Shown here piece by piece: positions 1 through 64,000 of a stretch of 64,000 bases of DNA. Positions within the stretch are counted from its first letter, which is position 1. Every line of letters begins with the position of its first letter. Below the pieces are notes generated by a model. The model ran no database searches and was not told the origin of the DNA. It saw only the letters and a program-made list of their open reading frames with translations. A program made the translations under genes and the position numbers. The stretch comes from Trinickia dinghuensis (lineage in GTDB: Bacteria; Pseudomonadota; Gammaproteobacteria; Burkholderiales; Burkholderiaceae): the NCBI RefSeq assembly GCF_003367175.1, contig NZ_QRGA01000007.1:31042-95041 (forward strand), given 5' to 3'.

Positions 1-897
1 CCCCCCGCGGCCCGAGGCCCTTAGCAAAGCCTCCCGCAGCCCCTGATCGGAAACGTGCGTGTAGATCTCAGTCGTAGAGATGCTCTGATGGCCAAGGAGC
101 TTCTGCACGTATCGAATATCCAGCCCCGCCTCGAGCCATTGGGTCGCACACGTGTGTCTGAGCATATGAGGTGTTACGTGGCGAGCGATGCCAGCCGTGT
201 GGCTCAGCGCGTTCAGCTCTTTACGTACCGTCGCTGTGCTGAGAGGCGCACCGGAGCCCGAAACAAAGAGGCGGTCGTTCGTTGACGCCACACGATGCCG
301 ATAGGCCAAATACTTTTGCAATTTCCGGTACAGCGGCTTTTCTAAGAGATAAACGAGACGCTGCCGATTTCCCTTGCCATGGATGAGTATGGATGAGCTA
401 GACAGGGAGACGTCTTTGAGCGAGATTGCGACGAGTTCTCCGACTCGAATGCCTGTGTCAAGCAGGAGGTGGGTCATCGTCTTAGTGCGACATTCGTCGA
501 AGTCGGACGTAGGACCTATGGCTAACTGTCGACGAAGCGCCTGGCTATCGCTTCGGTCGAGCGCTCGCGGAAGTCGCCGCGGCAGGCGTATGCGCTCGTT
601 TAGCGATTCGAATGGGTCATTGGCGAGCAAGTGTTCTCGGTTGGCCCATTTGAAGAATAGCTTGAGGCTTGCGAGGCGGCGCTTGATCGTTGTTTCTTTC
701 AAGTTTCGATGCTCGCGCATCTCCGCTAGGTAGCCCCGCAGGTGATCGGTCTTGATGCTCTTCATTCCCCTTCGTTGGCCGAGATAACCTAGCATGTCAT
801 CTATGTCGCCACCGTACGCTCGTAGAGTGTTTTCGGACAAATTGATCGCTAGTCCGCAGTGGCGTAAAAATTTTATTTTGGATTCCGTAAGGGTCAT
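1..897 (-). CDS. Tyrosine recombinase / phage-type integrase (C-terminus cut by window edge)
   Basis: The frame is open for 299 codons from an ATG at 897 to the left edge, so the C-terminus is missing. It encodes a site-specific tyrosine recombinase of the XerC/D-phage integrase type. An N-terminal SAM-like DNA-binding domain (about residues 5-90) precedes the catalytic domain. All catalytic residues are visible: R151 in TGIRVGE, K175 in HGKGN, H244 and R247 in HMLRH, H270 in LLGHQS, and the nucleophile Y279 in EIYTHV. The enzyme therefore looks active. A GAGG lies 7 nt upstream of the ATG. It is followed outward by an IS3 remnant and the Wadjet operon, consistent with a mobile island; whether it mobilises this block is inference. 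Confidence 0.9.
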   Translation of the reverse strand, partial: MTLTESKIKFLRHCGLAINLSENTLRAYGGDIDDMLGYLGQRRGMKSIKTDHLRGYLAEMREHRNLKETTIKRRLASLKLFFKWANREHLLANDPFESLNERIRLPRRLPRALDRSDSQALRRQLAIGPTSDFDECRTKTMTHLLLDTGIRVGELVAISLKDVSLSSSSILIHGKGNRQRLVYLLEKPLYRKLQKYLAYRHRVASTNDRLFVSGSGAPLSTATVRKELNALSHTAGIARHVTPHMLRHTCATQWLEAGLDIRYVQKLLGHQSISTTEIYTHVSDQGLREALLRASGRGG

Positions 898-1043
898 GAG
901 TGCCTCGTGATAGGGCGAAGTTGATAAAAGGTTTCCCCCCAGCATGTTAGTGCTCTGCTTGCGTGCATCCAGCCGATCGTGATCGTCGTGTTACCGAAGA
1001 CTCCTTTCGTCGAGTGGGTGAGTCGAGTCGCTCGCCTTGGGCG

Positions 1044-1120
1044 AGCCGTCGGGCTTATTTGCCCAAGTGGGCGTGATGTAGTTCACCGATACACCGTGGA
1101 ACTTCGTCGCGTTCCGATCG
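1044..1120 (+). repeat. Dispersed repeat copy 1 (partner 20197-20274)
   Basis: About 77 bp aligns to 20197-20274 in the same orientation. The longest identical block covers CTTCGTCGCGTTCCGATCG. Both copies lie in decayed DNA, one beside the integrase/IS3 remnant and one after the porin, so they could be relics of one duplicated gene. Confidence 0.6.
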
Positions 1121-1255
1121 CTCGTGCCGCATCTCGAGTGGTCCAAAGACTTTCCCGATACGTCGCTCGCCGTGCTCGGTACGACCGTCTGGCTGTATCT
1201 GCTGTTCTCGCAGGCGGAGCAGGAAGTCGAGGCGTTGCATGAAAGCATTGCGTAG
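1044..1255 (+). pseudogene. Degenerate gene remnant, related to the remnant near 20.2 kb
   Basis: In one plus-strand frame this stretch reads as a protein-like segment with an FVAFRS motif followed by a hydrophobic stretch and ending at TAG 1253-1255, but it is broken by an in-frame TAG at 1078-1080. Positions 1044-1120 are similar (roughly 80% by eye) to 20197-20274. I do not recognise the parent gene. The rest of 898-1413 shows no gene. Confidence 0.45.
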
Positions 1256-1413
1256 CGGCCGGACGCCGGGACCGAGGCGATCCGTGAGCCACCTGCGCAA
1301 GACACTTAAGTGGGTATTCCGCTCCAACGTGACCGAGCATTCCGATTGGTCGTGACCAGTCATTCCGGGCGAGCGCAATCGATTTCCGGAGCTTTCCGAA
1401 ATCCGCGGTCAGG

Positions 1414-1795
1414 ATGCCGGAATTGGAGGTCACGTTCACCGGAGTGCGCAAATACGGCAGCATTCGCTGCGGCGAGCGGCTGGCCGACGCCGGCATCGAG
1501 CCGTCGGTCGGCAGCCGAGGCGACAGCTACGATAGCGCGCTGGCCGAAATGATCAGCGGTTTGTACAAAGCGGAACTGATTCATCGCCGAGCGCCGTGGA
1601 GACCGCGTGGGTCCTCCGTACTGGCAGCGCTCGAATGGGTCGCCTGGTTTAATCATCGTCGGCTAATGGAATCGCTCGGCTACACCTCACCCGCTGAAGC
1701 TGAAGCAAACTACGACCGGCAACTCTGCAATACGGTTGCAATGCCGGCATCAACCTAAATCAACTAGCCTCCACGATTCTCGGGGCGATTCAGGG
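1414..1795 (+). pseudogene. IS3-family transposase (OrfB) 3' remnant with right end
   Basis: The frame 1414-1758 encodes the C-terminal part of an IS3-family DDE transposase. It shows the conserved run around EPSVGSRGDSYD, then GLYKAELIHRR, FNHRRL and GYTSPAEAEANY. Homology starts only at about 1447, so the N-terminal half, including the first catalytic Asp residues, is missing. The stretch after the HRRAPW segment also diverges from family sequences. Positions 1768-1792 resemble an IS3-type terminal inverted repeat (CCTCCACG through CGGGGCGATTCA). No matching left end was found upstream, so the element is dead. Confidence 0.8.
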
Positions 1796-2008
1796 TGCTT
1801 ACGTCGTTCGTCGGCTAGCCGATGTCGCGGAGGCTTATCGTGGTCGTGCACCAGAGGAGAGGCCGGCCCCGTAGTGCCAGTTATGCGTGCGAATGAGGAA
1901 CAGCGCGTCGCAGGCAAAGCTACCGCAGAGGACTGGCGTCCAGCTTCGCCGCCTCTACCGATGAAGAAGTCCATCCGGTTTCTGCAAAGAGACTCACATC
2001 ATTTAGGC

Positions 2009-2908
2009 TTAGCTCAACATGTACTTCTCGACCTCCGCCCGGTTCTTTAGAACGATCTGCTGAACTTCCGGTTTGGCTATGCCTTCGAGGTCTAGGCGCA
2101 GGTGTCGCAGAGCGTAGAAGAGGAACGCTTGTCTGCAATAGAACTCGACTTGCCCGCTCTTCATTCCAAAGTCAAGTTCAATGGCAAGCCTGTGCGACTT
2201 GCTCAGTTCGGGATGCGGAATCAATACCAGCGGCACTATCGTCCGCCACTTCACATCGTCGTCCCGGCTTGCGGCAGCCGGCTCAAAGCCATCAACCTCC
2301 AGCATACGCGCAACAACGAAATCAAGAAATTGATTGCGCGTGTGACAGAAGGCGCGCGCGTGCCAGCGAAAGCCATCGTGAGCAAGGGCATGCGGAGAAA
2401 TCGTACGCGGGATCGGTTGTGGTCGCGTCATCGACTGGTACAACACGCGTATCGCACAGCGTTCGCGAATGGCTCGAAGAAGCGCGATTAATACATCGAT
2501 GCGGAATGTTCGACCTGGATGTGGCACTGTTGCGACCGGAGGAGCCCAAGTAATGAAACTGCTTTGGTCGGAGTCCAGTCCGGACGCGTGCGACAACAAC
2601 TCGTTGAGATAGCGACTGGAGTCGCTTGAAGGATACAGCGGCTTGAAGTCGGCAGACGCGATGTAGACCCGGGAGCTGCGGTCGTAATTCAAGTTAGTCG
2701 ACGCCAGCTCCGTATATTTAGCGATGTCGAGCGACGCTTGAGGCACTGAAATGCCAAAGAAGTCGGTAAGGTCACTGCGGTTGAGACGGCCATCCCACTG
2801 AAGTCGAAAGTCAATGAATTCCAGGCGGCGGTCCTGGCTCCAACGACCAGGGGCGCGGCTACTGGATGACCCTGTTGGGGCCGACGTGGTGGGCAAGCTT
2901 TCAGGCAT
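2009..2908 (-). CDS. WYL-domain transcriptional regulator (BrxR/CapW-like), probable Wadjet regulator
   Basis: A 299-residue protein with an N-terminal winged helix-turn-helix (about residues 25-90), a WYL ligand-sensing domain (about 140-215, including the run RTISPHALAHDGFRWHARAF) and a C-terminal WCX-like extension. Proteins of this architecture (BrxR, CapW, PafBC relatives) are dimeric regulators often found beside phage-defence operons. The gene is divergent from jetA, and the 137-bp gap holds an inverted repeat overlapping the predicted jetA promoter. I infer that it represses the Wadjet operon and is relieved by a ligand; the sequence does not show which ligand. Confidence 0.8.
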   Translation of the reverse strand: MPESLPTTSAPTGSSSSRAPGRWSQDRRLEFIDFRLQWDGRLNRSDLTDFFGISVPQASLDIAKYTELASTNLNYDRSSRVYIASADFKPLYPSSDSSRYLNELLSHASGLDSDQSSFITWAPPVATVPHPGRTFRIDVLIALLRAIRERCAIRVLYQSMTRPQPIPRTISPHALAHDGFRWHARAFCHTRNQFLDFVVARMLEVDGFEPAAASRDDDVKWRTIVPLVLIPHPELSKSHRLAIELDFGMKSGQVEFYCRQAFLFYALRHLRLDLEGIAKPEVQQIVLKNRAEVEKYMLS

Positions 2909-2950
2909 GTCGGGATTCTCTCATGAGTAGGAAAAAACGTGAGAATAAAA

Positions 2951-2981
2951 ACTAGACGCATATAAAAAGTAGTCGTATAGT
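2951..2981 (+). promoter_or_regulatory. Predicted jetA promoter overlapped by an inverted-repeat operator
   Basis: Arms ACTAGACG (2951-2958) and CGTATAGT (2974-2981) form a 7/8-matched inverted repeat with a 15-nt spacer. The same bases contain a -35-like TAGACG (2953-2958), a 17-nt spacer and a -10-like TATAGT (2976-2981) pointing at jetA. A protein bound here would block RNA polymerase. Assignment to the adjacent WYL regulator is inference from position. Confidence 0.55.
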
Positions 2982-3010
2982 GGATCCAGCAGCTAGCCTT
3001 GGAGGTCCGG

Positions 3011-3055
3011 ATGGATAGCGTTACTGGTTATCGTTTCATCGGGAGATGGGCGTGA
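3011..3055 (+). CDS. Short leader ORF overlapping the jetA start
   Basis: An ATG at 3011 is preceded by a strong Shine-Dalgarno GGAGG (3001-3005, 5-nt spacing) and opens a 14-codon frame (MDSVTGYRFIGRWA) that stops at TGA 3053-3055. The stop lies just inside the jetA start (ATG 3046), which itself has only GGGAG immediately abutting it. The layout suggests translational coupling or attenuation of jetA. It may also be a chance ORF. Confidence 0.4.
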   Translation: MDSVTGYRFIGRWA

Positions 3056-4515
3056 AGGCGCTTCGGGGCGTGGCAGCCCTGCGCAATCTGCGCGACCAAC
3101 CCCTTTGGCGCCTGCTGGCGGCCACGAAGGCACCGGTGGTAATTGCTTTGCTCCAGTCGCTTTTCACGGACACCGACAAGGCGTTACCGAGTTCGGTGCT
3201 GCATGAGCGCCTGGGTCGTGACATCGAATCGCTTCGCTCAACTGGCGAAGACCTCCCCCAGACTCCTCAAGCGTATGTCTCCGAGTGGCTCAATCAAGGC
3301 TGGTTGACGCGCCGGTTTCCCATCGGGGCTCCCGAAGAAGAGTACGAATTGTCGGCGGAAGCACTTACCTCGGTGCGTTTTGTCACGGGACTTTTGAAGC
3401 CAAGAACGACCGCCACTGAAAGTCGGCTTTCAGTGGTCATTCACCAACTGTCGCGACTGGCTGAAGAGACAAATACCAACCCTGAAGCACGCTTGGCAGC
3501 CCTGCGCGCTGAACGCGAGCGGCTCGACAAGGCGATCGCTGATGTCGAGCGCGGCGGCGTCAGGATTCTGCCACCTGACCGCGCAATCGAGAGTGCACGC
3601 GAGATCATCGCTTTGGCTCAAGAGCTTGCGGCCGACTTCCGGAGCGTTCGTGACGAGTTCGAGCGATTGAACCGGGGGCTGCGGCAGAGCTTGATGGAGA
3701 ACGAAGGTAGCCGCGGCGATGTACTTGAACAGCTCTTTGCTGGCGTTGACCTTATTGGCGAGAGCGATGCAGGTCGCACTTTCAACGCATTTTGGCGTTT
3801 ACTGACCGACAGCGAGCAAGCAGCCATCCTTCGAGAGTCGTTGGACGAAGTGACGAGCCGCCCCTTTGCGCGGCAGTTGGAATCGCACGAACGCAAATTC
3901 TTGCATGGGCTGACGGGCGCTTTGTTGAACGAAGGCCGAGGGGTGCACGATGTGTTGCAGCACTTTGCACGAAGCCTCAAGAGCTTCGTGCAGAGCCGCG
4001 AGTTTCTTGAGCATCGGCGCCTGCACGGTCTACTGAAAGAAGCGACGCAAGCAGCACTCCACGCTAAGAATGCGGTGCGCCCCAATGAGCTGATTGGTTT
4101 CGAGCTCATGCAGTCCAGCGGTCGCATCCGGTCAGTATCGCAGTGGGCGCTCTATGACCCCGCGCAACGAGTGACCGATTCGTCGATGCCGATTGCAGAG
4201 CCCTCTGAGCTGGACCTGGAAACGGTGAGCGAGCTAGTGCGGCTGTCTGAAATCGACTTTCGAACTCTCAAAGCCCACTTGCGGACCATTCTCGAACTCC
4301 AGTCGCAAGTCACCATTGGTCAAACACTCACTGAGTTTCCGTCGGAACAAGGCCTCGGGAGCGTCGTTGGCTATATCGCCTTGGGTGCCAAGCACGGCGA
4401 GGTCACTGACGGCACCGAGGTCGTCTCATGGGAGGGCGGCGACGCGACCCAGCGTCGCGCCAAGATTCCGACCATCTACTTCATGAGGGAGCGCTATCTT
4501 GAACTCCTTGACTGA
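3046..4515 (+). CDS. jetA: Wadjet system protein JetA (DUF3375)
   Basis: A 489-residue DUF3375 protein, the MukF/kleisin-like subunit of the Wadjet plasmid-defence complex. It has an N-terminal winged-helix region (to about residue 110), a helical middle with probable coiled coil (about 140-220) and a C-terminal domain. In type I Wadjet, JetA joins the JetC SMC-like dimer, JetB binds it, and the complex loop-extrudes closed circular DNA that JetD then cleaves. It is the first gene of jetABCD and overlaps jetB by 17 nt. The start may be ATG 3046 or GTG 3052; the latter has better spacing from GGGAG at 3041-3045. No in-frame start exists further upstream before a stop at 3016. Confidence 0.93.
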   Translation: MGVKALRGVAALRNLRDQPLWRLLAATKAPVVIALLQSLFTDTDKALPSSVLHERLGRDIESLRSTGEDLPQTPQAYVSEWLNQGWLTRRFPIGAPEEEYELSAEALTSVRFVTGLLKPRTTATESRLSVVIHQLSRLAEETNTNPEARLAALRAERERLDKAIADVERGGVRILPPDRAIESAREIIALAQELAADFRSVRDEFERLNRGLRQSLMENEGSRGDVLEQLFAGVDLIGESDAGRTFNAFWRLLTDSEQAAILRESLDEVTSRPFARQLESHERKFLHGLTGALLNEGRGVHDVLQHFARSLKSFVQSREFLEHRRLHGLLKEATQAALHAKNAVRPNELIGFELMQSSGRIRSVSQWALYDPAQRVTDSSMPIAEPSELDLETVSELVRLSEIDFRTLKAHLRTILELQSQVTIGQTLTEFPSEQGLGSVVGYIALGAKHGEVTDGTEVVSWEGGDATQRRAKIPTIYFMRERYLELLD

Positions 4516-5236
4516 CTCTACCAATGAAAACATCGGTGATGAACCCACGCTCGATACTTCTGTTGCTGAGACTGCGACGTTCCAAGGCGACACCGGAGCG
4601 CTTCCAATTGATACCAGGCGGGTACTGGTGCAGCTGCTTCTGGGTCCTTCCGTGGACGCTCGGCGTCAATCAAAACTCTGGCCAGTGCTGCTTCGCGATG
4701 AAGCCGTCATCCGTTCTCGCATGCATGACCTCTTTCTTGAGGTCGTTATTGACCACGAGCAGAGAGTCGCGTTCACGCGACAGGTCGTCTCTGAGGGCAT
4801 CGAGGTCCCCATCCTTCTTCGCAAGGCGTCGCTCGCCTTCTTGGATACGGCGTTGCTGCTCTTCTTACGACAGCGGTTAACGCAGGCCGATGCTCAAGGT
4901 GAACGGGCTGTTGTGTCGCGTGATGACATGCAAGAACACTTGTCCGTGTTCGAACGGGTGAGCAACCTCGATCACGCAAAATTCGAAAGGCAAATTGTCA
5001 ACGCCATCGACAAGGCAAAGAAGCTCAGCCTGCTGCAGTTCATTCGCGGCTCCGGTGAAAGGTACGAAGTCTCACCGACGCTCAAGCTGCTCTTCTCTGC
5101 CGAAGAAATTCAAGACCTGACGCGAACCTACGCAGCTCTGGCGTCCTCGCATCACAAGATGAACGCGGACGATAGCAATACCACCGACGACGATACATCG
5201 GCCAACAATGCCGAAAACGAGGAGGACTCGCTGTGA
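4499..5236 (+). CDS. jetB: Wadjet system protein JetB (DUF4194)
   Basis: A 245-residue DUF4194 protein, the MukE/KITE-like subunit of Wadjet. The body (about residues 35-215) carries tandem winged-helix-like segments. The last 25 residues are very acidic and Asp/Asn/Thr-rich. It overlaps jetA by 17 nt and jetC by 4 nt, so the three subunits are almost certainly translationally coupled. The initiation codon at 4499 lies inside jetA. The family places this protein as the kleisin-bound clamp subunit; nothing here departs from that. Confidence 0.9.
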   Translation: MNSLTDSTNENIGDEPTLDTSVAETATFQGDTGALPIDTRRVLVQLLLGPSVDARRQSKLWPVLLRDEAVIRSRMHDLFLEVVIDHEQRVAFTRQVVSEGIEVPILLRKASLAFLDTALLLFLRQRLTQADAQGERAVVSRDDMQEHLSVFERVSNLDHAKFERQIVNAIDKAKKLSLLQFIRGSGERYEVSPTLKLLFSAEEIQDLTRTYAALASSHHKMNADDSNTTDDDTSANNAENEEDSL

Positions 5237-8200
5237 ACTTTGACCAGCCCGTGTTGTTAGATGGCAGCGGTGACCAGTTCCGTCTTACTCGGATACAGAC
5301 GTTCAACTGGGGAACCTTCTCCAACGTATTCGATTTCTCCATCCCGAAGGAGGGCTATCTCTTCGTGGGACCGTCTGGTTCAGGGAAGTCCACGGTGCTG
5401 GACGCTCACGCGGCGCTGTTAACGCCGCCAAAGTGGTTGGACTTCAACGTTGCCGCGCGTGAAGGTGAGCGGCATGGGCGTGACCGCAACGGCATGACCT
5501 ACCTGAGGGGCGCGTGGGCGCAGCAAACAGGAGACGGCGGCGAGTACGTTTCACAATACTTGCGTGGCGGCACGACCTGGTCCGCCATCGCCGAGACCTA
5601 TCGCGATGGGCAGGGCCGGGTAGTCGTGCTCGCCCTAGTCCTGTGGGTCAAGGGTAACTCTACGGCGTCAGGCGATGCCAAACGGCTGTACCTCACCCTC
5701 GAACGTGAGTTCGAGATTCAGGAGCTAGAGTTCTTCGCTAAGAATGAGTTCGACACTCGTCGTTTCAAGCGCGACTTGATCGATGCAAAGGTGCACACCG
5801 AATTCAGCGCGTATCAGGAACGCTTTCGCCGTCTGCTGGACATCGACAGCGAGCGCGCCCTCCGTCTTCTGCATAAGACGCAGTCTGCGAAGAATCTCGG
5901 TGACCTCAACGTGTTCCTGCGGGACTTTATGCTGGATGACCCGGAGGCGTTCAGCATCGCCACTAGCCTAATCAACGAGTTCGGGGAACTGAACGAGGCG
6001 CACCAGGAGGTGGTGGCTGCCCGTAAGCAAATCCAAGTGCTAAAGCCGGCGCGGGAAGATCACCTCGAGCTTGAGCGTGGAAACAACGACTGCAACGGGC
6101 TGCAGGCAGTCCAGACCGCCATTGACCAGTACCGAGAGTACCGTCGCAAGGTTCTGGTAGACGAGCGGATTGCAGAGCTGGAGGTCGAAAGGGAAGCATC
6201 GCGGCAGGAAATCCAACGGCTCTCGCAGATCGCCGATGACGAGCTCGCCAAGCTGACGGACCTACAACGTCAAAAGCTAAACATGGGGTCCGATGTCCTG
6301 CTCCGTCTCGAAGACAATATCAAGGCGACTGAGGCGGAGAAACTCGTCAGGCTGAGTAGACGAGACCAAGCCGCAGCCGCATGCAACGTCATGGGATGGT
6401 CGGTGCCCGACAGCGTGGTCTGGTTTGTCCAGCGAGTCGAGGCTGCCAAGCAGCGTGTTCTCAAGGCTCATGACCTCAAGAAGGAGGTAGAGGAGCGTAA
6501 GGACCAGCTCAAGGCGGACTATCGGCAGGCTAGCGAAGAATTCACCATGGCGGTAGCAGAGGTCAAAGCTTTGGAGCGTCAGAGGTCCAACCTCCCGGCA
6601 CGGCTTGTCGATTTGCGTGAGCGCATGGCCCGCGACCTTTCGATACCTGAGACGAAGCTTCCGTTCGCGGGTGAACTCGTGGAGGTACGTTCTGATTCTA
6701 CCGAGTGGCGGGGCGCCATTGAGCGCGTTCTCGGTGGTTTCGCGCGCTCCATCCTCGTTGACGACAAGCTCTACCCCGCGGTCTCTGCTTACCTGAACGA
6801 GCGCAACATTGGCGAACGACTGGTGTACTTTCGGACAGTCCCGCAGACATCCGGACGCACGCCCGGTCCCGACTCTCTGGTGCGCAAGCTCAACTTCGCG
6901 CAGGGGGATTTTGGTGAATGGGTGCGCGAAGAACTGAAGCGCTCGTACGACCTTGAGTGTACCGACACCTTGCCGGCCTTCCGTAATGCCGCTCGCGCCT
7001 TTACTCGTGAGGGCTTGGTCAAGCACAACACGGTGCGGCACGAGAAGAACGACCGCCACTCGGTCGGCGACCGCAGCCAGTGGGTGCTGGGCTTTGACAA
7101 CAAGGACAAGCTCGCTCTGTACAGAAGCAAGGCAGCGGAGCTTGGCGGACGCATCACTGAACTGCAACTGGCTCTAGACAAGATTGGAGATGAAGAGCTC
7201 CTCCAGCAAGAGCAGCTCTTGCACTGCCAGAACCTGTCGAACCTGACCTGGAGTGAGGTCGATGTCGGAGCGCTTCTCGTCCGCATCGACGACTTGACGA
7301 CACGCCTGAAGGCGGAGCGGGACGCTAGGCCGGACCTTGCTATCCTAGATGACCGTATCAAGACACAGGAGGGTGTTCACTCTAAGGCTGCTGGCACGAA
7401 GAGCGAAGAGGATGCCAACGGTCGCTCCATCAAATCCGAAATCGACAAGCTAAATGTCAAGCTGGTCGAACTGGCTCGTTTGTGGCCGACTTCTGGCAGA
7501 CAACCGGCGTTCGCTACCCAAATTGCAGCTAGGTATGCGGCCACCGGCAAGGAGGTTAATCTCGACAGTCTTGACCATGTGACCGGGCAAGTGGATCGGG
7601 GCCTCAGCAACGAATTGCGCGCGATTGAAACTCGCTTGGGCGAGTTGCGCAATGCCATCGTCCAGCGCTTCGTGGACTTCAATCGCTTATGGCCTGCGGT
7701 TGCCGGTGGTCTGGACGCTACGCTGGCCAGCGCTGACGACTATTTTGCAAAGCTCAAGCGTCTGGAAGACGACAACCTTCCAGCGTTCGAGGACCGATTC
7801 TTTGGGTTGCTACGCGAGCAGAGTGACCAAAACCTCACTCTGCTGGCCACCAAGCTCGACGAGGAGCGCTCGGCGATTCGCTCGCGCATGGAGCTGGTTA
7901 ATGAGAGCCTGGAGACGGCGCCGTTCAACCCAGGTACGCACCTTGTCATCGAAACAACCGACAAGTCTCTCGAGGAGGTGCGGCTCTTCCGCGCAAGCTT
8001 GAAGGAGTCGCTCAGCCACTCGTTCTCGACCGACCGGGATCTAGCCGAAGAGCGCTTCAAAACGTTGGCTGCGTTGGTCAAGCGCCTCGCCAGCCAAGAA
8101 ACTGTTGACAAGAACTGGCGAAATCTGGTGCTGGACGTCAGGCAGCACGTGGAATTCGTTGCTCGCGAGCTTGACGAGGGCGACGTCGAAGTGGATGTCT

Positions 8201-8586
8201 ACCGCAGTGGTGCCGGCAAGTCGGGTGGGCAGCGCCAGAAGCTGGCCGCTACCTGTCTGGCTGCGGCGCTGCGCTATCAGCTTGGCGGTCAGGACCGAGC
8301 GCTTCCGAGCTACTCCACCGTGGTGCTCGATGAAGCTTTTGATAAAGCAGATGCGGAGTTTACTGCGATTGCGATGAACATCTTTAAGGCGTTCGGATTC
8401 CAGATGGTAGTGGCCACCCCTTTGAAATCCGTGATGGCACTGGAACCCTTCATCGGGGGAGCATGCTTTGTGCATATAAAGGACCGCAAGAAGTCTGCAG
8501 TCATACCCATCGAGTACGACAGTGAGTCTCATCGCTTAAAATTGACTCAGGACGTGCGCAATGCCGAAGAAACTACTGTCTCCTGA
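5233..8586 (+). CDS. jetC: Wadjet system SMC-like ATPase JetC
   Basis: A 1117-residue SMC/MukB-like ATPase, the motor of Wadjet. Walker A is GPSGSGKST at residues 46-54. Long coiled coils flank a hinge-like region in the middle (about 500-620). The ABC signature SGGQRQ lies near residue 997, and Walker B VVLDEAFD contains D1033 and E1034. Length and order match type I JetC (MksB-like). It starts with GTG overlapping the jetB stop by 4 nt and overlaps jetD by 26 nt. All motifs needed for ATP hydrolysis are present, so the motor should be active. Confidence 0.95.
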   Translation: MNFDQPVLLDGSGDQFRLTRIQTFNWGTFSNVFDFSIPKEGYLFVGPSGSGKSTVLDAHAALLTPPKWLDFNVAAREGERHGRDRNGMTYLRGAWAQQTGDGGEYVSQYLRGGTTWSAIAETYRDGQGRVVVLALVLWVKGNSTASGDAKRLYLTLEREFEIQELEFFAKNEFDTRRFKRDLIDAKVHTEFSAYQERFRRLLDIDSERALRLLHKTQSAKNLGDLNVFLRDFMLDDPEAFSIATSLINEFGELNEAHQEVVAARKQIQVLKPAREDHLELERGNNDCNGLQAVQTAIDQYREYRRKVLVDERIAELEVEREASRQEIQRLSQIADDELAKLTDLQRQKLNMGSDVLLRLEDNIKATEAEKLVRLSRRDQAAAACNVMGWSVPDSVVWFVQRVEAAKQRVLKAHDLKKEVEERKDQLKADYRQASEEFTMAVAEVKALERQRSNLPARLVDLRERMARDLSIPETKLPFAGELVEVRSDSTEWRGAIERVLGGFARSILVDDKLYPAVSAYLNERNIGERLVYFRTVPQTSGRTPGPDSLVRKLNFAQGDFGEWVREELKRSYDLECTDTLPAFRNAARAFTREGLVKHNTVRHEKNDRHSVGDRSQWVLGFDNKDKLALYRSKAAELGGRITELQLALDKIGDEELLQQEQLLHCQNLSNLTWSEVDVGALLVRIDDLTTRLKAERDARPDLAILDDRIKTQEGVHSKAAGTKSEEDANGRSIKSEIDKLNVKLVELARLWPTSGRQPAFATQIAARYAATGKEVNLDSLDHVTGQVDRGLSNELRAIETRLGELRNAIVQRFVDFNRLWPAVAGGLDATLASADDYFAKLKRLEDDNLPAFEDRFFGLLREQSDQNLTLLATKLDEERSAIRSRMELVNESLETAPFNPGTHLVIETTDKSLEEVRLFRASLKESLSHSFSTDRDLAEERFKTLAALVKRLASQETVDKNWRNLVLDVRQHVEFVARELDEGDVEVDVYRSGAGKSGGQRQKLAATCLAAALRYQLGGQDRALPSYSTVVLDEAFDKADAEFTAIAMNIFKAFGFQMVVATPLKSVMALEPFIGGACFVHIKDRKKSAVIPIEYDSESHRLKLTQDVRNAEETTVS

Positions 8587-9817
8587 ATCGGCACACGACT
8601 TCCTTGCTCGTCGCTTCAATAACCAGCACCAGAACTGGCTCGCAGGGGAGGGAGCTTGGCCGCTGGTCGTCGCGCTGGGTGCACCTACTGACACGGACAT
8701 CGCCGAGGATGCTTCGGCGGTTAGAACGTGGGCCTTTGCTTGGCAGTCGAGAAGCGGTCCGGGCGAGGTTATCTTTGAGGAGCGCCAATTCGCTCGGTTT
8801 GGCAGGCACCGCTTTCCTGTCAGACTGAGCTTCGCGGATGCGACTGCCGTTGCGACTGCAGTCGGTCAGACCAGACGTTGGGAAACGGCAACGGGGCGCT
8901 ACCAGCAGATGCTAAGTCGCTGGCCCACGCTCGCACAAAGCAAAGTCTTGGCGTCGAAGTTCGATGTGTTAGCCGACTACTTGCCAGAAGACTTCGAGCG
9001 ATTGGTGACCCTCTTGACATGGCTACAAGCGAATCCCGATTCCGGACTCTACCTTCGGCAGCTTCCCGTGAAGGGGCTCGACACAAAATGGTTGGAGAAG
9101 CGAGCGGGCTTAGTGGCAGGGCTTCTTCGGTCGTTGCGCGAAGTCAGTGTGGATGAAAGCGACTTCCATGCGCTGTTCGGCCTGAGGAAGCCTGCGCACA
9201 GGGTCCGAATCCGACTTTTGTGTCCGGCATTGCGCGAACGCGTCGGCGGCCTCTGTGACATCGAGGCACCTATAGGTGAACTTGCGGCGCTGCCCATTAA
9301 GCCCAAGGCAGTGGTTATCGTCGAGAATCTGGAGACGGGTGTGGCACTCCCTGACGTTTCGGGTACGGTGGTAATCATGCGCCTCGGTAACGCGGTGAGC
9401 GCGTTGCATGTCCTAGGATGGCTGCAAGGGTCGCAGGTTGTCTACTGGGGCGACATCGACACCCACGGTTTCGCAATCCTAGACCGCGCGCGGAGGGTCC
9501 TGCCACAGCTCCGGTCGGTGCTTATGGACGAAGCGACACTGGTTGCGCATCAGCCGCTTTGGGTGCAGGAACCCTCGCTGTGTGCTAACGCCGCGTTTGC
9601 TGAACTGACGGTCGAAGAGCGCCGTGTATACGACAACCTGCGTGCTGATTGCTGGGGGCCGCGCGTCCGCCTCGAACAGGAGCGCCTCGACTGGGCTACT
9701 TCGATGGCGGTGCTAATGCAGGCTCTCGAATGTCGGACAAACGTTGAGGAAGGGTTAGGGCCATCTGCTGCTCCAAACTGGAGTGACCCCTTAGAGTTGG
9801 ACGATTTGACAGAGTAA
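8561..9817 (+). CDS. jetD: Wadjet nuclease JetD (DUF3322/DUF2220, Toprim)
   Basis: A 418-residue protein with an N-terminal DUF3322 arm (about 1-190) and a C-terminal DUF2220 Toprim domain related to topoisomerase VI subunit A. The Toprim acidic residues are visible: E255 in VIVENLETG, and D298 and D300 in WGDIDTHGF. In Wadjet, JetD cleaves small circular DNA after loop extrusion by JetABC. It overlaps jetC by 26 nt and closes the operon. Intact catalytic residues imply a functional system. The 165 nt after it hold no gene. Confidence 0.93.
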   Translation: MPKKLLSPESAHDFLARRFNNQHQNWLAGEGAWPLVVALGAPTDTDIAEDASAVRTWAFAWQSRSGPGEVIFEERQFARFGRHRFPVRLSFADATAVATAVGQTRRWETATGRYQQMLSRWPTLAQSKVLASKFDVLADYLPEDFERLVTLLTWLQANPDSGLYLRQLPVKGLDTKWLEKRAGLVAGLLRSLREVSVDESDFHALFGLRKPAHRVRIRLLCPALRERVGGLCDIEAPIGELAALPIKPKAVVIVENLETGVALPDVSGTVVIMRLGNAVSALHVLGWLQGSQVVYWGDIDTHGFAILDRARRVLPQLRSVLMDEATLVAHQPLWVQEPSLCANAAFAELTVEERRVYDNLRADCWGPRVRLEQERLDWATSMAVLMQALECRTNVEEGLGPSAAPNWSDPLELDDLTE

Positions 9818-9982
9818 AACTCGGACTTCGGCGTCCCAAAGAAGCTCGCCATCGCAGCGTTGCAACGGCAGACAGAGGGGTCTTCCCAAACATTTACCAA
9901 GGCCTACCGCCGTACTGGAAATTGTGCGGCGCCCACGGTACCCTCCCTAATTCGTGGGAAGAATAACTAAGAGAGGGCCTCA

Positions 9983-10287
9983 GTGTCGAAACTCAAGTTC
10001 GATGGCGTCGCGCATCAAATCTCGCTCGTTGACTCGTCGGGCAACACCGTCGGGACGTGGGCGGCTTACAACAACGTCGACAGCCACGCGACGATCCGTC
10101 ACGTCGCGAACGGAAGCCACACGGTCCAGGAATCAGCACATCCGACGACGCGATGAGCGCGATCAGCGGATTGATGGCGCGGGACGCCCTCACGGCCGTC
10201 GAAGTGACCAACAACAGCGCGCCCCTGGCTCACGCAGCATCTCACCGAAACCGGAATCACAGTCTTCAGGGGCGCCCTCGTGGATAA
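9983..10287 (+). pseudogene. Internally deleted secreted-effector-like gene (DUF2778/L,D-transpeptidase-like?)
   Basis: A GTG at 9983 opens 57 codons (SKLKFDGVAHQISLVD..., then GTWAAYNNVDSHATI) that stop at 10156. A second frame, open until TAA 10287, then continues with SDDAMSAISGLMARD and EVTNNSAPLAHA. From memory, these look like the N- and C-terminal ends of one family of small L,D-transpeptidase-like peptidoglycan effectors. The middle, including the catalytic His/Cys region expected before SDDAM, is absent. The C-terminal frame stops inside the start of the next gene (GTGGATAA), as a coupled effector-immunity pair would. The family name is tentative. Confidence 0.45.
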
Positions 10288-10729
10288 GCGCAAGCGCAAT
10301 TGGCTCTCAACGGGAATCGTTGCCGCGTTGGCCTCAGCGTGTCTGACCACGGTGCCGATGGCGCAAGCCAAGGTGTGCTCGGAGCGCGACGCCACAGCCG
10401 CAGATGCGATGGTCGATCACCTCGACAGTTGGTCGCAGGTGAACGTTACGTTCACCAAGTATGGGCACTGCGATGATGGCGAGATCGCCGAGGGCAACTC
10501 CGAGGGCATTGCTCGGCTGTTGGTCGATCACTGGGAAACGCTGCCTCAGCTCGGCGTGCTGATTCGACGCAATCCACGGCTGAAGGCATTCGTTCTCCGT
10601 CACATCGACTCGACGCTCGATACGGTCGACCTCACCAAGATTTCCTCGCTGGCCACCTCATCTTGCCCGCCTGGTATGGGCGCGCTGTGTCATGACTTGG
10701 GGACTGTCGCATCAAAGGCAGGCCACTAA
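10280..10729 (+). CDS. Small exported protein, possible orphan immunity protein
   Basis: A 149-residue protein beginning with GTG 10280. It has an N-terminal signal peptide (basic KRKRN, then a hydrophobic stretch to about residue 30, MAQAK) and a mature periplasmic domain with four cysteines that could form disulfides. I do not recognise the family. Its start overlaps the stop of the broken effector-like gene by 8 nt. A periplasmic location fits an immunity protein against a cell-wall-acting effector, but this rests on context only. Confidence 0.6.
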   Translation: MDKRKRNWLSTGIVAALASACLTTVPMAQAKVCSERDATAADAMVDHLDSWSQVNVTFTKYGHCDDGEIAEGNSEGIARLLVDHWETLPQLGVLIRRNPRLKAFVLRHIDSTLDTVDLTKISSLATSSCPPGMGALCHDLGTVASKAGH

Positions 10730-10774
10730 CGATCCCGAAGCTCACTCCCCGACTCCCGAAATCGTCAAAAAGTA

Positions 10775-10788
10775 AAATGTTGACATTT
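10775..10788. promoter_or_regulatory. Palindrome over a -35-like element upstream of the GntR gene
   Basis: AAATGT-TG-ACATTT is a perfect 6-bp inverted repeat. It contains TTGACA (10780-10785); a weak -10-like TAGACT lies 17 nt further on (10803-10808), only 8 nt before the regulator ATG. This could be an autoregulatory operator and promoter, with a leaderless or very short-leader transcript. Confidence 0.35.
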
Positions 10789-10816
10789 CACAATCCGACT
10801 CCTAGACTTCGCTTCC

Positions 10817-11542
10817 ATGGACACCGATCACACCTCCACCCCCGTTTCCCTGGCTGACTTCCGGGCGAACACGCTGACCAATGTCGTTCAGCGCGAGATT
10901 GAGCGCATGATTTTGAGCGGCGAGCTGAAGCCGGGCGAGCGCCTAAACGAAAAGGCGGTCGCGGATAAGCTCTCCGTGAGCCGTGGCCCGGTGCGGGAAG
11001 CGTGCCGAGCGCTGGCCGAGCTGGGTCTCGTCTACCAGATCCCTCAGCGCGGCGTCTTTATTCAGGAAGTCACACGCGACGACGCAATCGAGGTCTACGA
11101 CCTCCGGGCGGGTTTAACCGCACTGGCGTCCTCGCTACTCGCCCCGATCCTGACGCCCGAGATGGCCCAGCAACTCGACAGCTACGTAGACCAGATGCAA
11201 GACGCCGCCGAAAAAGGCGACTTTTCCCGCTTCGATCCGCTGAACCTCGAGTTCCACGATTACATCGTGCGTTCAACGGGCAACTCCCGGTTGATCAAGC
11301 TCTATCGCGGCTTCGTCAAAGAGTTTCATCTGTTCCGCGTCCACGGCATGGTGCAGCGTGGCGCGCTGCTCGAGTCGAACGAGGAGCATCGGCAGATCGT
11401 GAGCGCGTTGAAGTCGCACGATTCCCGCCTCGGTTACGAGAACAGTTTCACCCACGTGTCGAAGGGCAAGGAGCGGATGCTCATCGCATTGGACAACATG
11501 GCGAAAGCAGGCTCACGCGACGCAGGCGACAAAATAGCCTGA
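10817..11542 (+). CDS. GntR-family transcriptional regulator, FCD (FadR) subfamily
   Basis: A 241-residue regulator with an N-terminal winged helix (about 18-85; core LKPGERLNEKAVADKLSVS) and a C-terminal all-helical FCD ligand-binding domain (about 95-225). The FCD domain carries a metal-binding-type pattern, including the HDYI histidine and later histidines. FCD regulators usually repress catabolic or uptake genes and are released by a carboxylate effector. It is first in a cluster of a decarboxylase-like gene, a tricarboxylate transporter and a porin. TTAG-N5-CTAA-like sites before three downstream genes fit the FadR-type consensus, so local control is likely. Confidence 0.88.
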   Translation: MDTDHTSTPVSLADFRANTLTNVVQREIERMILSGELKPGERLNEKAVADKLSVSRGPVREACRALAELGLVYQIPQRGVFIQEVTRDDAIEVYDLRAGLTALASSLLAPILTPEMAQQLDSYVDQMQDAAEKGDFSRFDPLNLEFHDYIVRSTGNSRLIKLYRGFVKEFHLFRVHGMVQRGALLESNEEHRQIVSALKSHDSRLGYENSFTHVSKGKERMLIALDNMAKAGSRDAGDKIA

Positions 11543-11609
11543 TTGAAGACCGCGGCGCGCCGGCCGGTCTCGAAAGGCGCAACGCGGCTTCGCGGTGCGA
11601 ATGATTTCG

Positions 11610-11622
11610 TTAGTACTACTGA
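11610..11622. promoter_or_regulatory. Predicted GntR/FCD operator 1
   Basis: TTAG-TACTA-CTGA, about 90 nt before the decarboxylase-like gene. It matches the TTAG-N5-CTAA pattern at 17627 and 18763 except for one base in the right arm. Confidence 0.5.
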
Positions 11623-11711
11623 TTAATTTGAATTGATTCGATTTCGTTTGGCTCGCCGACGTGACGAGCGTGCAGGCTGGATCCCCAATCAAAACATCGT
11701 ACTAGACCGCT

Positions 11712-12695
11712 ATGCTCGAACTATCGCTGGCTTGCCAGAACACGGACCGCACCCGAGCGTTGCTCGAGAACCGGGTCACCATCGACGGAGTGAAAATCCA
11801 CTTCGTGACCGGTCCCGCCGAAGAATTGTTTCAGCGTGCGTTTCGACATGCGGAGTTCGATATCTCCGAGTTGTCGCTGGGCACGCATTTGCTGACGACG
11901 GCGCGCGCGGCAAGCCATTACATCGGCGTGCCGGTGTTCCTCTCGCGAGCGTTCCGGCACTCGGCGGTCTACATCCGCGGCGATAGAGGAATTGATTCGG
12001 CCGATGCGCTGAAGGGGCGTCGCATCGGTGTCCCGGATTTCCAGCAAACGGCCGGCATTTGGGTGCGCGGCATGCTTGCCGACGAATACGGCATCGGCAA
12101 TCGCGATGTGCGATGGGTGATCGGTGGTCTCGAACAGACAGGCCGAGCCGCACGCGTTCCGTACACGCTGCCCTCCGATATCCAAGTCGAGCCGATCGCG
12201 CCCGACCAAACCTTGTCCCGTCTGCTCGATGCCGGCGAGATCGATGCGGTGATCGCCCCTAAGCCGCCGTCGTGTTTCGGGCGAAACGAACACGTGCGTC
12301 GGCTGTTCCCCGTGCCTCGCGAAGTCGAGCAAACCTGGTTTCGCAAGACGGGAATCTTTCCGCCGATGCACACGCTGGGCATCCGCCGCTCCCTCGTCGA
12401 AAAGCATCCGTGGCTTCCGGTCAATGTGTACGCCGCGTTCAAGAAGGCGCGCGATCTCGCGCTGACCGAGCTGCAAATGACCGACACCTTGCGCGTCATG
12501 CATCCGTGGATCACCGAGGAGCTTGACCAGGTGAGGGCACTGATGGGGCATGACTTCTGGCGTTACGGCGTGAAAGAGTGCCGCGACGAACTCGATACGT
12601 TGCAGCGCTACGCGCTGAGCGACGGTTTGATCGAGCGGCCCGTACCGATCGATGACCTATTTGCACCGAGCACTTCCGAGGCCTTTAATTTTTAG
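11712..12695 (+). CDS. 4,5-dihydroxyphthalate decarboxylase-like protein (periplasmic-binding fold)
   Basis: A 327-residue protein of the family that includes 4,5-dihydroxyphthalate decarboxylase (Pht5) and related solute-binding-fold proteins. There is no signal peptide, so it is cytoplasmic and more likely an enzyme than a transporter component. Family-like segments are ELSLGTHLL, RRIGVPDFQQTAG, the DAGEIDAVIAPKPP region and the PMHTLGIRRSLVEKHPWLP region. It sits downstream of the GntR regulator and upstream of the VOC and tct genes, suggesting catabolism of an imported (aromatic) carboxylate. The exact substrate cannot be read from sequence. A start further upstream is not supported. Confidence 0.75.
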   Translation: MLELSLACQNTDRTRALLENRVTIDGVKIHFVTGPAEELFQRAFRHAEFDISELSLGTHLLTTARAASHYIGVPVFLSRAFRHSAVYIRGDRGIDSADALKGRRIGVPDFQQTAGIWVRGMLADEYGIGNRDVRWVIGGLEQTGRAARVPYTLPSDIQVEPIAPDQTLSRLLDAGEIDAVIAPKPPSCFGRNEHVRRLFPVPREVEQTWFRKTGIFPPMHTLGIRRSLVEKHPWLPVNVYAAFKKARDLALTELQMTDTLRVMHPWITEELDQVRALMGHDFWRYGVKECRDELDTLQRYALSDGLIERPVPIDDLFAPSTSEAFNF

Positions 12696-12764
12696 TCGAG
12701 CGGACCTTCAACAACAACGGCGATTTCTTTAACCGGCAACACCTTACTTCTGATGGAGAGTCAC

Positions 12765-13145
12765 ATGTCGCGCATTGTTCACCTTGCTGTCAAAGTCGAT
12801 GACCTCGAGGCAGCCACCCTTTTTTACACTGAGGTATTCGGCTTCAAGGAGGTGAAGACCGGCCGTAACCGCGAGCACATTTCGCGTCACATGACGGACG
12901 GCCACATCGACTTCACCCTCATGAAGTACGACAGCGAAGATTCCCACGAAGCGCAGTTGGCCGGTCCCGGTCCGAGGCTGCATCACTGGGGCGTGACGGT
13001 GGACGATCAAGAGACCGCCGCGGAAAAGATTCGCCAGTACGGCGGCGAGATCCTTTCGGCGAAGGGCGAAGGCGCGCTGAAGTTCCGCGCACCGGACGGC
13101 ACGATCGCCGAAGTCGTAAAGCCGGGGCGCTATAACGAGCAGTGA
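12765..13145 (+). CDS. VOC (glyoxalase/bleomycin-resistance/dioxygenase) family protein
   Basis: A 126-residue protein starting at ATG 12765, chosen because GGAGAG at 12755-12760 is properly spaced; the frame extends four codons further upstream. One vicinal-oxygen-chelate module is visible: RIVHLAVKVDDLEAATLFYTE at the start, a central HHWGVTVDD, and a C-terminal FRAPDGTIAEVV. H, H and E are candidate metal ligands. Such single-module VOC proteins include lyases, isomerases and dioxygenases. Its place between a decarboxylase-like gene and an uptake system suggests a catabolic step, with the reaction unknown. Confidence 0.8.
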   Translation: MSRIVHLAVKVDDLEAATLFYTEVFGFKEVKTGRNREHISRHMTDGHIDFTLMKYDSEDSHEAQLAGPGPRLHHWGVTVDDQETAAEKIRQYGGEILSAKGEGALKFRAPDGTIAEVVKPGRYNEQ

Positions 13146-13230
13146 CCGCGTGAGGTGGTTCGCCCCGAATCGATCGTCAGGCAAGGCCATCCTCGCGATG
13201 GCGTTGCCGGCGTCGAATGCTGGAGGAGAC

Positions 13231-13773
13231 ATGAAGAGCATCAACAAAGATGTATGGCTCGCGCTCGGCGTCATTGCGCTTGCCGGCGCCTACCTGATCA
13301 TGGATATGCGCTTGCCCGAGGTTCGCTTGAGCGATCCGTTGGGCCCCAAGGTCTTTCCCGCGTTGGTGGGCATCGGTCTCATCGTGTCGGCGCTGTTGTT
13401 GCTGCGGGAGACCGCGGCCAACCGCCACGAACGCTCGCCACGCGTTGCCGAACCACCGGCCGCAAAATCATCCGATGCGCCCGCCGTCCCGGACTATTCT
13501 CAAACCGAGCAAAACGAACAAGCCGAGCAATCGAAGCACCACGCGTTCGTTCTCGTCGGCATGCTGGTATGGACTGGCGCCTACTACGCGTGCTTTGAGC
13601 GCCTCGGCTACCTGGTCTCGACCACGGGATTCCTGTTCGGTCTACTCGCCTATTTCAACCGCAAACGCCTCAAAACGAATCTTGCGATCGCGCTGGGCGT
13701 GACGGTCGTTCTTGATCTGCTGTTTGCTCAGCTTCTCGGTGTTCCGATGCCGACGGGTCTTCTTCCTTTTTGA
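13231..13773 (+). CDS. tctB: Tripartite tricarboxylate transporter small membrane subunit TctB (DUF1468)
   Basis: A 180-residue DUF1468 protein. ATG 13231 is preferred because GGAGGAG lies just upstream, although the frame opens at 13150. It has four predicted membrane helices: about 7-25, 42-60, a pair after residue 105, and a last one near the C-terminus ending in PMPTGLLPF. Between helices 2 and 3 is a long hydrophilic linker rich in Ala, Pro, Glu and Gln. TctB is the small membrane subunit that works with TctA and the periplasmic binder TctC. The order tctB-tctA is normal; the binder here comes later, after an inserted gene pair. Confidence 0.88.
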   Translation: MKSINKDVWLALGVIALAGAYLIMDMRLPEVRLSDPLGPKVFPALVGIGLIVSALLLLRETAANRHERSPRVAEPPAAKSSDAPAVPDYSQTEQNEQAEQSKHHAFVLVGMLVWTGAYYACFERLGYLVSTTGFLFGLLAYFNRKRLKTNLAIALGVTVVLDLLFAQLLGVPMPTGLLPF

Positions 13774-13785
13774 GGTAGGCGGGAC

Positions 13786-15330
13786 ATGAATAGCTTGGAT
13801 GGAATCGTGCATGGGCTAGCGATCGCCGCTACGCCAACGCACTTGCTCTATACGCTGATCGGCGTGTTCATCGGCACGTTGATCAGCCACTTGCCGGGCA
13901 TCGGCCCCTCGGCGGGTATCGCCTTGCTGATTCCGGTCACGTTCGGCATGGATCCGACCACGGCCTTGATGATGCTGACCGGTATCTACTACGGGTGCAT
14001 GTATGGCGGCGCGGTCACGGCGATTCTGCTCAACACGCCGGGCGACGCGGCAGCGGTGATGACGGTATTGGATGGCTATCCGTTAGCAAGGAAGGGCAGA
14101 GCGGCGGCTACGCTGGCGATCGCCGCGGTCAGTTCGTTCATCGCCGGCATGATCGGCGTGACGGCACTCTCGTTCGTCGCGGCACCGCTCGCGGCCTTCG
14201 CGCTGCATTTCGGGCCGGCCGAATACTTCGCGCTGATCTGCTTCGCGCTCTCCACGGTGAGTGCGCTGACCGGCAAGTCGCTGGCGAAAGGGATGTTGGC
14301 GGTATTCCTCGGGCTCGGGTTGGCCACGGTCGGCATCGACCTGCAAAGCGGGGTGGCGCGTTTCACGCTCGGCTTCGTCCAGTTGCAGGATCGGGTGAAT
14401 TTTCTGGTGGTGGTCGTGGGGCTGTTCGCCATCGCGGAGGTGAGCCGAATGGTGGAGGGCGCGCTCGGCGGCACGCTGCATACGGTGAAGGTGGACGGCA
14501 AGCTTTGGTTCACGCGCGCCGAATGGCGGCGCGCACGGCCGGCGATCTTTCGCGGCTCGTTCGTCGGATTTCTCTGCGGTGCCGCCCCCGGGCTCGGCGG
14601 CACGCTTTCCGCGATGCTCTCTTACGTGCTCGAGAAGAAGCTGTCGAAGCACCCCGAGGAATTCGGGCATGGCGCGATCGAAGGCGTCGCCGCGCCGGAA
14701 GCAGCGACCAATGCCGACACCTGTGGGGCATTCGTGCATCTGCTGGCGCTCGGCGTGCCCGGTTCGGGCGCGACGGCGGTCATCATGGGCGCGTTCATCA
14801 TGTATGGCATGCAACCGGGCCCGATGCTCTTTCATACGCAGCCCGATCTGGTCTGGGGCCTCATTGCGAGCATGTATATCGGCAACATCATGCTGCTCGT
14901 GCTGAACCTTCCCCTCGTCGGCATCCTGTCGCGCATCCTCTATATCCCGCCGCGCGTGCTGTTGTGCGTGATTCTCGTGATTGCGTCGACGGGCGTGTAT
15001 TCGTTCAACAACGACACGTTCGATCTGTTCCTCGCGCTCTTTTTCGGCGTGGTGGGCTATGTGTTTCGCAAGTTCGACATTCCCAAGGCGCCGCTGTTGT
15101 TCGGGTTGATTCTCGGTCACACGCTCGAACAATCGTTTCGCCAGGCGCTGACGATTTCGAACGGCGATCCGACGACGTTCCTGCGCAGCCCGATCGCCGC
15201 GACCTTGCTCGGGTGTGCTGCGGTGAGCATTGCGGCGTCGCTCTGGAGCCGACGCAAGGAGATGGTCGCGCTGTCGAACGAGCTGCGCGATCGGGTTCCC
15301 GATCATCAGTTGGCGGACGAGCCGCGTTGA
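13786..15330 (+). CDS. tctA: Tripartite tricarboxylate transporter large permease TctA
   Basis: A 514-residue TctA-family permease with about 11-12 membrane segments. Conserved family motifs are the LPGIGPSAGIALLIPVTFGM region near residue 34, YGGAVTAILLNTPG near 74, and the second inverted half with GAAPGLGGTLSAMLSY near 265 and ALGVPGSGATAVIMG near 325. It imports a carboxylate using an ion gradient together with TctB and TctC. It starts 12 nt after tctB. The likely substrate is the one degraded by the neighbouring decarboxylase/VOC genes (inference). Confidence 0.95.
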   Translation: MNSLDGIVHGLAIAATPTHLLYTLIGVFIGTLISHLPGIGPSAGIALLIPVTFGMDPTTALMMLTGIYYGCMYGGAVTAILLNTPGDAAAVMTVLDGYPLARKGRAAATLAIAAVSSFIAGMIGVTALSFVAAPLAAFALHFGPAEYFALICFALSTVSALTGKSLAKGMLAVFLGLGLATVGIDLQSGVARFTLGFVQLQDRVNFLVVVVGLFAIAEVSRMVEGALGGTLHTVKVDGKLWFTRAEWRRARPAIFRGSFVGFLCGAAPGLGGTLSAMLSYVLEKKLSKHPEEFGHGAIEGVAAPEAATNADTCGAFVHLLALGVPGSGATAVIMGAFIMYGMQPGPMLFHTQPDLVWGLIASMYIGNIMLLVLNLPLVGILSRILYIPPRVLLCVILVIASTGVYSFNNDTFDLFLALFFGVVGYVFRKFDIPKAPLLFGLILGHTLEQSFRQALTISNGDPTTFLRSPIAATLLGCAAVSIAASLWSRRKEMVALSNELRDRVPDHQLADEPR

Positions 15331-15360
15331 GCGTGGCGGTTTCGGACAAGGCGAATCGAC

Positions 15361-15933
15361 ATGGACACGGCATTGGAAGCGGGCGCGGCAAAAGTATCGC
15401 TACGAGACATCGTTTCGGTGTTTGCGCGCGTGGGCTTGACCAGTTTCGGCGGCGGGTTGTCGGCATGGATCTACCGGGAGGCCGTCACCGAGCGAGGCTG
15501 GCTCAGCAACGACGAATTTCTCGGTGCGCTGACGCTCGGGCAGATCGTGCCCGGCTCGAACGTGGTCAACCTGTCGATCTACATCGGCTACCGGCTGCGC
15601 GGCGCCCTCGGCAGTGTCTTGGCCGCCGCTTCGCTGCTCTTGCCGCCGATGGTTGTCATTGTCGTCTTCGCATTGATGTATCGCGAACTCAGTGAACTCG
15701 TCTGGCTGCACCGGTTTCTTGAAGGCGTCGCGGCTGCGGCCGTCGGTATGACGGCGTCGGTGGGCGTTCGGAGCGCCAAGAAGATTCTTTCCCGGCAGCG
15801 CGTGATGCTCGTGCCGATCGTCGCGGTATTGATTGCGATCGGGATCCTGCGTTGGCCGCTGGTGCCCGTTGCGCTCGTCGTTGGCGCGGCCGGTTTGACG
15901 CTCGCGTACGGAGGTGAACGTCGTGCGCGATAA
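15361..15933 (+). CDS. Chromate-transporter (CHR) family half-protein 1
   Basis: A 190-residue short-chain CHR protein with about six membrane segments. It shows the family signature FGGGLSAWIYREAV, then ERGWLSNDEFLGALTLGQ and IVPGSNVVNLSIYIGYR. Short CHR proteins act as pairs that together equal one full ChrA antiporter. It overlaps the second half by 20 nt. It is unusual that the pair lies between tctA and tctC on the same strand, so it may export or import an anion related to the catabolic substrate rather than chromate. That is inference; the family name does not prove chromate transport. Confidence 0.85.
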   Translation: MDTALEAGAAKVSLRDIVSVFARVGLTSFGGGLSAWIYREAVTERGWLSNDEFLGALTLGQIVPGSNVVNLSIYIGYRLRGALGSVLAAASLLLPPMVVIVVFALMYRELSELVWLHRFLEGVAAAAVGMTASVGVRSAKKILSRQRVMLVPIVAVLIAIGILRWPLVPVALVVGAAGLTLAYGGERRAR

Positions 15934-16456
15934 CGTCTACTTGCAGCTCGTTGCCGTGTTCGCGCCGCTCTCGTTGCTATCGATCGGCGGCGGACAGAGC
16001 ATCGTCGCGGACATCAACATGCAGGCGGTCACGTTGCATCACTGGGTGACGCAGACGGATTTCGTCGAACTCTTTGCTCTGTCGCGCGCAGCACCGGGGC
16101 CCGGCGCGCTGCTGACGACGCTCATTGGATTGAGAGCCGCGGGGGTGATCGGTGCCATCGTCGCTTCGGTGGCTTTGTTCGTGCCGTCGTCCATCTTGGC
16201 CTACGCCGCCACGGCGGCCTGGACGCGACACGATCGGCATCCGTGGCACGGCGTGATCGAACGCGGCCTTGCGCCCGTCGCAACGGGGCTCATGCTCGCG
16301 AGCGCGTTGACGGTGCTGCGGGCCTCGCCGTCGACATGGATTTCATCCGGACTCGCCGGAATCGCATTGCTGGTTTTCTTAACGAAGCCACGGTGTCATG
16401 CGCTCATCGTCCTGTTCGGCGCTGGTTTGCTCAACGTGGTCATCGGGTATTGGTAA
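15914..16456 (+). CDS. Chromate-transporter (CHR) family half-protein 2
   Basis: A 180-residue partner of the preceding gene, starting at GTG 15914 inside it (a GGAGGT-like site precedes). The CHR signature recurs as LSIGGGQSIVADI, then the downstream SRAAPGPGALLTTLIGLRAAG. It has about five or six membrane segments. The two halves have the opposite-topology pairing known for short-chain CHR proteins, and the 20-nt overlap indicates coupled translation. tctC begins 46 nt after its stop. Confidence 0.85.
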   Translation: MNVVRDNVYLQLVAVFAPLSLLSIGGGQSIVADINMQAVTLHHWVTQTDFVELFALSRAAPGPGALLTTLIGLRAAGVIGAIVASVALFVPSSILAYAATAAWTRHDRHPWHGVIERGLAPVATGLMLASALTVLRASPSTWISSGLAGIALLVFLTKPRCHALIVLFGAGLLNVVIGYW

Positions 16457-16502
16457 GGCGGCCTGCGCCGCGAATGATGGATTCATTTGGAGGAGACAAC
16501 TC

Positions 16503-17504
16503 ATGGCAGGGAAGAAGCTAACGTACCGCGCGATCGTGGCGACATGCATTGCGCTATTGGGAGGGCAAGTCACCGTTGCGCGCGCGGCGGACAGTTGGGC
16601 GCCGCGTCGGCCCGTCGAGATCGTCGTCCCGAGCGCACCCGGCGGCGGCCTTGATCTCGTGGGCCGGACATTACAAAGCGTCATCCAGCAGGAGCACCTT
16701 GCCAGCAAACCGATCACGGTGGCGAACCGTCCCGGCGGCGGGGGAACGGTGGGGCTGGCCTACATCAACTCCCATCCGGGCGATGGCGATTACGTAAGCG
16801 TGCAGGCGCTGCCGTTGATTACCAATCGAATCACCGGACAAAGCACGATCGGTCTCGACGACGTGACGCCGCTCGCGGTGCTCGTCACCGAACAAGTCGT
16901 GTTCTCCGCGCCCGAGGATTCGCCGGTGAAGACCGGCCAGGATTTGCTGCAAATGCTGAAGAAGAATCCGGCGTCGGTCAGCTTCGCGGTTTCGAGTTCG
17001 CCGGGCGGTCAGAGTCACGACGCGGCGGCGCTCGTCGTCAAGGCTGCCGGCGCGAATCCGACGAAGCTGAAGATGGTGTTCTTCGATTCGGGCGGCGAAG
17101 CGGTGACGTCGCTGATGGGTGGGCACGTCACGGTGGCGGCGACCCCCGCGGGCGTTGTACTGGGGCCGAGCCAAGCGAAGCGCATTCGCCTCATTGCCAT
17201 CTCGGGCGGTAAGCGCGAACAGGGCGCGCTTGCGAACGTGCCGACGTGGAAGGAGCAGGGCGTCGATGTCGATTTCACGACATGGCGCGTGCTGGTGGGG
17301 CCGAAGGGCATGACGCCCGCCCAGATCGCCTGGTGGGACAACGTTTTGCAAAAAGCGACGTCGTCTCCCCAGTGGGCCGCGGCGGTCAAACGCAACTTGT
17401 GGACCGCCGACTATCAGGACAGCAAGGAAACGAGAACCTTTCTGCAAAACGAGCGGGGGCGCTTGACGCCTTTGCTGGGCGAACTCGGTCTTGCGAAGAA
17501 CTAG
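16503..17504 (+). CDS. tctC: Tripartite tricarboxylate transporter periplasmic binding protein TctC (Bug family)
   Basis: A 333-residue Bug/TctC solute-binding protein. ATG 16503 is preferred because GGAGGAG lies just upstream; the frame opens at 16398. The signal peptide runs to about residue 28 (ARA-AD). Family motifs are the RPVEIVVPSAPGGGLD region, the NRPGGGGTVGLAYI loop, and the later SPGGQSHDAAA segment. It delivers the substrate to TctAB encoded upstream. After its stop, 17505-17699 holds a predicted GntR operator and the promoter region of the next gene. Confidence 0.93.
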   Translation: MAGKKLTYRAIVATCIALLGGQVTVARAADSWAPRRPVEIVVPSAPGGGLDLVGRTLQSVIQQEHLASKPITVANRPGGGGTVGLAYINSHPGDGDYVSVQALPLITNRITGQSTIGLDDVTPLAVLVTEQVVFSAPEDSPVKTGQDLLQMLKKNPASVSFAVSSSPGGQSHDAAALVVKAAGANPTKLKMVFFDSGGEAVTSLMGGHVTVAATPAGVVLGPSQAKRIRLIAISGGKREQGALANVPTWKEQGVDVDFTTWRVLVGPKGMTPAQIAWWDNVLQKATSSPQWAAAVKRNLWTADYQDSKETRTFLQNERGRLTPLLGELGLAKN

Positions 17505-17626
17505 ACGTCGGTCGATGTAGCTCGAGGTGGTGGGGTGGGAAGCACGTAAGGCACAACAAGAAGGAGGCCTCGCTCACGGAGTGGGAAGGGGCCGATAGGT
17601 TGATTCGACGCTAGCCTCTCAATTTA

Positions 17627-17639
17627 TTAGTAGTACTAA
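17627..17639. promoter_or_regulatory. Predicted GntR/FCD operator 2
   Basis: TTAG-TAGTA-CTAA, the best copy of the pattern. The inner TAGTAGTACTA fits the FadR-type consensus TNGTNNNACNA. It lies about 60 nt before the YVTN-propeller gene. Confidence 0.55.
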
Positions 17640-17699
17640 CAAAAAGCACAGATACAAATCGCGCCAAGGATGAGATCAATGAAAACGATAGGAGACACC

Positions 17700-18716
17700 A
17701 TGCAGCCTCTCTTCAAAACAGCGTGCCTGGCCATTGCGGCAGCATGCGTCATCGCCGGACCGATACAGGCGAACGCAAGCACGAACCCGGATACGGATGC
17801 GACCGCGTCGACGCACTACAAGCTCGTCAAAACCATCGATCTGCCCGGGAAGGGCGGTCACGGCGACTGGGTGGTGTTCGATCCGGCCACTCACGAAATC
17901 TGGGTTGTGCAATCGCCTGACCATGCCGTCGTGGTGCTCGATGCGGATACGCTCGCGGTCAAAGCGACGATCCTGGGCATCCAAGACGGAAACGGTATCG
18001 CGCTGAACGACAAGTTCGCATTCGTGGCGGACGCCAAGGCCAACAAGCTCGTCGTGATCGACAAGCGAACGTTCAAGCAAGTCGCTGCTGTCGATACCGC
18101 GGGCAAGGCCCCGGACGGCGTGGCGCTCGATACGAAGAACTCGCGCGTGTACGTGGCCAACGACGACAGCGACACCGAGAGCGTCTTCATGGACCAGCCG
18201 CCGTTCACACGAGTGGGGACCATCGCGCTGACGCCGCAACCGGCCAAGCACGGCCCCGACGTCAATCTCTATGAGCCCTCGCTCGGGCGCATTTACCAGC
18301 CGGTGGACAATGTCGTCGATGTGATCGACCCAGCCGCGCAGAAGGTGGTCGCGGTGTGGAAGTTTCACCTCAAGAAGGATGCCAAGCCGATGGTCTACGA
18401 CAGCCAAGGCAAGCATCTGATCATCGGCAGCCGCGACGAGAAGGTCCTGATCGTCGACCCCGACGGCAAGCTCGTCGCGACCGTTCCCTTCGAAGGCGGC
18501 AACATCGACCAGACTGCGATCGATGTCGGCGCGCGGCGGATTTTCCTGGGTGACAAGTCGGGTGAAGTGGATGTCATCGATCTCGACACGCATCAGGTTG
18601 TCGACCATCTGCATACCGAAAAGAACGTCCATACCCTGGCCGTCGACCCACGCACGCATCGAATCTTCGTCTACCTGAACGAGAGCAACAAGGTAGACGT
18701 GTTCGAACCGGTCTGA
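17700..18716 (+). CDS. Exported YncE/YVTN-type beta-propeller protein
   Basis: A 338-residue protein. ATG 17700 is chosen for the GGAG 6 nt upstream; two further ATGs lie upstream in frame. A signal peptide (to about residue 25, QANA-S) is followed by repeated propeller blades of the YVTN type. Recurrent pieces are VVVLDADTLAV, LVVIDKRTF, RVYVANDDSD, VDVIDPAAQKVVAV and VDVIDLDTHQVV. Such proteins act as periplasmic scaffolds or binding proteins of largely unknown role. A predicted GntR/FCD operator upstream suggests co-regulation with the tct cluster. Confidence 0.8.
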   Translation: MQPLFKTACLAIAAACVIAGPIQANASTNPDTDATASTHYKLVKTIDLPGKGGHGDWVVFDPATHEIWVVQSPDHAVVVLDADTLAVKATILGIQDGNGIALNDKFAFVADAKANKLVVIDKRTFKQVAAVDTAGKAPDGVALDTKNSRVYVANDDSDTESVFMDQPPFTRVGTIALTPQPAKHGPDVNLYEPSLGRIYQPVDNVVDVIDPAAQKVVAVWKFHLKKDAKPMVYDSQGKHLIIGSRDEKVLIVDPDGKLVATVPFEGGNIDQTAIDVGARRIFLGDKSGEVDVIDLDTHQVVDHLHTEKNVHTLAVDPRTHRIFVYLNESNKVDVFEPV

Positions 18717-18762
18717 CGCATTTCCATGTTGTTCCCGAATTCGAATCGTCCGAATCATATAT

Positions 18763-18775
18763 TTAGGAATACTAA
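18763..18775. promoter_or_regulatory. Predicted GntR/FCD operator 3
   Basis: TTAG-GAATA-CTAA, 15 nt before the porin start. The symmetric arms match operators 1 and 2; the spacer differs. Confidence 0.45.
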
Positions 18776-18790
18776 GGAATAGGAGATGTT

Positions 18791-19945
18791 ATGGAGACGC
18801 CAATCAAATTCCGATCTATTGCTGTCGTGCTCGCCACGCTGCCTTTGGCATCGCTCGCTCAAGCGCAAAACAGCGTGACGCTGTACGGCGAGCTCGACGA
18901 TGGGATTGCCTACTACAACAATGTCGGACAGCATTCGCTGGTGGAAATGCAGGGTGCTGACCTGACGGCCAACAAGTGGGGGCTCAAGGGTAATGAGGAT
19001 CTGGGCGGTGGAAACAAGGCGATCTTCACCTTGGAAAATGGATTCAACATCAACAACGGGAAGCTGAGCCAAGGCGGGCGGGAGTTCGGGAAGAAGGCCT
19101 TCGTCGGTCTCGCTAATTCCCGGCTCGGGACAATCACGCTCGGGCGGCAACTCGATTCGACGGTGGACCTCGTTCAGCCGCTGACCGCCGACGTCTACGG
19201 TCCGGCGTTCACGACGCCGGGGGATGCCGACAACAACGACAACAGCTTCCGGCTGCAGAACGCGGTCAAGTACGAGAGTCCGCTCTTGGCCGGCTTTCAA
19301 TTCGAGGTGATGTACGGGCTTGGGGGCGTGGCCGGCAGCCTCGCATCGCAGAGTTCTTCTTCCGCGGCGTTGAGCTATAAGCAAGGAGGATTCAGCGTGG
19401 CGGCCGGATATGTGTTCGCTCGAAACGATGGCCCAGGCGGGGCGTCCACCGCCGACGAAACACAAAATAGCGCCGTGACGCCGTTATACGGGAGCACGGC
19501 TTTCGTCGGATCGCGGATGATCGTTCACGCCGCGGCTCAGTACGAACGTGGCGGCCTCACGGCTAATATCCGCTACAGCAATGCGCAGTGGAAGCCGTAT
19601 GGGACTTACGCCGCTTTCAATCGAACCGAAACGTTCAATACAGCCGCGGCTTCACTCGGCTATTTCATTACGCCAGCCACTGAGGTCAACGTCGGCTACA
19701 CGTTCACGAAATCGAGCGGGGCATCCTCGGCGACCTACAACAACGTCGCCGCGGGGTTCCAATACCTCCTGTCCAAGCGCACCACGCTCTATACGGTCGC
19801 TGCCTACTCGCATGCAAGTGGAACGACCTTCAGCCAAGATGGAGAGAGCATCGTGCCGGCCGGAGGCACCGTAGGCGACTTGGCGTCCAGTTCGAGCACG
19901 CCTAGCCAGGTTGTGTTGATTTTTGGTGTGACGACGAAATTCTAA
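18791..19945 (+). CDS. Outer-membrane porin (Porin_4, OmpC-like)
   Basis: A 384-residue Gram-negative porin of the beta-proteobacterial type. It has a signal peptide to about residue 25 (LAQAQ), the typical start NSVTLYGELDDGIAYYNN, the SRLGTITLGRQ motif near residue 115, and a C-terminal Phe (FGVTTKF) required for outer-membrane assembly. AGGAGA precedes the ATG. It ends the catabolic/uptake cluster and probably provides outer-membrane entry for its substrate. A predicted GntR operator overlaps the leader. Confidence 0.93.
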   Translation: METPIKFRSIAVVLATLPLASLAQAQNSVTLYGELDDGIAYYNNVGQHSLVEMQGADLTANKWGLKGNEDLGGGNKAIFTLENGFNINNGKLSQGGREFGKKAFVGLANSRLGTITLGRQLDSTVDLVQPLTADVYGPAFTTPGDADNNDNSFRLQNAVKYESPLLAGFQFEVMYGLGGVAGSLASQSSSSAALSYKQGGFSVAAGYVFARNDGPGGASTADETQNSAVTPLYGSTAFVGSRMIVHAAAQYERGGLTANIRYSNAQWKPYGTYAAFNRTETFNTAAASLGYFITPATEVNVGYTFTKSSGASSATYNNVAAGFQYLLSKRTTLYTVAAYSHASGTTFSQDGESIVPAGGTVGDLASSSSTPSQVVLIFGVTTKF

Positions 19946-20196
19946 GATGCTGTAAAAACTTTCTCGTGTGCTCGATCCGCCGATGCGGACGGGCCGCAGC
20001 CGCTTATCCGCGAAGCACGGGTGCGCTCCTTGCTTCTCGCCTTGCGTTTCCCTGAACGAACGCTCTTCAACAGGCGGTTCATTAACACGCATGTCTGCGC
20101 ATCGCGATACCGGGAGTGACACCCGCAGCGTCGTGCGGACGCTGTCTCACTCCTGGGCCACCGGCAGTGGCCCTGGCCTGGCGAACGCGCAGTGGC

Positions 20197-20274
20197 TAGC
20201 CGTCAGCTAATTTTGCCTACGTGGGCGCGGTGTCGGTCGCCGATACACGATGGCCCTTCGTCGCGTTCCGATCG
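20197..20274 (+). repeat. Dispersed repeat copy 2 (partner 1044-1120)
   Basis: Similar to 1044-1120. In one frame it reads ANFAYVGAVSVADTRWPF then VAFRS, interrupted by stops on both sides (TAG 20197-20199, TGA after the segment). The gap 19946-20588 otherwise shows only short frames with no recognisable gene; a hydrophobic fragment near 20350-20400 may be another remnant. Confidence 0.55.
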
Positions 20275-20588
20275 TGCAGTTGAGCGTCAAACCGCCCGTC
20301 GTCGGCGAACTGCGCGCGCTGGGCGCTGCGCGTAGCTAGCTAGCTGGGTGGCGGCGATGGGCATGAGCCTCGTAGTGGGAGCGTGGTTCGCGTCTAAGGT
20401 GCTTTTGTGAGGTTGGTGTGGTTTGTTACTCGGACATCGTCTGATTTTTTGGGGGGACTGAACTGCGGGGGAGCGTTGATGGCAAGCTGGCCTACTGCGT
20501 CGTGTTGTGGTGATCGAACACGGCGTACCGGTCGGCGTGGGCCTTTCAACTGCGCGCGTGTGATCCATTTAGGAATAATGGGGGTCCT

Positions 20589-20780
20589 GTGAAGGCCTTT
20601 CGCAGCAAGCGTCTCGATGATGTACTCAAGGATCCGAAGGCCTCTGAGCAGCTTCGGCTATTTCTAGCTTCGGCGTCGCTCATCCAACCGAGCAGCGTCG
20701 AAATCACGGTGAAGGACTCAAACGGAAACACGGTCTGTTATCTGCCGAGGCTCGTCCGTGTAGGCGGATGGAACGCATGA
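20589..20780 (+). CDS. Small hypothetical protein, first of a coupled pair
   Basis: A 63-residue hydrophilic protein starting at GTG 20589 (GGGGGTCC-like purine run just upstream). It contains a helical segment (LKDPKASEQLRLFLASASL) and an ITVKDSNGNTVCYLP strand-like end. I do not recognise it. Its stop overlaps the next start as ATGA (20777-20780), so the two proteins are probably made together. Confidence 0.5.
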   Translation: MKAFRSKRLDDVLKDPKASEQLRLFLASASLIQPSSVEITVKDSNGNTVCYLPRLVRVGGWNA

Positions 20781-21676
20781 ACGTAGCATTTCCAGCTCTA
20801 TTCCTCTTCCTCGTTGCCCTGCCTGGTTTCCTCTTCCGCCAGTTCTTCCAGCGCAACGAGGTGCGCACGGCAAATCACGCGCCGTTTGGCGCAGTCGCGC
20901 TCAAAGCGCTTCTTTGCGCGGCGTTGTTCAATGCACTCGTCGCGAGCGCGGTATGCCTGGCGGGTTATGAGATCAAACTTCGCGATGTCATTCATCTGCT
21001 CGTCGGCGGTGCCGCGCCGCTCAACCATATTGAGGACAGGCTGATCTGGCTAGATCTTCATCCGGTTACCGGTCTTGGCTATTTCGCCCTCACCAATGGT
21101 TTGGCGCTCGTTTCAGCACTTCTTCTCCGATGGTTGGTCCGGCGCTGGGAACTTGATCGAGTGGGAAGCCCATTTGCGCGCGCCGCGCGAGGCGATGCGC
21201 CCTGGTACTACTTGTTTGCTGGGCTCGACCAGCCAAAGAATCAAGCTGCCGATGGCGCGACGGTGGCGGCCGTAGTCGAATATAAGGAGGGTTCCTATCT
21301 CTACACCGGTCTGCTCGACGGTTACGAGGTCAACGAGCAAGGGCAATTGGATCGTCTTCTGTTGCTGAAGGCTCAACGTCGAAGATTTGAGCACGATCGG
21401 GAGTACGACGCGGCTGCCCAAATGTACCAGGACGATAAGACACGCTTCTATCCAATTGGGGGCGATGTCTTCGTGCTCAGGTACGACGATGTGAAAACGC
21501 TCAACGTTACTTATCTATCGCTGCATAAGAAACGACAATTTGGCGGGCAGACGCCGGTTCAAGTTGATCTCGGTCTCAGCACGATCATGCATCGGACGGG
21601 AGGCAGGAACGAGACATCCAAGCATATATCGGCGCGTCAACGCACGGATTTTCCACGTCTTGTAAACGCTGACTGA
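20777..21676 (+). CDS. Membrane protein of unknown function, possibly DUF6338-like
   Basis: A 299-residue protein starting at ATG 20777 in an ATGA overlap with the small upstream gene (the frame also has ATG 20768). Three membrane segments lie in the first 125 residues (LFLFLVALPGFLF; LKALLCAALFNALVASAV; FALTNGLALVSALLL). A soluble domain follows with a YLYTGLLDGYEVNEQGQLD segment and a DVFVLRYDDVKTLNVTYL end. The overall plan resembles DUF6338-type proteins, but I am not sure. No function can be assigned. Confidence 0.6.
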   Translation: MNVAFPALFLFLVALPGFLFRQFFQRNEVRTANHAPFGAVALKALLCAALFNALVASAVCLAGYEIKLRDVIHLLVGGAAPLNHIEDRLIWLDLHPVTGLGYFALTNGLALVSALLLRWLVRRWELDRVGSPFARAARGDAPWYYLFAGLDQPKNQAADGATVAAVVEYKEGSYLYTGLLDGYEVNEQGQLDRLLLLKAQRRRFEHDREYDAAAQMYQDDKTRFYPIGGDVFVLRYDDVKTLNVTYLSLHKKRQFGGQTPVQVDLGLSTIMHRTGGRNETSKHISARQRTDFPRLVNAD

Positions 21677-21818
21677 GCTCGCTCCAGCGGAGAACCGCTT
21701 CGGCATTAAGTTGAACATGACCATCAATTCGCATATGCTCGCCGGCGTGCCTCCATGACGCCAATTGTGAAGAGGCGCTCAAACTGATTGCGGATATCGT
21801 TAATCCAACCGTAAGAAT

Positions 21819-22769
21819 ATGAACCGCCAATTCGCCCCGCTACTCGTTGCTCTCGCGACGACGTTACTCACCGCCACCGCCCAAGCCGCCGGCACTGCCC
21901 ACTCTCTGGACCAGGCCGCCTCGAAACTCAAAACCCCTGAGGCCCGCGCAGCTTTCAACCAGGACATGGGCAACACGCCCGAGCCTGACGGCTTCGGCAC
22001 GCACTTGCCGGCAGGTTTCACAAAGCAAGCCGTCATCGCCCAAGTCGCTCCGGGGCAAGACGCCGCCCGTGCCGTCCTAGTCGGTGTCAAACCGTGGCCG
22101 CAACGCGCTAACGCGTACGTCGCGATTGTCTGCGTCGCCACGACCGACAAGATCGCCAAGGAAGAAACGGAATTCCGACCGGCTCAACAATGTGACGGTG
22201 TCGACTCGACTAGCGACAACCCAACTGCCTCACAAGATCTCGTCTGGCTAGGCGTATTCGAGCGCGGTACGGACGGCGCGCCGAAATTGATCGCTCGCAC
22301 CGAGCAGCCCCTCGATCACGGGGTCGACTGGGACGCAACGAACCTCCAAGCCCCGGACAACCTCCCTGCGGACTCAGGCAAAGGCGGGTCACTCCCCGAG
22401 CAATGGTTGCGTTTCGATCTTGCGCCCTATCAGTTGCGCGCGGGTGACTACGCTTTCGGTGTTCGCGCCGGCTGGTCTGTCTCGTACTCCGGCGGTGGCG
22501 GCGACTTCGAAGCGCTCTACCTGTACCGAATCGACGGCGCCGCGATCCGCTTGGTTTTCGCTCAGCCGATGATGTACTACCGCAATATCGCCGGCGATTG
22601 GCACAAGGACGGCACGCGCGACCATGACATCGAGGACGGCAGCAATACGCTGTCGGTCCTGCCCACCGCTACGAATGGTTTCCGCGATTGGCAACTGCGT
22701 CAGCATGGTGGCAAGTGGCGTAAAACGTTTCAGTGGTCCGCTCAAGACGGCGCGTACGTTTCACGCTAA
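21819..22769 (+). CDS. Exported protein of unknown function
   Basis: A 316-residue protein with a clear signal peptide (to about residue 23, AQAAG). The mature part is polar with two cysteines (VCVATT and AQQCDG), a Gly-rich SYSGGGGDFEALYLYR segment and a tryptophan-rich C-terminus. No family is recognised. It stands alone: 142 nt after the preceding membrane gene and convergent with the HAF-repeat gene 163 nt downstream. Confidence 0.65.
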   Translation: MNRQFAPLLVALATTLLTATAQAAGTAHSLDQAASKLKTPEARAAFNQDMGNTPEPDGFGTHLPAGFTKQAVIAQVAPGQDAARAVLVGVKPWPQRANAYVAIVCVATTDKIAKEETEFRPAQQCDGVDSTSDNPTASQDLVWLGVFERGTDGAPKLIARTEQPLDHGVDWDATNLQAPDNLPADSGKGGSLPEQWLRFDLAPYQLRAGDYAFGVRAGWSVSYSGGGGDFEALYLYRIDGAAIRLVFAQPMMYYRNIAGDWHKDGTRDHDIEDGSNTLSVLPTATNGFRDWQLRQHGGKWRKTFQWSAQDGAYVSR

Positions 22770-22932
22770 AAGCCGTGTCGGCGCGTGATGATCTCGCGCG
22801 CCGGTCCAAACAAATATCTGTACATCAAGGCGCGAAATGTCCACGTCTCGTAGTTGGTGGCTAGGCTCTCCCCAGCAGGAACTCGCAGCGGGTCGGCGCG
22901 TGTTTCTCTAGCGCGCCGGCCCATCCTGGTTT

Positions 22933-24117
22933 CTACTTCGTCCAAAGCACCGCGTGGAACGCCCCAGTCGCGTTAAGCGCGTCTCCCACCACCTGCCCGT
23001 TATCGCTGATCCCGAGTGCCTCGCTAAAATCCCCACCGGGAAGCGTACCGAGATCATTCATCACACCGCCCGAATACAAGAAGGCGTGTTCAACCGCCCC
23101 TGCATCGTCCGACACGCCGACGATATCCCCTCTTGAATTAATCGCATTCGCGACGCTGTAAGTCCCTCCAGGCAGCGTCCCAAGATCGATCATCTGCCCG
23201 TTCTGATACAGAAACGCGTGCTGGGCCCCGCTAGCGTTATCCGCATACCCAACGATCTGTCCGTTGTTATTCGTCGCCGTTGCCTGGCTGAACGTCCCGC
23301 CGGGAAGCGTGCCCAAATCGGTCATCACACCGTTCTGATCTGAAAACGCGTGCGTGGTGAACGGCGGCCCGGTCACGATGCTCGAGAAGCCCACCACTTG
23401 CCCGCGATTGTTGATCCCCATCGCCTGGCTGGTGTCGCCGCCAGGCAGCGTGCCGAGATCGTTCATCACTCCGTTGTCGAACAGAAAGCCGTGCGGATTC
23501 CCATCCGCGGCGTAACCGTAGCCTACGATCTGGCCGCGATTATTGATCCCTGTCGCTTCGCTGCTGAGGTTGCCCGAAAGCGAGCCGAGGTCGGTCATTG
23601 TGCCCTTGTCATAGATGAAAGCGCGGTCTGCTCCGGTGTTGCCATGGATTGTCGAAAGTCCAACGATTTGGCCGCGCTCGTTGATCGCCATCGCCTGACT
23701 ATCGTTGCCTCCAGGCAGCGCGCCGAGATCGGTCATCGCGCCCTTGTCGTACAGGAACGCGTGAAACAACCTGTGCGGAGGGCTGAACGGGATGATCCCG
23801 CTTGCAGGGGCGAGGGCGGAGAAGTTCGAATACCCGACTACCTGTCCGCGGCTATTGATGCCGGTAGCGTAGCTATTGAGCCCGCCGGGCAGCGTCCCGA
23901 GATCATTGATCGTCAGATTTTGCGCGATGGCCGATTGTGACGCGGCGGCGGCCAACACGCCGAAAACGGAAAGCGCGCGGGCAATGTAGTGCCTTGCGGA
24001 TTGGCGAGGTGGCGTTTTCGTAGCGGAAGTAATCGAAGTCGTGGAAGTATCGGAGAGGCCATTTCCGATTGCAGCAAACAAGTCGAAGCGAACCGCAAGG
24101 CGTGAGCGAGCAGTCAT
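22933..24117 (-). CDS. HAF-repeat extracellular protein
   Basis: A 394-residue protein with about 60 N-terminal residues ending in a hydrophobic export-like segment (ALSVFGVLAAAASQSAIAQ). Seven tandem repeats of about 45 residues follow, each opening with DLGTLPGG or a close variant and continuing with a GINNRGQVVGYS-like half. The His-Ala-Phe triplet that names the family (HAFLY, HAFSD) recurs between repeats. HAF repeats probably form a propeller-like or beta structure; function is unknown. No PEP-CTERM anchor is visible. The long region before the signal segment suggests the true start may be later, but no ATG lies there. Confidence 0.85.
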   Translation of the reverse strand: MTARSRLAVRFDLFAAIGNGLSDTSTTSITSATKTPPRQSARHYIARALSVFGVLAAAASQSAIAQNLTINDLGTLPGGLNSYATGINSRGQVVGYSNFSALAPASGIIPFSPPHRLFHAFLYDKGAMTDLGALPGGNDSQAMAINERGQIVGLSTIHGNTGADRAFIYDKGTMTDLGSLSGNLSSEATGINNRGQIVGYGYAADGNPHGFLFDNGVMNDLGTLPGGDTSQAMGINNRGQVVGFSSIVTGPPFTTHAFSDQNGVMTDLGTLPGGTFSQATATNNNGQIVGYADNASGAQHAFLYQNGQMIDLGTLPGGTYSVANAINSRGDIVGVSDDAGAVEHAFLYSGGVMNDLGTLPGGDFSEALGISDNGQVVGDALNATGAFHAVLWTK

Positions 24118-24602
24118 TTGTTAGCTCCTTGATCGTGAGGCTCTGGGGTAACCCGTCTTCAGGCGCCTTCGCGGCGATCTGCTCCACGAGCGATTTTCGA
24201 GTACGACTCAGGGGCTGTTGACTTCCCAGCGAGTACGGCTTGACGGGGCTCAAACCGGAGCGGCTAATGCGAGCAACATGCCAAGTCCGGTGGCGATTGG
24301 GGGAGTGGAACGCCGCAGGTCAGCGGAGGCTGTATTTCCCGGCGGAATGCATAGGTTTTGTTGCAGGGGAGAAAACTTTTCGTGAGATAACAGGCATGGT
24401 GGAAGCCTCGCTCCACCCGAGGGAACAAGCAGGGGCTTCAAGAAGCGGCATTTGAACGAAGCGCCGTACTTAGCGTAATCGCCACACCGTTCGCCGCTCA
24501 AGAATATGTTTCAGTTATGAAACGCGGGAAGGTGCGAGCACGACCGCAATCCCCCCACTCGCCTTAAAATCTCCCCATCGCCCCCCGAACGCGGACTTCT
24601 CC
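24118..24602. other. 485-bp intergenic region with no recognised feature
   Basis: Lies between the divergent HAF-repeat and response-regulator genes and must carry both promoters. Only a short unconvincing ORF (24240-24455) is present; I see no clear consensus promoter, hairpin or operator. Confidence 0.5.
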
Positions 24603-25286
24603 ATGCGCATCCTGGTCATCGAAGACGAGTCCAAAACCGCCGCCTACGTCAAGAAGGGGCTGGAAGAGTCGGGCTATAGCGTCGACGTGGCGAACGACGG
24701 CGCCGACGGCCTGATCCTCGCGCAGGAGGAGCATTACGACGTCATCGTCCTCGACGTCATGCTGCCGACGATGGACGGCTGGGCCATCGTCAAGACGCTG
24801 CGCGCCACCCGCACCACACCGGTGCTGTTCCTCACGGCCCGCGACGACGTTGCCGATCGCGTCCATGGTCTGGAACTCGGCGCCGATGACTATCTCGTCA
24901 AGCCGTTCGCCTTCGTCGAATTGCTCGCCCGCGTGCGCACGCTCGCGCGTCGCGGTCCGCCCCGCGAAAGCGAAATGCTGAAGGTCGGCGATCTAGAAAT
25001 CGACGTCATGCGGCGCCGCGTGCGCCGAGGCTCCACGCGCATCGATCTGACGCCGCGCGAATTCGCGCTGCTGCAACTGCTCGTGCGCCGCCAGGGCGAG
25101 GTACTGAGCCGCACGCAGATCGCCTCCTATGTCTGGGATATGAATTTCGACAGCGACACGAACGTGGTCGAGGTTGCGATCCGTCGCCTGCGCGCCAAAA
25201 TCGACGACGATTTTCCGGTCAAGCTGATCCAGACGGTGCGCGGCGTCGGCTACGTCATCGCGGCCAACGAGGCCGAGGCCGATTGA
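24603..25286 (+). CDS. OmpR-family response regulator (heavy-metal/efflux type)
   Basis: A 227-residue regulator with an N-terminal receiver domain (about 2-115) and a C-terminal winged-helix DNA-binding domain (about 130-222). D51 in VIVLDVMLP is the phospho-acceptor, with acidic E7/D8 and K101 (VKPF). Sequence flavour is that of CopR/CzcR/IrlR regulators. The stop overlaps the kinase start (TGATG), so the pair is translationally coupled. The RND pump on the opposite strand downstream is the obvious but unproven target. Confidence 0.93.
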
Positions 25287-26743
25287 TGGCATCGCGTTCG
25301 CTGACCGCCACGCTCGCACTGGCCTTCGCCGGCACGACGCTGGCCGTGTTCGCGCTAGTGGGCAGCGTGCTGTACTTCGCGCTCGATCGTCAGGTCAAGC
25401 AATCCGACGATCTCGACATCGTCCTCATCGCGCGCCATACGCGGCGGCTCGCGCAGGAACTCGCCTCGATCGACGACCTCCGCCGTCACGCCGACCGTCT
25501 GACAAGTCAGGTGCTCGGCATCTCCGCGCTGTCGATGGAGGTGCGCGATACCGGCCAGCAAGTCCTCGTCGATCACGATCCCGATGACATCGAGGATCCC
25601 GGCGCACCGTTGCCCGTGCTGTCACAGCGCATCGGCGCCACGCAGCGGATCGTGCAAAGCGACATCGCCGAATGGCACACGTCGCGTAACGTGCCGGTAC
25701 GCGGCCTGGCCACCGATGCCGTGCTCCGCGACGGCACATCCGTCACGCTGATCATCGCGCGGAACATGACCGACCGCCTGCATTTGCTCGATTACTACCG
25801 CGAACGCTTGTACGTGACCGGCCTGGCCGGCGTGCTGCTCGCGTTCCTGATGAGTTGGCTGCTGGTGCGCGAATCGCTGCGGCCGTTGCGGGAGATTGCG
25901 CAAAAGGCGGGCGCGGTGACCGTCGACCGGCTCGGCGCCCCCATCGAAGCGGACAACGTGCCGAGCGAACTCACCGCGCTCGTCGCCTCGCTGAATCGAA
26001 TGCTCGATCGGCTGCACGGCGGCTTTCAGCGCCTGTCGCAATACACCGCCGATCTTGCCCACGACATGCGCACGCCGCTGAGCAATCTGCGCGGCGCGAC
26101 GGAGGTCGTGCTCTCGCGTCCTCGGTCCCCTGATGAATATCAGGCTGCGCTGGCCTCGAACCTCGAGGAGTGCGACCGCATCTCGCGCATGATCGAAAGC
26201 GTGCTGTTCCTCGCGCGCGCGGAGCATCCGCAGTTCGAAACGCGGCTGCGCGATCTTGAAGCCGAGAAAGAACTCGAACTGATCGCCGACTACTTCGAGG
26301 GGCTAGCCGAAGATGCGGGCGTGCATCTGCGTACGACCGGTCACGCGCAGCTGCGCGCCGATGCCGAACTGTTTCGGCGGGCGGTCAACAATTTGCTGGC
26401 CAATGCATTGCGCTACACGCCGCGCGGCGGCGAGATCAATCTCATCGCTGAAGAATCGCCCGACTCGGTGCGTGTGACCGTCGCCAATCAGGGCACGCCG
26501 ATCCCGCCCGAACTGCTCGAGCGGGTGTTCGACCGCTTTTACCGCGTCGACCCGTCGCGTAAGCGCGGAACGGAAACCGGTACGGCCGGTTCGACGGGTC
26601 TCGGCCTCGCAATCGTGCGGACCATCATGGATCTGCACGGTGGCCAGGCGCATGCCGAAAGCGATACTGTCAGCACGCGCTTCATTCTGACGTTCCCGAA
26701 GTCGTTCCCGACGTCTTCGCACTCGCCGTCGTCCCGTCCGTAA
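25286..26743 (+). CDS. Membrane sensor histidine kinase, partner of the upstream response regulator
   Basis: A 485-residue kinase starting at ATG 25286. It has TM1 at about 10-32, a periplasmic sensor of about 130 residues, TM2 at about 175-195 and a HAMP domain. The dimerisation/phosphotransfer domain has H259 in the motif AHDMRTPLSNL. The HATPase_c domain has N-box NNLLANALRY, a G1 box equivalent and STGLGLAIVRTI. Its last 62 nt overlap the 3' end of the convergent NodT-type gene. The sensed signal is not apparent; relatives respond to metals or envelope-active compounds. Confidence 0.92.
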   Translation: MASRSLTATLALAFAGTTLAVFALVGSVLYFALDRQVKQSDDLDIVLIARHTRRLAQELASIDDLRRHADRLTSQVLGISALSMEVRDTGQQVLVDHDPDDIEDPGAPLPVLSQRIGATQRIVQSDIAEWHTSRNVPVRGLATDAVLRDGTSVTLIIARNMTDRLHLLDYYRERLYVTGLAGVLLAFLMSWLLVRESLRPLREIAQKAGAVTVDRLGAPIEADNVPSELTALVASLNRMLDRLHGGFQRLSQYTADLAHDMRTPLSNLRGATEVVLSRPRSPDEYQAALASNLEECDRISRMIESVLFLARAEHPQFETRLRDLEAEKELELIADYFEGLAEDAGVHLRTTGHAQLRADAELFRRAVNNLLANALRYTPRGGEINLIAEESPDSVRVTVANQGTPIPPELLERVFDRFYRVDPSRKRGTETGTAGSTGLGLAIVRTIMDLHGGQAHAESDTVSTRFILTFPKSFPTSSHSPSSRP

Positions 26744-28160
26744 GCGACGCGCGATCCCAATCGCCGCCCAGCGCCTTCAGCAGCGCGACGCTCGCATCGA
26801 TGCGGCGCGCTTGAATCTGATCGAGGGTGCGCTCGTTGCCGAGCGCGATCGTCTGCGAGGCGACCACGTCGAGATAGCTGACGGCGCCTGCTTGGTAGCG
26901 GTTCGTCGTGAGCTGCAGCGACTGCTGCGCAGTGGCGGTGGCGCGCAGCTGGGTATCGGCTTCGCTAGAAAGTGTTTGCAGCGACGACAGGTCGTCCTCG
27001 ACTTGCTGAAACGCGACGAGCACCGTCTGACGATAGTCGGCGACCGTTCCGTCGTATTGGGCCGTCGCGCCTTTCAGCGTTGCGTCGCGGCGGCCGCCAT
27101 CGAACAGCGTCCCCGCCAATTGCGAGCCGATCGACCAGAACAGGCTCGGTGCCGTCAGCCATGGCGAGAAGAAGGTGCTTTCGAGGCCGGCTGTCGCCGA
27201 CAGCGTCAGATTCGGATAGAACGCTGCGCGCGCTTCGCCGATCTTCGCGTTGGCAGCCGCCACGCGCCGCTCGGCCGCGGCAATGTCCGGGCGGCGTTCG
27301 AGCAATTGCGAAGGCACGCCGACTGGAATTTGCGGCAATGCAACGGCTGTCGTGGCGGAAGGCAGCGAGAACGACGACGCCGGCACACCAATCAGCGTGG
27401 CGATCGCGTGCTGCAGCTTCGCGCGCTCGACGTTAAGGTCGGTGTCCTGCGTGCGCGTGCTGTCGAGCTGCGTCTGCGCTTGGGCAACCGCCGATGCATC
27501 GATTGCGCCGTCGGCGAGCTGCTGTTGCACGATCTTGAGCGATGCGGCGTAGGCGGCGACGGTGTCGTCGAGCAGCTTCTTCTGGATGTCGAGCGCGCGC
27601 AGATCGAAGTAGTCGGTCGCCAAATCGCTCGCCGTCGACAGCCGCACGGATTGCAGGTCTGCCTCGCTGGCCTGCGCGGTGTCGCGCGCGTCGACGGTCG
27701 CATCCTTGACGCGGCCGAACAGATCCGGCTCCCAGCTTGCGGCAACACCCGCGGAATAGTCTGGCACGGTCTGTCCGGCCAGCGAGTGCCCGAGTACGTT
27801 CTGCGACAAGCGTGTGCGCGATTGCGCGAGGCCGGCCGTCACCGTGGGGGTGTAGCCGGCGCTCTGGTAGTCGACCATCGCGCGCGCCGCTTGTAGCTGC
27901 GCGACGGCTTTTTTAACCGACTGGTTCGACACGTCGATGCGCGCTTCAAGGCGATTCAGTGCTGGATCGTTGAACAGCGTCCACCACGGGCCCCGTGGGT
28001 TGGTGTCGGCGGGCGAGGCGACCGACCAGCCCGCCGACGCTTGCGGCACGGTCGCATAGTGATCGGGCACGGCCATCGACGGCTTTGTATAGGGCGGCAG
28101 CGTCGAGCATGCGGTTAGGACGCATGCGAGTCCGATGACGGATACACGGGTGAGCTTCAT
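26682..28160 (-). CDS. NodT-type outer-membrane efflux lipoprotein
   Basis: A 492-residue outer-membrane factor of the NodT/OprM family. The lipobox LTAC puts the lipidated Cys at 18. Two OEP repeat halves give the TolC-like alpha/beta barrel; typical pieces are the WWTLFNDPALN region and RRPDIAAAERRVAAANA. It forms the exit duct for the RND pump encoded upstream on the same strand (gap to the adaptor gene 21 nt). Its Ser/Thr-rich C-terminal tail is encoded antisense to the end of the sensor kinase gene. Confidence 0.92.
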   Translation of the reverse strand: MKLTRVSVIGLACVLTACSTLPPYTKPSMAVPDHYATVPQASAGWSVASPADTNPRGPWWTLFNDPALNRLEARIDVSNQSVKKAVAQLQAARAMVDYQSAGYTPTVTAGLAQSRTRLSQNVLGHSLAGQTVPDYSAGVAASWEPDLFGRVKDATVDARDTAQASEADLQSVRLSTASDLATDYFDLRALDIQKKLLDDTVAAYAASLKIVQQQLADGAIDASAVAQAQTQLDSTRTQDTDLNVERAKLQHAIATLIGVPASSFSLPSATTAVALPQIPVGVPSQLLERRPDIAAAERRVAAANAKIGEARAAFYPNLTLSATAGLESTFFSPWLTAPSLFWSIGSQLAGTLFDGGRRDATLKGATAQYDGTVADYRQTVLVAFQQVEDDLSSLQTLSSEADTQLRATATAQQSLQLTTNRYQAGAVSYLDVVASQTIALGNERTLDQIQARRIDASVALLKALGGDWDRASLTDGTTASAKTSGTTSGTSE

Positions 28161-28181
28161 ACCATCTCCTTCGATCTGCGA

Positions 28182-29402
28182 TCAGCCTTGCTTGCCCGCC
28201 GGGGCCGGGGCCGGGGCGGGGGCCTGAGCCTGAGCCGACGCGGGCGCCGGCGTAGCAGCGACACGCACCGCTTCGCCGTCGACGATCGCGTCCCCTGGGT
28301 TGTCGATGACGCGTTCGCCGCCGCTCACCCCGGTTGCGATTTCGACGAACGTTCCGAAATCGCGGCCGATCGTGACGCGTCCGAGCCGCACCTTGTTGTC
28401 GCTGCCGACCATCGCCACAGTCACGCCGTCCGGTCGGAACAACAGCGCACTCACGGGCAACTCGAGTTCAGGATGCGTCGTTTGCAGCGCAAGATGCACC
28501 TGCGCGTAGGCACCCGGCATCAGCGCGTTGTCGCCGTTGTCGACGTCGATTTCAACGCGCAACGTGCGGCTGACGGGGTCGATCGCGCCCGCGCTGCGCG
28601 CCACCGTGGCTGAAAACTGGCGCCCCGGGTATTGCTGTGTCGTCAGATAAACCTGAGTGCCCGGCGTGACATAGGCCGCATCGTCCTGCGGCACGTTCAC
28701 AAAAATCCGCAGCTTGTCGGTCTGCTCGATATGAAAGAGTTCGCCCGGGTTGCCCGCGAGGCCCGGTGATCCACCCGCGGTGACGAGCGCGCCGACGTCG
28801 ACATTGCGCGCCGTGACGACGCCGTCGAACGGCGCGGTCACCTTCTCGTACGACACGAGTTCGCTAAGCCGGGCGACATTCGCCTGGGCAGCTTCGAGGG
28901 CGGCGCGCTTCGCTTGCATGTCGCTCGTCTTCGTCTCCGCATCCTGCTGCGAGACGGATTGCGTTTGCAGCATCGTCTGCCACCGCTTTGCCGTACTCGC
29001 CGCATAGTCGTAGTTCGCTTGCGCCGCCGCTTCGTCGGCTCGCGCCTGCTTCAGTTGCGCATCGAGCTCGGGCGTTTCGATGTCGGCCAGCGTCTGGCCG
29101 GCTTTGACCTTCGCGCCGATATCCGTGTACCAATGCCGGATATAGCCGCTCGTACGCGCATAGATCGAGGCGTCGGCATAGGGCGTCACCGAGCCCGGCA
29201 GCAGCAGTTCCTGGGAGGTCGGCGCGCGGCGAGGCGCCACCACTTCGACGGTTGGTTCGCGCTGTGCGTCGACTTGCTTCGTGAGTGCCGCGCTAGCGGC
29301 AAGGCGCGGCACGATGCCGATCGCGAGCAGCGCCGCGGCGATGCAGGCCAATGCGATCGGCAACTTCAAACGGTGGCGCGACGGAGTATCGGACGTAGTC
29401 AT
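28182..29402 (-). CDS. RND efflux periplasmic adaptor (membrane fusion protein)
   Basis: A 406-residue HlyD/AcrA-family adaptor. It has an N-terminal hydrophobic anchor (about 15-35), a barrel-sandwich/lipoyl domain (RHWYTDIGAKVKAGQTLADIETPELD), an alpha-hairpin coiled coil (about 100-170), a second lipoyl half (SYEKVTAPFDGVVTARNVD) and beta-barrel domains. The C-terminus is Ala/Pro-rich. It bridges the RND permease and the NodT-type channel. It is the second gene of the permease-adaptor-channel operon, 30 nt after the permease. Confidence 0.93.
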   Translation of the reverse strand: MTTSDTPSRHRLKLPIALACIAAALLAIGIVPRLAASAALTKQVDAQREPTVEVVAPRRAPTSQELLLPGSVTPYADASIYARTSGYIRHWYTDIGAKVKAGQTLADIETPELDAQLKQARADEAAAQANYDYAASTAKRWQTMLQTQSVSQQDAETKTSDMQAKRAALEAAQANVARLSELVSYEKVTAPFDGVVTARNVDVGALVTAGGSPGLAGNPGELFHIEQTDKLRIFVNVPQDDAAYVTPGTQVYLTTQQYPGRQFSATVARSAGAIDPVSRTLRVEIDVDNGDNALMPGAYAQVHLALQTTHPELELPVSALLFRPDGVTVAMVGSDNKVRLGRVTIGRDFGTFVEIATGVSGGERVIDNPGDAIVDGEAVRVAATPAPASAQAQAPAPAPAPAGKQG

Positions 29403-29432
29403 GAGGAATCCTTGAGAGCGAGAGCTTTCGAT

Positions 29433-32400
29433 TTATTGAGCGTGTTCGTCGGCCGCTTCAACGGTGGTCTGGTCTTTTTGATCTTCCTGGCTTCCCTGGC
29501 TTTTGCGGCGGGCGAGCCATGTGTGCACGAGGCCGAACACCACCGGCACGAACAGCAGCGTGGAGACCGTGCCGAGCGCCAGCCCGCCGATGACGGCGCG
29601 GCCGAGCGGGGCGTTCTGCTGGCCGCCGTCGCCGAGGCCGATCGCCATCGGCAGCATCCCGATCAGCATCGCGAGCGCGGTCATCAGCACCGGGCGGAAG
29701 CGGCTGAAGCCGGCTTCGAGCGCGGCGGCGAGCGGTTCGACGCCGCGGTTGAGCAACTCCCGCGCGGTGTTGATGACGAGGATGCTGTTCGCCGTCGCGA
29801 TGCCGATACACAGGATCGTTCCCGTGAGCGCCGGCACGCTCAATGTCGTATGCGTGGAGAACAGCATCCATGCGATGCCGGCCAGCGAGCCGGGTAGGCC
29901 GCAGATGATGACGAGCGGATCGATCCACGACTGGAAGTTCACGACCATCAACAAGTAGACGAGGGCAATCGCGAACACGAGCCCGGCGCCGAGGCCTTCG
30001 AACGATTGGTTCATCGATTGCACCTGGCCGCGGATCACGATCGACGAGCCGGGCGGCAGTTGCGCGCGAGCCGTGTTGACGAGGCGTGTCACGTCCGATG
30101 CGACGCTGCCCAGATCGCGCCCTTGCGCGGACGCGAAGATATCGAGGACCGGCTGCACGTTGTAGTGCGAGACCACCGCCTGCTGCGAGCTGCGCGACAC
30201 CGTGCCGAGCGTGCCCAGTTGGTTCTGCGGGTGATTTTGCGAATCGGCCGAGCTGCCGGTGCTGCCCGTGCCGCCGGTACCGCCCGTAGGCGGGTTCGTC
30301 GTCACCGGAATGTTCGCCAGCGTTTGCAGCGAGTGAATGTCGTACTGCGGCACGATGGTCATCAGCGGATAGCTGACGCCGTTTTTCGGATCGAGCCAAA
30401 AATTCGGCGTCGTCTGCGAACTGCCGGACAGCGAGATCAGCAGGTTTTGCGCGACGTCGTGCTGCGTGAGTCCCGCTTGCATCGCCTTGGTCCGATCGAC
30501 GTTCACATCGAGGGTCGGCGCGTCGCCCGGCTGCTGGATGCGCGCGTCGACGAGGCCGCGCACGCTGCGCAACTGAGTGAGGAGATGATCGGCCACGACG
30601 CGGTTGGCGGCCAGTTGATTGCCGATGATCTGGATGTCGATCGGCGCGGGTAGCCCAAAATTCAGGATCTGACTGACGATGTCGGCGGGCAGGAACGCGA
30701 ACGTGACGCCGGGAAACGACGCGTTCAGCACGTTGCGCAGCTTGGCGACGTACTCGGCGGTGGGGCGGTGGTCCGGCTTGAGCGTGATGAGGATGTCGGC
30801 ATCTTCGGGCCCGATCGGCGCGGACGAATCGTAGGTCAGATTGATGCCGCTGATCGGCAAGCCGATGTTGTCGAGCACGGAGGCCTGCTCGGATTTCGGA
30901 ATCACGGTGCGGATCTTTGCTTCGACTTCGTCGGTGATGCGCGCGGTTTGTTCGATGCGGGTGCCGGTCGGCGCGCGCAGATGCAGGCGGATTTCGCCGG
31001 TGTCGACAGCAGGGAAGAAGTTGCGGCCGGCGAACGGAATCAGCGCGAGCGAGGCGACGCAGAGCGTCAGATAGATCGGAATGAAGCGGCGCCGGCTGGC
31101 GATCGCACGTTGAAGCGCGGCGCGGTAGCCATTGCGCAGTGCTTCGAAACGATGTTCGAACGATGCTTGAAAGCGGATCAGCGCAGCGAAGCGTCCCCCG
31201 CTTGCGGGTTGTGTTTCCGATTGGGCGGACCGCGCGCGCATCAAGTACATGGCAAGCGTCGGAATCAGCGTGCGCGAGAAGAAGTACGACGCGCACATCG
31301 CGAACACCACGGCCTCGGCCATCGGCACGAACAGATAGCGCGCGACGCCCGAGAGCAGAAACATCGGCACGAACACGATGCAGATCGCCAGCGTCGAGAC
31401 GAACGTCGGCACGGCGATTTCGCCCGAGCCGGTGAGGATCGCGTCGTGCAGCGATTCGCCGTTTTCGAGGTGATGCGTGATGTTTTCGATCGCGACGGTA
31501 GCGTCGTCGACGAGTATCCCGACCGCCAGCGCGAGGCCGCCGAGCGTCATGATGTTGATCGTCTGGCCGAGCACGGAAAGCGCGATCAGCGAGGTCAGCA
31601 CGGAAAGTGGAATCGAGACCGCGATGATCAGCGTCGCACGCCAACTGCCGAGAAAGAGCAGGATCATCGCGGCCGTCAGACCGGCTGCGATCAGCGCCTC
31701 GCGCACGACGCCCGAAATCGCCGATTTCACGAACACCGATTGATCGGACAGCGGGGTGATTTTCAGCGCCTTCGGCAAGCCCGCGGCGATTTTCGGCAGC
31801 ATCGACTTGACCTGCTGAATGATCGTCAGCGTCGATGCGCTGCCGGTTTTTTCGACTTGCAGCAATGCGGCGCGCTTGCCGTCGCTGCGGACGATGTTCG
31901 TCTGCGGTGCGTAGCCGTCGATCACGTGCGCGACGTCGCGGACATAAATGACCGTGCCGTTCACGGTCTTGATCGGCAGATTGTTGAGCGCCGCCACCGT
32001 GCGCGTGCTGCCGTTCATTTCGACGTTGTATTCGCGCGTGCCGATTTTGGCGGTGCCGCCGGGAAGAATCAGGTTCTGCGCGTTGATCGCGTTGACGACG
32101 TCGATCGGCGCCAGCCCCTTCGCTTGCAGCGCGCGCGGATCGATCTGAACCATGATCTGACGGACCTTGCCGCCGTAGGGCAGCGGCACGGCGGCGCCTT
32201 GCACGGATGCGAGCTGCGTGCGGATGAAGTTGTTGCCGAGGTCGTAGAGCGATTGCTCCGGCAGCGTGTCGCTCGACAGGCCGAGCTGCAGCACCGGCAC
32301 CGTCGAAGCGTTGTACGTGATGATGTTCGGCGGCAAGGTGCCGGGCGGCAGCACGCGCAGGATGGACGCGGAGTTCGATGCCGCTTCCGCGATCGCGCGA

Positions 32401-32708
32401 TTGATGTCGGCACCAGGGTGAAAGAAGATCTTGATGACCGAGACGCCGTTCAGCGATTGTGATTCGATGTGCTCGATATCGTCGACGTCGGACGTGAGCG
32501 CGCGCTCATAGGGCGACGTGATGCGGTTGGCCATGTCCTGCGCCGAAAATCCGTTGTACGTCCATACGATGCTGACGACCGGGATATTGATGTTCGGAAA
32601 GATATCCGTCGGCGTGCGCATGATCGCGACCGGCCCGAGGATGAACAGCAGGAGGGCAAGAACGATGAAGGTATAGGGGCGGCGCAGGGCGAGTCTGACG
32701 ATCCACAT
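29433..32708 (-). CDS. RND-family efflux permease
   Basis: A 1091-residue inner-membrane RND transporter with 12 predicted helices and two large periplasmic loops. Proton-relay acids are visible in the TM4 motif GILVDDATVAIENI. Other family markers are the start RRPYTFIVLALLLFILGP, TDIFPNINIPVV and the late FRPVLMTALAMLIGMLPMA. A Gly/Thr-rich insert (around TGGTGGTGSTG) occurs in the second periplasmic loop. It is the first gene of the efflux operon. The substrate could be drugs or metals; the TM4 DD pair is seen in HAE-type pumps, so organic compounds are somewhat more likely. Confidence 0.94.
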   Translation of the reverse strand: MWIVRLALRRPYTFIVLALLLFILGPVAIMRTPTDIFPNINIPVVSIVWTYNGFSAQDMANRITSPYERALTSDVDDIEHIESQSLNGVSVIKIFFHPGADINRAIAEAASNSASILRVLPPGTLPPNIITYNASTVPVLQLGLSSDTLPEQSLYDLGNNFIRTQLASVQGAAVPLPYGGKVRQIMVQIDPRALQAKGLAPIDVVNAINAQNLILPGGTAKIGTREYNVEMNGSTRTVAALNNLPIKTVNGTVIYVRDVAHVIDGYAPQTNIVRSDGKRAALLQVEKTGSASTLTIIQQVKSMLPKIAAGLPKALKITPLSDQSVFVKSAISGVVREALIAAGLTAAMILLFLGSWRATLIIAVSIPLSVLTSLIALSVLGQTINIMTLGGLALAVGILVDDATVAIENITHHLENGESLHDAILTGSGEIAVPTFVSTLAICIVFVPMFLLSGVARYLFVPMAEAVVFAMCASYFFSRTLIPTLAMYLMRARSAQSETQPASGGRFAALIRFQASFEHRFEALRNGYRAALQRAIASRRRFIPIYLTLCVASLALIPFAGRNFFPAVDTGEIRLHLRAPTGTRIEQTARITDEVEAKIRTVIPKSEQASVLDNIGLPISGINLTYDSSAPIGPEDADILITLKPDHRPTAEYVAKLRNVLNASFPGVTFAFLPADIVSQILNFGLPAPIDIQIIGNQLAANRVVADHLLTQLRSVRGLVDARIQQPGDAPTLDVNVDRTKAMQAGLTQHDVAQNLLISLSGSSQTTPNFWLDPKNGVSYPLMTIVPQYDIHSLQTLANIPVTTNPPTGGTGGTGSTGSSADSQNHPQNQLGTLGTVSRSSQQAVVSHYNVQPVLDIFASAQGRDLGSVASDVTRLVNTARAQLPPGSSIVIRGQVQSMNQSFEGLGAGLVFAIALVYLLMVVNFQSWIDPLVIICGLPGSLAGIAWMLFSTHTTLSVPALTGTILCIGIATANSILVINTARELLNRGVEPLAAALEAGFSRFRPVLMTALAMLIGMLPMAIGLGDGGQQNAPLGRAVIGGLALGTVSTLLFVPVVFGLVHTWLARRKSQGSQEDQKDQTTVEAADEHAQ

Positions 32709-32977
32709 GGCAATGTCTCGTGGGTGGCTTCATGTGGCGGGGAGTGTGGCCGGCGGGTATTTACCTGCTTCTGACCGTCGGATTACAAGTCTGCTATCTG
32801 GCGCCAAGGGGCGGGCACAGCAGGGCGGGGAAAGATAACGAACTTGTAATGAACGGGTCAGCTTTGGGACAGAGGTGCTTTTCGATAATGAACGCAACTC
32901 TTCATCGAAACCGATGGAGAGGTTCAAGGCCTCGTTCATGGTGAATGCGGCCGAAACGCTCTCGAAGGGAAACCATC

Positions 32978-33295
32978 ATGAAAGCACTGATCAAGGCCGT
33001 CCTGATTGCTTGCACGCTGAGTGCGCCTGTGTTTGCGTTCGCGCAAGCGACCAATGCGCCGCTGACGCGCGCTCAGGTTCGTGCGGATCTGATCCGCGTG
33101 GAACAGGCCGGCTATCATCCCGATGCTAGCGACCCGAACTATCCCGACGATATTCAGGCGGCCGAAGCGAAGATCGCGGCGCAGGGGCAAGCGGCTGAGA
33201 TGAATGCGGTGGGCGGCGTGCCGATGGCGAGCGCCTCGCAGGCCGGCTCGCCGGTAGCGTTGAGCGATACGCAGTCGCTCTTTGCGCATCCGTAA
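32978..33295 (+). CDS. DUF4148 exported protein
   Basis: A 105-residue DUF4148 protein, a family common in Burkholderiaceae. The start at ATG 32978 (GAAGGGA upstream) gives a signal peptide cleaved after AFAQA. The mature part has the family core LTRAQVRADLIRVEQAGY followed by NYPDDIQAAEAKI. Function is unknown; members are often induced by stress. It is divergent from the RND operon, with 269 nt between. Confidence 0.85.
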   Translation: MKALIKAVLIACTLSAPVFAFAQATNAPLTRAQVRADLIRVEQAGYHPDASDPNYPDDIQAAEAKIAAQGQAAEMNAVGGVPMASASQAGSPVALSDTQSLFAHP

Positions 33296-33385
33296 GCGTG
33301 CTGTGCAGGGTGCACGGGGCGGCGGATCGCGGTCGGGCTATTCGCGGCGGGAATGCGTCGTGCGGCTCGGCCGCTCAGCGCCCCT

Positions 33386-33859
33386 TCATTGGCGTGGAAG
33401 GGTTGGCGGATGTCCGGTACCGGATGAATTGGGCGGTGCGCATTCCTGATCGCAGGCCGCCGTTACGACCGACACCTGCGTGACTCCCGCACGCCCTACC
33501 ACCGCAAGTATCTTCGCCACTTCTTCGAACGATTCCCGACGATCGGCGCGCAGGCTCACGCTCGTCTTGGCGTCGTGCGCGACTATCCGAGCGAGCATTG
33601 GCTGCAATCGAGCAGCCTCCACTGGCCGCCCGTCGACAAAGATTCGATTCGCGGCATCGAGGTTCACCGTCACTGCATGACTCCGCGGTACCGTCCCTTG
33701 CGCTGAAACGCTCGGCAACTCGACCTTGATCGCCTTCGTCATCACCGGCGCCACGACAAGAAAGATCGCGAGCATCACCAGCATGACGTCGACGAGCGGT
33801 GTCACGTTGATCTCGGCAAGCGGCGCTTGATGCCGACCGCCTTTCGTTCCCGAGATCAC
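33386..33859 (-). CDS. exbD: ExbD/TolR-type proton-channel subunit
   Basis: A 157-residue protein with one N-terminal membrane helix carrying the conserved proton-pathway Asp in NVTPLVDVMLVML (about residue 24), then a periplasmic domain. With ExbB it powers TonB. Its ATG overlaps the exbB stop (ATGA). It is the last gene of the operon pqqABCDE-exbB-exbD. This placement ties energy supply for an outer-membrane receptor directly to PQQ synthesis. The last 25 residues are a polar Pro/Ser tail with two cysteines. Confidence 0.9.
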   Translation of the reverse strand: MISGTKGGRHQAPLAEINVTPLVDVMLVMLAIFLVVAPVMTKAIKVELPSVSAQGTVPRSHAVTVNLDAANRIFVDGRPVEAARLQPMLARIVAHDAKTSVSLRADRRESFEEVAKILAVVGRAGVTQVSVVTAACDQECAPPNSSGTGHPPTLPRQ

Positions 33860-34605
33860 GCGGCCACCTCGCGTTCCGAGAACGCATTCATCGGCCCGAT
33901 CGCATGGCGCGATATGCCTTCACCACAGCGAATCCGGAATCCGCTGCGCTCGGCAACGTCGACAAGCACAGCCCCGAACGCCTCCAATTCATCGATGCTC
34001 GTGCGAGTGTGGTGCACGAACGCGTTATAGCCGAGCACCGCCGGAATCGCGACAGCGATACCCAGCCCCGTCGCAATGAGCGCATCACCGACGGGCCCGG
34101 CGATATCGCCGATACTGCCGCCGCCGTCGGCTGCCACGCCATGCAACGCATAGATGATGCCGAACACCGTCCCGAACAGACCGATAAACGGCGCAACATT
34201 CGCGACCGATGCAAGCAGCGTCAGCCCGGATTCTTGCATCCGGCGTTCGCGTTGAATTTGCTGCGCGAGTGCGCGTTCGAGTTGGGCTCGGAGTATCTGC
34301 CGAACCGTATCAGGGGAAAGCGAGCGATCGGCTGCATCGAAGGGCGCGCCGACGCTCAACGCCGCCACCGCGGCGCGCGTGACTCGCGCCTTCGGACCTT
34401 TCGCATCGGCAAGCCCGATAGGCATCGATGCAAACGAGGCCTGTTCGAGCGCTTCGCCCCAGGTTCTATCGAATCGCCGATTCTGAATCGCCAGGCGCCA
34501 ACACCCGCATCCCTTCTGCAGAATGACGATCCATGTAATCGCCGAAGCAACCCCAAGCAGACTCAATGCTGCATCGACGATGAGATGAATGGCGATCGGC
34601 GACAT
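33856..34605 (-). CDS. exbB: ExbB/MotA/TolQ-type proton-channel protein
   Basis: A 249-residue protein with three membrane segments: about 10-30, about 128-150 and about 165-190. The family signature in the second and third is NVAPFIGLFGTVFGIIYAL and GPVGDALIATGLGIAVAIPAVLGYN. It forms the ExbB pentamer around ExbD that energises TonB. It begins 4 nt after the pqqE stop with GGGAG as ribosome site, so it is cotranscribed with the pqq genes. The matching tonB gene is at 48.3 kb. Confidence 0.92.
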   Translation of the reverse strand: MSPIAIHLIVDAALSLLGVASAITWIVILQKGCGCWRLAIQNRRFDRTWGEALEQASFASMPIGLADAKGPKARVTRAAVAALSVGAPFDAADRSLSPDTVRQILRAQLERALAQQIQRERRMQESGLTLLASVANVAPFIGLFGTVFGIIYALHGVAADGGGSIGDIAGPVGDALIATGLGIAVAIPAVLGYNAFVHHTRTSIDELEAFGAVLVDVAERSGFRIRCGEGISRHAIGPMNAFSEREVAA

Positions 34606-34609
34606 GGTC

Positions 34610-35785
34610 TTACTCCCGATTCGACGCGCGCCGTGGCGGCGTCATGCTGCGAAAGACGAGCGGTTGTTCATGGCCATTGCTGCCGGTCTGCCGCCGCGCA
34701 AATGCGACAACCCGTTCGACCTCACCGTGATGCGGCGACTTCGCACACACGGGATCGGCTGCGCGCGTATCGCCGGTCAGCATGTAGGCCTGGCACCTGC
34801 ACCCGCCATGATCCGTCGTACGCTCGTCGCAGCTTTGGCAAGGCTCACGCATCCAATGCTCGCCGCGGAAGGCGTTGAACGCCGTACTCTCGTACCAAAT
34901 CGACGACAGCGACGTCTCACGCACGTTCGGCAACTTAAGTCCCGGCAACGATCGAGCCGCATGGCACGGCAAGGCTGCCCCATCGGGCGCCACGCCGAGG
35001 AACACAGAACCCCATCCGTTCATGCACGCCTTGGGCCGCTTCTCGAAGTAATCCGGCACGACGAACAAAATCCGACACCGCGCTCCCACGAGGGCGCGAT
35101 ATCGATTCACGGTCTCCTCGGCCTCGCGCAGCGCTTCTTGCGTCGGCATCAACTGCTCGCGATTGAGCATCGCCCAGCCGTAGTACTGCGTGTTGGCCAG
35201 CTCCAGATATTCGGCGCCGATATCGAGCGCCATCTCGATGATCTGCGCGACATGCGGCAGGTTGTATCGATGCAGCACGCAGTTGAGCACCATCGGATAC
35301 CCATACGCCTTGATCAACTGCGCGACCTTGCGTTTGAGGTCGAACGTCCGCGTGCTTGACAGAAAATCGTTCAGCTCGCGCGACGAGTCCTGAAACGAGA
35401 GTTGAATGTGATCGAGCCCCGCCTCTTTCAACGCTGCGATGCGGGCCTCGGTGAGGCCAACGCCGGACGTAATCAGATTCGTATAGAACCCGAGCCCGCG
35501 CGCATGGGCCACGAGCGCTTCCAGATCGTCGCGCACGAGCGGCTCACCGCCGGAAAACCCGATCTGCACGGCGCCCAACGCCCGCGCCTCCGAGATTACG
35601 CGCAACCATGCCTCGGTATCGAGTTCGGGCCCGTGACTCGCGAAGTCGACCGGGTTGTAGCAAAACGCGCAGTGAAGCGGACATCGGTAGGTTAGCTCGG
35701 CGAGAAGCCAAAGCGGCGCGGCCGCTGAAGCGGAAGCCGTCGGGGTGGTTGGTGCGGTCGGAGTGGTCGGAGCGGTCGCGGTCAT
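34610..35785 (-). CDS. pqqE: PqqA peptide cyclase PqqE (radical SAM)
   Basis: A 391-residue radical SAM enzyme that links Glu and Tyr of PqqA in the first step of PQQ synthesis. The SAM cluster motif is CPLHCAFC, near residue 35; the C-terminal SPASM domain holds the auxiliary cluster cysteines ([27 protein letters not shown]). ATG 35785 lies 1 nt after the pqqD stop. The first 24 residues form an odd Thr/Pro/Ala-rich tail built from a repeated TAPTTP unit, encoded by a short tandem repeat, and precede the usual LLAELTYRC start. Confidence 0.95.
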
Positions 35786-35786
35786 C

Positions 35787-36068
35787 TCAATCCACCCACC
35801 CACGCTGCCGCGCATGATCGAGAAACCGGTAGACATCGGCCGCGAGATCCTGCGCGTGGAACAGATCCTCCAGCTCGGTGATGATCTCATCGAGTTCGCG
35901 CGTCCCGTCGCAGCGGACGAGTATCTGCCCCGCGCTAGGATTGAGCTTCACCATCCCCTCGGGATAAAGCAGCACATAAGCGTCCTGCTGCGCTTCCCAC
36001 TGTAGCCGATAGATTGTTCGTAGACGCGGGCGCAACGGCGCGCCGCCGGCGGCGTTGTCGTAGTTCAT
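35787..36068 (-). CDS. pqqD: PQQ peptide chaperone PqqD
   Basis: A 93-residue PqqD that binds PqqA and presents it to PqqE. The family core is [20 protein letters not shown], then [14 protein letters not shown] and the helical end [15 protein letters not shown]. The start at ATG 36068 overlaps the pqqC stop as ATGA; the open frame reaches further upstream but that part is not coding. The pqqE start follows after 1 nt. Confidence 0.93.
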
Positions 36069-36802
36069 TGCGCGTACGCCTTTTCGACGGAGTCGAGCAT
36101 CGACCACAGGATGTCGAGCTTGAACTGGAGGATATCGAGCGCGCGCTGCTGCGCCTCGCGCGTCCGGAAATAATCGAGCGTGACGGCGAGCCCATGTTCC
36201 ACGTCGCGCGAGGCGAGCGGAATGCGGCTGCGGAAATAGTGCAGCCCATTCTGATCGATCCAAGGATAGAGAGACGGCCACCCCGAGAGCCGATCCTTGT
36301 GAATTTGCGGCGCGAACATCTCGGTGAGCGAGGAACAGACGGCTTCCTGCCACGGCACCCGCCGCGCAAAATTCACATAGGCGTCGACGGCGAATCGCAC
36401 ACCCGGCACCACATGTTCGAGCGACCAAAGCGCGTCGCGCGGCAGCCCCACCGCATCGGCAAGGCACGCCCACGATTCGATGCCGCCGGCATCTTCGTCG
36501 TATCCGTCGTGGTCGAGGATGCGCTGAACCCAAAGGCGCCGCGTCTCTCGATCGTCGCAGTTGGACAGAATCGCCGCGTCCTTCAACGGAATATTGATTT
36601 GATAGTAGAAGCGGTTCGCCACCCAGCCGCGAATCTCGTCGGGCGTGCATTGGCCACTATTCAACCGCACGTTGAACGGATGATGGATGTGGTAGCGCCT
36701 GCCGAGCGAGCGCAAATTCGCTTCGAACTGCTCGGGTGTCCAAGGCGGTTCGTTCGATTGCGCAGCCCCGGTGCGCGCGGCGATGGTCGGCGTGGCGTTC
36801 AC
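36065..36802 (-). CDS. pqqC: Pyrroloquinoline-quinone synthase PqqC
   Basis: A 245-residue cofactor-less oxidase that performs the final oxidative ring closure to PQQ. Family segments are [16 protein letters not shown], the [19 protein letters not shown] stretch, [17 protein letters not shown] and the [13 protein letters not shown] end. The start is GTG 36802 overlapping the pqqB stop (GTGA). The reading frame is open far upstream, over pqqB in another frame, but homology begins only after this GTG. Confidence 0.93.
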
Positions 36803-37728
36803 GGCTTCACCTGTAGTTCCATCCCGTCTTCCGCGATCTCGATGCCGTGTCCGCACACAATTGCGTGGGCGTCGGAGGCCGGATCCAGAATCGGGTTCGT
36901 GTTGTTGATATGAATGAGTACTTTGCGGGTGGTGCTCGGCAGCGTATCCAGCAGCGCGAGCATGCCGGGCCGGTCGTTCGCCGGGCATTGGGCGAGATGC
37001 CCCATGTCGGTCGCGTGTTTGGTCGACAGGCCGAGATCGATCATCTCGGTGTCGGTCCAGAACGTCCCGTCGACGAGGACGAGCTGAGCCGACTGCATCG
37101 CCGCCATCACCGTGTCCGACGCATGCACGAGCCCCGGTGCGTAGAAGACACGCTTTCCGGTCTCGACGTTTTCGATCAGGAGCGCGATGTTGTCGCCGGG
37201 GACGGGCGCGTTGCGATGCGGCGAGTAGGGCGGCGCAGCGCTTTCGATGGCGATCGGCGTGAAGCGAACCCGGGCCAACGGATCGATGCGAAACGACGCG
37301 CCGGGTGCGATCGGATGTTGCTCGACGCCGCAGTAGTGGCCGAGCAGCGGAATGAGCGGGAAGGCGCTCGACAAATCGTCGAGCACCGGCTGCGTGGCAT
37401 AGAGCGGCAGCCGGCTCGTGCGCTCGCGCAGCATCAGGAGCCCGGTCACGTGATCGATCTGTGCATCGCAAAGCATGACGGCCGCGATGCCGCTGTCGCG
37501 CAGCGAGCGGGCCGGCTGGAGTTCGGGGTGCGCGCGAAGCTGTGCAAGCAAGTCCGGGGAGGCGTTGATGAGCACCCAGTCTTCGCCGTCCTCGCTGACC
37601 GCAATCGACGATTGCGTGCGAGGCTTGAGTCCGTCCGTGAATGCGCGTGCCCTCGAGCAGTTCACGCAATTGCAGTTCCATTGCGGCAGTCCACCGCCTG
37701 CGCCGGAGCCGAGAACCTTGATCAGCAT
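36799..37728 (-). CDS. pqqB: PQQ biosynthesis protein PqqB (metallo-beta-lactamase fold)
   Basis: A 309-residue PqqB with a metallo-beta-lactamase fold, proposed to hydroxylate the tyrosine of the PQQ precursor. The N-terminus [17 protein letters not shown], with the CNCVNC cluster, is typical, as are [15 protein letters not shown] and [24 protein letters not shown] and [12 protein letters not shown]. It follows pqqA after a 68-nt gap containing a hairpin and overlaps pqqC by 4 nt. Confidence 0.95.
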
Positions 37729-37750
37729 GGCAATGCCCTCGGAGGCGTCC

Positions 37751-37778
37751 GCGCGTGAAGGGAGTCAACCTCACGCGC
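37751..37778 (-). terminator. Hairpin between pqqA and pqqB (attenuator/processing element)
   Basis: A perfect 8-bp stem (GCGCGTGA / TCACGCGC) with a 12-nt loop and no T-run. It probably sets a high pqqA to pqqBCDE transcript ratio by partial termination or RNA stabilisation, as is common in pqq operons (inference). Confidence 0.5.
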
Positions 37779-37796
37779 GGCGCGCTCACCTACGCG

Positions 37797-37871
37797 TTAG
37801 CGGTTGGCGATATACATCGTGATTTCGAAACCGAAGCGCAGATCGGTATAGGCGGGCGTGGTCCATTGCAT
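37797..37871 (-). CDS. pqqA: PQQ precursor peptide PqqA
   Basis: A 24-residue peptide beginning [16 protein letters not shown] and ending ITMYIANR. The Glu and Tyr that become PQQ are spaced as E-x3-Y (EITMY, E16 and Y20). The ribosome site AAGGAG lies 8 nt before the ATG. It is the first gene of pqqABCDE-exbBD and is preceded by a -24/-12 promoter at 37947-37962 and two 17-bp UAS-like elements. Confidence 0.95.
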
Positions 37872-37946
37872 GGCTGTCTCCTTGATTGATTGAACGTTGA
37901 TGAAGCTGCGTAACCGCGGGTGTTTAGTGTGCGGCCGCTTCGTTAA

Positions 37947-37962
37947 AGCAAAGGCTATGCCG
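37947..37962 (-). promoter_or_regulatory. Sigma54 (-24/-12) promoter of the pqqA operon
   Basis: CGGCATA-GCCT-TTGCT read on the minus strand fits the consensus TGGCAYR-N4-TTGCW except for the first base. The GG and GC invariant pairs are 10 bp apart. It lies about 75 nt before pqqA. Confidence 0.65.
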
Positions 37963-38157
37963 GTGGCGATGCGCGCTTCGGTTCAATGCAGGGAGGTGCG
38001 ACGGACGGAGACGACGCGGCCGGTTTCGAAGGGCTGCATCATCGAAAAGATGAGCGAGTGACGTCGCGGGCGTCGCGAGTGCGGGTTGACATGGGCCGCC
38101 GGTGGGGGCAAAGCGGCCCGGCGCGACTCGTTGCGGTCGCAATCATGTCACAGTGGG

Positions 38158-38174
38158 TGTTTCAATCGGCGACA
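38158..38174. promoter_or_regulatory. UAS element A upstream of pqqA (predicted EBP site)
   Basis: TGTTTC-AATCG-GCGACA. Its start is 20 bp (two helical turns) from element B. It lies about 205 bp upstream of the pqqA -24 element and just beyond the EBP gene stop. Confidence 0.6.
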
Positions 38175-38177
38175 CCC

Positions 38178-38194
38178 TGTCTCAACTTGCGACA
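38178..38194. promoter_or_regulatory. UAS element B upstream of pqqA (predicted EBP site)
   Basis: TGTCTC-AACTT-GCGACA, an imperfect inverted repeat (TGTC.C / G.GACA), same orientation as element A. Confidence 0.6.
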
Positions 38195-38258
38195 CTAGCG
38201 AGTGAGACACGAACACGTTTGGGGTGGGCGCAAAATATCGTAGAGGTCTGCGGGAAGC

Positions 38259-40310
38259 TCAGTCCTGCTCGTCGCGCTTCGCGGGCGCGAGATGAGGCAT
38301 CTTGCGATAAAGCGTAGCCCGCGAAACGCCGAGCGCCCGCGCTGCGGCGGAGACGTTGCCGCCGTACTGCGCGAGCGTTGCCGCGATCGCTTGCGCGGCG
38401 ACGTCCTGCAGCCGCGTGCCTTGTTGCGAAGATGATGACGAAGGCGGAGGCAAAGTCGAAGAAGAGGGCGGTTCAGCGCCTGCGCCGTTGGCGGTAGCCG
38501 TGGCCGCAGCGCCCCCCGATTGCGCTTGCAATTCGCCTTTCCGCAGATCGTCGAAGAAGTCGTCGGGCAGGTGGTCGCAGCGAATCTCGCCGTCTTCGTC
38601 GACCATGGCGGCCGCGGTGCGCAGCAAGTTACCGAGTTGCCGGAAGTTGCCGGGCCACATGCAATGCTCGAACAGCGCCATGACTTCGGGTGCGACGGTC
38701 AGACATTGGCCGTCGCCACCCGTCAGTGCTTCGCGTTCGAGCATCTTGCCGATGACCACCGCGAGATCCTTGCGTTCGCGCAGCGGCGGCAGCTTCACGA
38801 TGAGCCCGTTGAGGCGGTAATACAGATCCTCGCGGAAGCGGTTCTGCGCGATCATCTCGCGCAGATCGCGGTGTGTCGCGCAGACGATGGCGATGTCGAC
38901 GGGAATCGTCTTCGTCGATCCGAGCGGGTTGACGACACGCTCTTGCAGCACGCGCAGCAGCCGCACCTGCAGAGGGTAGGGCATATCGCCGATTTCATCG
39001 AGAAAGAGCGTGCCGCCGTGGGCCTGCACGATCTTGCCGACGGCCCCCTTGCGCCGGGCGCCGGTGAAGGCGCCTTCTTCGTAGCCGAACAGCTCCGATT
39101 CGATCAGCGTCTCGGGAATCGAGGCGCAGTTGACGGCGACGAACGGCCCCGAGCGCCGCGGCGATTCGTTGTGGATGGCCTGCGCGAGCAGCTCTTTGCC
39201 CGTGCCCGTTTCGCCGGTGATCAAGAGCGGGATGTCCTTGCCAATCACCTTGCGCACCTTCGCAATCACGGCCGTGACCTGCGGGTCGCCCGTATCGAGC
39301 TGCTCGAGGCGCAGCATGCGCAAGCTGTTGCGCGCCGCCTGTCCCGGGCACGGCTGACCTTGCGTGCTCGTTTCGCGGCGCGCTTCGGTCTGCCAGCCGC
39401 CGGACCCGAGCAGGGCGCGCCGGAACGTGATGCTCGCGCAGACGACGGCGCCGTTGTGCAGGTTCAGCGAGAGAATCGAGTCGCGGCTCGCGCGCAGGCG
39501 GTCGACAAGTTCGGCGCTCGTCATCCCGAACAGCGAAGAGAGCGTATGTGCGCGCAGCGCGGCGAGCGGCATGCCGAGCTGGAACTGGGCGCTGCGGTTC
39601 GCCGATAGAAAGCGTCCGTCGCCGGTGAAGGCGGCGATGCCTTCCATCAGCGTGCCGAGAAACTCGGGGCGGCTGTGAAAGGCGATCTGCAGCGTGTCGC
39701 GGAACGTCGAGGCGAACAGGTGATTCTCGATCATCTGCACGGACATCTTCGCGAGCGCCATCGTGTGCTGATGGTAGCTGCGGTAGTCGCCCGTCACGTC
39801 GAGCACCCCGATCAGGTCGCCGTACGGGTCGAGGATCGGCACGCTCGAGCAAGTGAGGAAGTGATTCGCCGCCAGAAAATGCTGGTCGCCATGGACGACG
39901 GTGGGGCTGCGCTCGGCCAGCGCCGTGCCGATCGCGTTCGTGCCTTGCCGGTCCTCGGACCATTGCGCGCCGGGGCGCAGCGCGACCTTCTCGGCTCGGG
40001 CCAGGAAATCGTCGTCGCCGATCGAATGCAGGATGAGCCCTTGCGAGTCCGTCAGCACGACCATGCTTTCGGTGTTGACGATCTGCTCGCGCAGCGTCTC
40101 CATCACCGGCATGGCGTGCGCGCAGAGGATGCGGTTCTGCTCGACTTTCAGTGCGAGTTCGGAGGCGGGCAGGACGTCGTAATCGGGGCGCACGCTCGTG
40201 ACGAGGCCGAAGCCCTCCGAACGCTCGTGTGCCTTTTGAATGCACGGCGTGGGCCAGCCCGATTCGCCTCCGGCCACGGGTTGCGCGGGGCGATGAACGA
40301 CGTTGCGCAT
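38259..40310 (-). CDS. Sigma54-dependent activator (AcoR-like EBP: GAF-AAA+-Fis)
   Basis: A 683-residue bacterial enhancer-binding protein. ATG 40310 is chosen for GGAGGAG just upstream; the frame opens at 40415. An N-terminal GAF-type sensor (about 65-220) is followed by the AAA+ domain with Walker A GETGTGKE, the sigma54-contact loop GAFTGA and Walker B GTLFLDEIGDM. The C-terminal Fis helix-turn-helix is GGNVSAAARALGVSRATLYR. A low-complexity Ser/Pro linker lies between the last two. AcoR-type EBPs control alcohol/acetoin catabolism. It lies between pqqA and the receptor gene, and I infer it binds the 17-bp elements found before pqqA, the dehydrogenase/receptor pair, the aldehyde dehydrogenase and acs. 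Confidence 0.92.
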   Translation of the reverse strand: MRNVVHRPAQPVAGGESGWPTPCIQKAHERSEGFGLVTSVRPDYDVLPASELALKVEQNRILCAHAMPVMETLREQIVNTESMVVLTDSQGLILHSIGDDDFLARAEKVALRPGAQWSEDRQGTNAIGTALAERSPTVVHGDQHFLAANHFLTCSSVPILDPYGDLIGVLDVTGDYRSYHQHTMALAKMSVQMIENHLFASTFRDTLQIAFHSRPEFLGTLMEGIAAFTGDGRFLSANRSAQFQLGMPLAALRAHTLSSLFGMTSAELVDRLRASRDSILSLNLHNGAVVCASITFRRALLGSGGWQTEARRETSTQGQPCPGQAARNSLRMLRLEQLDTGDPQVTAVIAKVRKVIGKDIPLLITGETGTGKELLAQAIHNESPRRSGPFVAVNCASIPETLIESELFGYEEGAFTGARRKGAVGKIVQAHGGTLFLDEIGDMPYPLQVRLLRVLQERVVNPLGSTKTIPVDIAIVCATHRDLREMIAQNRFREDLYYRLNGLIVKLPPLRERKDLAVVIGKMLEREALTGGDGQCLTVAPEVMALFEHCMWPGNFRQLGNLLRTAAAMVDEDGEIRCDHLPDDFFDDLRKGELQAQSGGAAATATANGAGAEPPSSSTLPPPSSSSSQQGTRLQDVAAQAIAATLAQYGGNVSAAARALGVSRATLYRKMPHLAPAKRDEQD

Positions 40311-40366
40311 TGTCTCCTCCTGATCGTGCGTCGGCACGCAGCCCACACGCTTTTGACTCCGACAAG

Positions 40367-40382
40367 AGCAAAAATTGCGCCA
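40367..40382 (-). promoter_or_regulatory. Possible sigma54 promoter of the EBP gene
   Basis: TGGCGCA-ATTT-TTGCT on the minus strand, one substitution in the -24 element. It lies 57 nt before the EBP start. No convincing 17-bp element was found above it, so this is weaker than the other five. Confidence 0.4.
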
Positions 40383-40523
40383 GCTAGCAACCGCAGTGCG
40401 ATACCCTCCGGTCAAATTCCATGTGTGGTCTCGAAGGCATCGATCTAATACGATGACGCCCGAGCGCGCGAGCGAGTATCAGGGGATACCCCCGATATTC
40501 GTCCGCAGACCCGATTCGGCAGA

Positions 40524-42923
40524 CTAATTCCACGCATATCGAACGCCTACCCATGCGCCTCTCGGCGCGCCCGGTCCCACGAATTGTTCGCTGACGGGGG
40601 CGGAACCGTCGAACGTATGGCCTGGACCGTTGAAGAAGTTCTGGCCGAGCACGCCGAAGCTCGCGTAGCGCTTGTCGAACACGTTCGTCACGGTGGCGAA
40701 CACCCGCAAGCGCTTGGTCACCTGATAGGCGGTATCGAAGTCCACCAGGACGTAGCCTGCGATCTTGCCGTTCACGTCCTGATTGTTTTCGTCGCCCTGC
40801 GCATAGATGTCGCCGCGGTAGGTCACGTTCGTGCCGATCGTCCACTTCGGCGTGGCCGCGTAGTCGAGCCGCAGCTTGACGGTGTTCGCCGGAATCCCCG
40901 GGAGGTGATTGCCGGGCTGAACGGTGATGTTGCCGTTGGCATCGGCGCTCGAGTTGCTCGGGCTGCTTTCGGTCCAGCTCGACCGGTAGGTCGCGTCGAT
41001 GTAGCTGTAGTTCGCCGTCACGCCGAGTTTGCCGAGTTGCGTATGGCCCGAGAGTTCGAAGCCTTGGCGGCGCGTGTTGCCGACGTTTTGGAAGAACCCT
41101 TGCGTCGCCGTGGGCGAGCTGATGAACTCGATGTCGTTATCGAGCGTCGTGCGGTAGACGGCGGCGCTCCACGTGGTTGCGCTCCCGATCCGGCCGCGCG
41201 CGCCGGCTTCGATCGTCTTGGAGATGACTGGGGACAGCGCTGGGTCGGCTACGAAGTCGTTCGGCAGCGAACACGGCGCGGTAGGGTCGGCGCACTCCAG
41301 TTCGATGGCCGTCGGGGTGCGCATGCCTTCGTTGTAGGTCGCGTAAGCCGTGAAGCCAGGCGTCGGGTTCCAGTTCAAGCCGATCGCCGGATTCAAGCGC
41401 GAGAACACGTGGCTGCCGTCGAGTTGCGGCTGCGTGCCGCTTTCGTCTCCAATCTGAGACTTCGCCCAGTTGTAGCGGCCCGAAAGCGTCAACGTCCATT
41501 GCTTGGTGAGCGAGAGCGTGTCTTGCAGATAGGCTGCGAGGTTGGCATCGCGCGTTTTGGCGTTCACCTGCTGGGTGTAGCCGCCGATGCCCACGGTCGC
41601 GCGCGAGGGCAGGAAATAGGCGTCCTGCTCCGATTCGGTGTAGTGCGAGTTCGCGAAATCGACCGCCACGCCCGCCACGAATTGGTTTTTCATGCCGCCG
41701 AGCTGGCCGAGCAAGGTCAATTGAAGGCTGGCGCCGTAGCTATCGGTGCCGACCATCGATTCCACATTGCTGCCTTGGAGTGTATCGATCGAGCCGTCGG
41801 ACTGCACGGAACCGTAGTCGTTGTTGTTGTTGCTGCTGATGTTTTTGCTGACGAGGCGGCGGAAGTAGACGTTGCCGCTCAACTCCGTGCGGTCGTTGAA
41901 GAAGTGCTCGCCGGAGAGCGTCGTGTAGCCGACGCTGTTCAAGTTCTGATCCGGGAACGTGTACGCCTGCCGGAAATCGTCGAGGAACGAGCGCGGGATC
42001 GTCTGCGTGCCTTGCAGGTCGTTATCGGCGCCGCCCGCGGACAACGCGATCGTCGTATCGGCGTCGCTATAACGCAGCTTGCCGAAGCCTTGGCGCACGC
42101 GGCTGGAATTGCTCTCGCCCCAGCCGTTGTCGTTCGCCACGTTGCCGGTCACGTAGTAGTCGAGGTTGTGCCCGATGGTCCCGCCTTGCTCGACTTCGAC
42201 GGTCTTGCGGCCCCACGAGCCGCCGGTCACTTCGACGTCTCCGCCCGGATCGTCCTTGCCGTTCTTCGTCGAAATCGCAATCGCGCCGCCGAGCGTGTTC
42301 AAGCCGAAGGTCGGGCTGGAGCCGGGGACGAGTTCGATCGTGTCGATGGCCTGTTGCGGGATCAAGTCCCAGTTCACGGCGTCGCCGAACGGCTCGTTGA
42401 TCCGCACACCATCCATGAACACCGACAGCCCTTCGGGCGTACCGAGCAACGGCGAGGCCGAGAAGCCTCGATAGTTGATGTTCATTTGGTACGGGTTGCC
42501 TTGCGCGTCGTTGACGTCGACACTCGGCAGGTTCTTCTCGAAGTAGTCGGTCAGCGTCTCGCGATGCTGCTCGCTGAGTTCGTGCCCATGGACGACCTGC
42601 ACGTTGGCCGCCACCTGTGAGAGCGGCAAGCCGATGCCGACGAGCGGCGTCGTGCCGACTACGACGACCGGCTGCAGCGTCGCGCTATAGGTTGCGCCAT
42701 CCGACGCCGCGGGGCTCGGGGCTGCAGCAACAGGCAGCGCTCGCGCGGGACCGGTCTGCGCGGATGCGAAGGGCGCGAGCCCCGCAAGCGCGCTCGCGGC
42801 GAAGCAACCCGCAAGGCGCGTACGCCGGCTCGGCGGGCGTGGGTTATGTCGTTGCCCCGGATGAACATGATCGGTACTCCTAATCATCGGATTGCGGTGA
42901 AGCTGATCGATCGGCCTCATCAT
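40524..42923 (-). CDS. TonB-dependent outer-membrane receptor (candidate lanthanide-chelate or PQQ receptor)
   Basis: A 799-residue receptor. A long N-terminus contains a signal peptide (ending about residue 55, ASAQ; the true start may be the later MIRST). It is followed by a plug domain (about 85-210; NINYRGFSASPLLGTPEGLSVF, VDVNDAQGN) and a 22-strand barrel ending in an aromatic-Asn (VRYAWN). The C-terminal part reminds me of E. coli YncD/PqqU, a PQQ receptor. Its ATG overlaps the stop of a small ORF. Placement beside a WDYD-type dehydrogenase and exbBD/tonB suggests uptake of a lanthanide chelate or PQQ; the substrate is unproven. Confidence 0.88.
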   Translation of the reverse strand: MMRPIDQLHRNPMIRSTDHVHPGQRHNPRPPSRRTRLAGCFAASALAGLAPFASAQTGPARALPVAAAPSPAASDGATYSATLQPVVVVGTTPLVGIGLPLSQVAANVQVVHGHELSEQHRETLTDYFEKNLPSVDVNDAQGNPYQMNINYRGFSASPLLGTPEGLSVFMDGVRINEPFGDAVNWDLIPQQAIDTIELVPGSSPTFGLNTLGGAIAISTKNGKDDPGGDVEVTGGSWGRKTVEVEQGGTIGHNLDYYVTGNVANDNGWGESNSSRVRQGFGKLRYSDADTTIALSAGGADNDLQGTQTIPRSFLDDFRQAYTFPDQNLNSVGYTTLSGEHFFNDRTELSGNVYFRRLVSKNISSNNNNDYGSVQSDGSIDTLQGSNVESMVGTDSYGASLQLTLLGQLGGMKNQFVAGVAVDFANSHYTESEQDAYFLPSRATVGIGGYTQQVNAKTRDANLAAYLQDTLSLTKQWTLTLSGRYNWAKSQIGDESGTQPQLDGSHVFSRLNPAIGLNWNPTPGFTAYATYNEGMRTPTAIELECADPTAPCSLPNDFVADPALSPVISKTIEAGARGRIGSATTWSAAVYRTTLDNDIEFISSPTATQGFFQNVGNTRRQGFELSGHTQLGKLGVTANYSYIDATYRSSWTESSPSNSSADANGNITVQPGNHLPGIPANTVKLRLDYAATPKWTIGTNVTYRGDIYAQGDENNQDVNGKIAGYVLVDFDTAYQVTKRLRVFATVTNVFDKRYASFGVLGQNFFNGPGHTFDGSAPVSEQFVGPGAPRGAWVGVRYAWN

Positions 42924-43156
42924 CGGATGACCGCCGTATGAGCGCCCATCGTCAAGCCGACGTGCTCCGGGGGGAACACCTGCCAGGCACCGTCGCTATG
43001 GCGGAAGAAGTGCAGTGAAATCGGGCCTCGGGGGCCATCGACCTCCACACGTACGCCTTGTCGGCTGTCGTCCCTGCTTGTGATCCGGGTGACGCGCACC
43101 GGTGTGGCGGGCGTGGGTGCCAGCCATTTCTCAACCATCATCCTGAGCCGCCTCAT
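42920..43156 (-). CDS. Small protein translationally coupled to the TonB-dependent receptor
   Basis: A 78-residue protein starting at ATG 43156 behind a strong GGAGGAGG. It is basic at the N-terminus (MRRLRMMVEKWLAP), then has a beta-rich part (VRVEVDGPRGPISLHFFR) and the end EHVGLTMGAHTAVIR. I recognise no family, and there is no signal peptide. Its stop overlaps the receptor ATG (ATGA), and it is the first gene after the predicted sigma54 promoter at 43205-43220. It may be a translational leader or an accessory/regulatory protein for the receptor. Confidence 0.6.
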   Translation of the reverse strand: MRRLRMMVEKWLAPTPATPVRVTRITSRDDSRQGVRVEVDGPRGPISLHFFRHSDGAWQVFPPEHVGLTMGAHTAVIR

Positions 43157-43204
43157 AGCCTCCTCCGTTCCTTGATCTCGTCGTTTTGGCTTTGCGCTCC
43201 TTAG

Positions 43205-43220
43205 TGCGAGATCCATGCCA
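43205..43220 (-). promoter_or_regulatory. Sigma54 promoter of the small ORF-receptor operon
   Basis: TGGCATG-GATC-TCGCA on the minus strand (one T to C change in -12). It lies 49 nt before the small ORF and about 107 bp from the UAS element at 43318. Confidence 0.55.
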
Positions 43221-43317
43221 ATGCTTGTCCTTCAAGGCGCTCGCATTTCCGGTTACCCATAGGAATACGGCTTGATGCGGGATTGGGCTCGATGCGGAGG
43301 TCTCTCGGCGAACACAG

Positions 43318-43334
43318 TGTTTCGTTTCGCGACA
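43318..43334. promoter_or_regulatory. UAS element shared by divergent receptor and dehydrogenase promoters
   Basis: TGTTTC-GTTTC-GCGACA, full match to the consensus. Further TGTYTC half-matches lie at 43351 and 43371. It sits between two divergent sigma54 promoters (43205-43220 and 43467-43482), so one cluster could serve both. Confidence 0.6.
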
Positions 43335-43466
43335 TCTGCACTGTCGAACGTGTTTCAGTTTTGGACGACCTGTCTCGAAGGGCAAATCGAGACCGATTGT
43401 CGCGGGGCATCGGCGGAAATCATCGGAAGACGGCCATGCGCGCTTCGCGCCGTATCGCGCTTGCGA

Positions 43467-43482
43467 TGGCACACCCTTTGCA
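43467..43482 (+). promoter_or_regulatory. Sigma54 promoter of the PQQ alcohol dehydrogenase
   Basis: TGGCACA-CCCT-TTGCA is a full match to the -24/-12 consensus. The leader to the ATG at 43724 is about 230 nt long and shows no gene. Confidence 0.75.
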
Positions 43483-43723
43483 TTCAGCGTCGACCGCGGC
43501 CATGGCTCGATCGTCGAGTCCTCACACTCGACCGAGCCGCGCCGCGATAAATCGACGAACCAAGCTTTGCATCGGACCGTAGCGGGTTCCGACGCGCCCA
43601 CCTTGATCGAGTGTTTTGCACGAGAGCGGAGTGGACGCCAAGGCACCCGCTCCTTTGGATCACTTGGCAGGGGACCGGCGTCAGGCGCGAAGGCACCAGA
43701 GCCGGTCGATATAGGAGACACAC

Positions 43724-45451
43724 ATGAATAGCAGTTCCGCTTCGGCCAATTGGCAGAAGGCGCTCGCAGCATGCGCGCTCGCAGCCATCGGCTTCGCCCC
43801 GCAATTCTCGAACGCCGCCGGCGACTACCCCGCGGTCACCTTCGACCGGCTCGCGAACGCGAAGAGCGATCCGGGCTGGCTCACCTACTACCGCACCTAC
43901 GACGGGCAGTCGCATTCCCCGGCGAAGCAGATCGATACGTCGAACGTGAAGGACCTCTCGCTCGCCTGGAGCTACAAGTTCCCGGCCGATCTGCAGCAGG
44001 GCTTCGAAGCAACGCCGATCGTCAACGGCAACTATCTGTTCGTCAGCACGCCGAAGGACAACGTCTACGCATTCGATGCGACCACGGGCAAGTCGCTCTG
44101 GAAGTACGAGCCGAACCTCGGCCCGGAGGCGTTCAAGACCGCATGCTGCGACGTCGTGAATCGCGGCGTGGCGCTTTACGGCAAGAACGCCTATATCGCG
44201 ATGCTCGACGGTGAGATCGTCGCGCTCGATGCGCAATCGGGGAACGTCGCGTGGAAGAAGCGGATGTTCGATCCGGGCTTGGGCTATGCGTTCTCGCTCG
44301 CCCCGCTCGCGATCGACGGCGCGATCGTCGTCGGCAACTCGGGCGGCGAGTACGGTGCACGCGGCTTCATCGCGGCACTCGATCCCGACAACGGCAATGT
44401 GCTGTGGAAGCGCACGACGATTCCGGGCCCCAAGGAGAAGGGCGGCGACACCTGGCCCGATGGGATGCAGGAACATGGCGGCGGCGCATCGTGGCTGACG
44501 GGCACGTTCGATCCGGCCACGAAGACGCTCTTCTGGGGTGTCGGCAACCCGGGGCCGTGGCTCGCGAAGCTGCGTCCGGGCAGCAACCTCTATTCGGATT
44601 CGCTGCTCGCGCTCGACCCGAAGACGGGCGACATCAAGTGGCACTACCAGTACACGCGTAACGACACGTGGGACTACGACGGCGTGAATACGCCGATCCT
44701 CGCGAACGTCAAATACGACGGCAAGGACTACGACGCGATCATCCACGCCGACCGCAATGGCTTCTTCCACGCGATCGACCGCACGACGGGCAAGCTCATC
44801 TACGCGCATCCGTTCGTGAAGGCGATGTCCGTCACCGGTTATACGGCCGAAGGCGATCCGATCGAGGATCAATCGAAGTATCCCAACGCGGGCACGACGA
44901 TCAACACGTGCCCGAGCTTCCTCGGCGGCAAGAACTGGTGGTCCATCTCGTACGACGCGGCCAAGCATCTGGCATTCGTGCCGACGCTGCATGCGTGCAT
45001 GAGCCTCTCGGGCAAGTCGGTGAGCTACATGGAAGGTCTGCCGTACCTCGGCGAAGGCTTCGAGATCCAGCCCGAACCCGGCAGCAAGGGCTATGGCGAG
45101 TTGCAGGCGATCGACGTGAACACGGGCAAGAAGGTCTGGAGCCACTGGACCAAGATGCCGTGGAACGGCGGCGTCGCGAGCACGGCCGGCGGCCTGGCGT
45201 TCAGCGGCTCGCTCGACGGTCACCTCTACGCGTTCGACGAAGAGACGGGCAAGGTGCTCTGGCAGAGCCCGAAGCTGGCGAGCGGCATCGTCGCGCAGCC
45301 TTCCGTGTTCGAAGCGAACGGGCAAGAGTACGTCGCGGTGCTGGCCGGCTACGGCGGCGCGAACCCGATCTGGGGCGGCCCGATGGCGAAGATCGCCGAC
45401 AAGGTACCGCGCGGCGGCACGCTCTATGTGTTCGCGCTGCATCACGGCTGA
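43724..45451 (+). CDS. PQQ-dependent alcohol dehydrogenase with lanthanide-type active site
   Basis: A 575-residue periplasmic quinoprotein of the methanol/ethanol dehydrogenase family (type I, no haem). The signal peptide ends about residue 31 (SNAAG). The eight-bladed propeller carries the vicinal disulfide C141-C142 and metal ligands E209 (GGEYG) and N275 (GVGNPGPW). The catalytic base is D317 in WDYDG. D319, two residues later, is the residue that marks lanthanide-dependent XoxF/PedH enzymes; Ca enzymes have Ala or Ser there. GGAGA precedes the ATG. The product aldehyde would feed the aldehyde dehydrogenase at 49.4 kb. The substrate is probably a short alcohol; whether methanol or ethanol cannot be told. 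Confidence 0.95.
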   Translation: MNSSSASANWQKALAACALAAIGFAPQFSNAAGDYPAVTFDRLANAKSDPGWLTYYRTYDGQSHSPAKQIDTSNVKDLSLAWSYKFPADLQQGFEATPIVNGNYLFVSTPKDNVYAFDATTGKSLWKYEPNLGPEAFKTACCDVVNRGVALYGKNAYIAMLDGEIVALDAQSGNVAWKKRMFDPGLGYAFSLAPLAIDGAIVVGNSGGEYGARGFIAALDPDNGNVLWKRTTIPGPKEKGGDTWPDGMQEHGGGASWLTGTFDPATKTLFWGVGNPGPWLAKLRPGSNLYSDSLLALDPKTGDIKWHYQYTRNDTWDYDGVNTPILANVKYDGKDYDAIIHADRNGFFHAIDRTTGKLIYAHPFVKAMSVTGYTAEGDPIEDQSKYPNAGTTINTCPSFLGGKNWWSISYDAAKHLAFVPTLHACMSLSGKSVSYMEGLPYLGEGFEIQPEPGSKGYGELQAIDVNTGKKVWSHWTKMPWNGGVASTAGGLAFSGSLDGHLYAFDEETGKVLWQSPKLASGIVAQPSVFEANGQEYVAVLAGYGGANPIWGGPMAKIADKVPRGGTLYVFALHHG

Positions 45452-45515
45452 TTCACGCAGCCTTAGTTGCACCCTTAGTTAGTTAGCTTCATTCGGTAGC
45501 CTCATCTCCGAGCCT

Positions 45516-45553
45516 GTGTCACGGCCGCCCGCGCGGCGCGGCGGCCGTGACAC
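45516..45553 (+). terminator. Perfect 14-bp stem-loop after the dehydrogenase gene
   Basis: GTGTCACGGCCGCC pairs exactly with GGCGGCCGTGACAC across a 10-nt loop, with no T-run. It is more likely a partial terminator or 3' stabiliser giving excess dehydrogenase mRNA over the downstream genes than a full stop. Confidence 0.6.
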
Positions 45554-45580
45554 GACGCGGCACTCATCGAAAGCACGATT

Positions 45581-46852
45581 ATGAAAACGCACCTTCATCA
45601 GTTTGCGGCGGTCGCGGCGACCGTCGCCGGTCTGGCCACTGCGTCGTCGGCCTTGGCCGCCGAGCCGATCCACATCTGCACGTTTCCCGGCAGCCCCTCG
45701 GCCGCGCTCGACAAGGTCGTCGCCCAGGAAGCGTTCAAGACGGCCGGTATCGCCGCGACGTTCGTCGCGGATGGCATCCCCGGCGGCGACGATGACGACG
45801 GCGTCTCGTTGAAGGCGTTGCGCCGGACGCTCGGCCACGGCTGCGACGTCCTCGCAGGCTTTCCGCGTTCGTCCGTTGCCGATGCCGCGAGCGGCGCGAT
45901 GCGGTTTTCCCGCGGCTATCTGCGCACGGACTATGTCAGCGTCGAGGCAAGCACGAAAACGCACGAGGGTGCCGGGCCGGACGTCGTCGCCGCGACTTAC
46001 GGCAGCCCTTCGCAATTGATCGCAGTGCAAGAACAGCATGTGCGCTTCGATCTCGAGAATACGCCCGATCTCACCATCCAGGCCGTCGCAAGCGGCCGTG
46101 CGACACGCGCGATCGTCTGGTATCCGGCCGTGGTCGCCTACCAGCAAGCGCATGAGGGACAGCAGTTCGATGTCCGCAAGACGCGCTCGCCTTATTCCAA
46201 CTGGCAGCTCTCCTTTGCTTTCAGCCAGGATGCAAAGGCGTTGCAGAAAAAGGTCGACCGGGCACTGGGCGCCATGGTGGCCGATGGACGACTCGACACG
46301 CTCACGCACGCGTGGGCATTGCCGGCGTCAATCCAAGCCGCGCAGGCCGCGCAGGCCGCGCCAGCTCGATTCGCCTATATGGACGGCCCCGTCGCCGCGG
46401 CGAGCCGCGGCATGTTGCGCGATGCAGCGTACTCGGCGCGAAACGCAGGGCACATCGTCAAGATCTCGGACGCCGCGGCGCCCGCTGCGGGCGCTCCGTC
46501 GTTCGACAACGCGCAAATCGCGCACGGCAAGAGCCTGTACGGCAGCAACTGCGCGAAGTGTCATGGCGCGAACATGCAGGGCATCACGGCCCCCGCGCTG
46601 AGCGGACCGGCGTTCGCGCCCGCAAGCGGCTCGCACCTGACGATCGGCGGCATCTACACCTACATGTCGACCAACATGCCGGCCGATCGCCCCGGCAAGC
46701 TCAAGGACGACGAGTACGCCGACATCATGGCGTATCTGCTGAGCGCGAACGGCTACGGCCCCGGCAAAGCCAAAATGACGGCCGACAGCGCGCGCGGCTC
46801 GACGACGTTGCTCAACGCCGGCCCGCTCGGCGTGGCCCACGCGGCGAAGTGA
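45581..46852 (+). CDS. XoxJ/MxaJ-like periplasmic binding domain fused to cytochrome c
   Basis: A 423-residue exported protein (signal to about residue 26, ALAAE). Residues about 28-255 form a periplasmic-binding (SBP_bac_3-like) domain of the kind called XoxJ/MxaJ in methanol dehydrogenase clusters. After a linker, a class I cytochrome c domain (about 305-400) has the haem site C324-A-K-C327-H328 and axial Met candidates M362 or M366. In known clusters the binding protein (activation) and the cytochrome (electron acceptor) are separate genes, so this fusion is unusual. It follows the dehydrogenase and probably activates it and accepts its electrons (inference). Confidence 0.85.
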   Translation: MKTHLHQFAAVAATVAGLATASSALAAEPIHICTFPGSPSAALDKVVAQEAFKTAGIAATFVADGIPGGDDDDGVSLKALRRTLGHGCDVLAGFPRSSVADAASGAMRFSRGYLRTDYVSVEASTKTHEGAGPDVVAATYGSPSQLIAVQEQHVRFDLENTPDLTIQAVASGRATRAIVWYPAVVAYQQAHEGQQFDVRKTRSPYSNWQLSFAFSQDAKALQKKVDRALGAMVADGRLDTLTHAWALPASIQAAQAAQAAPARFAYMDGPVAAASRGMLRDAAYSARNAGHIVKISDAAAPAAGAPSFDNAQIAHGKSLYGSNCAKCHGANMQGITAPALSGPAFAPASGSHLTIGGIYTYMSTNMPADRPGKLKDDEYADIMAYLLSANGYGPGKAKMTADSARGSTTLLNAGPLGVAHAAK

Positions 46853-46863
46853 GCGCGTGATCG

Positions 46864-48249
46864 ATGAGCATCTTGGCAAACGAGCCGCGAACCCGTCGCT
46901 CGGCGCCGAACGATTCGGTCTCGCTCTATCTGCGGGACATGGCCGCGACGCCGCTTCTCACGCGCGAGGAGGAGCTCGACTTCGCGCGACGGATCGACGC
47001 GGCGCGCGTCGCGAGCATGATGCAGTTCGCGGCATATCCGGCGGCGCTGGATGAGCTCGCGTCGATCAAGCAGGAGATCGTCGAGGGCAAGGCGGCGATA
47101 GGCAGCTATGTCGTCGGCCTCAGTCAAGAGGAAGGCGACGCGGGGCTGCGTGACGGGATGGCATCGGGCAGCGTCATCGAGCAGGAGGACTCGCCCGAGC
47201 GGCAGGCGGCAATCGTCGCGCAACTGACTCGCATCGACGAAGCCGCTTCGGCGCTACGCGAAGCGATGCGGCACGAGGGCTACGGCTGCGCGTCGTATCG
47301 CCGGGCGCGTCGCAAACTGCGCGCGAGACTGGCGACGCTCCGTTTCACCGCGCGCACGATCGAGCGCTTGACGCAGTCGCTCGCTTTGCGGCGAGGCGGC
47401 ACGCACGCGCAGGACGCCGAGCGGCCGCACGATGGCGGCGGCTATGCGTTCGCGCTGCCGCCGGCGCTCGCCCGTCGTCTCCTTGTCCGCCTTCAAGTCA
47501 TCGATCGCGGCGCGGCGGGTGCGCGGGTGCGTTTGCTCAAGGGCAACCTGCGCCTCGTCGTTTCGATCGCCAGGCGCTATACCGAGCGCGGGCTGCCGCT
47601 TGCCGATCTCGTGCAGGAAGGCAACATCGGCCTGGTAAAGGCCATCGAGCGATACGATCACCGGCGCGGCTTCAAGTTCGCCACCTATGCGACCTGGTGG
47701 ATACGCCAGGCGGTGCTGCATGCGCTCGGCGATCAAGGACGGATGATACGGGTGCCCGTGCATACGGCCGATTCTCTGAGCAAGCTCAGCCGCATCACGC
47801 TCGATCATGTGCATCGCTCGGGCGGCCGGCCCACGCATGCGATGCTCGCGAAAAAGATGGGCATGCCGCTCGATAAGCTTCGCGACTTGACGAACATCGT
47901 CCGCGATCCCGTTTCCATGGAAACGCTCGCGGCGCCGGGAAGCGACGTGACGGTTGGCGAGTTCGTCGCCGACGACGACATGCCGACGCCCGAGGAAGTC
48001 ACGATGGCGCGGCATATGCGGCGCGCGGTGCTGGCCGCCATCGACCAATTGCCGACGCGCGAAGCGAACGTGCTGCGGCTGCGCTTCGGGATCGGCGTCG
48101 CGGACGAATATTCGCTGCGCGAAGTCGGCAAGCAACTGAATCTATCGGCCGAGCGCGTGCGCCAGATCGAAGTGATGGCGATCGAGCGGCTTCGCGGTGC
48201 GCCCGGCTTCGCGGGCCTGAAGGATTACGTCAGTGTGAACGGGCATTGA
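46864..48249 (+). CDS. Sigma70-family RNA polymerase sigma factor (RpoD/RpoH/RpoS-like)
   Basis: A 461-residue sigma factor. It has region 1.2 (DSVSLYLRDMAATPLLTREEE), an Arg-rich non-conserved insert (about 60-200), region 2 (LRLVVSIARRYTERGLPLADLVQEGNIGLVKAIERYD then KFATYATWWIRQAV), region 3 (PTHAMLAKKMG) and region 4 (VLRLRFGI, SLREVGKQLNLSAERVRQIE). It is too complete for an ECF factor and looks like a group 2 paralogue. It lies 11 nt after the XoxJ-cytochrome gene in the same direction, an odd place for a sigma factor; its target promoters are unknown. Confidence 0.9.
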   Translation: MSILANEPRTRRSAPNDSVSLYLRDMAATPLLTREEELDFARRIDAARVASMMQFAAYPAALDELASIKQEIVEGKAAIGSYVVGLSQEEGDAGLRDGMASGSVIEQEDSPERQAAIVAQLTRIDEAASALREAMRHEGYGCASYRRARRKLRARLATLRFTARTIERLTQSLALRRGGTHAQDAERPHDGGGYAFALPPALARRLLVRLQVIDRGAAGARVRLLKGNLRLVVSIARRYTERGLPLADLVQEGNIGLVKAIERYDHRRGFKFATYATWWIRQAVLHALGDQGRMIRVPVHTADSLSKLSRITLDHVHRSGGRPTHAMLAKKMGMPLDKLRDLTNIVRDPVSMETLAAPGSDVTVGEFVADDDMPTPEEVTMARHMRRAVLAAIDQLPTREANVLRLRFGIGVADEYSLREVGKQLNLSAERVRQIEVMAIERLRGAPGFAGLKDYVSVNGH

Positions 48250-48310
48250 CGCGGGAAGGGCGGGTTGAGGCGGGGACCGATGGGCGTTGGCGGTGAATGG
48301 GATTCGCGCA

Positions 48311-49156
48311 ATGATGACGCAAACGCATCGTGCATTCGATCGAGGTGAGCGCCGACGGCTCGGCGCGATCGCCGCGGTCGTGCTCGCCCTCCACGGCTTC
48401 GCGGCTTTGCATCTCTATCGGCAAGGTGTCGAATCGCATGCGGTTGCCGTGTCATCGGCCGCGCCCGTGTCGATCCGCTTCGTGGCCGCGATTCGAGCCG
48501 CGCCTTCCGCGGCGGCAACGGTTCGCCCCGCAGCGGCTGCAACCCCAGCGCCGAAGACGCCGCCAAGCAAAAGCAATGAGCGACCGGCTCATCGTCGAGA
48601 AGGCGCGGCGCACGAGGTTAGCCGCTCCGATGCCGACGTTGCGCGCACATCGAGGCCAAGGCCGAGGCAACCCGAATCGGTCCACAAGGAGTCGTTGCCG
48701 CGTGTAAGCAATGCGCTTTCGCCGGCTTCATCCGCTTCGCTCGCGGAGCCCCCATCGCAAAGCGCGGCGTCCTCGCACTCGAGTTCGTCCGTGGCGAAAC
48801 AGCCGCCGAGCGCATCGGCGTCGTCATCGGCTATCCCGGAGCATCAAGCATCGGCGGTTGTAGCCTCCGAAGCGCAGACCGAACCCATCTTCAACGCCGC
48901 CTATCTGCATAACCCCGCACCGGACTATCCGCCGATGGCGCTTCAACGAAGGTGGGAGGGAACGGTGCTGCTGAAAGTGCGTGTCCTTGCCGACGGCCGC
49001 GCGGAGCAAGTCACTGTGATCACATCGAGCGGACACGCATCGCTCGACGATGCGGCCGTGCAAGCGGTGACGGCATGGCGCTTCATTCCGGCACGGCGCG
49101 CGGGGGAGGCGATTGACGGCTGGGTACATGTGCCGCTCGTCTTCAAAGCGGAGTGA
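48311..49156 (+). CDS. tonB: TonB energy transducer
   Basis: A 281-residue TonB starting at ATG 48311 (the frame opens at 48287). It has one N-terminal membrane helix (about 14-32), a long Ala/Pro/Ser-rich periplasm-spanning region (about 50-195) and a C-terminal TonB domain (about 200-281; APDYPPMALQRRWEGTVLLK, then AVTAWRFIPAR). It would couple the ExbB/ExbD motor encoded at the end of the pqq operon to the receptor at 40.5-42.9 kb. It lies 61 nt after the sigma factor gene. All parts of one TonB system are therefore inside this cluster. Confidence 0.9.
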   Translation: MMTQTHRAFDRGERRRLGAIAAVVLALHGFAALHLYRQGVESHAVAVSSAAPVSIRFVAAIRAAPSAAATVRPAAAATPAPKTPPSKSNERPAHRREGAAHEVSRSDADVARTSRPRPRQPESVHKESLPRVSNALSPASSASLAEPPSQSAASSHSSSSVAKQPPSASASSSAIPEHQASAVVASEAQTEPIFNAAYLHNPAPDYPPMALQRRWEGTVLLKVRVLADGRAEQVTVITSSGHASLDDAAVQAVTAWRFIPARRAGEAIDGWVHVPLVFKAE

Positions 49157-49193
49157 GTACACGCTGCGTTAAAGCTAATGTGAATAAGCGGGG

Positions 49194-49210
49194 TGTTTTA
49201 AATTGAAACA
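49194..49210. promoter_or_regulatory. UAS variant 1 upstream of the aldehyde dehydrogenase
   Basis: TGTTTT-AAATT-GAAACA, a palindromic variant of the 17-bp element, about 102 bp before the -24 box. Confidence 0.45.
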
Positions 49211-49233
49211 CCGGACGCACTGCATATCATAGT

Positions 49234-49250
49234 TGTACCGGAATGAAACA
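49234..49250. promoter_or_regulatory. UAS variant 2 upstream of the aldehyde dehydrogenase
   Basis: TGTACC-GGAAT-GAAACA. It matches better when read on the minus strand (TGTTTC-N5-GGTACA). It starts exactly 40 bp after variant 1, an integral number of helical turns. Confidence 0.45.
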
Positions 49251-49302
49251 CTTAAAATTCCGCGGAAATATCGCTGTTCACCGGATTTCAACGATTTCAA
49301 TT

Positions 49303-49318
49303 TGGCATGCTTGTTGCC
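49303..49318 (+). promoter_or_regulatory. Sigma54 promoter of the aldehyde dehydrogenase
   Basis: TGGCATG-CTTG-TTGCC fits the -24/-12 consensus. It lies 75 nt before the ATG at 49394. Confidence 0.75.
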
Positions 49319-49393
49319 TAATGCAGCCGACAGCCGTTTGGCGCTGTGATGTGTTTTTCAGAAAACGCGATCGAAATCTAAAGGAGACGTGCG

Positions 49394-50920
49394 ATGGACC
49401 TGTTTGACCTGAAACAACTCGGCCTGGACATTGAATTCCCGTACCGCAAGCAGTACGACAACTATATCGGCGGCAAATGGGTGCCGCCGGTCAGCGGGAA
49501 TTATTTCGAGAACGTCTCGCCGATCAACGGCAAGCCGTTCTGCCGCGTTCCGCGCTCGAGTTCGGAAGACATCGAACTGGCGATCGATGCCGCGCATGCG
49601 GCGCGCCGCAAGTGGGGCAAGACCTCGACCACCGAGCGCGGCAATCTGCTCCTGGCCGTGGCTGACCGCATGGAGAAGAACCTGAAGCTGCTCGCCGTCG
49701 CCGAGACGATCGACAACGGCAAGCCGCTGCGCGAGACGATGGCCGCCGACCTGCCGCTCGCCATCGATCACTTCCGTTATTTCGCCGGCTGCATCCGCGC
49801 GCAGGAAGGCGCGATTTCGGAGATCGACGACAACACGGTGGCTTACCATTTCCACGAGCCGATGGGTGTCGTCGGCCAGATCATCCCGTGGAATTTCCCC
49901 CTCCTGATGGCCGCCTGGAAGCTTGCCCCCGCGCTCGCGGCCGGCTGCTGCGTCGTCATGAAGCCGGCCGAGCAGACGCCTGCTTCCGTGATGGTCCTCA
50001 TGGAAATCATCGGCGATCTGTTCCCCGCCGGCGTCATCAACATCGTCAGCGGTTTCGGCAAGGAAGCCGGCGAGGCCCTTGCCACGAGCAAGCGGATCGC
50101 GAAGATCGCCTTCACGGGGTCGACGCCGATCGGCAAGCGCATTCTGCACGCGGCGGCCGACAACCTGATTCCGAGCACGGTCGAGCTGGGCGGCAAGAGC
50201 CCGAACATCTTCTTCGCCGATGTGATGGACCACGACGATGCCTACTTCGACAAGGCGCTCGAAGGCTTGGCGATGTTTGCGCTGAATCAGGGCGAAGTGT
50301 GTACGTGTCCGTCGCGCATTCTGATTCAGGAATCGATCTATGGGCGCTTCATCGAGAAGGCGATCGAACGCGTCGGCAAGATCAAGGCCGGCCATCCGCT
50401 CGATCTGCAGACGATGATCGGCGCGCAGGCTTCGCAGCAGCAGCTCGACAAGATCCTCTCGTACATCGATATCGGCCGCGGCGAAGGCGCGCAGTGCCTG
50501 ACCGGCGGTGCGCGCACGGCGCCGCTGTCCGATCTCGGCGACGGCTTCTACGTTCAGCCGACGATGCTGCTCGGCAACAACAAGATGCGCGTGTTCCAAG
50601 AGGAAATCTTCGGGCCCGTGGCGTCGGTGATGACGTTCAAGGACGAAGCGGAAGCGATCGAATTGGCCAACGACACGTTCTATGGCCTCGGCGCCGGCGT
50701 TTGGACGCGCAACGGTACGCGCGCTTATCGCATGGGCCGCGAGATCGAGGCGGGCCGTGTCTGGACGAACTGCTATCACCTGTATCCCGCGCACGCCGCG
50801 TTCGGCGGCTACAAGCAGTCGGGCATCGGCCGGGAAACGCATAAGAAGGCACTCGAGAACTATCAGCAAACGAAGTGTCTGCTCGTCAGCTATCAAGCCG
50901 AGGCGCTTGGGTTCTTCTGA
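49394..50920 (+). CDS. NAD-dependent aldehyde dehydrogenase (ExaC/acetaldehyde dehydrogenase type)
   Basis: A 508-residue class-3-like aldehyde dehydrogenase that oxidises acetaldehyde-like aldehydes to acids. Visible features: the N-terminal [15 protein letters not shown], cofactor loop IIPWNFPLL, nucleotide motif [11 protein letters not shown], catalytic Glu in [12 protein letters not shown] and catalytic Cys in GEVCTCPSR, and the end [18 protein letters not shown]. Close relatives are the ExaC enzymes of PQQ-ethanol oxidation. It has its own sigma54 promoter and UAS variants, and AGGAGA precedes the ATG. A strong terminator follows. Confidence 0.95.
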
Positions 50921-50963
50921 TACCGATTTCGATCGACTCGTTGCCGCCTTATCGGCGGCATTT

Positions 50964-51003
50964 GCTCGAGCACCGCGGAAGCAATCGGTGCTCGAGCTTT
51001 TTT
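50964..51003 (+). terminator. Rho-independent terminator after the aldehyde dehydrogenase
   Basis: A perfect 12-bp stem (GCTCGAGCACCG / CGGTGCTCGAGC), 10-nt loop and a run of six T. A smaller 7-bp hairpin (50942-50960) precedes it. Confidence 0.9.
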
Positions 51004-51044
51004 GCGTCTACTGCATTGACGGAGCTTGGTCCGGTCAGGACGCT

Positions 51045-52118
51045 TTAAAACGCGTGCCGCACGCCGACATCGACGCCGACGGTCGTGCCAGGCAGCCCGA
51101 ACACCGTGTTGTCGCTGAGACCGAAGCCCGAGTTCATCGCGCCATGATTGTTGACCATGGCCACCTGCCCGTAGAGCTGGGTCCGCTTCGAGAGGCTGTA
51201 GACGGTGCCGACCGCGCCCATCACCGAATGGTTCGCCGTGTTGTTCCGATCACTGGTGAACCAGACGCCGCCGTTCAGATCGAGCGCCGGATTCAACTGA
51301 TAGTCCAGCCCGCCGCTATAGACGTTGTTGCTGAACGATCCCGCCACTTTGTAGCTCGTGAACGAAGCCTTGCCCGTCAGCGCGCCGAACGTATAACCGA
51401 CCCCGACCGTGCGGCCCACGAACGCGACGGTGCTAGACAGCGGCGTGATGGCCGTGCCGCCGCTGTTGCCGTCGTAGAGCGCCGCGTTGATCATCAGGCC
51501 GCCGTTCTGATAGGTCAGGCTGCCCGAGTACTGACGTCCCGCTTGGAAATTGCCCGCCTGGCCGCCGAGCGCGAGCATGGCGCTGCCGGTGAGCCCGGCG
51601 ATGGTCGGGCTCGTGTACGAGATCGCGTTCGAATTGAACAGGCCCGTGGCGAGCACGTTATCGACGTAGCTGACGATGCCGCTGCCGAAGTGGGCCAGAT
51701 TGCGCGGATCGGAGCCGTCGATTGCCAGGAAGAAAGGCGAGAACTGCAAGCCGAGCTTCGCTTCGCCGAAGCCGCCATCGAGCGCGACCCAGGCTTGCCG
51801 GCCGAAGTAGTTGCCGTTCGAATGGCTCAGTGCGCCGTTCGCGATGCTAATGCCGCTCTCGAGCTGGAAATTGGCCTTCAAGCCGCCGCCCAGATCCTCG
51901 CTGCCCTTCAGCCCGAACACCGTCGGGGTCAAGCCCGTATCCATGAACGAGAACTGATGCCCCGCGTTCTGTCCGGCATTCGCACCCGGTGTGCGGTTCG
52001 TGTACAGCAGCCCGGCGTCGAGATCGCCATAGAGCGTGACGCTGCTCTGGGCGAAGCTCGGGGCGCTCGCAACCGCGCCGAGCAAGGCTACTGACAAGAC
52101 CATTTTTTTGCTACTCAT
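51045..52118 (-). CDS. Outer-membrane porin (Porin_4, OmpC-like)
   Basis: A 357-residue porin with a signal peptide to about residue 23 (SFAQS), the start SVTLYGDLDAGLLYTNR, a GLKGSEDLGGGLKANFQLE segment and a C-terminal Phe (VGVRHAF). It lies between the aldehyde dehydrogenase terminator and acs, and probably gives small solutes entry. A 6-bp inverted repeat TCCTAT-N7-ATAGGA lies near 52165-52185 in its upstream region; no sigma54 box was found, so I do not place it in the EBP regulon. Confidence 0.93.
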   Translation of the reverse strand: MSSKKMVLSVALLGAVASAPSFAQSSVTLYGDLDAGLLYTNRTPGANAGQNAGHQFSFMDTGLTPTVFGLKGSEDLGGGLKANFQLESGISIANGALSHSNGNYFGRQAWVALDGGFGEAKLGLQFSPFFLAIDGSDPRNLAHFGSGIVSYVDNVLATGLFNSNAISYTSPTIAGLTGSAMLALGGQAGNFQAGRQYSGSLTYQNGGLMINAALYDGNSGGTAITPLSSTVAFVGRTVGVGYTFGALTGKASFTSYKVAGSFSNNVYSGGLDYQLNPALDLNGGVWFTSDRNNTANHSVMGAVGTVYSLSKRTQLYGQVAMVNNHGAMNSGFGLSDNTVFGLPGTTVGVDVGVRHAF

Positions 52119-52213
52119 CGTCTACCTCCGTGGGTGTTGATTTGGCTTTAATGAACGACTAATCCTATTGATTGGATAGGAGTGCTAATTAATCGGACGA
52201 ATCCGACCATTTC

Positions 52214-52235
52214 CGGCACGAGGGAGGCCGTGCCG
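52214..52235 (-). terminator. Hairpin after acs
   Basis: CGGCACG / CGTGCCG 7-bp stem with an 8-nt loop, 62 nt beyond the acs stop. It has no T-run, so its role as a terminator is uncertain. Confidence 0.35.
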
Positions 52236-52296
52236 TATGACGGCATGGGGCGCGCACCGACGCGCTAGGCGCGCCGGCAGCGTCGGTGGCGCGGCG

Positions 52297-54279
52297 TTAT
52301 CGCGCTTGACCCAATTGGTTGAGGATGTCGGGGTTTTCGAGCGTGGAGGTGTCCTGCGTGATCGCCTCGCCCTTCGCGAGCGAGCGCAGCAAGCGCCGCA
52401 TGATCTTGCCCGAGCGTGTCTTCGGCAGGTTGTCGCCGAACCGGATTTCCTTCGGCTTCGCGATCGGCCCGATCTCCTTGCCGACCCAGTCTCGCAGCGC
52501 CTTGGCGAGCTGCTCGGCTTCTTCCCCTTGCGGTCGCGCGCGCTTGAGCACGACGAACGCCACGACGGCTTCGCCCGTCGTCTCGTCGGGCCGTCCGACC
52601 ACCGCGGCCTCCGCTACAAGTTCGTGCGCGACGAGGGCCGATTCGATCTCCATCGTCCCGAGCCGGTGGCCCGACACGTTGAGTACGTCGTCGATCCGGC
52701 CTGTGATCGTGAAGTAGGCCGTGTCCTTGTCGCGCACCGCGCCGTCGCCGGCGAGGTACAGCGCACCGCCGAGCTCTTGCGGGTAGTAGCTTTTCACGAA
52801 GCGTTCCGGGTCGCCCCAGACCGTGCGTATCATCGAGGGCCACGGGCGCTTCACGACGAGGATGCCGCCTTGTCCGTCGGGCACGTCCTGTCCCGTTTCG
52901 TCGACGACGGCCGCCATGATGCCGGGCAACGGCAACGTGCACGATCCGGGCACGGTCGGCGTGGCGCCCGGCATCGGTGCGATCATGTGGCCGCCGGTCT
53001 CGGTTTGCCACCAGGTGTCGACGACGGGGCAGCGCTCGCCGCCGACGTGCCGGTGATACCACATCCAAGCTTCGGGATTGATCGGCTCGCCGACGGTGCC
53101 GATGATGCGCAGGCTCGAGAGATCGTGGCGCGCGGGATGCACGTTCGCGTCGGCTTCGGCGGCTTTGATCAGCGACCGGATCGCGGTCGGGGCCGTATAG
53201 AACAACGACACCCGATGATCGCCGATCATCTTCCAGAAGCGTCCGGCGTTCGGATAGGTGGGCACGCCCTCGAACACGACCTGGGTCGCGCCCAATGCGA
53301 GCGGGCCGTAGGCGATATACGTGTGGCCCGTGATCCAGCCGATGTCGGCCGTGCACCAGAAGACGTCCTCGCGCTTCCAGTCGAACGTCCACTTCATCGT
53401 CTGCGCGGCCCAGAGCAGATAGCCGGCGGTGCTGTGCTGAACGCCCTTGGGTTTGCCGGTGGAGCCGGATGTGTAAAGGATGAACAGCGGATGCTCGGCG
53501 CCGACCCATTCGGGCTCGCAAACGTCGGGCTCGTTTTCGACGATTTCGTGCAGCCAGCAATCGCGGCTTTCGCGCCATGCGACGTAGCCGCCCGTGCGGC
53601 GGTAGACGATCGTCGTCTTGACGGCGTCGCAGCCGCCCATGGCGAGGGCGTCATCGGCGATCTGTTTGAGCGGTAGCGTTTTGCCGCCGCGCACTTGTTC
53701 GTCCGCGGTGATGACGGCCACGGCGCCGACGTCGACGATGCGCTCATGAAGCGACTTCGCCGAGAACCCGCCGAAGACGACCGAATGCGTGGCGCCGATG
53801 CGCGCGCAGGCTTGCATGGCTGCGATGCCTTCGATCGACATGGGCATGTAGATGACGACGCGATCGCCGCGCTGGATGCCGCGCCGCTTGAGCGCGTTGG
53901 CCAGGCGCGAAACGCGCGAGAGCATCTGTGCGTAGGTGACGCGTGTGACCGTGCCGTCGTCAGCTTCGAAGACAATGGCTACGCGATCGCCATGGCCGGC
54001 GGCGACATGGCGATCGAGGCAGTTGTACGACGCGTTCAGCTCGCCGTCTTCGAACCACTTATAGAACGGTGCGTTGGACTCGTCGAGCACCTTGCCGAAC
54101 GGCTTGCGCCATTCGAGCGCTTCGCGTGCGAGCCCGGCCCAGAAGCCTTCGTAATCGCGTTCGGCCTGCGAGGCCAACTCACGATAAGCCGCCATGCCGG
54201 AGATGTTCGCGCCGCTTTGTGCTTCGGCCGTCGGTTCGAAGCTTCGCTGCTTCTGAGGGGGCAATTCCATCGAGGTCAC
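52297..54279 (-). CDS. acs: Acetyl-CoA synthetase
   Basis: A 660-residue AMP-forming acetate:CoA ligase. Motifs: P-loop-like [15 protein letters not shown] (about residue 268), [28 protein letters not shown] (about 415), the hinge region [16 protein letters not shown] and the catalytic Lys in TRSGKIMRR. It turns the acetate made by alcohol and aldehyde oxidation into acetyl-CoA, completing the pathway. A sigma54 promoter and a full-consensus UAS element lie upstream, linking it to the EBP. Confidence 0.97.
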
Positions 54280-54326
54280 AGATGTCTCTCCGCTGATATC
54301 GTTCTAAATCAATGCGGCGCGACAAA

Positions 54327-54342
54327 CGCAACTTGTATGCCA
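54327..54342 (-). promoter_or_regulatory. Sigma54 promoter of acs
   Basis: TGGCATA-CAAG-TTGCG on the minus strand fits the -24/-12 consensus. It lies 48 nt before the acs start. Confidence 0.75.
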
Positions 54343-54441
54343 AGCGAGCGGAATCAGGCTGGACGTGCGTGGGCGCTAGGTCTGTGCGGGCGGCGCGCAA
54401 CCGCGACGTCGTTGAGGTTGCTTCAGAATGTGACGATCCAT

Positions 54442-54458
54442 TGTTTCATGGCGCGACA
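54442..54458. promoter_or_regulatory. UAS element upstream of acs
   Basis: TGTTTC-ATGGC-GCGACA, full match to the element seen before pqqA and the dehydrogenase, about 109 bp upstream of the acs -24 box. Beyond it (54460-54850) I see no gene. Confidence 0.65.
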
Positions 54459-54852
54459 CGGCGGTTCGTGCTGATAGAACGCACCGCTCAAATTGATCTC
54501 AACTGCGGCCATGCCGCGCGAGTCGCAATAGCGGAAACCTCGTGAAGGCAGTTCGTCGTAGCCATCTCGATTCACGTTCTCGATGTCCTTGCGAGCGTAC
54601 CCGTGCTCCGCGTCGCTCGCTCGCGCCCGCCAGTAGGCGTTGCCCATGGCTGACCCGGGTCTGCCGGATTGGAACGATCGCATGGAGTTCAATGCCGAAG
54701 TCGCAGCGGTGGAGCTGTCCGGCGAGTCATGTTGATCATCCCTGGCGATCGGCTAATACCGTAGCTGGTAGGGAGTGCTGGAGCAGTACCGGTCCCTGCG
54801 GCGCTGACGCGGCTTCGGCTCCTCAGCTTTACTGTGGAAACAAAGAGCTTTC

Positions 54853-54880
54853 AAAAAAACCGCCTTCGGGCGGTTTTTTT
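54853..54880. terminator. Bidirectional rho-independent terminator
   Basis: CCGCC-TTCG-GGCGG stem with an A7 run before and a T7 run after, giving a terminator on both strands. It would end the molybdate-transport transcript (minus strand). Confidence 0.9.
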
Positions 54881-54922
54881 GTTGTGCGGTCGGGAGGCCG
54901 CCGCCGGGATTCGGTGGCCTGC

Positions 54923-56821
54923 TCAAGAAGGCGAATAGGATCCGCACTGAGTGGCTACAGCCGGCGCTCGATCCTCGCCCTGTTTGGGCTCGCAACTCCA
55001 CACCGACACCCCCGCAGGATCGACGATAAACGTTTCGACTTGGTCCTCGCGCAGCGGCATCTCACCGATCGACACGTCGAATTGTCCGTCCGCCGTTTTG
55101 ATGCAGGCATAACGCTCGCCGTTGCGCAATTCGATCGAGTGGACCTTGGCTTTGAACGAGTTGGGTCCGGCGCCGGGCCGAATCGCTCGCGAAGCGATTC
55201 GCCACATCACATTCGCGCCCGCATCGATCGTTCGATTCGCTGTCTCGAGCATCAAGCCGTCATACACCTCGACCAAGCCGGAGGCATGCATCGTCCCCGC
55301 TCCGATATTGCGAAGGCCAAGCAACTCGGACACGCGCAGGCTCGCGGGCTGAGCGAACACCCGCTCGGTCGGCCCCGCCTGAAGCACGCGGCCTTGATCG
55401 ATGACGAGCAGTTCGTCGGCCAGCAGCGCCGCTTCGTCCGGATCGTGCGTGACTAGAATCGTCACGGCGGAAATCTCGCGTTGCAGTTCACGCAGCGATT
55501 GGCGAAGCTGACGGCGGCGCGGCGTATCGAGCGCGGAAAACGGCTCGTCGAACAGCAGCAAATGACTGTGCCGCGTCAGCGCACGAGCGAGCGCGACACG
55601 CTGCCGTTGACCGAAGGAGAGTTGATGCGGCAAGCGATTGAGCAATGCGCCGAGCCCCAGATGATCGGTCCAATACCGCGCGCTCGCGGCATCGGCATCG
55701 ATCGGAAACGCGAGTTGCTGCGACACGGTCATATGGGGAAACAGCCCGTAGTCCTGCGGCATGTATCCGATTTGCCGATGCTCGGGCTCTAAGCTGCCGA
55801 GGTCTCGTTGGCCGAGTGTCACGCTACCGGCATCGTTATGTTCGAGTCCTGCGATCAGCTTTAACGCCAGCGATTTGCCGGACCCCGAAGGGCCGATGAT
55901 CGCGAGCCGCCGCGTTGACGGCGCCCACTGTACGTCCAGGTGGAATGTCCCGAGCTGCTTCTTCAAATCGACGGAAAGACGCGGATTGTCCTTCGCCTGC
56001 TTTCCAAGCGGCACCGGCGCGAGCACGGGTTCCGCGCCATTTTCGATGCGCTCGTCGGCGCCGCGGTATCGTGCGCGCGGGCTATAGGCCGAGAACACCG
56101 CGCAGGCAATCGCAATGGCCAGTGTGGGCAGCAGCAGCGGCATCATGGCGGGCAGGCCCTGCCCGCCGAAAAGGACGTACGTATAGACCGGCAGCGAATA
56201 CGGGTGATAGGCAACCATCACCGTGGCGCCAAATTCGCCGAACGCCCGAAGCCAAGTGAGCGCGAGCCCGGCGCGAATCCCCGGCCATGCCGCCGGCAGC
56301 ACGACGCGCATGAACCGGCTCATCGCATGATGGCCGAGCGTCGCGGCCACGTCTTCGAAGACGGGATCGACGGCCGAGAATGCAGATCGGGCCGCAACGA
56401 TCAGGAATGGCGCGGCAACGAACGTCTCGGCCACGACGATGCCGGCGAACGAGTCCGTCAGCGCGCCGTTCAAGGCGTGCCCGATCGCGCTATACGGACC
56501 GACCAGAAACAATAGCAATATCCCGCTGGTCAGCGGGGGTAAGGCGAGCGGCAATTGCACGACGAAACCGAGCACGGCCATGGCTCGCGACGACGAACGT
56601 GCGAGCCAATAGCCGAGCGGTACCCCCGCGATCAAGATGATCAGCGCAGCCGTGCTCGCGCTCGCGACGGAAACGCCTACCGCCGACCAAGTCGAACGCC
56701 AATCGACGTTCGCCCAGTTCACGTGCGAGATTTGCGGCACGCTCGCGATGAACGGCAGGCATAAATAGATCGCGAGCAGGACGGCGAGCGGCAACAGGGG
56801 CCGTGCAACACTTCGCTTCAT
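54923..56821 (-). CDS. Fused molybdate/tungstate ABC permease-ATPase (ModB-ModC type)
   Basis: A 632-residue fusion. Residues about 1-255 are an ABC permease with about six helices and the EAA-type loop (RVVLPAAWPGIRAGLALTWLRAFGEFGATVMVAY). Residues about 285-500 are an ABC ATPase with Walker A GPSGSGKS, signature LSFGQRQR, Walker B LLLFDEPF and the switch His in VTHDPDEA. A C-terminal TOBE-like anion-sensing domain follows. In most genomes permease and ATPase are separate genes. It starts 4 nt inside the preceding binding-protein gene end (ATGA-like overlap). Molybdate or tungstate is the likely substrate. Confidence 0.88.
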   Translation of the reverse strand: MKRSVARPLLPLAVLLAIYLCLPFIASVPQISHVNWANVDWRSTWSAVGVSVASASTAALIILIAGVPLGYWLARSSSRAMAVLGFVVQLPLALPPLTSGILLLFLVGPYSAIGHALNGALTDSFAGIVVAETFVAAPFLIVAARSAFSAVDPVFEDVAATLGHHAMSRFMRVVLPAAWPGIRAGLALTWLRAFGEFGATVMVAYHPYSLPVYTYVLFGGQGLPAMMPLLLPTLAIAIACAVFSAYSPRARYRGADERIENGAEPVLAPVPLGKQAKDNPRLSVDLKKQLGTFHLDVQWAPSTRRLAIIGPSGSGKSLALKLIAGLEHNDAGSVTLGQRDLGSLEPEHRQIGYMPQDYGLFPHMTVSQQLAFPIDADAASARYWTDHLGLGALLNRLPHQLSFGQRQRVALARALTRHSHLLLFDEPFSALDTPRRRQLRQSLRELQREISAVTILVTHDPDEAALLADELLVIDQGRVLQAGPTERVFAQPASLRVSELLGLRNIGAGTMHASGLVEVYDGLMLETANRTIDAGANVMWRIASRAIRPGAGPNSFKAKVHSIELRNGERYACIKTADGQFDVSIGEMPLREDQVETFIVDPAGVSVWSCEPKQGEDRAPAVATQCGSYSPS

Positions 56822-57693
56822 TGCTTCGATTCAACCGCCGTCTTCAGTACGGTCGGGACGGCTTGCGCATCGCCGCTGACCGTGGTTTTGACCACGTCGA
56901 CACCGTGAGCCTTCAGCAGGTCGCGCCCCTGCGCGCTGAGCAGGAAGTCGACGAACTTCGCCGCGCCCGCGGCATTCGGAGCGTCGGAGAGCACCGTCAG
57001 CGTGTAATTGGCCTGAGCCTTGAGTTCCGGCGCGGGGGCCACGGCGGGAATCTTCAGATCGGACGTTTCCGTCGAATAGAAGAACCCGGCGTCGAGCTGG
57101 CCCGATTGCAGACGGCCGACCAGCGTTTCCTCAGGCAATACTTGTGCGGGGTTCTCTTCGTCGCCGAGCGTCTTCTGGACCAAGTCGGGCTTGCCGTACA
57201 ACGTAGCGGCCTTCTTCATCAACTCGAGCGTGAACATCCCCTTCGGGTCGAGCTTCGGATCGGTGCGGCCGATATGGATGCCGGGTTCTTCCAGCACTTC
57301 ATCCCAGCGCTTGGTTTGGAAGTCGTGAGCGAAGCGGCTCTGCGGGTTATAGCCGATCATCAGCGGCGACTTGGCGAACGTCACGTACCAGGTCACTTGA
57401 TTGCCGTTGGCGGCGCCCATCAGGGCATCGTTGACCTTGGGGCTCGCGCTGATGAACACGTCGCCCTGGCGCAGCTTGCCCTTGAGTTCGTTGGCGATCT
57501 TCTTCGAGCCGGCGGCATAGCCTTCAAAGTGCAAGCCCGTCTGCTTTTCGAAGGCGGGGCCGACACCGTGTTCCATCAAATTCACGAGCGAGCCGGCGTA
57601 GAGCACTTTGACGGTGCCTTCGTCCGCGAAGCAGTTTTGAGCGGATACGACGCCCGCGAGCAACGCCACACCGACGACAATCTTACGAAACAT
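56818..57693 (-). CDS. Molybdate/tungstate-type periplasmic binding protein (WtpA/ModA-like)
   Basis: A 291-residue solute-binding protein. The signal peptide ends about residue 24 (NCFADE). The start of the mature domain VKVLYAGSLVNLMEHGVGPAF, then GSKKIANELKGKLRQGDVFISASP, resembles WtpA/ModA binders of tungstate and molybdate. It is followed directly by the fused permease-ATPase. A ModE-like palindrome lies 17 nt upstream of its start. Confidence 0.87.
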   Translation of the reverse strand: MFRKIVVGVALLAGVVSAQNCFADEGTVKVLYAGSLVNLMEHGVGPAFEKQTGLHFEGYAAGSKKIANELKGKLRQGDVFISASPKVNDALMGAANGNQVTWYVTFAKSPLMIGYNPQSRFAHDFQTKRWDEVLEEPGIHIGRTDPKLDPKGMFTLELMKKAATLYGKPDLVQKTLGDEENPAQVLPEETLVGRLQSGQLDAGFFYSTETSDLKIPAVAPAPELKAQANYTLTVLSDAPNAAGAAKFVDFLLSAQGRDLLKAHGVDVVKTTVSGDAQAVPTVLKTAVESKQ

Positions 57694-57709
57694 ACAGGTC
57701 TCTCTTGTT

Positions 57710-57733
57710 CGTTATAGAGGATCGTATATTACG
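57710..57733. promoter_or_regulatory. ModE/TunR-like operator candidate
   Basis: CGTTATA - 10 nt - TATTACG, inverted repeat with one mismatch, resembling the CG-TATA arms of ModE-type sites. It sits between the divergent binding-protein and di-Mop genes, where metal-dependent control is expected. Confidence 0.45.
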
Positions 57734-57894
57734 CCTGGTCGAGGGCAAATCATTGACGCGGTTGGGGGTTTCTCCGAATTTCCGGTATTGGCGCCCGGCA
57801 CTATGGGCTAGGTTTCATCGGAAGTACACTAGGCGTTGCTAAAACCTAACCATTTGCTTTCCGCCGAACAACGGCCGATACCTCGGAGATCGAC

Positions 57895-58317
57895 ATGCGA
57901 ACCAGCGCGCGCAACCATTTCAACGGCAAAGTCACCGCAGTCAAGGCGGGGGCCGTCAATGACGAAATCACCCTGAATGCGGACGGTGTCGAACTCGTCG
58001 CCATCATTACGCACGGAAGCGCCGCGTCGTTGGGGCTCAAACAAGGTTCGGATGCGTTTGCGCTGATCAAGGCGTCGTCGGTAGTGGTGATGGTGGGGGC
58101 GGACCCGAGCAAGGTCTCGGCCCGCAATTGCGTCGAGGGCACGGTGGCCTCGGTCGAAAAGGGCGCGGTCAACGCCGAAGTCGTGATCAAAGCGGCTGGC
58201 GGAGCGCAGATCGTTTCCATTATCACGAACGACAGCGTCGATCGCCTCGGCCTTGCCGCCGGCAGCAAGGCATCGGCGATCTTCAAGGCGTCGAGCGTGA
58301 TCGTCGGCGTGGCGTGA
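57895..58317 (+). CDS. Di-domain molybdate-binding protein (molbindin, two Mop/TOBE domains)
   Basis: A 140-residue cytoplasmic protein of two tandem Mop domains (about 4-70 and 75-140). Each has the core N-x-F/V-x-G-x-V-x2-V near its start (SARNHFNGKVTAVKAGAVN and SARNCVEGTVASVEKGAVN) and ends IKASSVVV or FKASSVIV. Such proteins oligomerise and store molybdate or tungstate. It is divergent from the uptake genes, with 201 nt between, and completes a molybdenum homeostasis set. Confidence 0.93.
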   Translation: MRTSARNHFNGKVTAVKAGAVNDEITLNADGVELVAIITHGSAASLGLKQGSDAFALIKASSVVVMVGADPSKVSARNCVEGTVASVEKGAVNAEVVIKAAGGAQIVSIITNDSVDRLGLAAGSKASAIFKASSVIVGVA

Positions 58318-58429
58318 ACCCGCCCGTGAAGCTTTGCGCCGGCTACTGATATTCGGTGGCTGGCGAGTAGTGCCATCCCACCGCGTTCGACTACACTTAA
58401 GCACCCCCAGCCGAACCGTCCGCCCTCCC

Positions 58430-58699
58430 ATGGCGCACCTCTTTTTCGCCGCTTCGATCCAGCGGCACATCGCGATGCCCGAACGCGACGTCACCGCGCG
58501 CTCGGTCGACGAGGCATTGTCCGCGGTCTTCGCCGACGAGCCCCGTCTGCGCGGCTATATCCTCGACGATCAAGGCGGCTTGCGCAAACATTTGTCCGTC
58601 TTCGTGGATGGCAGGCCGCTGCGCGATCGCCACCGTTTGTCGGATCCGGTCGAAACAGACAGTCGTATTTACGTCGTGCAAGCGCTTTCCGGCGGCTGA
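58430..58699 (+). CDS. MoaD/ThiS-family ubiquitin-like protein
   Basis: An 89-residue beta-grasp protein ending in the Gly-Gly (ALSGG) that MoaD/ThiS family members use for adenylation and thiocarboxylation. ATG 58430 gives the normal family length; the frame opens at 58334. It precedes the BNR-repeat gene by 75 nt. Similar MoaD-like/BNR pairs occur in other bacteria, so it may act with that protein rather than in molybdopterin synthesis. That link is inference, even though a molybdate-uptake set lies beside it. Confidence 0.8.
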   Translation: MAHLFFAASIQRHIAMPERDVTARSVDEALSAVFADEPRLRGYILDDQGGLRKHLSVFVDGRPLRDRHRLSDPVETDSRIYVVQALSGG

Positions 58700-58774
58700 T
58701 ATCGCAGGAATGCATCGCACGAAGTCATCGCACGAAGGTATCGCAAACACACCAATTACATCGGAGACACGACC

Positions 58775-59968
58775 GTGAACGACGACCGCTTGATCGTTGG
58801 CACCCGCAAAGGGTTGTTCGTTTTCGAACGGGACGATGCGAGCGCGCGTCGCTGGAAGCAGGTCGCGCTTCACTTCATCGGCGAGCCCGTTACCTCGGCG
58901 CTGGCCGATCCGCGCGACGGCACGCTTTACGCCGCGCTCAATCTCGGTCACTTCGGCGTCAAGCTGCACCGTCTGCCTGCCGGTGCAACCCAATGGGAGC
59001 CGTGCACGGCGCCGGTCTATCCGCCGCAGCCTGCGGCCGAAGCGGTAGTGGATGCGGCGGCGTTTGCCGATCCTGCCGACGGATCCGCCGCTGCTGCCGC
59101 GCAACCGGCGCGCGAGGACAGCCGCTCCGATGAGCAAGAACCCCTTTGGTCGCTCGAACAGATTTGGACGCTCGAGCCGGGCGGCGCCGACGAACCCGGC
59201 ACGCTCTGGGCCGGCACGATCCCAGGCGGGTTGTTTCGTTCGGACGACCGCGGCGATACCTGGACCTTGATCCGCTCGCTATGGGATCGGCCCGAACGGC
59301 GCGAGTGGGGCGGTGGCGGCTACGACCACGCGGGCATTCATTCGGTGCTGGTCGATCCGCGCGATAGCCGCCACGTGACGATCGGCGTTTCGTCCGGCGG
59401 CGTTTGGCAAACGTTCGATGGCGGCGATACCTGGCGTCCGACATCGAAGGGCATGGAAGCCGATTACATGCCGCCCGAGCGCCGGTTCGAAGAGAACGTC
59501 CAGGACCCGCATCGCGTCGTTCAATGTCTGGCCGTTCCGGAGCGGCTTTGGACGCAGCATCATTGCGCGATCTTTCGCTCGACCGACGGCGGCGAGCAAT
59601 GGACGCGCATCGAGGCGCAGCCGTCGAACTTCGGTTTTGCGGTAGCCGTTCATCCGCACGACCCCGACATTGCGTGGTTCGTGCCCGCGGTGAAGGATGC
59701 GTGCCGTATTCCCGTGGATGGCGACTTCGTCGTCACGCGCACTCGCGACGGGGGCCGTACATTCGAGCGCTTCTCGCAGGGCCTGCCGACGCCACCTGCT
59801 TATGATCTGGTCTATCGCCACGGGCTCACCATCGATGCGACAGGCACCCGGCTTGCAATGGGCTCGACGACGGGCGGGCTATGGGCCTCCGACGATTCTG
59901 GAGAGCGCTGGCACGAAATCTCGGCGCATCTGCCGCCTATCTATCACGTGAGCTTTGCCGGAGCCTGA
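58775..59968 (+). CDS. BNR/YCF48-type beta-propeller protein (exo-sialidase-like fold)
   Basis: A 397-residue protein starting at GTG 58775 (GGAGAC upstream), without a signal peptide. Asp-box (BNR) repeats recur through the sequence: SDDRGDTW, TFDGGDTW, STDGGEQW, TRDGGRTF and SDDSGERW. An Ala/Asp-rich insert lies about residues 88-120. The fold is a beta-propeller as in sialidases, but sialidase catalytic residues are not evident, so the enzymatic role is unknown. The next gene's ATG follows the stop after 1 nt. Confidence 0.83.
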   Translation: MNDDRLIVGTRKGLFVFERDDASARRWKQVALHFIGEPVTSALADPRDGTLYAALNLGHFGVKLHRLPAGATQWEPCTAPVYPPQPAAEAVVDAAAFADPADGSAAAAAQPAREDSRSDEQEPLWSLEQIWTLEPGGADEPGTLWAGTIPGGLFRSDDRGDTWTLIRSLWDRPERREWGGGGYDHAGIHSVLVDPRDSRHVTIGVSSGGVWQTFDGGDTWRPTSKGMEADYMPPERRFEENVQDPHRVVQCLAVPERLWTQHHCAIFRSTDGGEQWTRIEAQPSNFGFAVAVHPHDPDIAWFVPAVKDACRIPVDGDFVVTRTRDGGRTFERFSQGLPTPPAYDLVYRHGLTIDATGTRLAMGSTTGGLWASDDSGERWHEISAHLPPIYHVSFAGA

Positions 59969-59969
59969 C

Positions 59970-61238
59970 ATGATTTCCAGACCGCACCGGCATGTTGCCG
60001 ATTCGGGATATGCCGTGATGCGTCTAGGCGTCACGCTCGCGCTGATGACCATCGGCAGCAGCAGTATGTATGTGCTGTCCGTCATGTTGCCTGCCGTGCA
60101 GGCCGATTTCGGCAGCAGCCGTTCCGATGTCTCGCTGTCGTACACGCTGCTGATGGTCGGCTTCGGTGTCGGCGGTGTGGTGATGGGCCGCTTGGCCGAT
60201 CGCTTCGGTGTGATGTGGCCGTTGCTGCTCGGCGCGGTAGGCTTGGGCTTAGGGTATCTGGCCAGCGCGATGTCCGGCAGCGTCATGATGTTCGCGCTTG
60301 CGCAGGGCGCGCTGGTCGGACTGTTGGGCAGCAGCGTCGTGTTTGCTCCGCTCGTTGCCGACACCTCGCTCTGGTTCGTCAAGCGGCGGGGCTTGGCCGT
60401 GGCCATCTGCGCGAGCGGCAATTATCTGGCCGGTGCCATCTGGCCGCCGGTGGTCCAGCATTTCGTCGGCATCGCGGGATGGCGCTCGACCTATATGGGG
60501 ATGGCACTTTTTTGCAGTCTCTCGATGGCGGCGCTGGCGCTGCTGCTTCGAGAGCGGCCTCCCGCAATGGAGCCGGCGGCGCGGCAGCATGCGGATGGCG
60601 CGCCGGAAGCGGCGGCCGCGATACGACCCTTCGGCTTTTCGTTCGGCACGGCTCAGGGTCTGTTGTGCGTAGCGGGTGTGGCTTGCTGCGTTGCCATGGC
60701 CACGCCACAGGTCCACATCGTCGCCTATTGCGGCGACCTCGGATATGGCGCGGCGCGCGGTGCGCAGATGCTGTCGGTCATGCTGGGCTTCGGCATTGCA
60801 AGCCGGTTGATCTCGGGCTTGATTTGCGATCGCATTGGCGGAGTGCGTACGCTGCTGCTGGGCTCGGTGTTGCAATGCGTCGCGCTGCTGCTCTTCTTGC
60901 CGTTCAATGGGCTCGTGCCCTTGTTCGTGGTGTCGGCGCTGTTCGGCTTGTTTCAGGGCGGCATCGTCCCGTCGTACGCGATCATCGTGCGCGAGCATTT
61001 TCCGGTTCGGGAAGCCGGTGCCCGAGTCGGCACCGTGCTGATGTGCACGCTGCTCGGCATGGCGCTCGGAGGCTGGCTCGCCGGCAAGATGTTCGATCTC
61101 ACCGGCAGCTATCACGCCGCATTTCTGAACGGCGTCGCCTGGAATCTGCTCAACATGGGCATCGCGCTGACGCTCTTGGTGCGGGTGCGGCGACTGTCCC
61201 GCCGCCGCGAAGCGGCATTCGCGGTGACGGGAACGTAG
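59970..61238 (+). CDS. MFS transporter
   Basis: A 422-residue major facilitator protein with 12 predicted helices (ATG 59970, 1 nt after the BNR-gene stop). The MFS loop 2-3 motif is GRLADRFGV and its repeat in the second half is GLICDRIGGVRTLL. The family flavour is the monocarboxylate/oxalate-formate type seen in SVVFAPLVADTSLWFVKRRG followed by LAVAICASGNYLAGAIWPP. A hydrophilic Ala-rich loop joins the halves. Substrate unknown; it may be cotranscribed with the two preceding genes. Confidence 0.9.
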   Translation: MISRPHRHVADSGYAVMRLGVTLALMTIGSSSMYVLSVMLPAVQADFGSSRSDVSLSYTLLMVGFGVGGVVMGRLADRFGVMWPLLLGAVGLGLGYLASAMSGSVMMFALAQGALVGLLGSSVVFAPLVADTSLWFVKRRGLAVAICASGNYLAGAIWPPVVQHFVGIAGWRSTYMGMALFCSLSMAALALLLRERPPAMEPAARQHADGAPEAAAAIRPFGFSFGTAQGLLCVAGVACCVAMATPQVHIVAYCGDLGYGAARGAQMLSVMLGFGIASRLISGLICDRIGGVRTLLLGSVLQCVALLLFLPFNGLVPLFVVSALFGLFQGGIVPSYAIIVREHFPVREAGARVGTVLMCTLLGMALGGWLAGKMFDLTGSYHAAFLNGVAWNLLNMGIALTLLVRVRRLSRRREAAFAVTGT

Positions 61239-61531
61239 CAGCCCGCTCCACGCCGATTCAAGCCCGGCCCGCTGAATGAGCGGGCACTCGCGCACAAGCA
61301 CTATCGCACCCCGCTGTCCAACCGACAATTCGTTGTGCATGCAACGTAAATTGTTGCACAAGCAACCAATTACCCATGCCATGCAGCACGTTCGTTCGCA
61401 TTGATCTGCGACAAACGAAGCCATCGATGCGGCGACATTTTTTCTCCTCAAGTATTCGTCGTACCCGTCGTTAAAGGTACGGGAAAGGAATGTTTTACGT
61501 AATTGATAGCTAACTGCGCAGGTGTTGAGTA

Positions 61532-62698
61532 ATGGTTTCCGATGGTGCCGTGTCAGGGAGTGCTGTACTCGACCGCTTTGCATGTTCAGCTTTGAGCACG
61601 ATCGGCGCGTTGTCCTTGTGGTTCGTTGCCGGATGGCAATGGAGCACGGCGGCCGCTGTTGCCAGCGTTGTGCTGTTGATTGTCGGGCCCCTATTCGACG
61701 GTCGTCGAAGCAAACGTTTCGCGAGCGACAACGTTCAACTGCAAGCCTTCGTCGAAGGCACCGCACAGATTGGTGAAGACCTTCTCCCCGTCTGGAGCGC
61801 GCATCTGGAAAGCTCGCGCTCGCAGATGGAGGTCGCCGTCTCCGCATTGACGACGCGCTTCGCCGCGATCGTTCAACGTCTCGATCAAACGCTGAAAGCT
61901 TCCTCGCAAGACGGCGACGATGCCATCGCGCGCCTGTTCGCGCAAAGCAGCGAACAGCTCGCGAGCGTGCTCGGCGCATTGCGCGACGCCATGGCTAGCA
62001 ATCAGACGATGCACGACGAAGTGAAGGCGTTGAACGGCTTCATCGCCGAGCTGCAAAGCATGGCAACGGAAGTGGCCAGCATCGCCTCGCAAACGAACTT
62101 GCTCGCCGTGAACGCGGCCATCGAAGCTGCCCATGCGGGCGAGCAGGGTAGAGGTTTCGCCGTGCTCGCCAACGAGGTGCGCAAGCTCTCGACGATGTCC
62201 GGCGAAACGGGCCGGCGCATGACGGCCAAGGTCGAGACGATCGCCGAAGCCATCGCCACTGCATCGGATGCCGCTCAAGCGTCCGAGCGCCGCGGCTCGG
62301 ATTCGTCCGTGGTGGCCGAGTCGGTTATCACCGGCGTACTCGGACAACTACGCACCGTCACCGATCGGCTCGAGACATCGGCAAACACGCTTAAAGAAGA
62401 GAGCGCCGGCATTCAAACGGAGATCTGCGACATGCTGGTTCAGTTGCAGTTTCAGGATCGCGTCAGTCAACGCATGGCGCACGTGCGCGACAGCATGGAT
62501 CAATTGCCGCCGCTCCTGACCGACAGCCGCCGGCAGTTCGAAGAATCGGGTGTATTGCACGCCGCCGATGCGTGCGCGCTGCTCGCCGCACTGCAACGCA
62601 GCTATGCAATGGACGACGAGCGCATCACGCATGGCGGCAGCGCAGCGCCGGCCGCCGCGACTGCGACTGAGGCCACGGACGACGTGACCTTCTTTTGA
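61532..62698 (+). CDS. Membrane-anchored methyl-accepting chemotaxis-type signalling protein
   Basis: A 388-residue protein with two closely spaced N-terminal membrane helices (about 14-55) and almost no periplasmic loop. A cytoplasmic MCP signalling domain follows, with the conserved hairpin tip [36 protein letters not shown]. It lacks a ligand-binding domain and a HAMP module, so the input is probably cytoplasmic or membrane-based. The C-terminus (FQDRVSQRM...) resembles PilJ/CheD-type non-canonical receptors. It begins a cheY-STAS-cheA cluster; 61239-61531 before it shows no gene. Confidence 0.88.
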
Positions 62699-62730
62699 TC
62701 AATCGATATAAAACGCTACGGGGAAACACT

Positions 62731-63099
62731 TTGGCCAAGACCATCATGATCGTCGACGATTCCGCTTCGCTGCGTCAGGTTGTCGGCATCGCGCTGCGCG
62801 GCGCGGGCTATGACGTCATCGAAGGCAGCGACGGGGTCGATGCATTGAAGAAGCTGACGGGACAGAAGGTCCACCTCATCGTCAGCGACGTGAACATGCC
62901 GAACATGGACGGCATCTCGCTGGTCAAGAAGGTGAAGGAGATGCCGGCCTACAAGTTCACGCCGATCGTGATGCTGACGACGGAGTCTCAAGAAGAGCGC
63001 AAGCGCGAAGGCCAAGCGGCCGGCGCAAAAGCCTGGGTGGTCAAGCCGTTCAATCCGCCTCAATTGCTCGCGGTGGTTCAGAAGCTCGTGCTGCCTTGA
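62731..63099 (+). CDS. cheY: CheY-like response regulator
   Basis: A 122-residue single receiver domain. The phospho-acceptor is D53 in LIVSDVNMP, with D9/D10 in MIVDDSAS, T in MLTTES and K in VVKPF. The TTG start at 62731 is chosen over the one at 62695 because GGGGAA lies 7 nt upstream and it gives the usual AKTI(M)IVDDS start. There is no output domain, as in CheY. It follows the MCP-like gene by 32 nt. Confidence 0.9.
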   Translation: MAKTIMIVDDSASLRQVVGIALRGAGYDVIEGSDGVDALKKLTGQKVHLIVSDVNMPNMDGISLVKKVKEMPAYKFTPIVMLTTESQEERKREGQAAGAKAWVVKPFNPPQLLAVVQKLVLP

Positions 63100-63139
63100 A
63101 CTTGGCCAGCACAACGACACGAGCCCGTACGTCCCCTCA

Positions 63140-63502
63140 TTGAAGGCCCCCATCTTGAACGCGTCCCCCTCAGTGTTCGCCATCGAAGGCGAGCTGACCA
63201 TCTATCGCGCCGCCGAACTCCACGCCGAGTTTCAGCGGGCCGTAATTGGTACCGGTTCCTTTTTTCTCGATCTCTCGGCTGTCACGGAGTTTGACAGCGC
63301 CGGCGTGCAGTTGCTGCTGGCGGCGCGGCGGTCCGTACTCGCCGCCGGTGGCGAGTGGCGCATCGCCGCATCGAGCGATGCGGTTCGTGAAGTGTTGGAC
63401 ACCTTGGGCCTTTATGCGGGCCTTGCGGATACCGGTGTGAGTACCGGCGCCGATACCGGTGCCGATACCGAGACGGCGCGAGCGTCGTCCGCGCATTGCT
63501 GA
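63140..63502 (+). CDS. STAS-domain protein
   Basis: A 120-residue protein with one STAS domain (about 8-95; IEGELTIYRAAEL, then LDLSAVTEFDSAGVQLLLAARR). The Ser in DSAG is the typical phosphorylation site of anti-sigma-antagonist-like STAS proteins. It ends in a Thr/Asp/Gly repeat (TGVSTGADTGADT). The start is TTG 63140 or a nearby in-frame codon. STAS proteins accompany cheA/cheY in several chemosensory clusters. Confidence 0.85.
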   Translation: MKAPILNASPSVFAIEGELTIYRAAELHAEFQRAVIGTGSFFLDLSAVTEFDSAGVQLLLAARRSVLAAGGEWRIAASSDAVREVLDTLGLYAGLADTGVSTGADTGADTETARASSAHC

Positions 63503-63524
63503 CCCGTGCGCAGGAGACACCGAT

Positions 63525-64000
63525 ATGGCCATGAACATGGATGACGCGCTGCAGATCTTCTTCGAGGAAGCGCATGAGCTGCTCACAGAGATGGAAGCGG
63601 CGCTTCTGCGTTTGAGCGAGCAGAGCGGCGACGCGGAATCGATCAACGCGGTGTTTCGCGCAGCGCATACGATCAAAGGTTCGGCGGGACTGTTCGGTCT
63701 CGACGACATCGTCGCATTCACGCATCGTGCGGAAGGCGTACTCGATCGGGTACGCGCCGGGCAGATCGTGCTCGACGATGCGCTGATCGGTACGCTGTTG
63801 GCGAGCGGAGACTACATCGCACGGCTTGTCGGCGCCGTCGAGACGGCCACGCCGCAAGTCGACGATGAAGTCGTGTCTGTCGGGGCGGACCTGAGCGCAA
63901 AGCTCGAGCGCTATTTGGAATCGCAGGCTCGGGCTGCGTCCGGCGGCGAGGCCGGCGAGGCATCGAACACGTCGCGGCGCAACGAGGCTGAACGCGATGG
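63525..64000 (+). CDS. cheA: Chemotaxis histidine kinase CheA (N-terminal part; runs off the window)
   Basis: An open frame from ATG 63525 (CAGGAGA upstream) to the right edge without a stop. The first 110 residues are an HPt domain, with H48 in FRAAHTIKGSAGLFGL as the phospho-accepting His. A Gly/Ala/Glu-rich linker follows. The remaining domains (dimerisation, kinase, CheW-like) lie beyond the window. Confidence 0.93.
   Translation, partial: MAMNMDDALQIFFEEAHELLTEMEAALLRLSEQSGDAESINAVFRAAHTIKGSAGLFGLDDIVAFTHRAEGVLDRVRAGQIVLDDALIGTLLASGDYIARLVGAVETATPQVDDEVVSVGADLSAKLERYLESQARAASGGEAGEASNTSRRNEAERD

Follow-up and report, generated by a model that had tools for sequence, protein, structure and literature searches.

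Does a single activator switch on cofactor synthesis, a TonB-dependent receptor, alcohol oxidation and acetate activation at this locus? The first-pass annotation had proposed that it does, and phylogenetic footprinting supports the proposal. We consider it very probable that one GAF-domain sigma54 enhancer-binding protein (EBP) switches on the whole block via the element TGT-N11-ACA, most likely for lanthanide-dependent alcohol oxidation. The EBP would bind this inverted repeat (the UAS; its usual form here is TGTYTC-N5-GCGACA), present as a single copy or as a helically phased pair, and, in response to an alcohol or aldehyde, would activate sigma54-RNA polymerase at five nearby -24/-12 promoters. 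Joint induction would cover PQQ synthesis with exbBD, the receptor, the predicted dehydrogenase operon (PQQ alcohol dehydrogenase, MoxJ-like/cytochrome c fusion, sigma-70 factor and tonB), an ExaC acetaldehyde dehydrogenase (ALDH) and acetyl-CoA synthetase. The output would be acetyl-CoA, made in a lanthanide-dependent way from ethanol or a comparable alcohol, and the EBP gene would be read from its own -24/-12 promoter.

Layout of the block

Pairs of an element and a -24/-12 promoter, with the element 60-360 bp upstream, occur five times in the 64-kb window (the whole stretch of DNA analysed), all inside the block. They precede pqq, receptor, dehydrogenase, ALDH and acs, and the rest of the window has none (Table 1). 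Shuffles of the block gave a mean of 0.05 element and promoter pairs and a maximum of 2 (60 shuffles). The sites, their spacing and conservation, the gene families and the metal-binding Asp are established from the sequence. The exact sites, spacings and domains of the first-pass annotation were confirmed as real: all five promoters are present before the units it had named, the elements at 38158, 38178, 43318 and 54442 match the motif exactly, those at 49194 and 49234 are variants that both keep TGT-N11-ACA, and the paired elements are spaced by 20 and 40 bp. Its start for the small ORF, 43216, had to be given up; this position falls within the ORF's own promoter, so ATG 43156 is the likely start. 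For exbD, the corrected extent is 33386-33859. The EBP's own promoter, the lanthanide-type Asp and the extra genes of the dehydrogenase operon had been missed.

Table 1. Features of the block, in window coordinates.
Feature	Position	Strand	Description
exbB, exbD	33856-34605, 33386-33859	-	ExbB/TolQ and ExbD/TolR models; under equivalog cut-offs
pqqB, pqqC, pqqD, pqqE	34610..37728	-	NCBIfam equivalogs, above cut-off
pqqA, 24 aa	37797..37871	-	TIGR02107 47.1 bits, cut-off 20
pqqABCDE-exbBD -24/-12 promoter	37948..37962	-	CGGCATAGCCTTTGC
UAS pair, pqq promoter	38158-38174, 38178-38194	.	20 bp apart, exact motif
EBP	38259..40310	-	GAF, AAA+ with GAFTGA, Fis-type HTH (Pfam)
EBP gene -24/-12 promoter	40368..40382	-	TGGCGCAATTTTTGC
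TonB-dependent receptor	40524..42923	-	Pfam barrel and plug
Small ORF, 78 aa	42920..43156	-	GGAGGAGG ahead of ATG 43156
Small ORF-receptor -24/-12 promoter	43206..43220	-	TGGCATGGATCTCGC
UAS common to divergent receptor and dehydrogenase promoters	43318..43334	.	Exact motif; counterparts in loci L040-L042
Dehydrogenase operon -24/-12 promoter	43467..43481	+	TGGCACACCCTTTGC
PQQ alcohol dehydrogenase, WDYDG	43724..45451	+	TIGR03075 567.4 bits, cut-off 480.05
MoxJ/XoxJ-like periplasmic binding domain fused to cytochrome c	45581..46852	+	Weak TIGR03871 and MoxG matches
Sigma-70 family factor, dehydrogenase operon	46864..48249	+	Pfam r1.2, r2, r3, r4
tonB	48287..49156	+	TonB_C
UAS pair, ALDH	49194-49210, 49234-49250	.	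40 bp apart; variants keeping TGT-N11-ACA
ALDH -24/-12 promoter	49303..49317	+	TGGCATGCTTGTTGC
ExaC-type acetaldehyde dehydrogenase	49394..50920	+	NF050026 898.5 bits, cut-off 900
acs, acetate-CoA ligase	52297..54270	-	TIGR02188 967 bits, cut-off 725
acs -24/-12 promoter	54328..54342	-	TGGCATACAAGTTGC
acs UAS	54442..54458	.	Exact motif; counterparts in loci L041, L223

The dehydrogenase, its partners and the receptor

By its TIGR03075 score, the dehydrogenase is assigned to the PQQ methanol/ethanol dehydrogenase family. Its WDYDG motif aligns with WDFDG of PedH and WDFSG of ExaA, so that the metal-binding Asp, which follows the catalytic one by two residues, is present as in PedH, where ExaA has Ser; what is available of PMC5487730 supports this Asp versus Ser comparison. 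WDYDG is found in 80/80 loci from named relatives (best 80 of 354), and the PQQ dehydrogenases beside the EBP in other families carry the lanthanide-type Asp in 4/4 found. A search of the genome found no other PF01011 protein and one TIGR03075 protein above cut-off; a second, Ca-type PQQ alcohol dehydrogenase, as in a PedE/PedH-type switch, was not found by either model. Together, the Asp and the sole PF01011 protein make it most likely that the purpose of the regulon is to oxidise ethanol, or an alcohol like it, in a lanthanide-dependent way; the enzyme probably needs a rare-earth metal.

The MoxJ-like/cytochrome c reading of the next protein is a weak one from HMM matches: TIGR03871 matches 30/32 members and MoxG 32/32, all weakly and below cut-offs, and the window protein scores 20.8 bits against the NCBIfam MoxJ (TIGR03871) cut-off of 212. 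The sigma-70 factor is 44% identical over the core to its two next best matches in the genome. The match of the aldehyde dehydrogenase to NF050026 extends over residues 16-508. Three protein alignments used 26/33, 32/77 and 22/72 of the available sequences, window proteins included.

Candidate ligands of the receptor are PQQ and a lanthanide chelate, and the protein may import either. If it were a PqqU-like importer, the receptor and TonB-ExbBD would recapture PQQ rather than take up a lanthanide chelate, a serious possibility that we nevertheless incline against. A profile search places PqqU/YncD nearest among solved structures (8e-34; next 2.7e-17), and pqqU-pqq synteny is described for four Burkholderiales genomes in the available part of PMC12124388; a single-sequence search gave nothing at 1e-10. 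Against recapture, the receptor scores 141.7 bits with the PqqU equivalog model, whose cut-off is 1200, the five aligned PQQ contacts Q84, Y99, N477, Y481 and R536 are replaced by Y, L, I, C and T in the receptor profile (R304, R365 and K274 are unaligned), and the cell has its own pqq genes. Identification of the receptor as PqqU was weighed and not accepted. The small ORF matched no NCBIfam family.

The element in the window and the genome

The exact 17-mer TGTYTC-N5-GCGACA has six matches in the 7.37-Mb genome, four of them in the block, and its reversed control has one. The probability of 4/6 matches falling in 16.5 kb is 3.8e-10, a post hoc value, the motif having been derived from these very sites. 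The two remaining exact matches (loci L001 and L002) lie inside long open frames; that at L002 is in a frame of 871 codons, and that at L001 is at what we take to be an hmgA-like start. When two mismatches or fewer were allowed, the window gave 17 matches versus 14.2 expected, which is not above chance. Genome-wide, one mismatch or fewer gave 49 matches versus 35 in the control, and the generalised palindrome 13 sites versus 11. Relaxed forms of the element are thus uninformative genome-wide, and any claim of enrichment is based on the exact motif and on element-promoter combinations. The signal is the element and -24/-12 combined, not the weak variants alone.

Exact TGGCAY-N5-TTGC promoter sites number 41 genome-wide. 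All three in the block have the element, and 2 of the 38 outside it have any TGT-N11-ACA within 350 bp. Two outside candidates were rejected as regulon members: one, at locus L131, scores 15.4 against 15.5 for the lowest training site but has a different palindrome, GTCGTGA-A-TCACGAC, and the second has an element score of -3.5. The L131 site precedes an efflux-type operon (named by eye). Genome-wide, the exact motif is concentrated in the block, and a search that covered exact TGGCAY-N5-TTGC sites gave no convincing members outside it.

Conservation in related loci

The comparative set consists of the best 80 of 354 related loci, from named relatives (78 genomes, with three loci from Paraburkholderia tagetis), and the counts of upstream regions given below are from these 80. 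Before counting, upstream regions of less than 250-300 bp were dropped, as were tblastn matches covering less than 50% of the query, and a -24/-12 promoter was called at a match of at least 9/10.

TGT-N11-ACA forms 227 element-promoter pairs in 79 of these best 80 loci, versus 5.25 in four shuffles. Upstream of the dehydrogenase, a -24/-12 promoter is present in 80/80 loci and the element in 77/80. For pqqB the promoter is found in 36/37 regions, all 36 of them CGGCAY, and TGT-N11-ACA occurs within 700 bp in 35/37 (2.9 expected); for ALDH the values are 18/18 and 16/18 (2.0 expected). The receptor has an upstream -24/-12 promoter in 24/33 loci, with TCGC in 11 of the 24 promoters scored, and tonB in 10/12. 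Among the same loci, genes expected to be operon-internal gave neither promoter nor element (SBP-cytochrome 0/78, exbB 0/15 and sig70 0/13 for each), although a laxer 8/10 cut gives sig70 a -24/-12 promoter in 6/13, versus 2.4 expected. Regions upstream of pqqD are mixed (promoter 30/63, element 24/63).

A de novo dyad scan, from which overlapping k-mer-similar regions were dropped (80 to 65, 72 to 61, 37 to 22, 33 to 20 and 18 to 15), returned TGT-N11-ACA as the strongest non-RBS dyad upstream of the dehydrogenase, in 62/65 non-redundant regions with 5.2 expected, and as the top dyad before the receptor (16/20) and ALDH (13/15). The scan did not bring it up for the EBP gene, nor in the 450 bp before pqqB, a stretch occupied by the pqqA gene. 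In 64/65 distinct element pairs the two copies lie 20-22, 30-32 or 41 bp from each other, a helical spacing; the per-promoter figure, 90/91, includes each shared divergent region a second time. Counts of TGT-N13-ACA are elevated as well (87 element-promoter pairs; 34/80 dehydrogenase regions), and this excess, for which the regulon model does not account, counts against the explanation.

One relative (L228) carries part of the cluster on another replicon. Element and promoter precede pqq, receptor, dehydrogenase and ALDH there, and no EBP lies within the 20 kb examined, as expected for control in trans by that genome's single EBP match. The locus of the soil strain Paraburkholderia xenovorans LB400 (L055) has the EBP, dehydrogenase and fusion genes together with pqqD and an ALDH.

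The activator

Pfam places GAF (57.5 bits), Sigma54_activat (PF00158, 232 bits) and HTH_8 (42.6 bits) domains in the EBP, and GAFTGA was read in its translation, which bears out the architecture first given for it. By these domains the protein is classed as a sigma54 enhancer-binding protein, and activation with RpoN is predicted. Orthologues were mapped in 72/80 loci (best 80 of 354); several of the other eight are short contigs. A -24/-12 promoter, further from consensus, precedes the EBP gene in 68/72 (1.1 expected). A local UAS was seen within 250 bp in 4/72 of these loci (1.8 expected) and within 450 bp in 12/72 (3.6 expected), and no shared element emerged from a de novo scan of positions -300 to -95. 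TTG-N8-CAA occurs in 16/63 regions, as does TGA-N6-TCA, and both presumably fit an FNR-like box; autoregulation of the EBP would be a guess.

Among EBP matches of at least 62% identity, the EBP and the dehydrogenase co-occur in 37/39 genomes (Fisher 3.7e-29), and in 37/39 they are 20 kb or less apart on one contig. This adjacency, with the strong co-occurrence, argues against the view that the block is one sigma54 regulon in which another EBP binds some or all elements and the adjacent EBP controls only ExaC or the nearest promoter. So do the lack of a close EBP relative in the genome, where the runner-up at E<=1e-60 reaches 41% along part of the protein, and changes in recognition helix and site that coincide in one clade, to which the covariation is limited: the helix is SRAT in the window and in seven same-genus loci, and C is favoured at UAS position 4 in those seven versus 1/76 other named loci (best 80 of 354). 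In favour of another EBP, TGT-N10-12-ACA is a generic bEBP site class in the available part of PMC6615313, so other EBPs could share TGT-N11-ACA elements; a first look at the genome gave 43 candidates for the EBP query; and three family genomes of 40 have EBP orthologues of at least 70% identity without this dehydrogenase. We judge it improbable on balance. Two genomes with the EBP but without the dehydrogenase (L216, L217) have a UAS-promoter pair. In 7/16 neighbourhoods, more distant EBP homologues adjoin an ExaC-like ALDH but neither dehydrogenase nor pqq, and in 4/16 they stand beside none of the block's enzymes. Such occurrences without the dehydrogenase imply that the EBP does not serve lanthanide enzymes exclusively.

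Support for acs as a member of the single-activator regulon is thinner than for the other units and comes from nine loci: within flanks of up to 10 kb, acs mapped near the cluster in 9/80 (best 80 of 354), in one case at 41% identity. Another activator might thus control acs, which would share only the general site type with a regulon of pqq, receptor, dehydrogenase and ALDH; in Vibrio and pseudomonads, acs is switched on by CrbS/R, according to the part of PMC5715377 available. Yet the acs element is an exact motif with counterparts kept in two relatives, and the acs regions of the nine loci have a -24/-12 promoter in 7/9 and the element in 6/9, so that separate control seems unlikely to us. 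Chance or base composition as the source of the elements has next to no probability left: weak variants by themselves come out at the chance expectation or close to it, but conservation, spacing and the negative controls contradict this reading.

A wider reading is possible but doubtful. The EBP family might act in Burkholderiaceae as a master activator devoted to lanthanide-dependent alcohol oxidation, a sigma54 circuit taking the place of the two-component lanthanide switch and also providing the cofactor, a XoxJ-XoxG-like fusion partner and a TonB system that imports a lanthanide chelate. On the PQQ route, growth on ethanol would then proceed without a Ca-dependent fallback, and the sigma54-driven sigma-70 factor could form a second tier in some genera. 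Independently of this wider reading, a conserved sigma54/EBP regulon around a lanthanide-type enzyme, in dozens of species of Paraburkholderia, Caballeronia, Burkholderia and Trinickia, would bring many soil- and plant-dwelling bacteria into lanthanide metabolism and would predict alcohol growth that requires rare earths. The analysis also yields a clearly delimited UAS, a protein in which a MoxJ-like domain is fused to cytochrome c, and candidate genes for uptake.

Comparison with known systems

In 2017, Singh et al. reportedly placed Azospirillum brasilense ExaA under sigma54 and a LuxR-type regulator. As far as that account goes, sigma54 control of a quinoprotein alcohol dehydrogenase is shared, whereas the regulator is LuxR-type there and a GAF-EBP with a conserved UAS here. 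In the literature covered, lanthanide-type PQQ alcohol dehydrogenases are controlled through LuxR-type regulators and histidine kinases.

The Pseudomonas ped cluster, as far as described in the available parts of PMC12997753 and PMC5487730, likewise brings PQQ synthesis and alcohol and aldehyde dehydrogenases together, and PedH has the same metal Asp as the block's dehydrogenase. Control there is by LuxR-type AgmR and the two-component PedS2/PedR2 Ca/lanthanide switch between PedE and PedH, whereas the block has the EBP and its genome no second PQQ alcohol dehydrogenase that we could find. The xox1/lut genes of Methylorubrum extorquens are comparable in their parts (lanthanide enzyme, XoxG cytochrome, XoxJ, PQQ genes and the receptor LutH), but XoxG and XoxJ are separate there and fused in the block, and the available part of PMC7391723 describes no sigma54 regulon.

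In Ralstonia solanacearum, rpoN1 is required for growth on ethanol and an AcoR-like EBP is predicted to drive ExaC (available part of PMC4676750). The GMI1000 pair RSc3129 (AcoR-like EBP) and RSc3128 (ExaC) is likewise betaproteobacterial, sigma54-dependent and directed at an ExaC-type target, but the targets listed for RSc3129 are ExaC without pqq, lanthanide-type dehydrogenase, receptor or acs, and the article never mentions PQQ. BmoR of Thauera butanivorans, likened here by its description in the available part of PMC8899819, is an alcohol-responsive sigma54 EBP, as is predicted for the block's EBP, but its target is the promoter of an alkane monooxygenase. The block is probably a sigma54/bEBP regulon serving alcohol oxidation of the lanthanide type, a circuit of known kind whose content is new.

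Paired sites in the alcohol-oxidation block

The first-pass annotation proposed that the alcohol-oxidation genes of the window form one regulon, served by sigma54 and a single GAF/AAA+/Fis-HTH enhancer-binding protein (EBP). Every -24/-12 site and every upstream element (UAS, TGTYTC-N5-GCGACA) that it named was found in the sequence. The exact element occurs six times in the 7.37 Mb genome, four times in intergenic DNA of the block and twice within coding frames, and weaker versions by themselves are at or near chance level. The discriminating feature is the combination of element and promoter: such pairs occur at exactly the five named promoters of the block (pqq, receptor, dehydrogenase, aldehyde dehydrogenase (ALDH) and acs), against 0.05 expected in the shuffled block, and none was found in the window outside the block. 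Of 41 exact TGGCAY-N5-TTGC sites in the genome, an element lies upstream of all three in the block versus 2 of the 38 outside, one of these being a different palindrome with a borderline score and the other a poor match. The former, a sigma54-like site in locus L131 (about 1400-1510), precedes an efflux-type operon; its repeated palindrome, GTCGTGA-A-TCACGAC, is perhaps the site of another EBP.

Genes of the alcohol-oxidation block, with window positions and strands
Feature	Position	Strand
pqqABCDE-exbBD	33386-37871	minus
EBP gene	38259-40310	minus
Small ORF + TonB-dependent receptor	40524-43156	minus
PQQ alcohol dehydrogenase	43724-45451	plus
Periplasmic binding-protein/cytochrome c fusion	45581-46852	plus
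Sigma-70 factor	46864-48249	plus
tonB	48287-49156	plus
ExaC-type ALDH	49394-50920	plus
Porin, acs (after ALDH in block order)		minus

Conservation of promoters and elements

The dehydrogenase is present in 39 of 150 family genomes; its relatives include those of Trinickia diaoshuihuensis (90% identity), a MAG labelled Paraburkholderia (87%) and T. soli (85%), which makes Trinickia the probable genus of the window. A scan of named genomes yielded 354 relatives, and the best 80 loci, with flanks of up to 10 kb per side, were retained; "named loci" below always means these best 80 of 354. A -24/-12 promoter, called at 9 or more of 10 positions and at most 450 bp upstream of a gene, precedes the dehydrogenase in 80/80 named loci, the EBP gene in 68/72, pqqB in 36/37, ALDH in 18/18, the receptor in 24/33, acs in 7/9, tonB in 10/12 and pqqD in 30/63. 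The porin has one in 1/12 named loci, and none was called before the fusion gene (0/78), exbB (0/15) or the sigma-70 gene (0/13), although at a laxer cut of 8/10 the last has 6/13 against 2.4 expected.

Among promoters above the score cut in the named loci, each class retains its own deviations from consensus: CGGCAY in 36/36 pqq promoters, an A at position 5 in just 1 of 68 EBP promoters, and TCGC in 13/18 ALDH and 11/24 receptor promoters. These deviations may set graded promoter strengths.

A de novo dyad scan of the named loci, which assumed no motif beforehand, ranked TGT-N11-ACA first upstream of the receptor and of ALDH, and second only to the ribosome-binding site before the dehydrogenase. 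The scan did not bring it up for the EBP gene or in the 450 bp preceding pqqB. Counted directly in the named loci, the dyad precedes the dehydrogenase in 77/80 (5.8 expected), pqqB within 700 bp in 35/37 (2.9), the receptor in 26/33 (1.1), ALDH in 16/18 (2.0), acs in 6/9 (0.2), tonB in 7/12 (0.8), pqqD within 600 bp in 24/63 (4.0) and the EBP gene in 12/72 (3.6), and was found before none of the fusion, sigma-70, exbB and porin genes. Elements are single or paired; in 64 of the 65 distinct close pairs the spacing is 20-22, 30-32 or 41 bp, which is helical phasing. A TGT-N13-ACA dyad is likewise raised before the dehydrogenase (34/80 named loci).

The tonB gene lies inside the operon in the window and heads its own unit in many relatives. 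The sigma-70 family factor starts 12 bp past the end of the fusion gene, in an operon predicted to be sigma54-driven, and was mapped in 13/80 named loci (69% in Trinickia L041, about 42% in Burkholderia). A 78-aa protein (42920-43156), apparently co-transcribed with the receptor, recurs in several relatives and matched no NCBIfam family.

The proposed activator

In 37 of the 39 family genomes with the dehydrogenase there is an EBP orthologue with 70% identity or more, as there is in three others. With the identity limit lowered to 65%, the orthologue and the dehydrogenase share a contig and are no more than 20 kb apart in 37/39. In genome G044 the cluster is divided and partly duplicated across two replicons. 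One (L223) carries the EBP gene, dehydrogenase, acs, sigma-70 gene and pqqCDE-exbBD; the other (L228) carries pqqB, pqqD, receptor, small ORF, dehydrogenase, fusion gene, tonB and ALDH. Four units of L228 have both element and promoter, and the 20 kb read contains no EBP gene. The genome has one EBP match.

The EBP recognition helix reads SRN- in 68/72 named loci; the window and seven same-genus loci have SRAT. C is favoured at UAS position 4 in 7/7 SRAT same-genus loci versus 1/76 other named loci, and two same-genus SRTT loci favour T (9 T and 4 C among 16 half-sites). This covariation, essentially of one clade, fits direct recognition of the UAS by the EBP. The proposal that one EBP activates the whole block is supported by comparison with relatives.

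The EBP gene has its own conserved -24/-12 promoter (window 40368-40382), with no conserved UAS near it. In L223, where the EBP gene adjoins the dehydrogenase, a UAS lies 202 bp upstream. TTG-N8-CAA and TGA-N6-TCA each occur in 16/63 EBP upstream regions of the named loci; they resemble an FNR box, suggesting possible oxygen control in a subgroup.

More widely, 18 of 300 genomes of the order have an EBP match at E<=1e-180; four of the 18 belong to the same family as the window, and one of these four is its own genome. We read 16 neighbourhoods, two from the same family. An ExaC-like ALDH is present in 9/16, a PQQ dehydrogenase with roughly 40% identity in 4/16 (with the WD[YF]DG Asp in 4/4) and pqq genes B to E in 3/16; 4/16 lack all three, among them L210, where pqqB is matched at just 29%. 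There are 11 element-promoter pairs, versus 2.1 in shuffled sequence, spread over 8/16 loci. Another seven neighbourhoods comprise one that has the full cluster (L219), two that have ALDH and four that have neither. On these gene counts, alcohol/aldehyde oxidation looks to be what the EBP family has in common, and the lanthanide-type enzyme seems to be a recurrent partner. Three genomes that lack such a dehydrogenase (L216-L218) carry EBP orthologues at about 73%, and two of these have a UAS-promoter pair before a gene.

Chemistry of the route and known systems

Against solved structures the dehydrogenase scored highest with chains that we take to be PedH, and in alignment an Asp stands at the position that is Ser in ExaA. 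No other PF01011 gene was found in the genome, and no second protein there passed the TIGR03075 cut-off. ExaC and acs, both predicted enzymes, would finish the path to acetyl-CoA. A quinoprotein alcohol dehydrogenase of Azospirillum is reportedly under sigma54 and a LuxR-type regulator. Among the matches listed from openly licensed literature, none described a Burkholderiaceae EBP regulon that serves a lanthanide-type dehydrogenase.

The Asp/Ser residue distinguishes PedH (lanthanide) from PedE (Ca), according to excerpts of PMC5487730. The fusion gene was mapped in 78/80 named loci, and its product is weakly but consistently like MoxJ (30/32 members) and MoxG (32/32 members). In Methylorubrum, XoxG and XoxJ are both needed for XoxF, as the available text of PMC7391723 states; there they are separate proteins, whereas here the MoxJ-like domain and cytochrome c are fused. 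TGT-N10-12-ACA is a common type of bEBP site (excerpt of PMC6615313), and in Ralstonia solanacearum growth on ethanol needs sigma54 and ExaC is the predicted target of an AcoR-like EBP (PMC4676750, in part).
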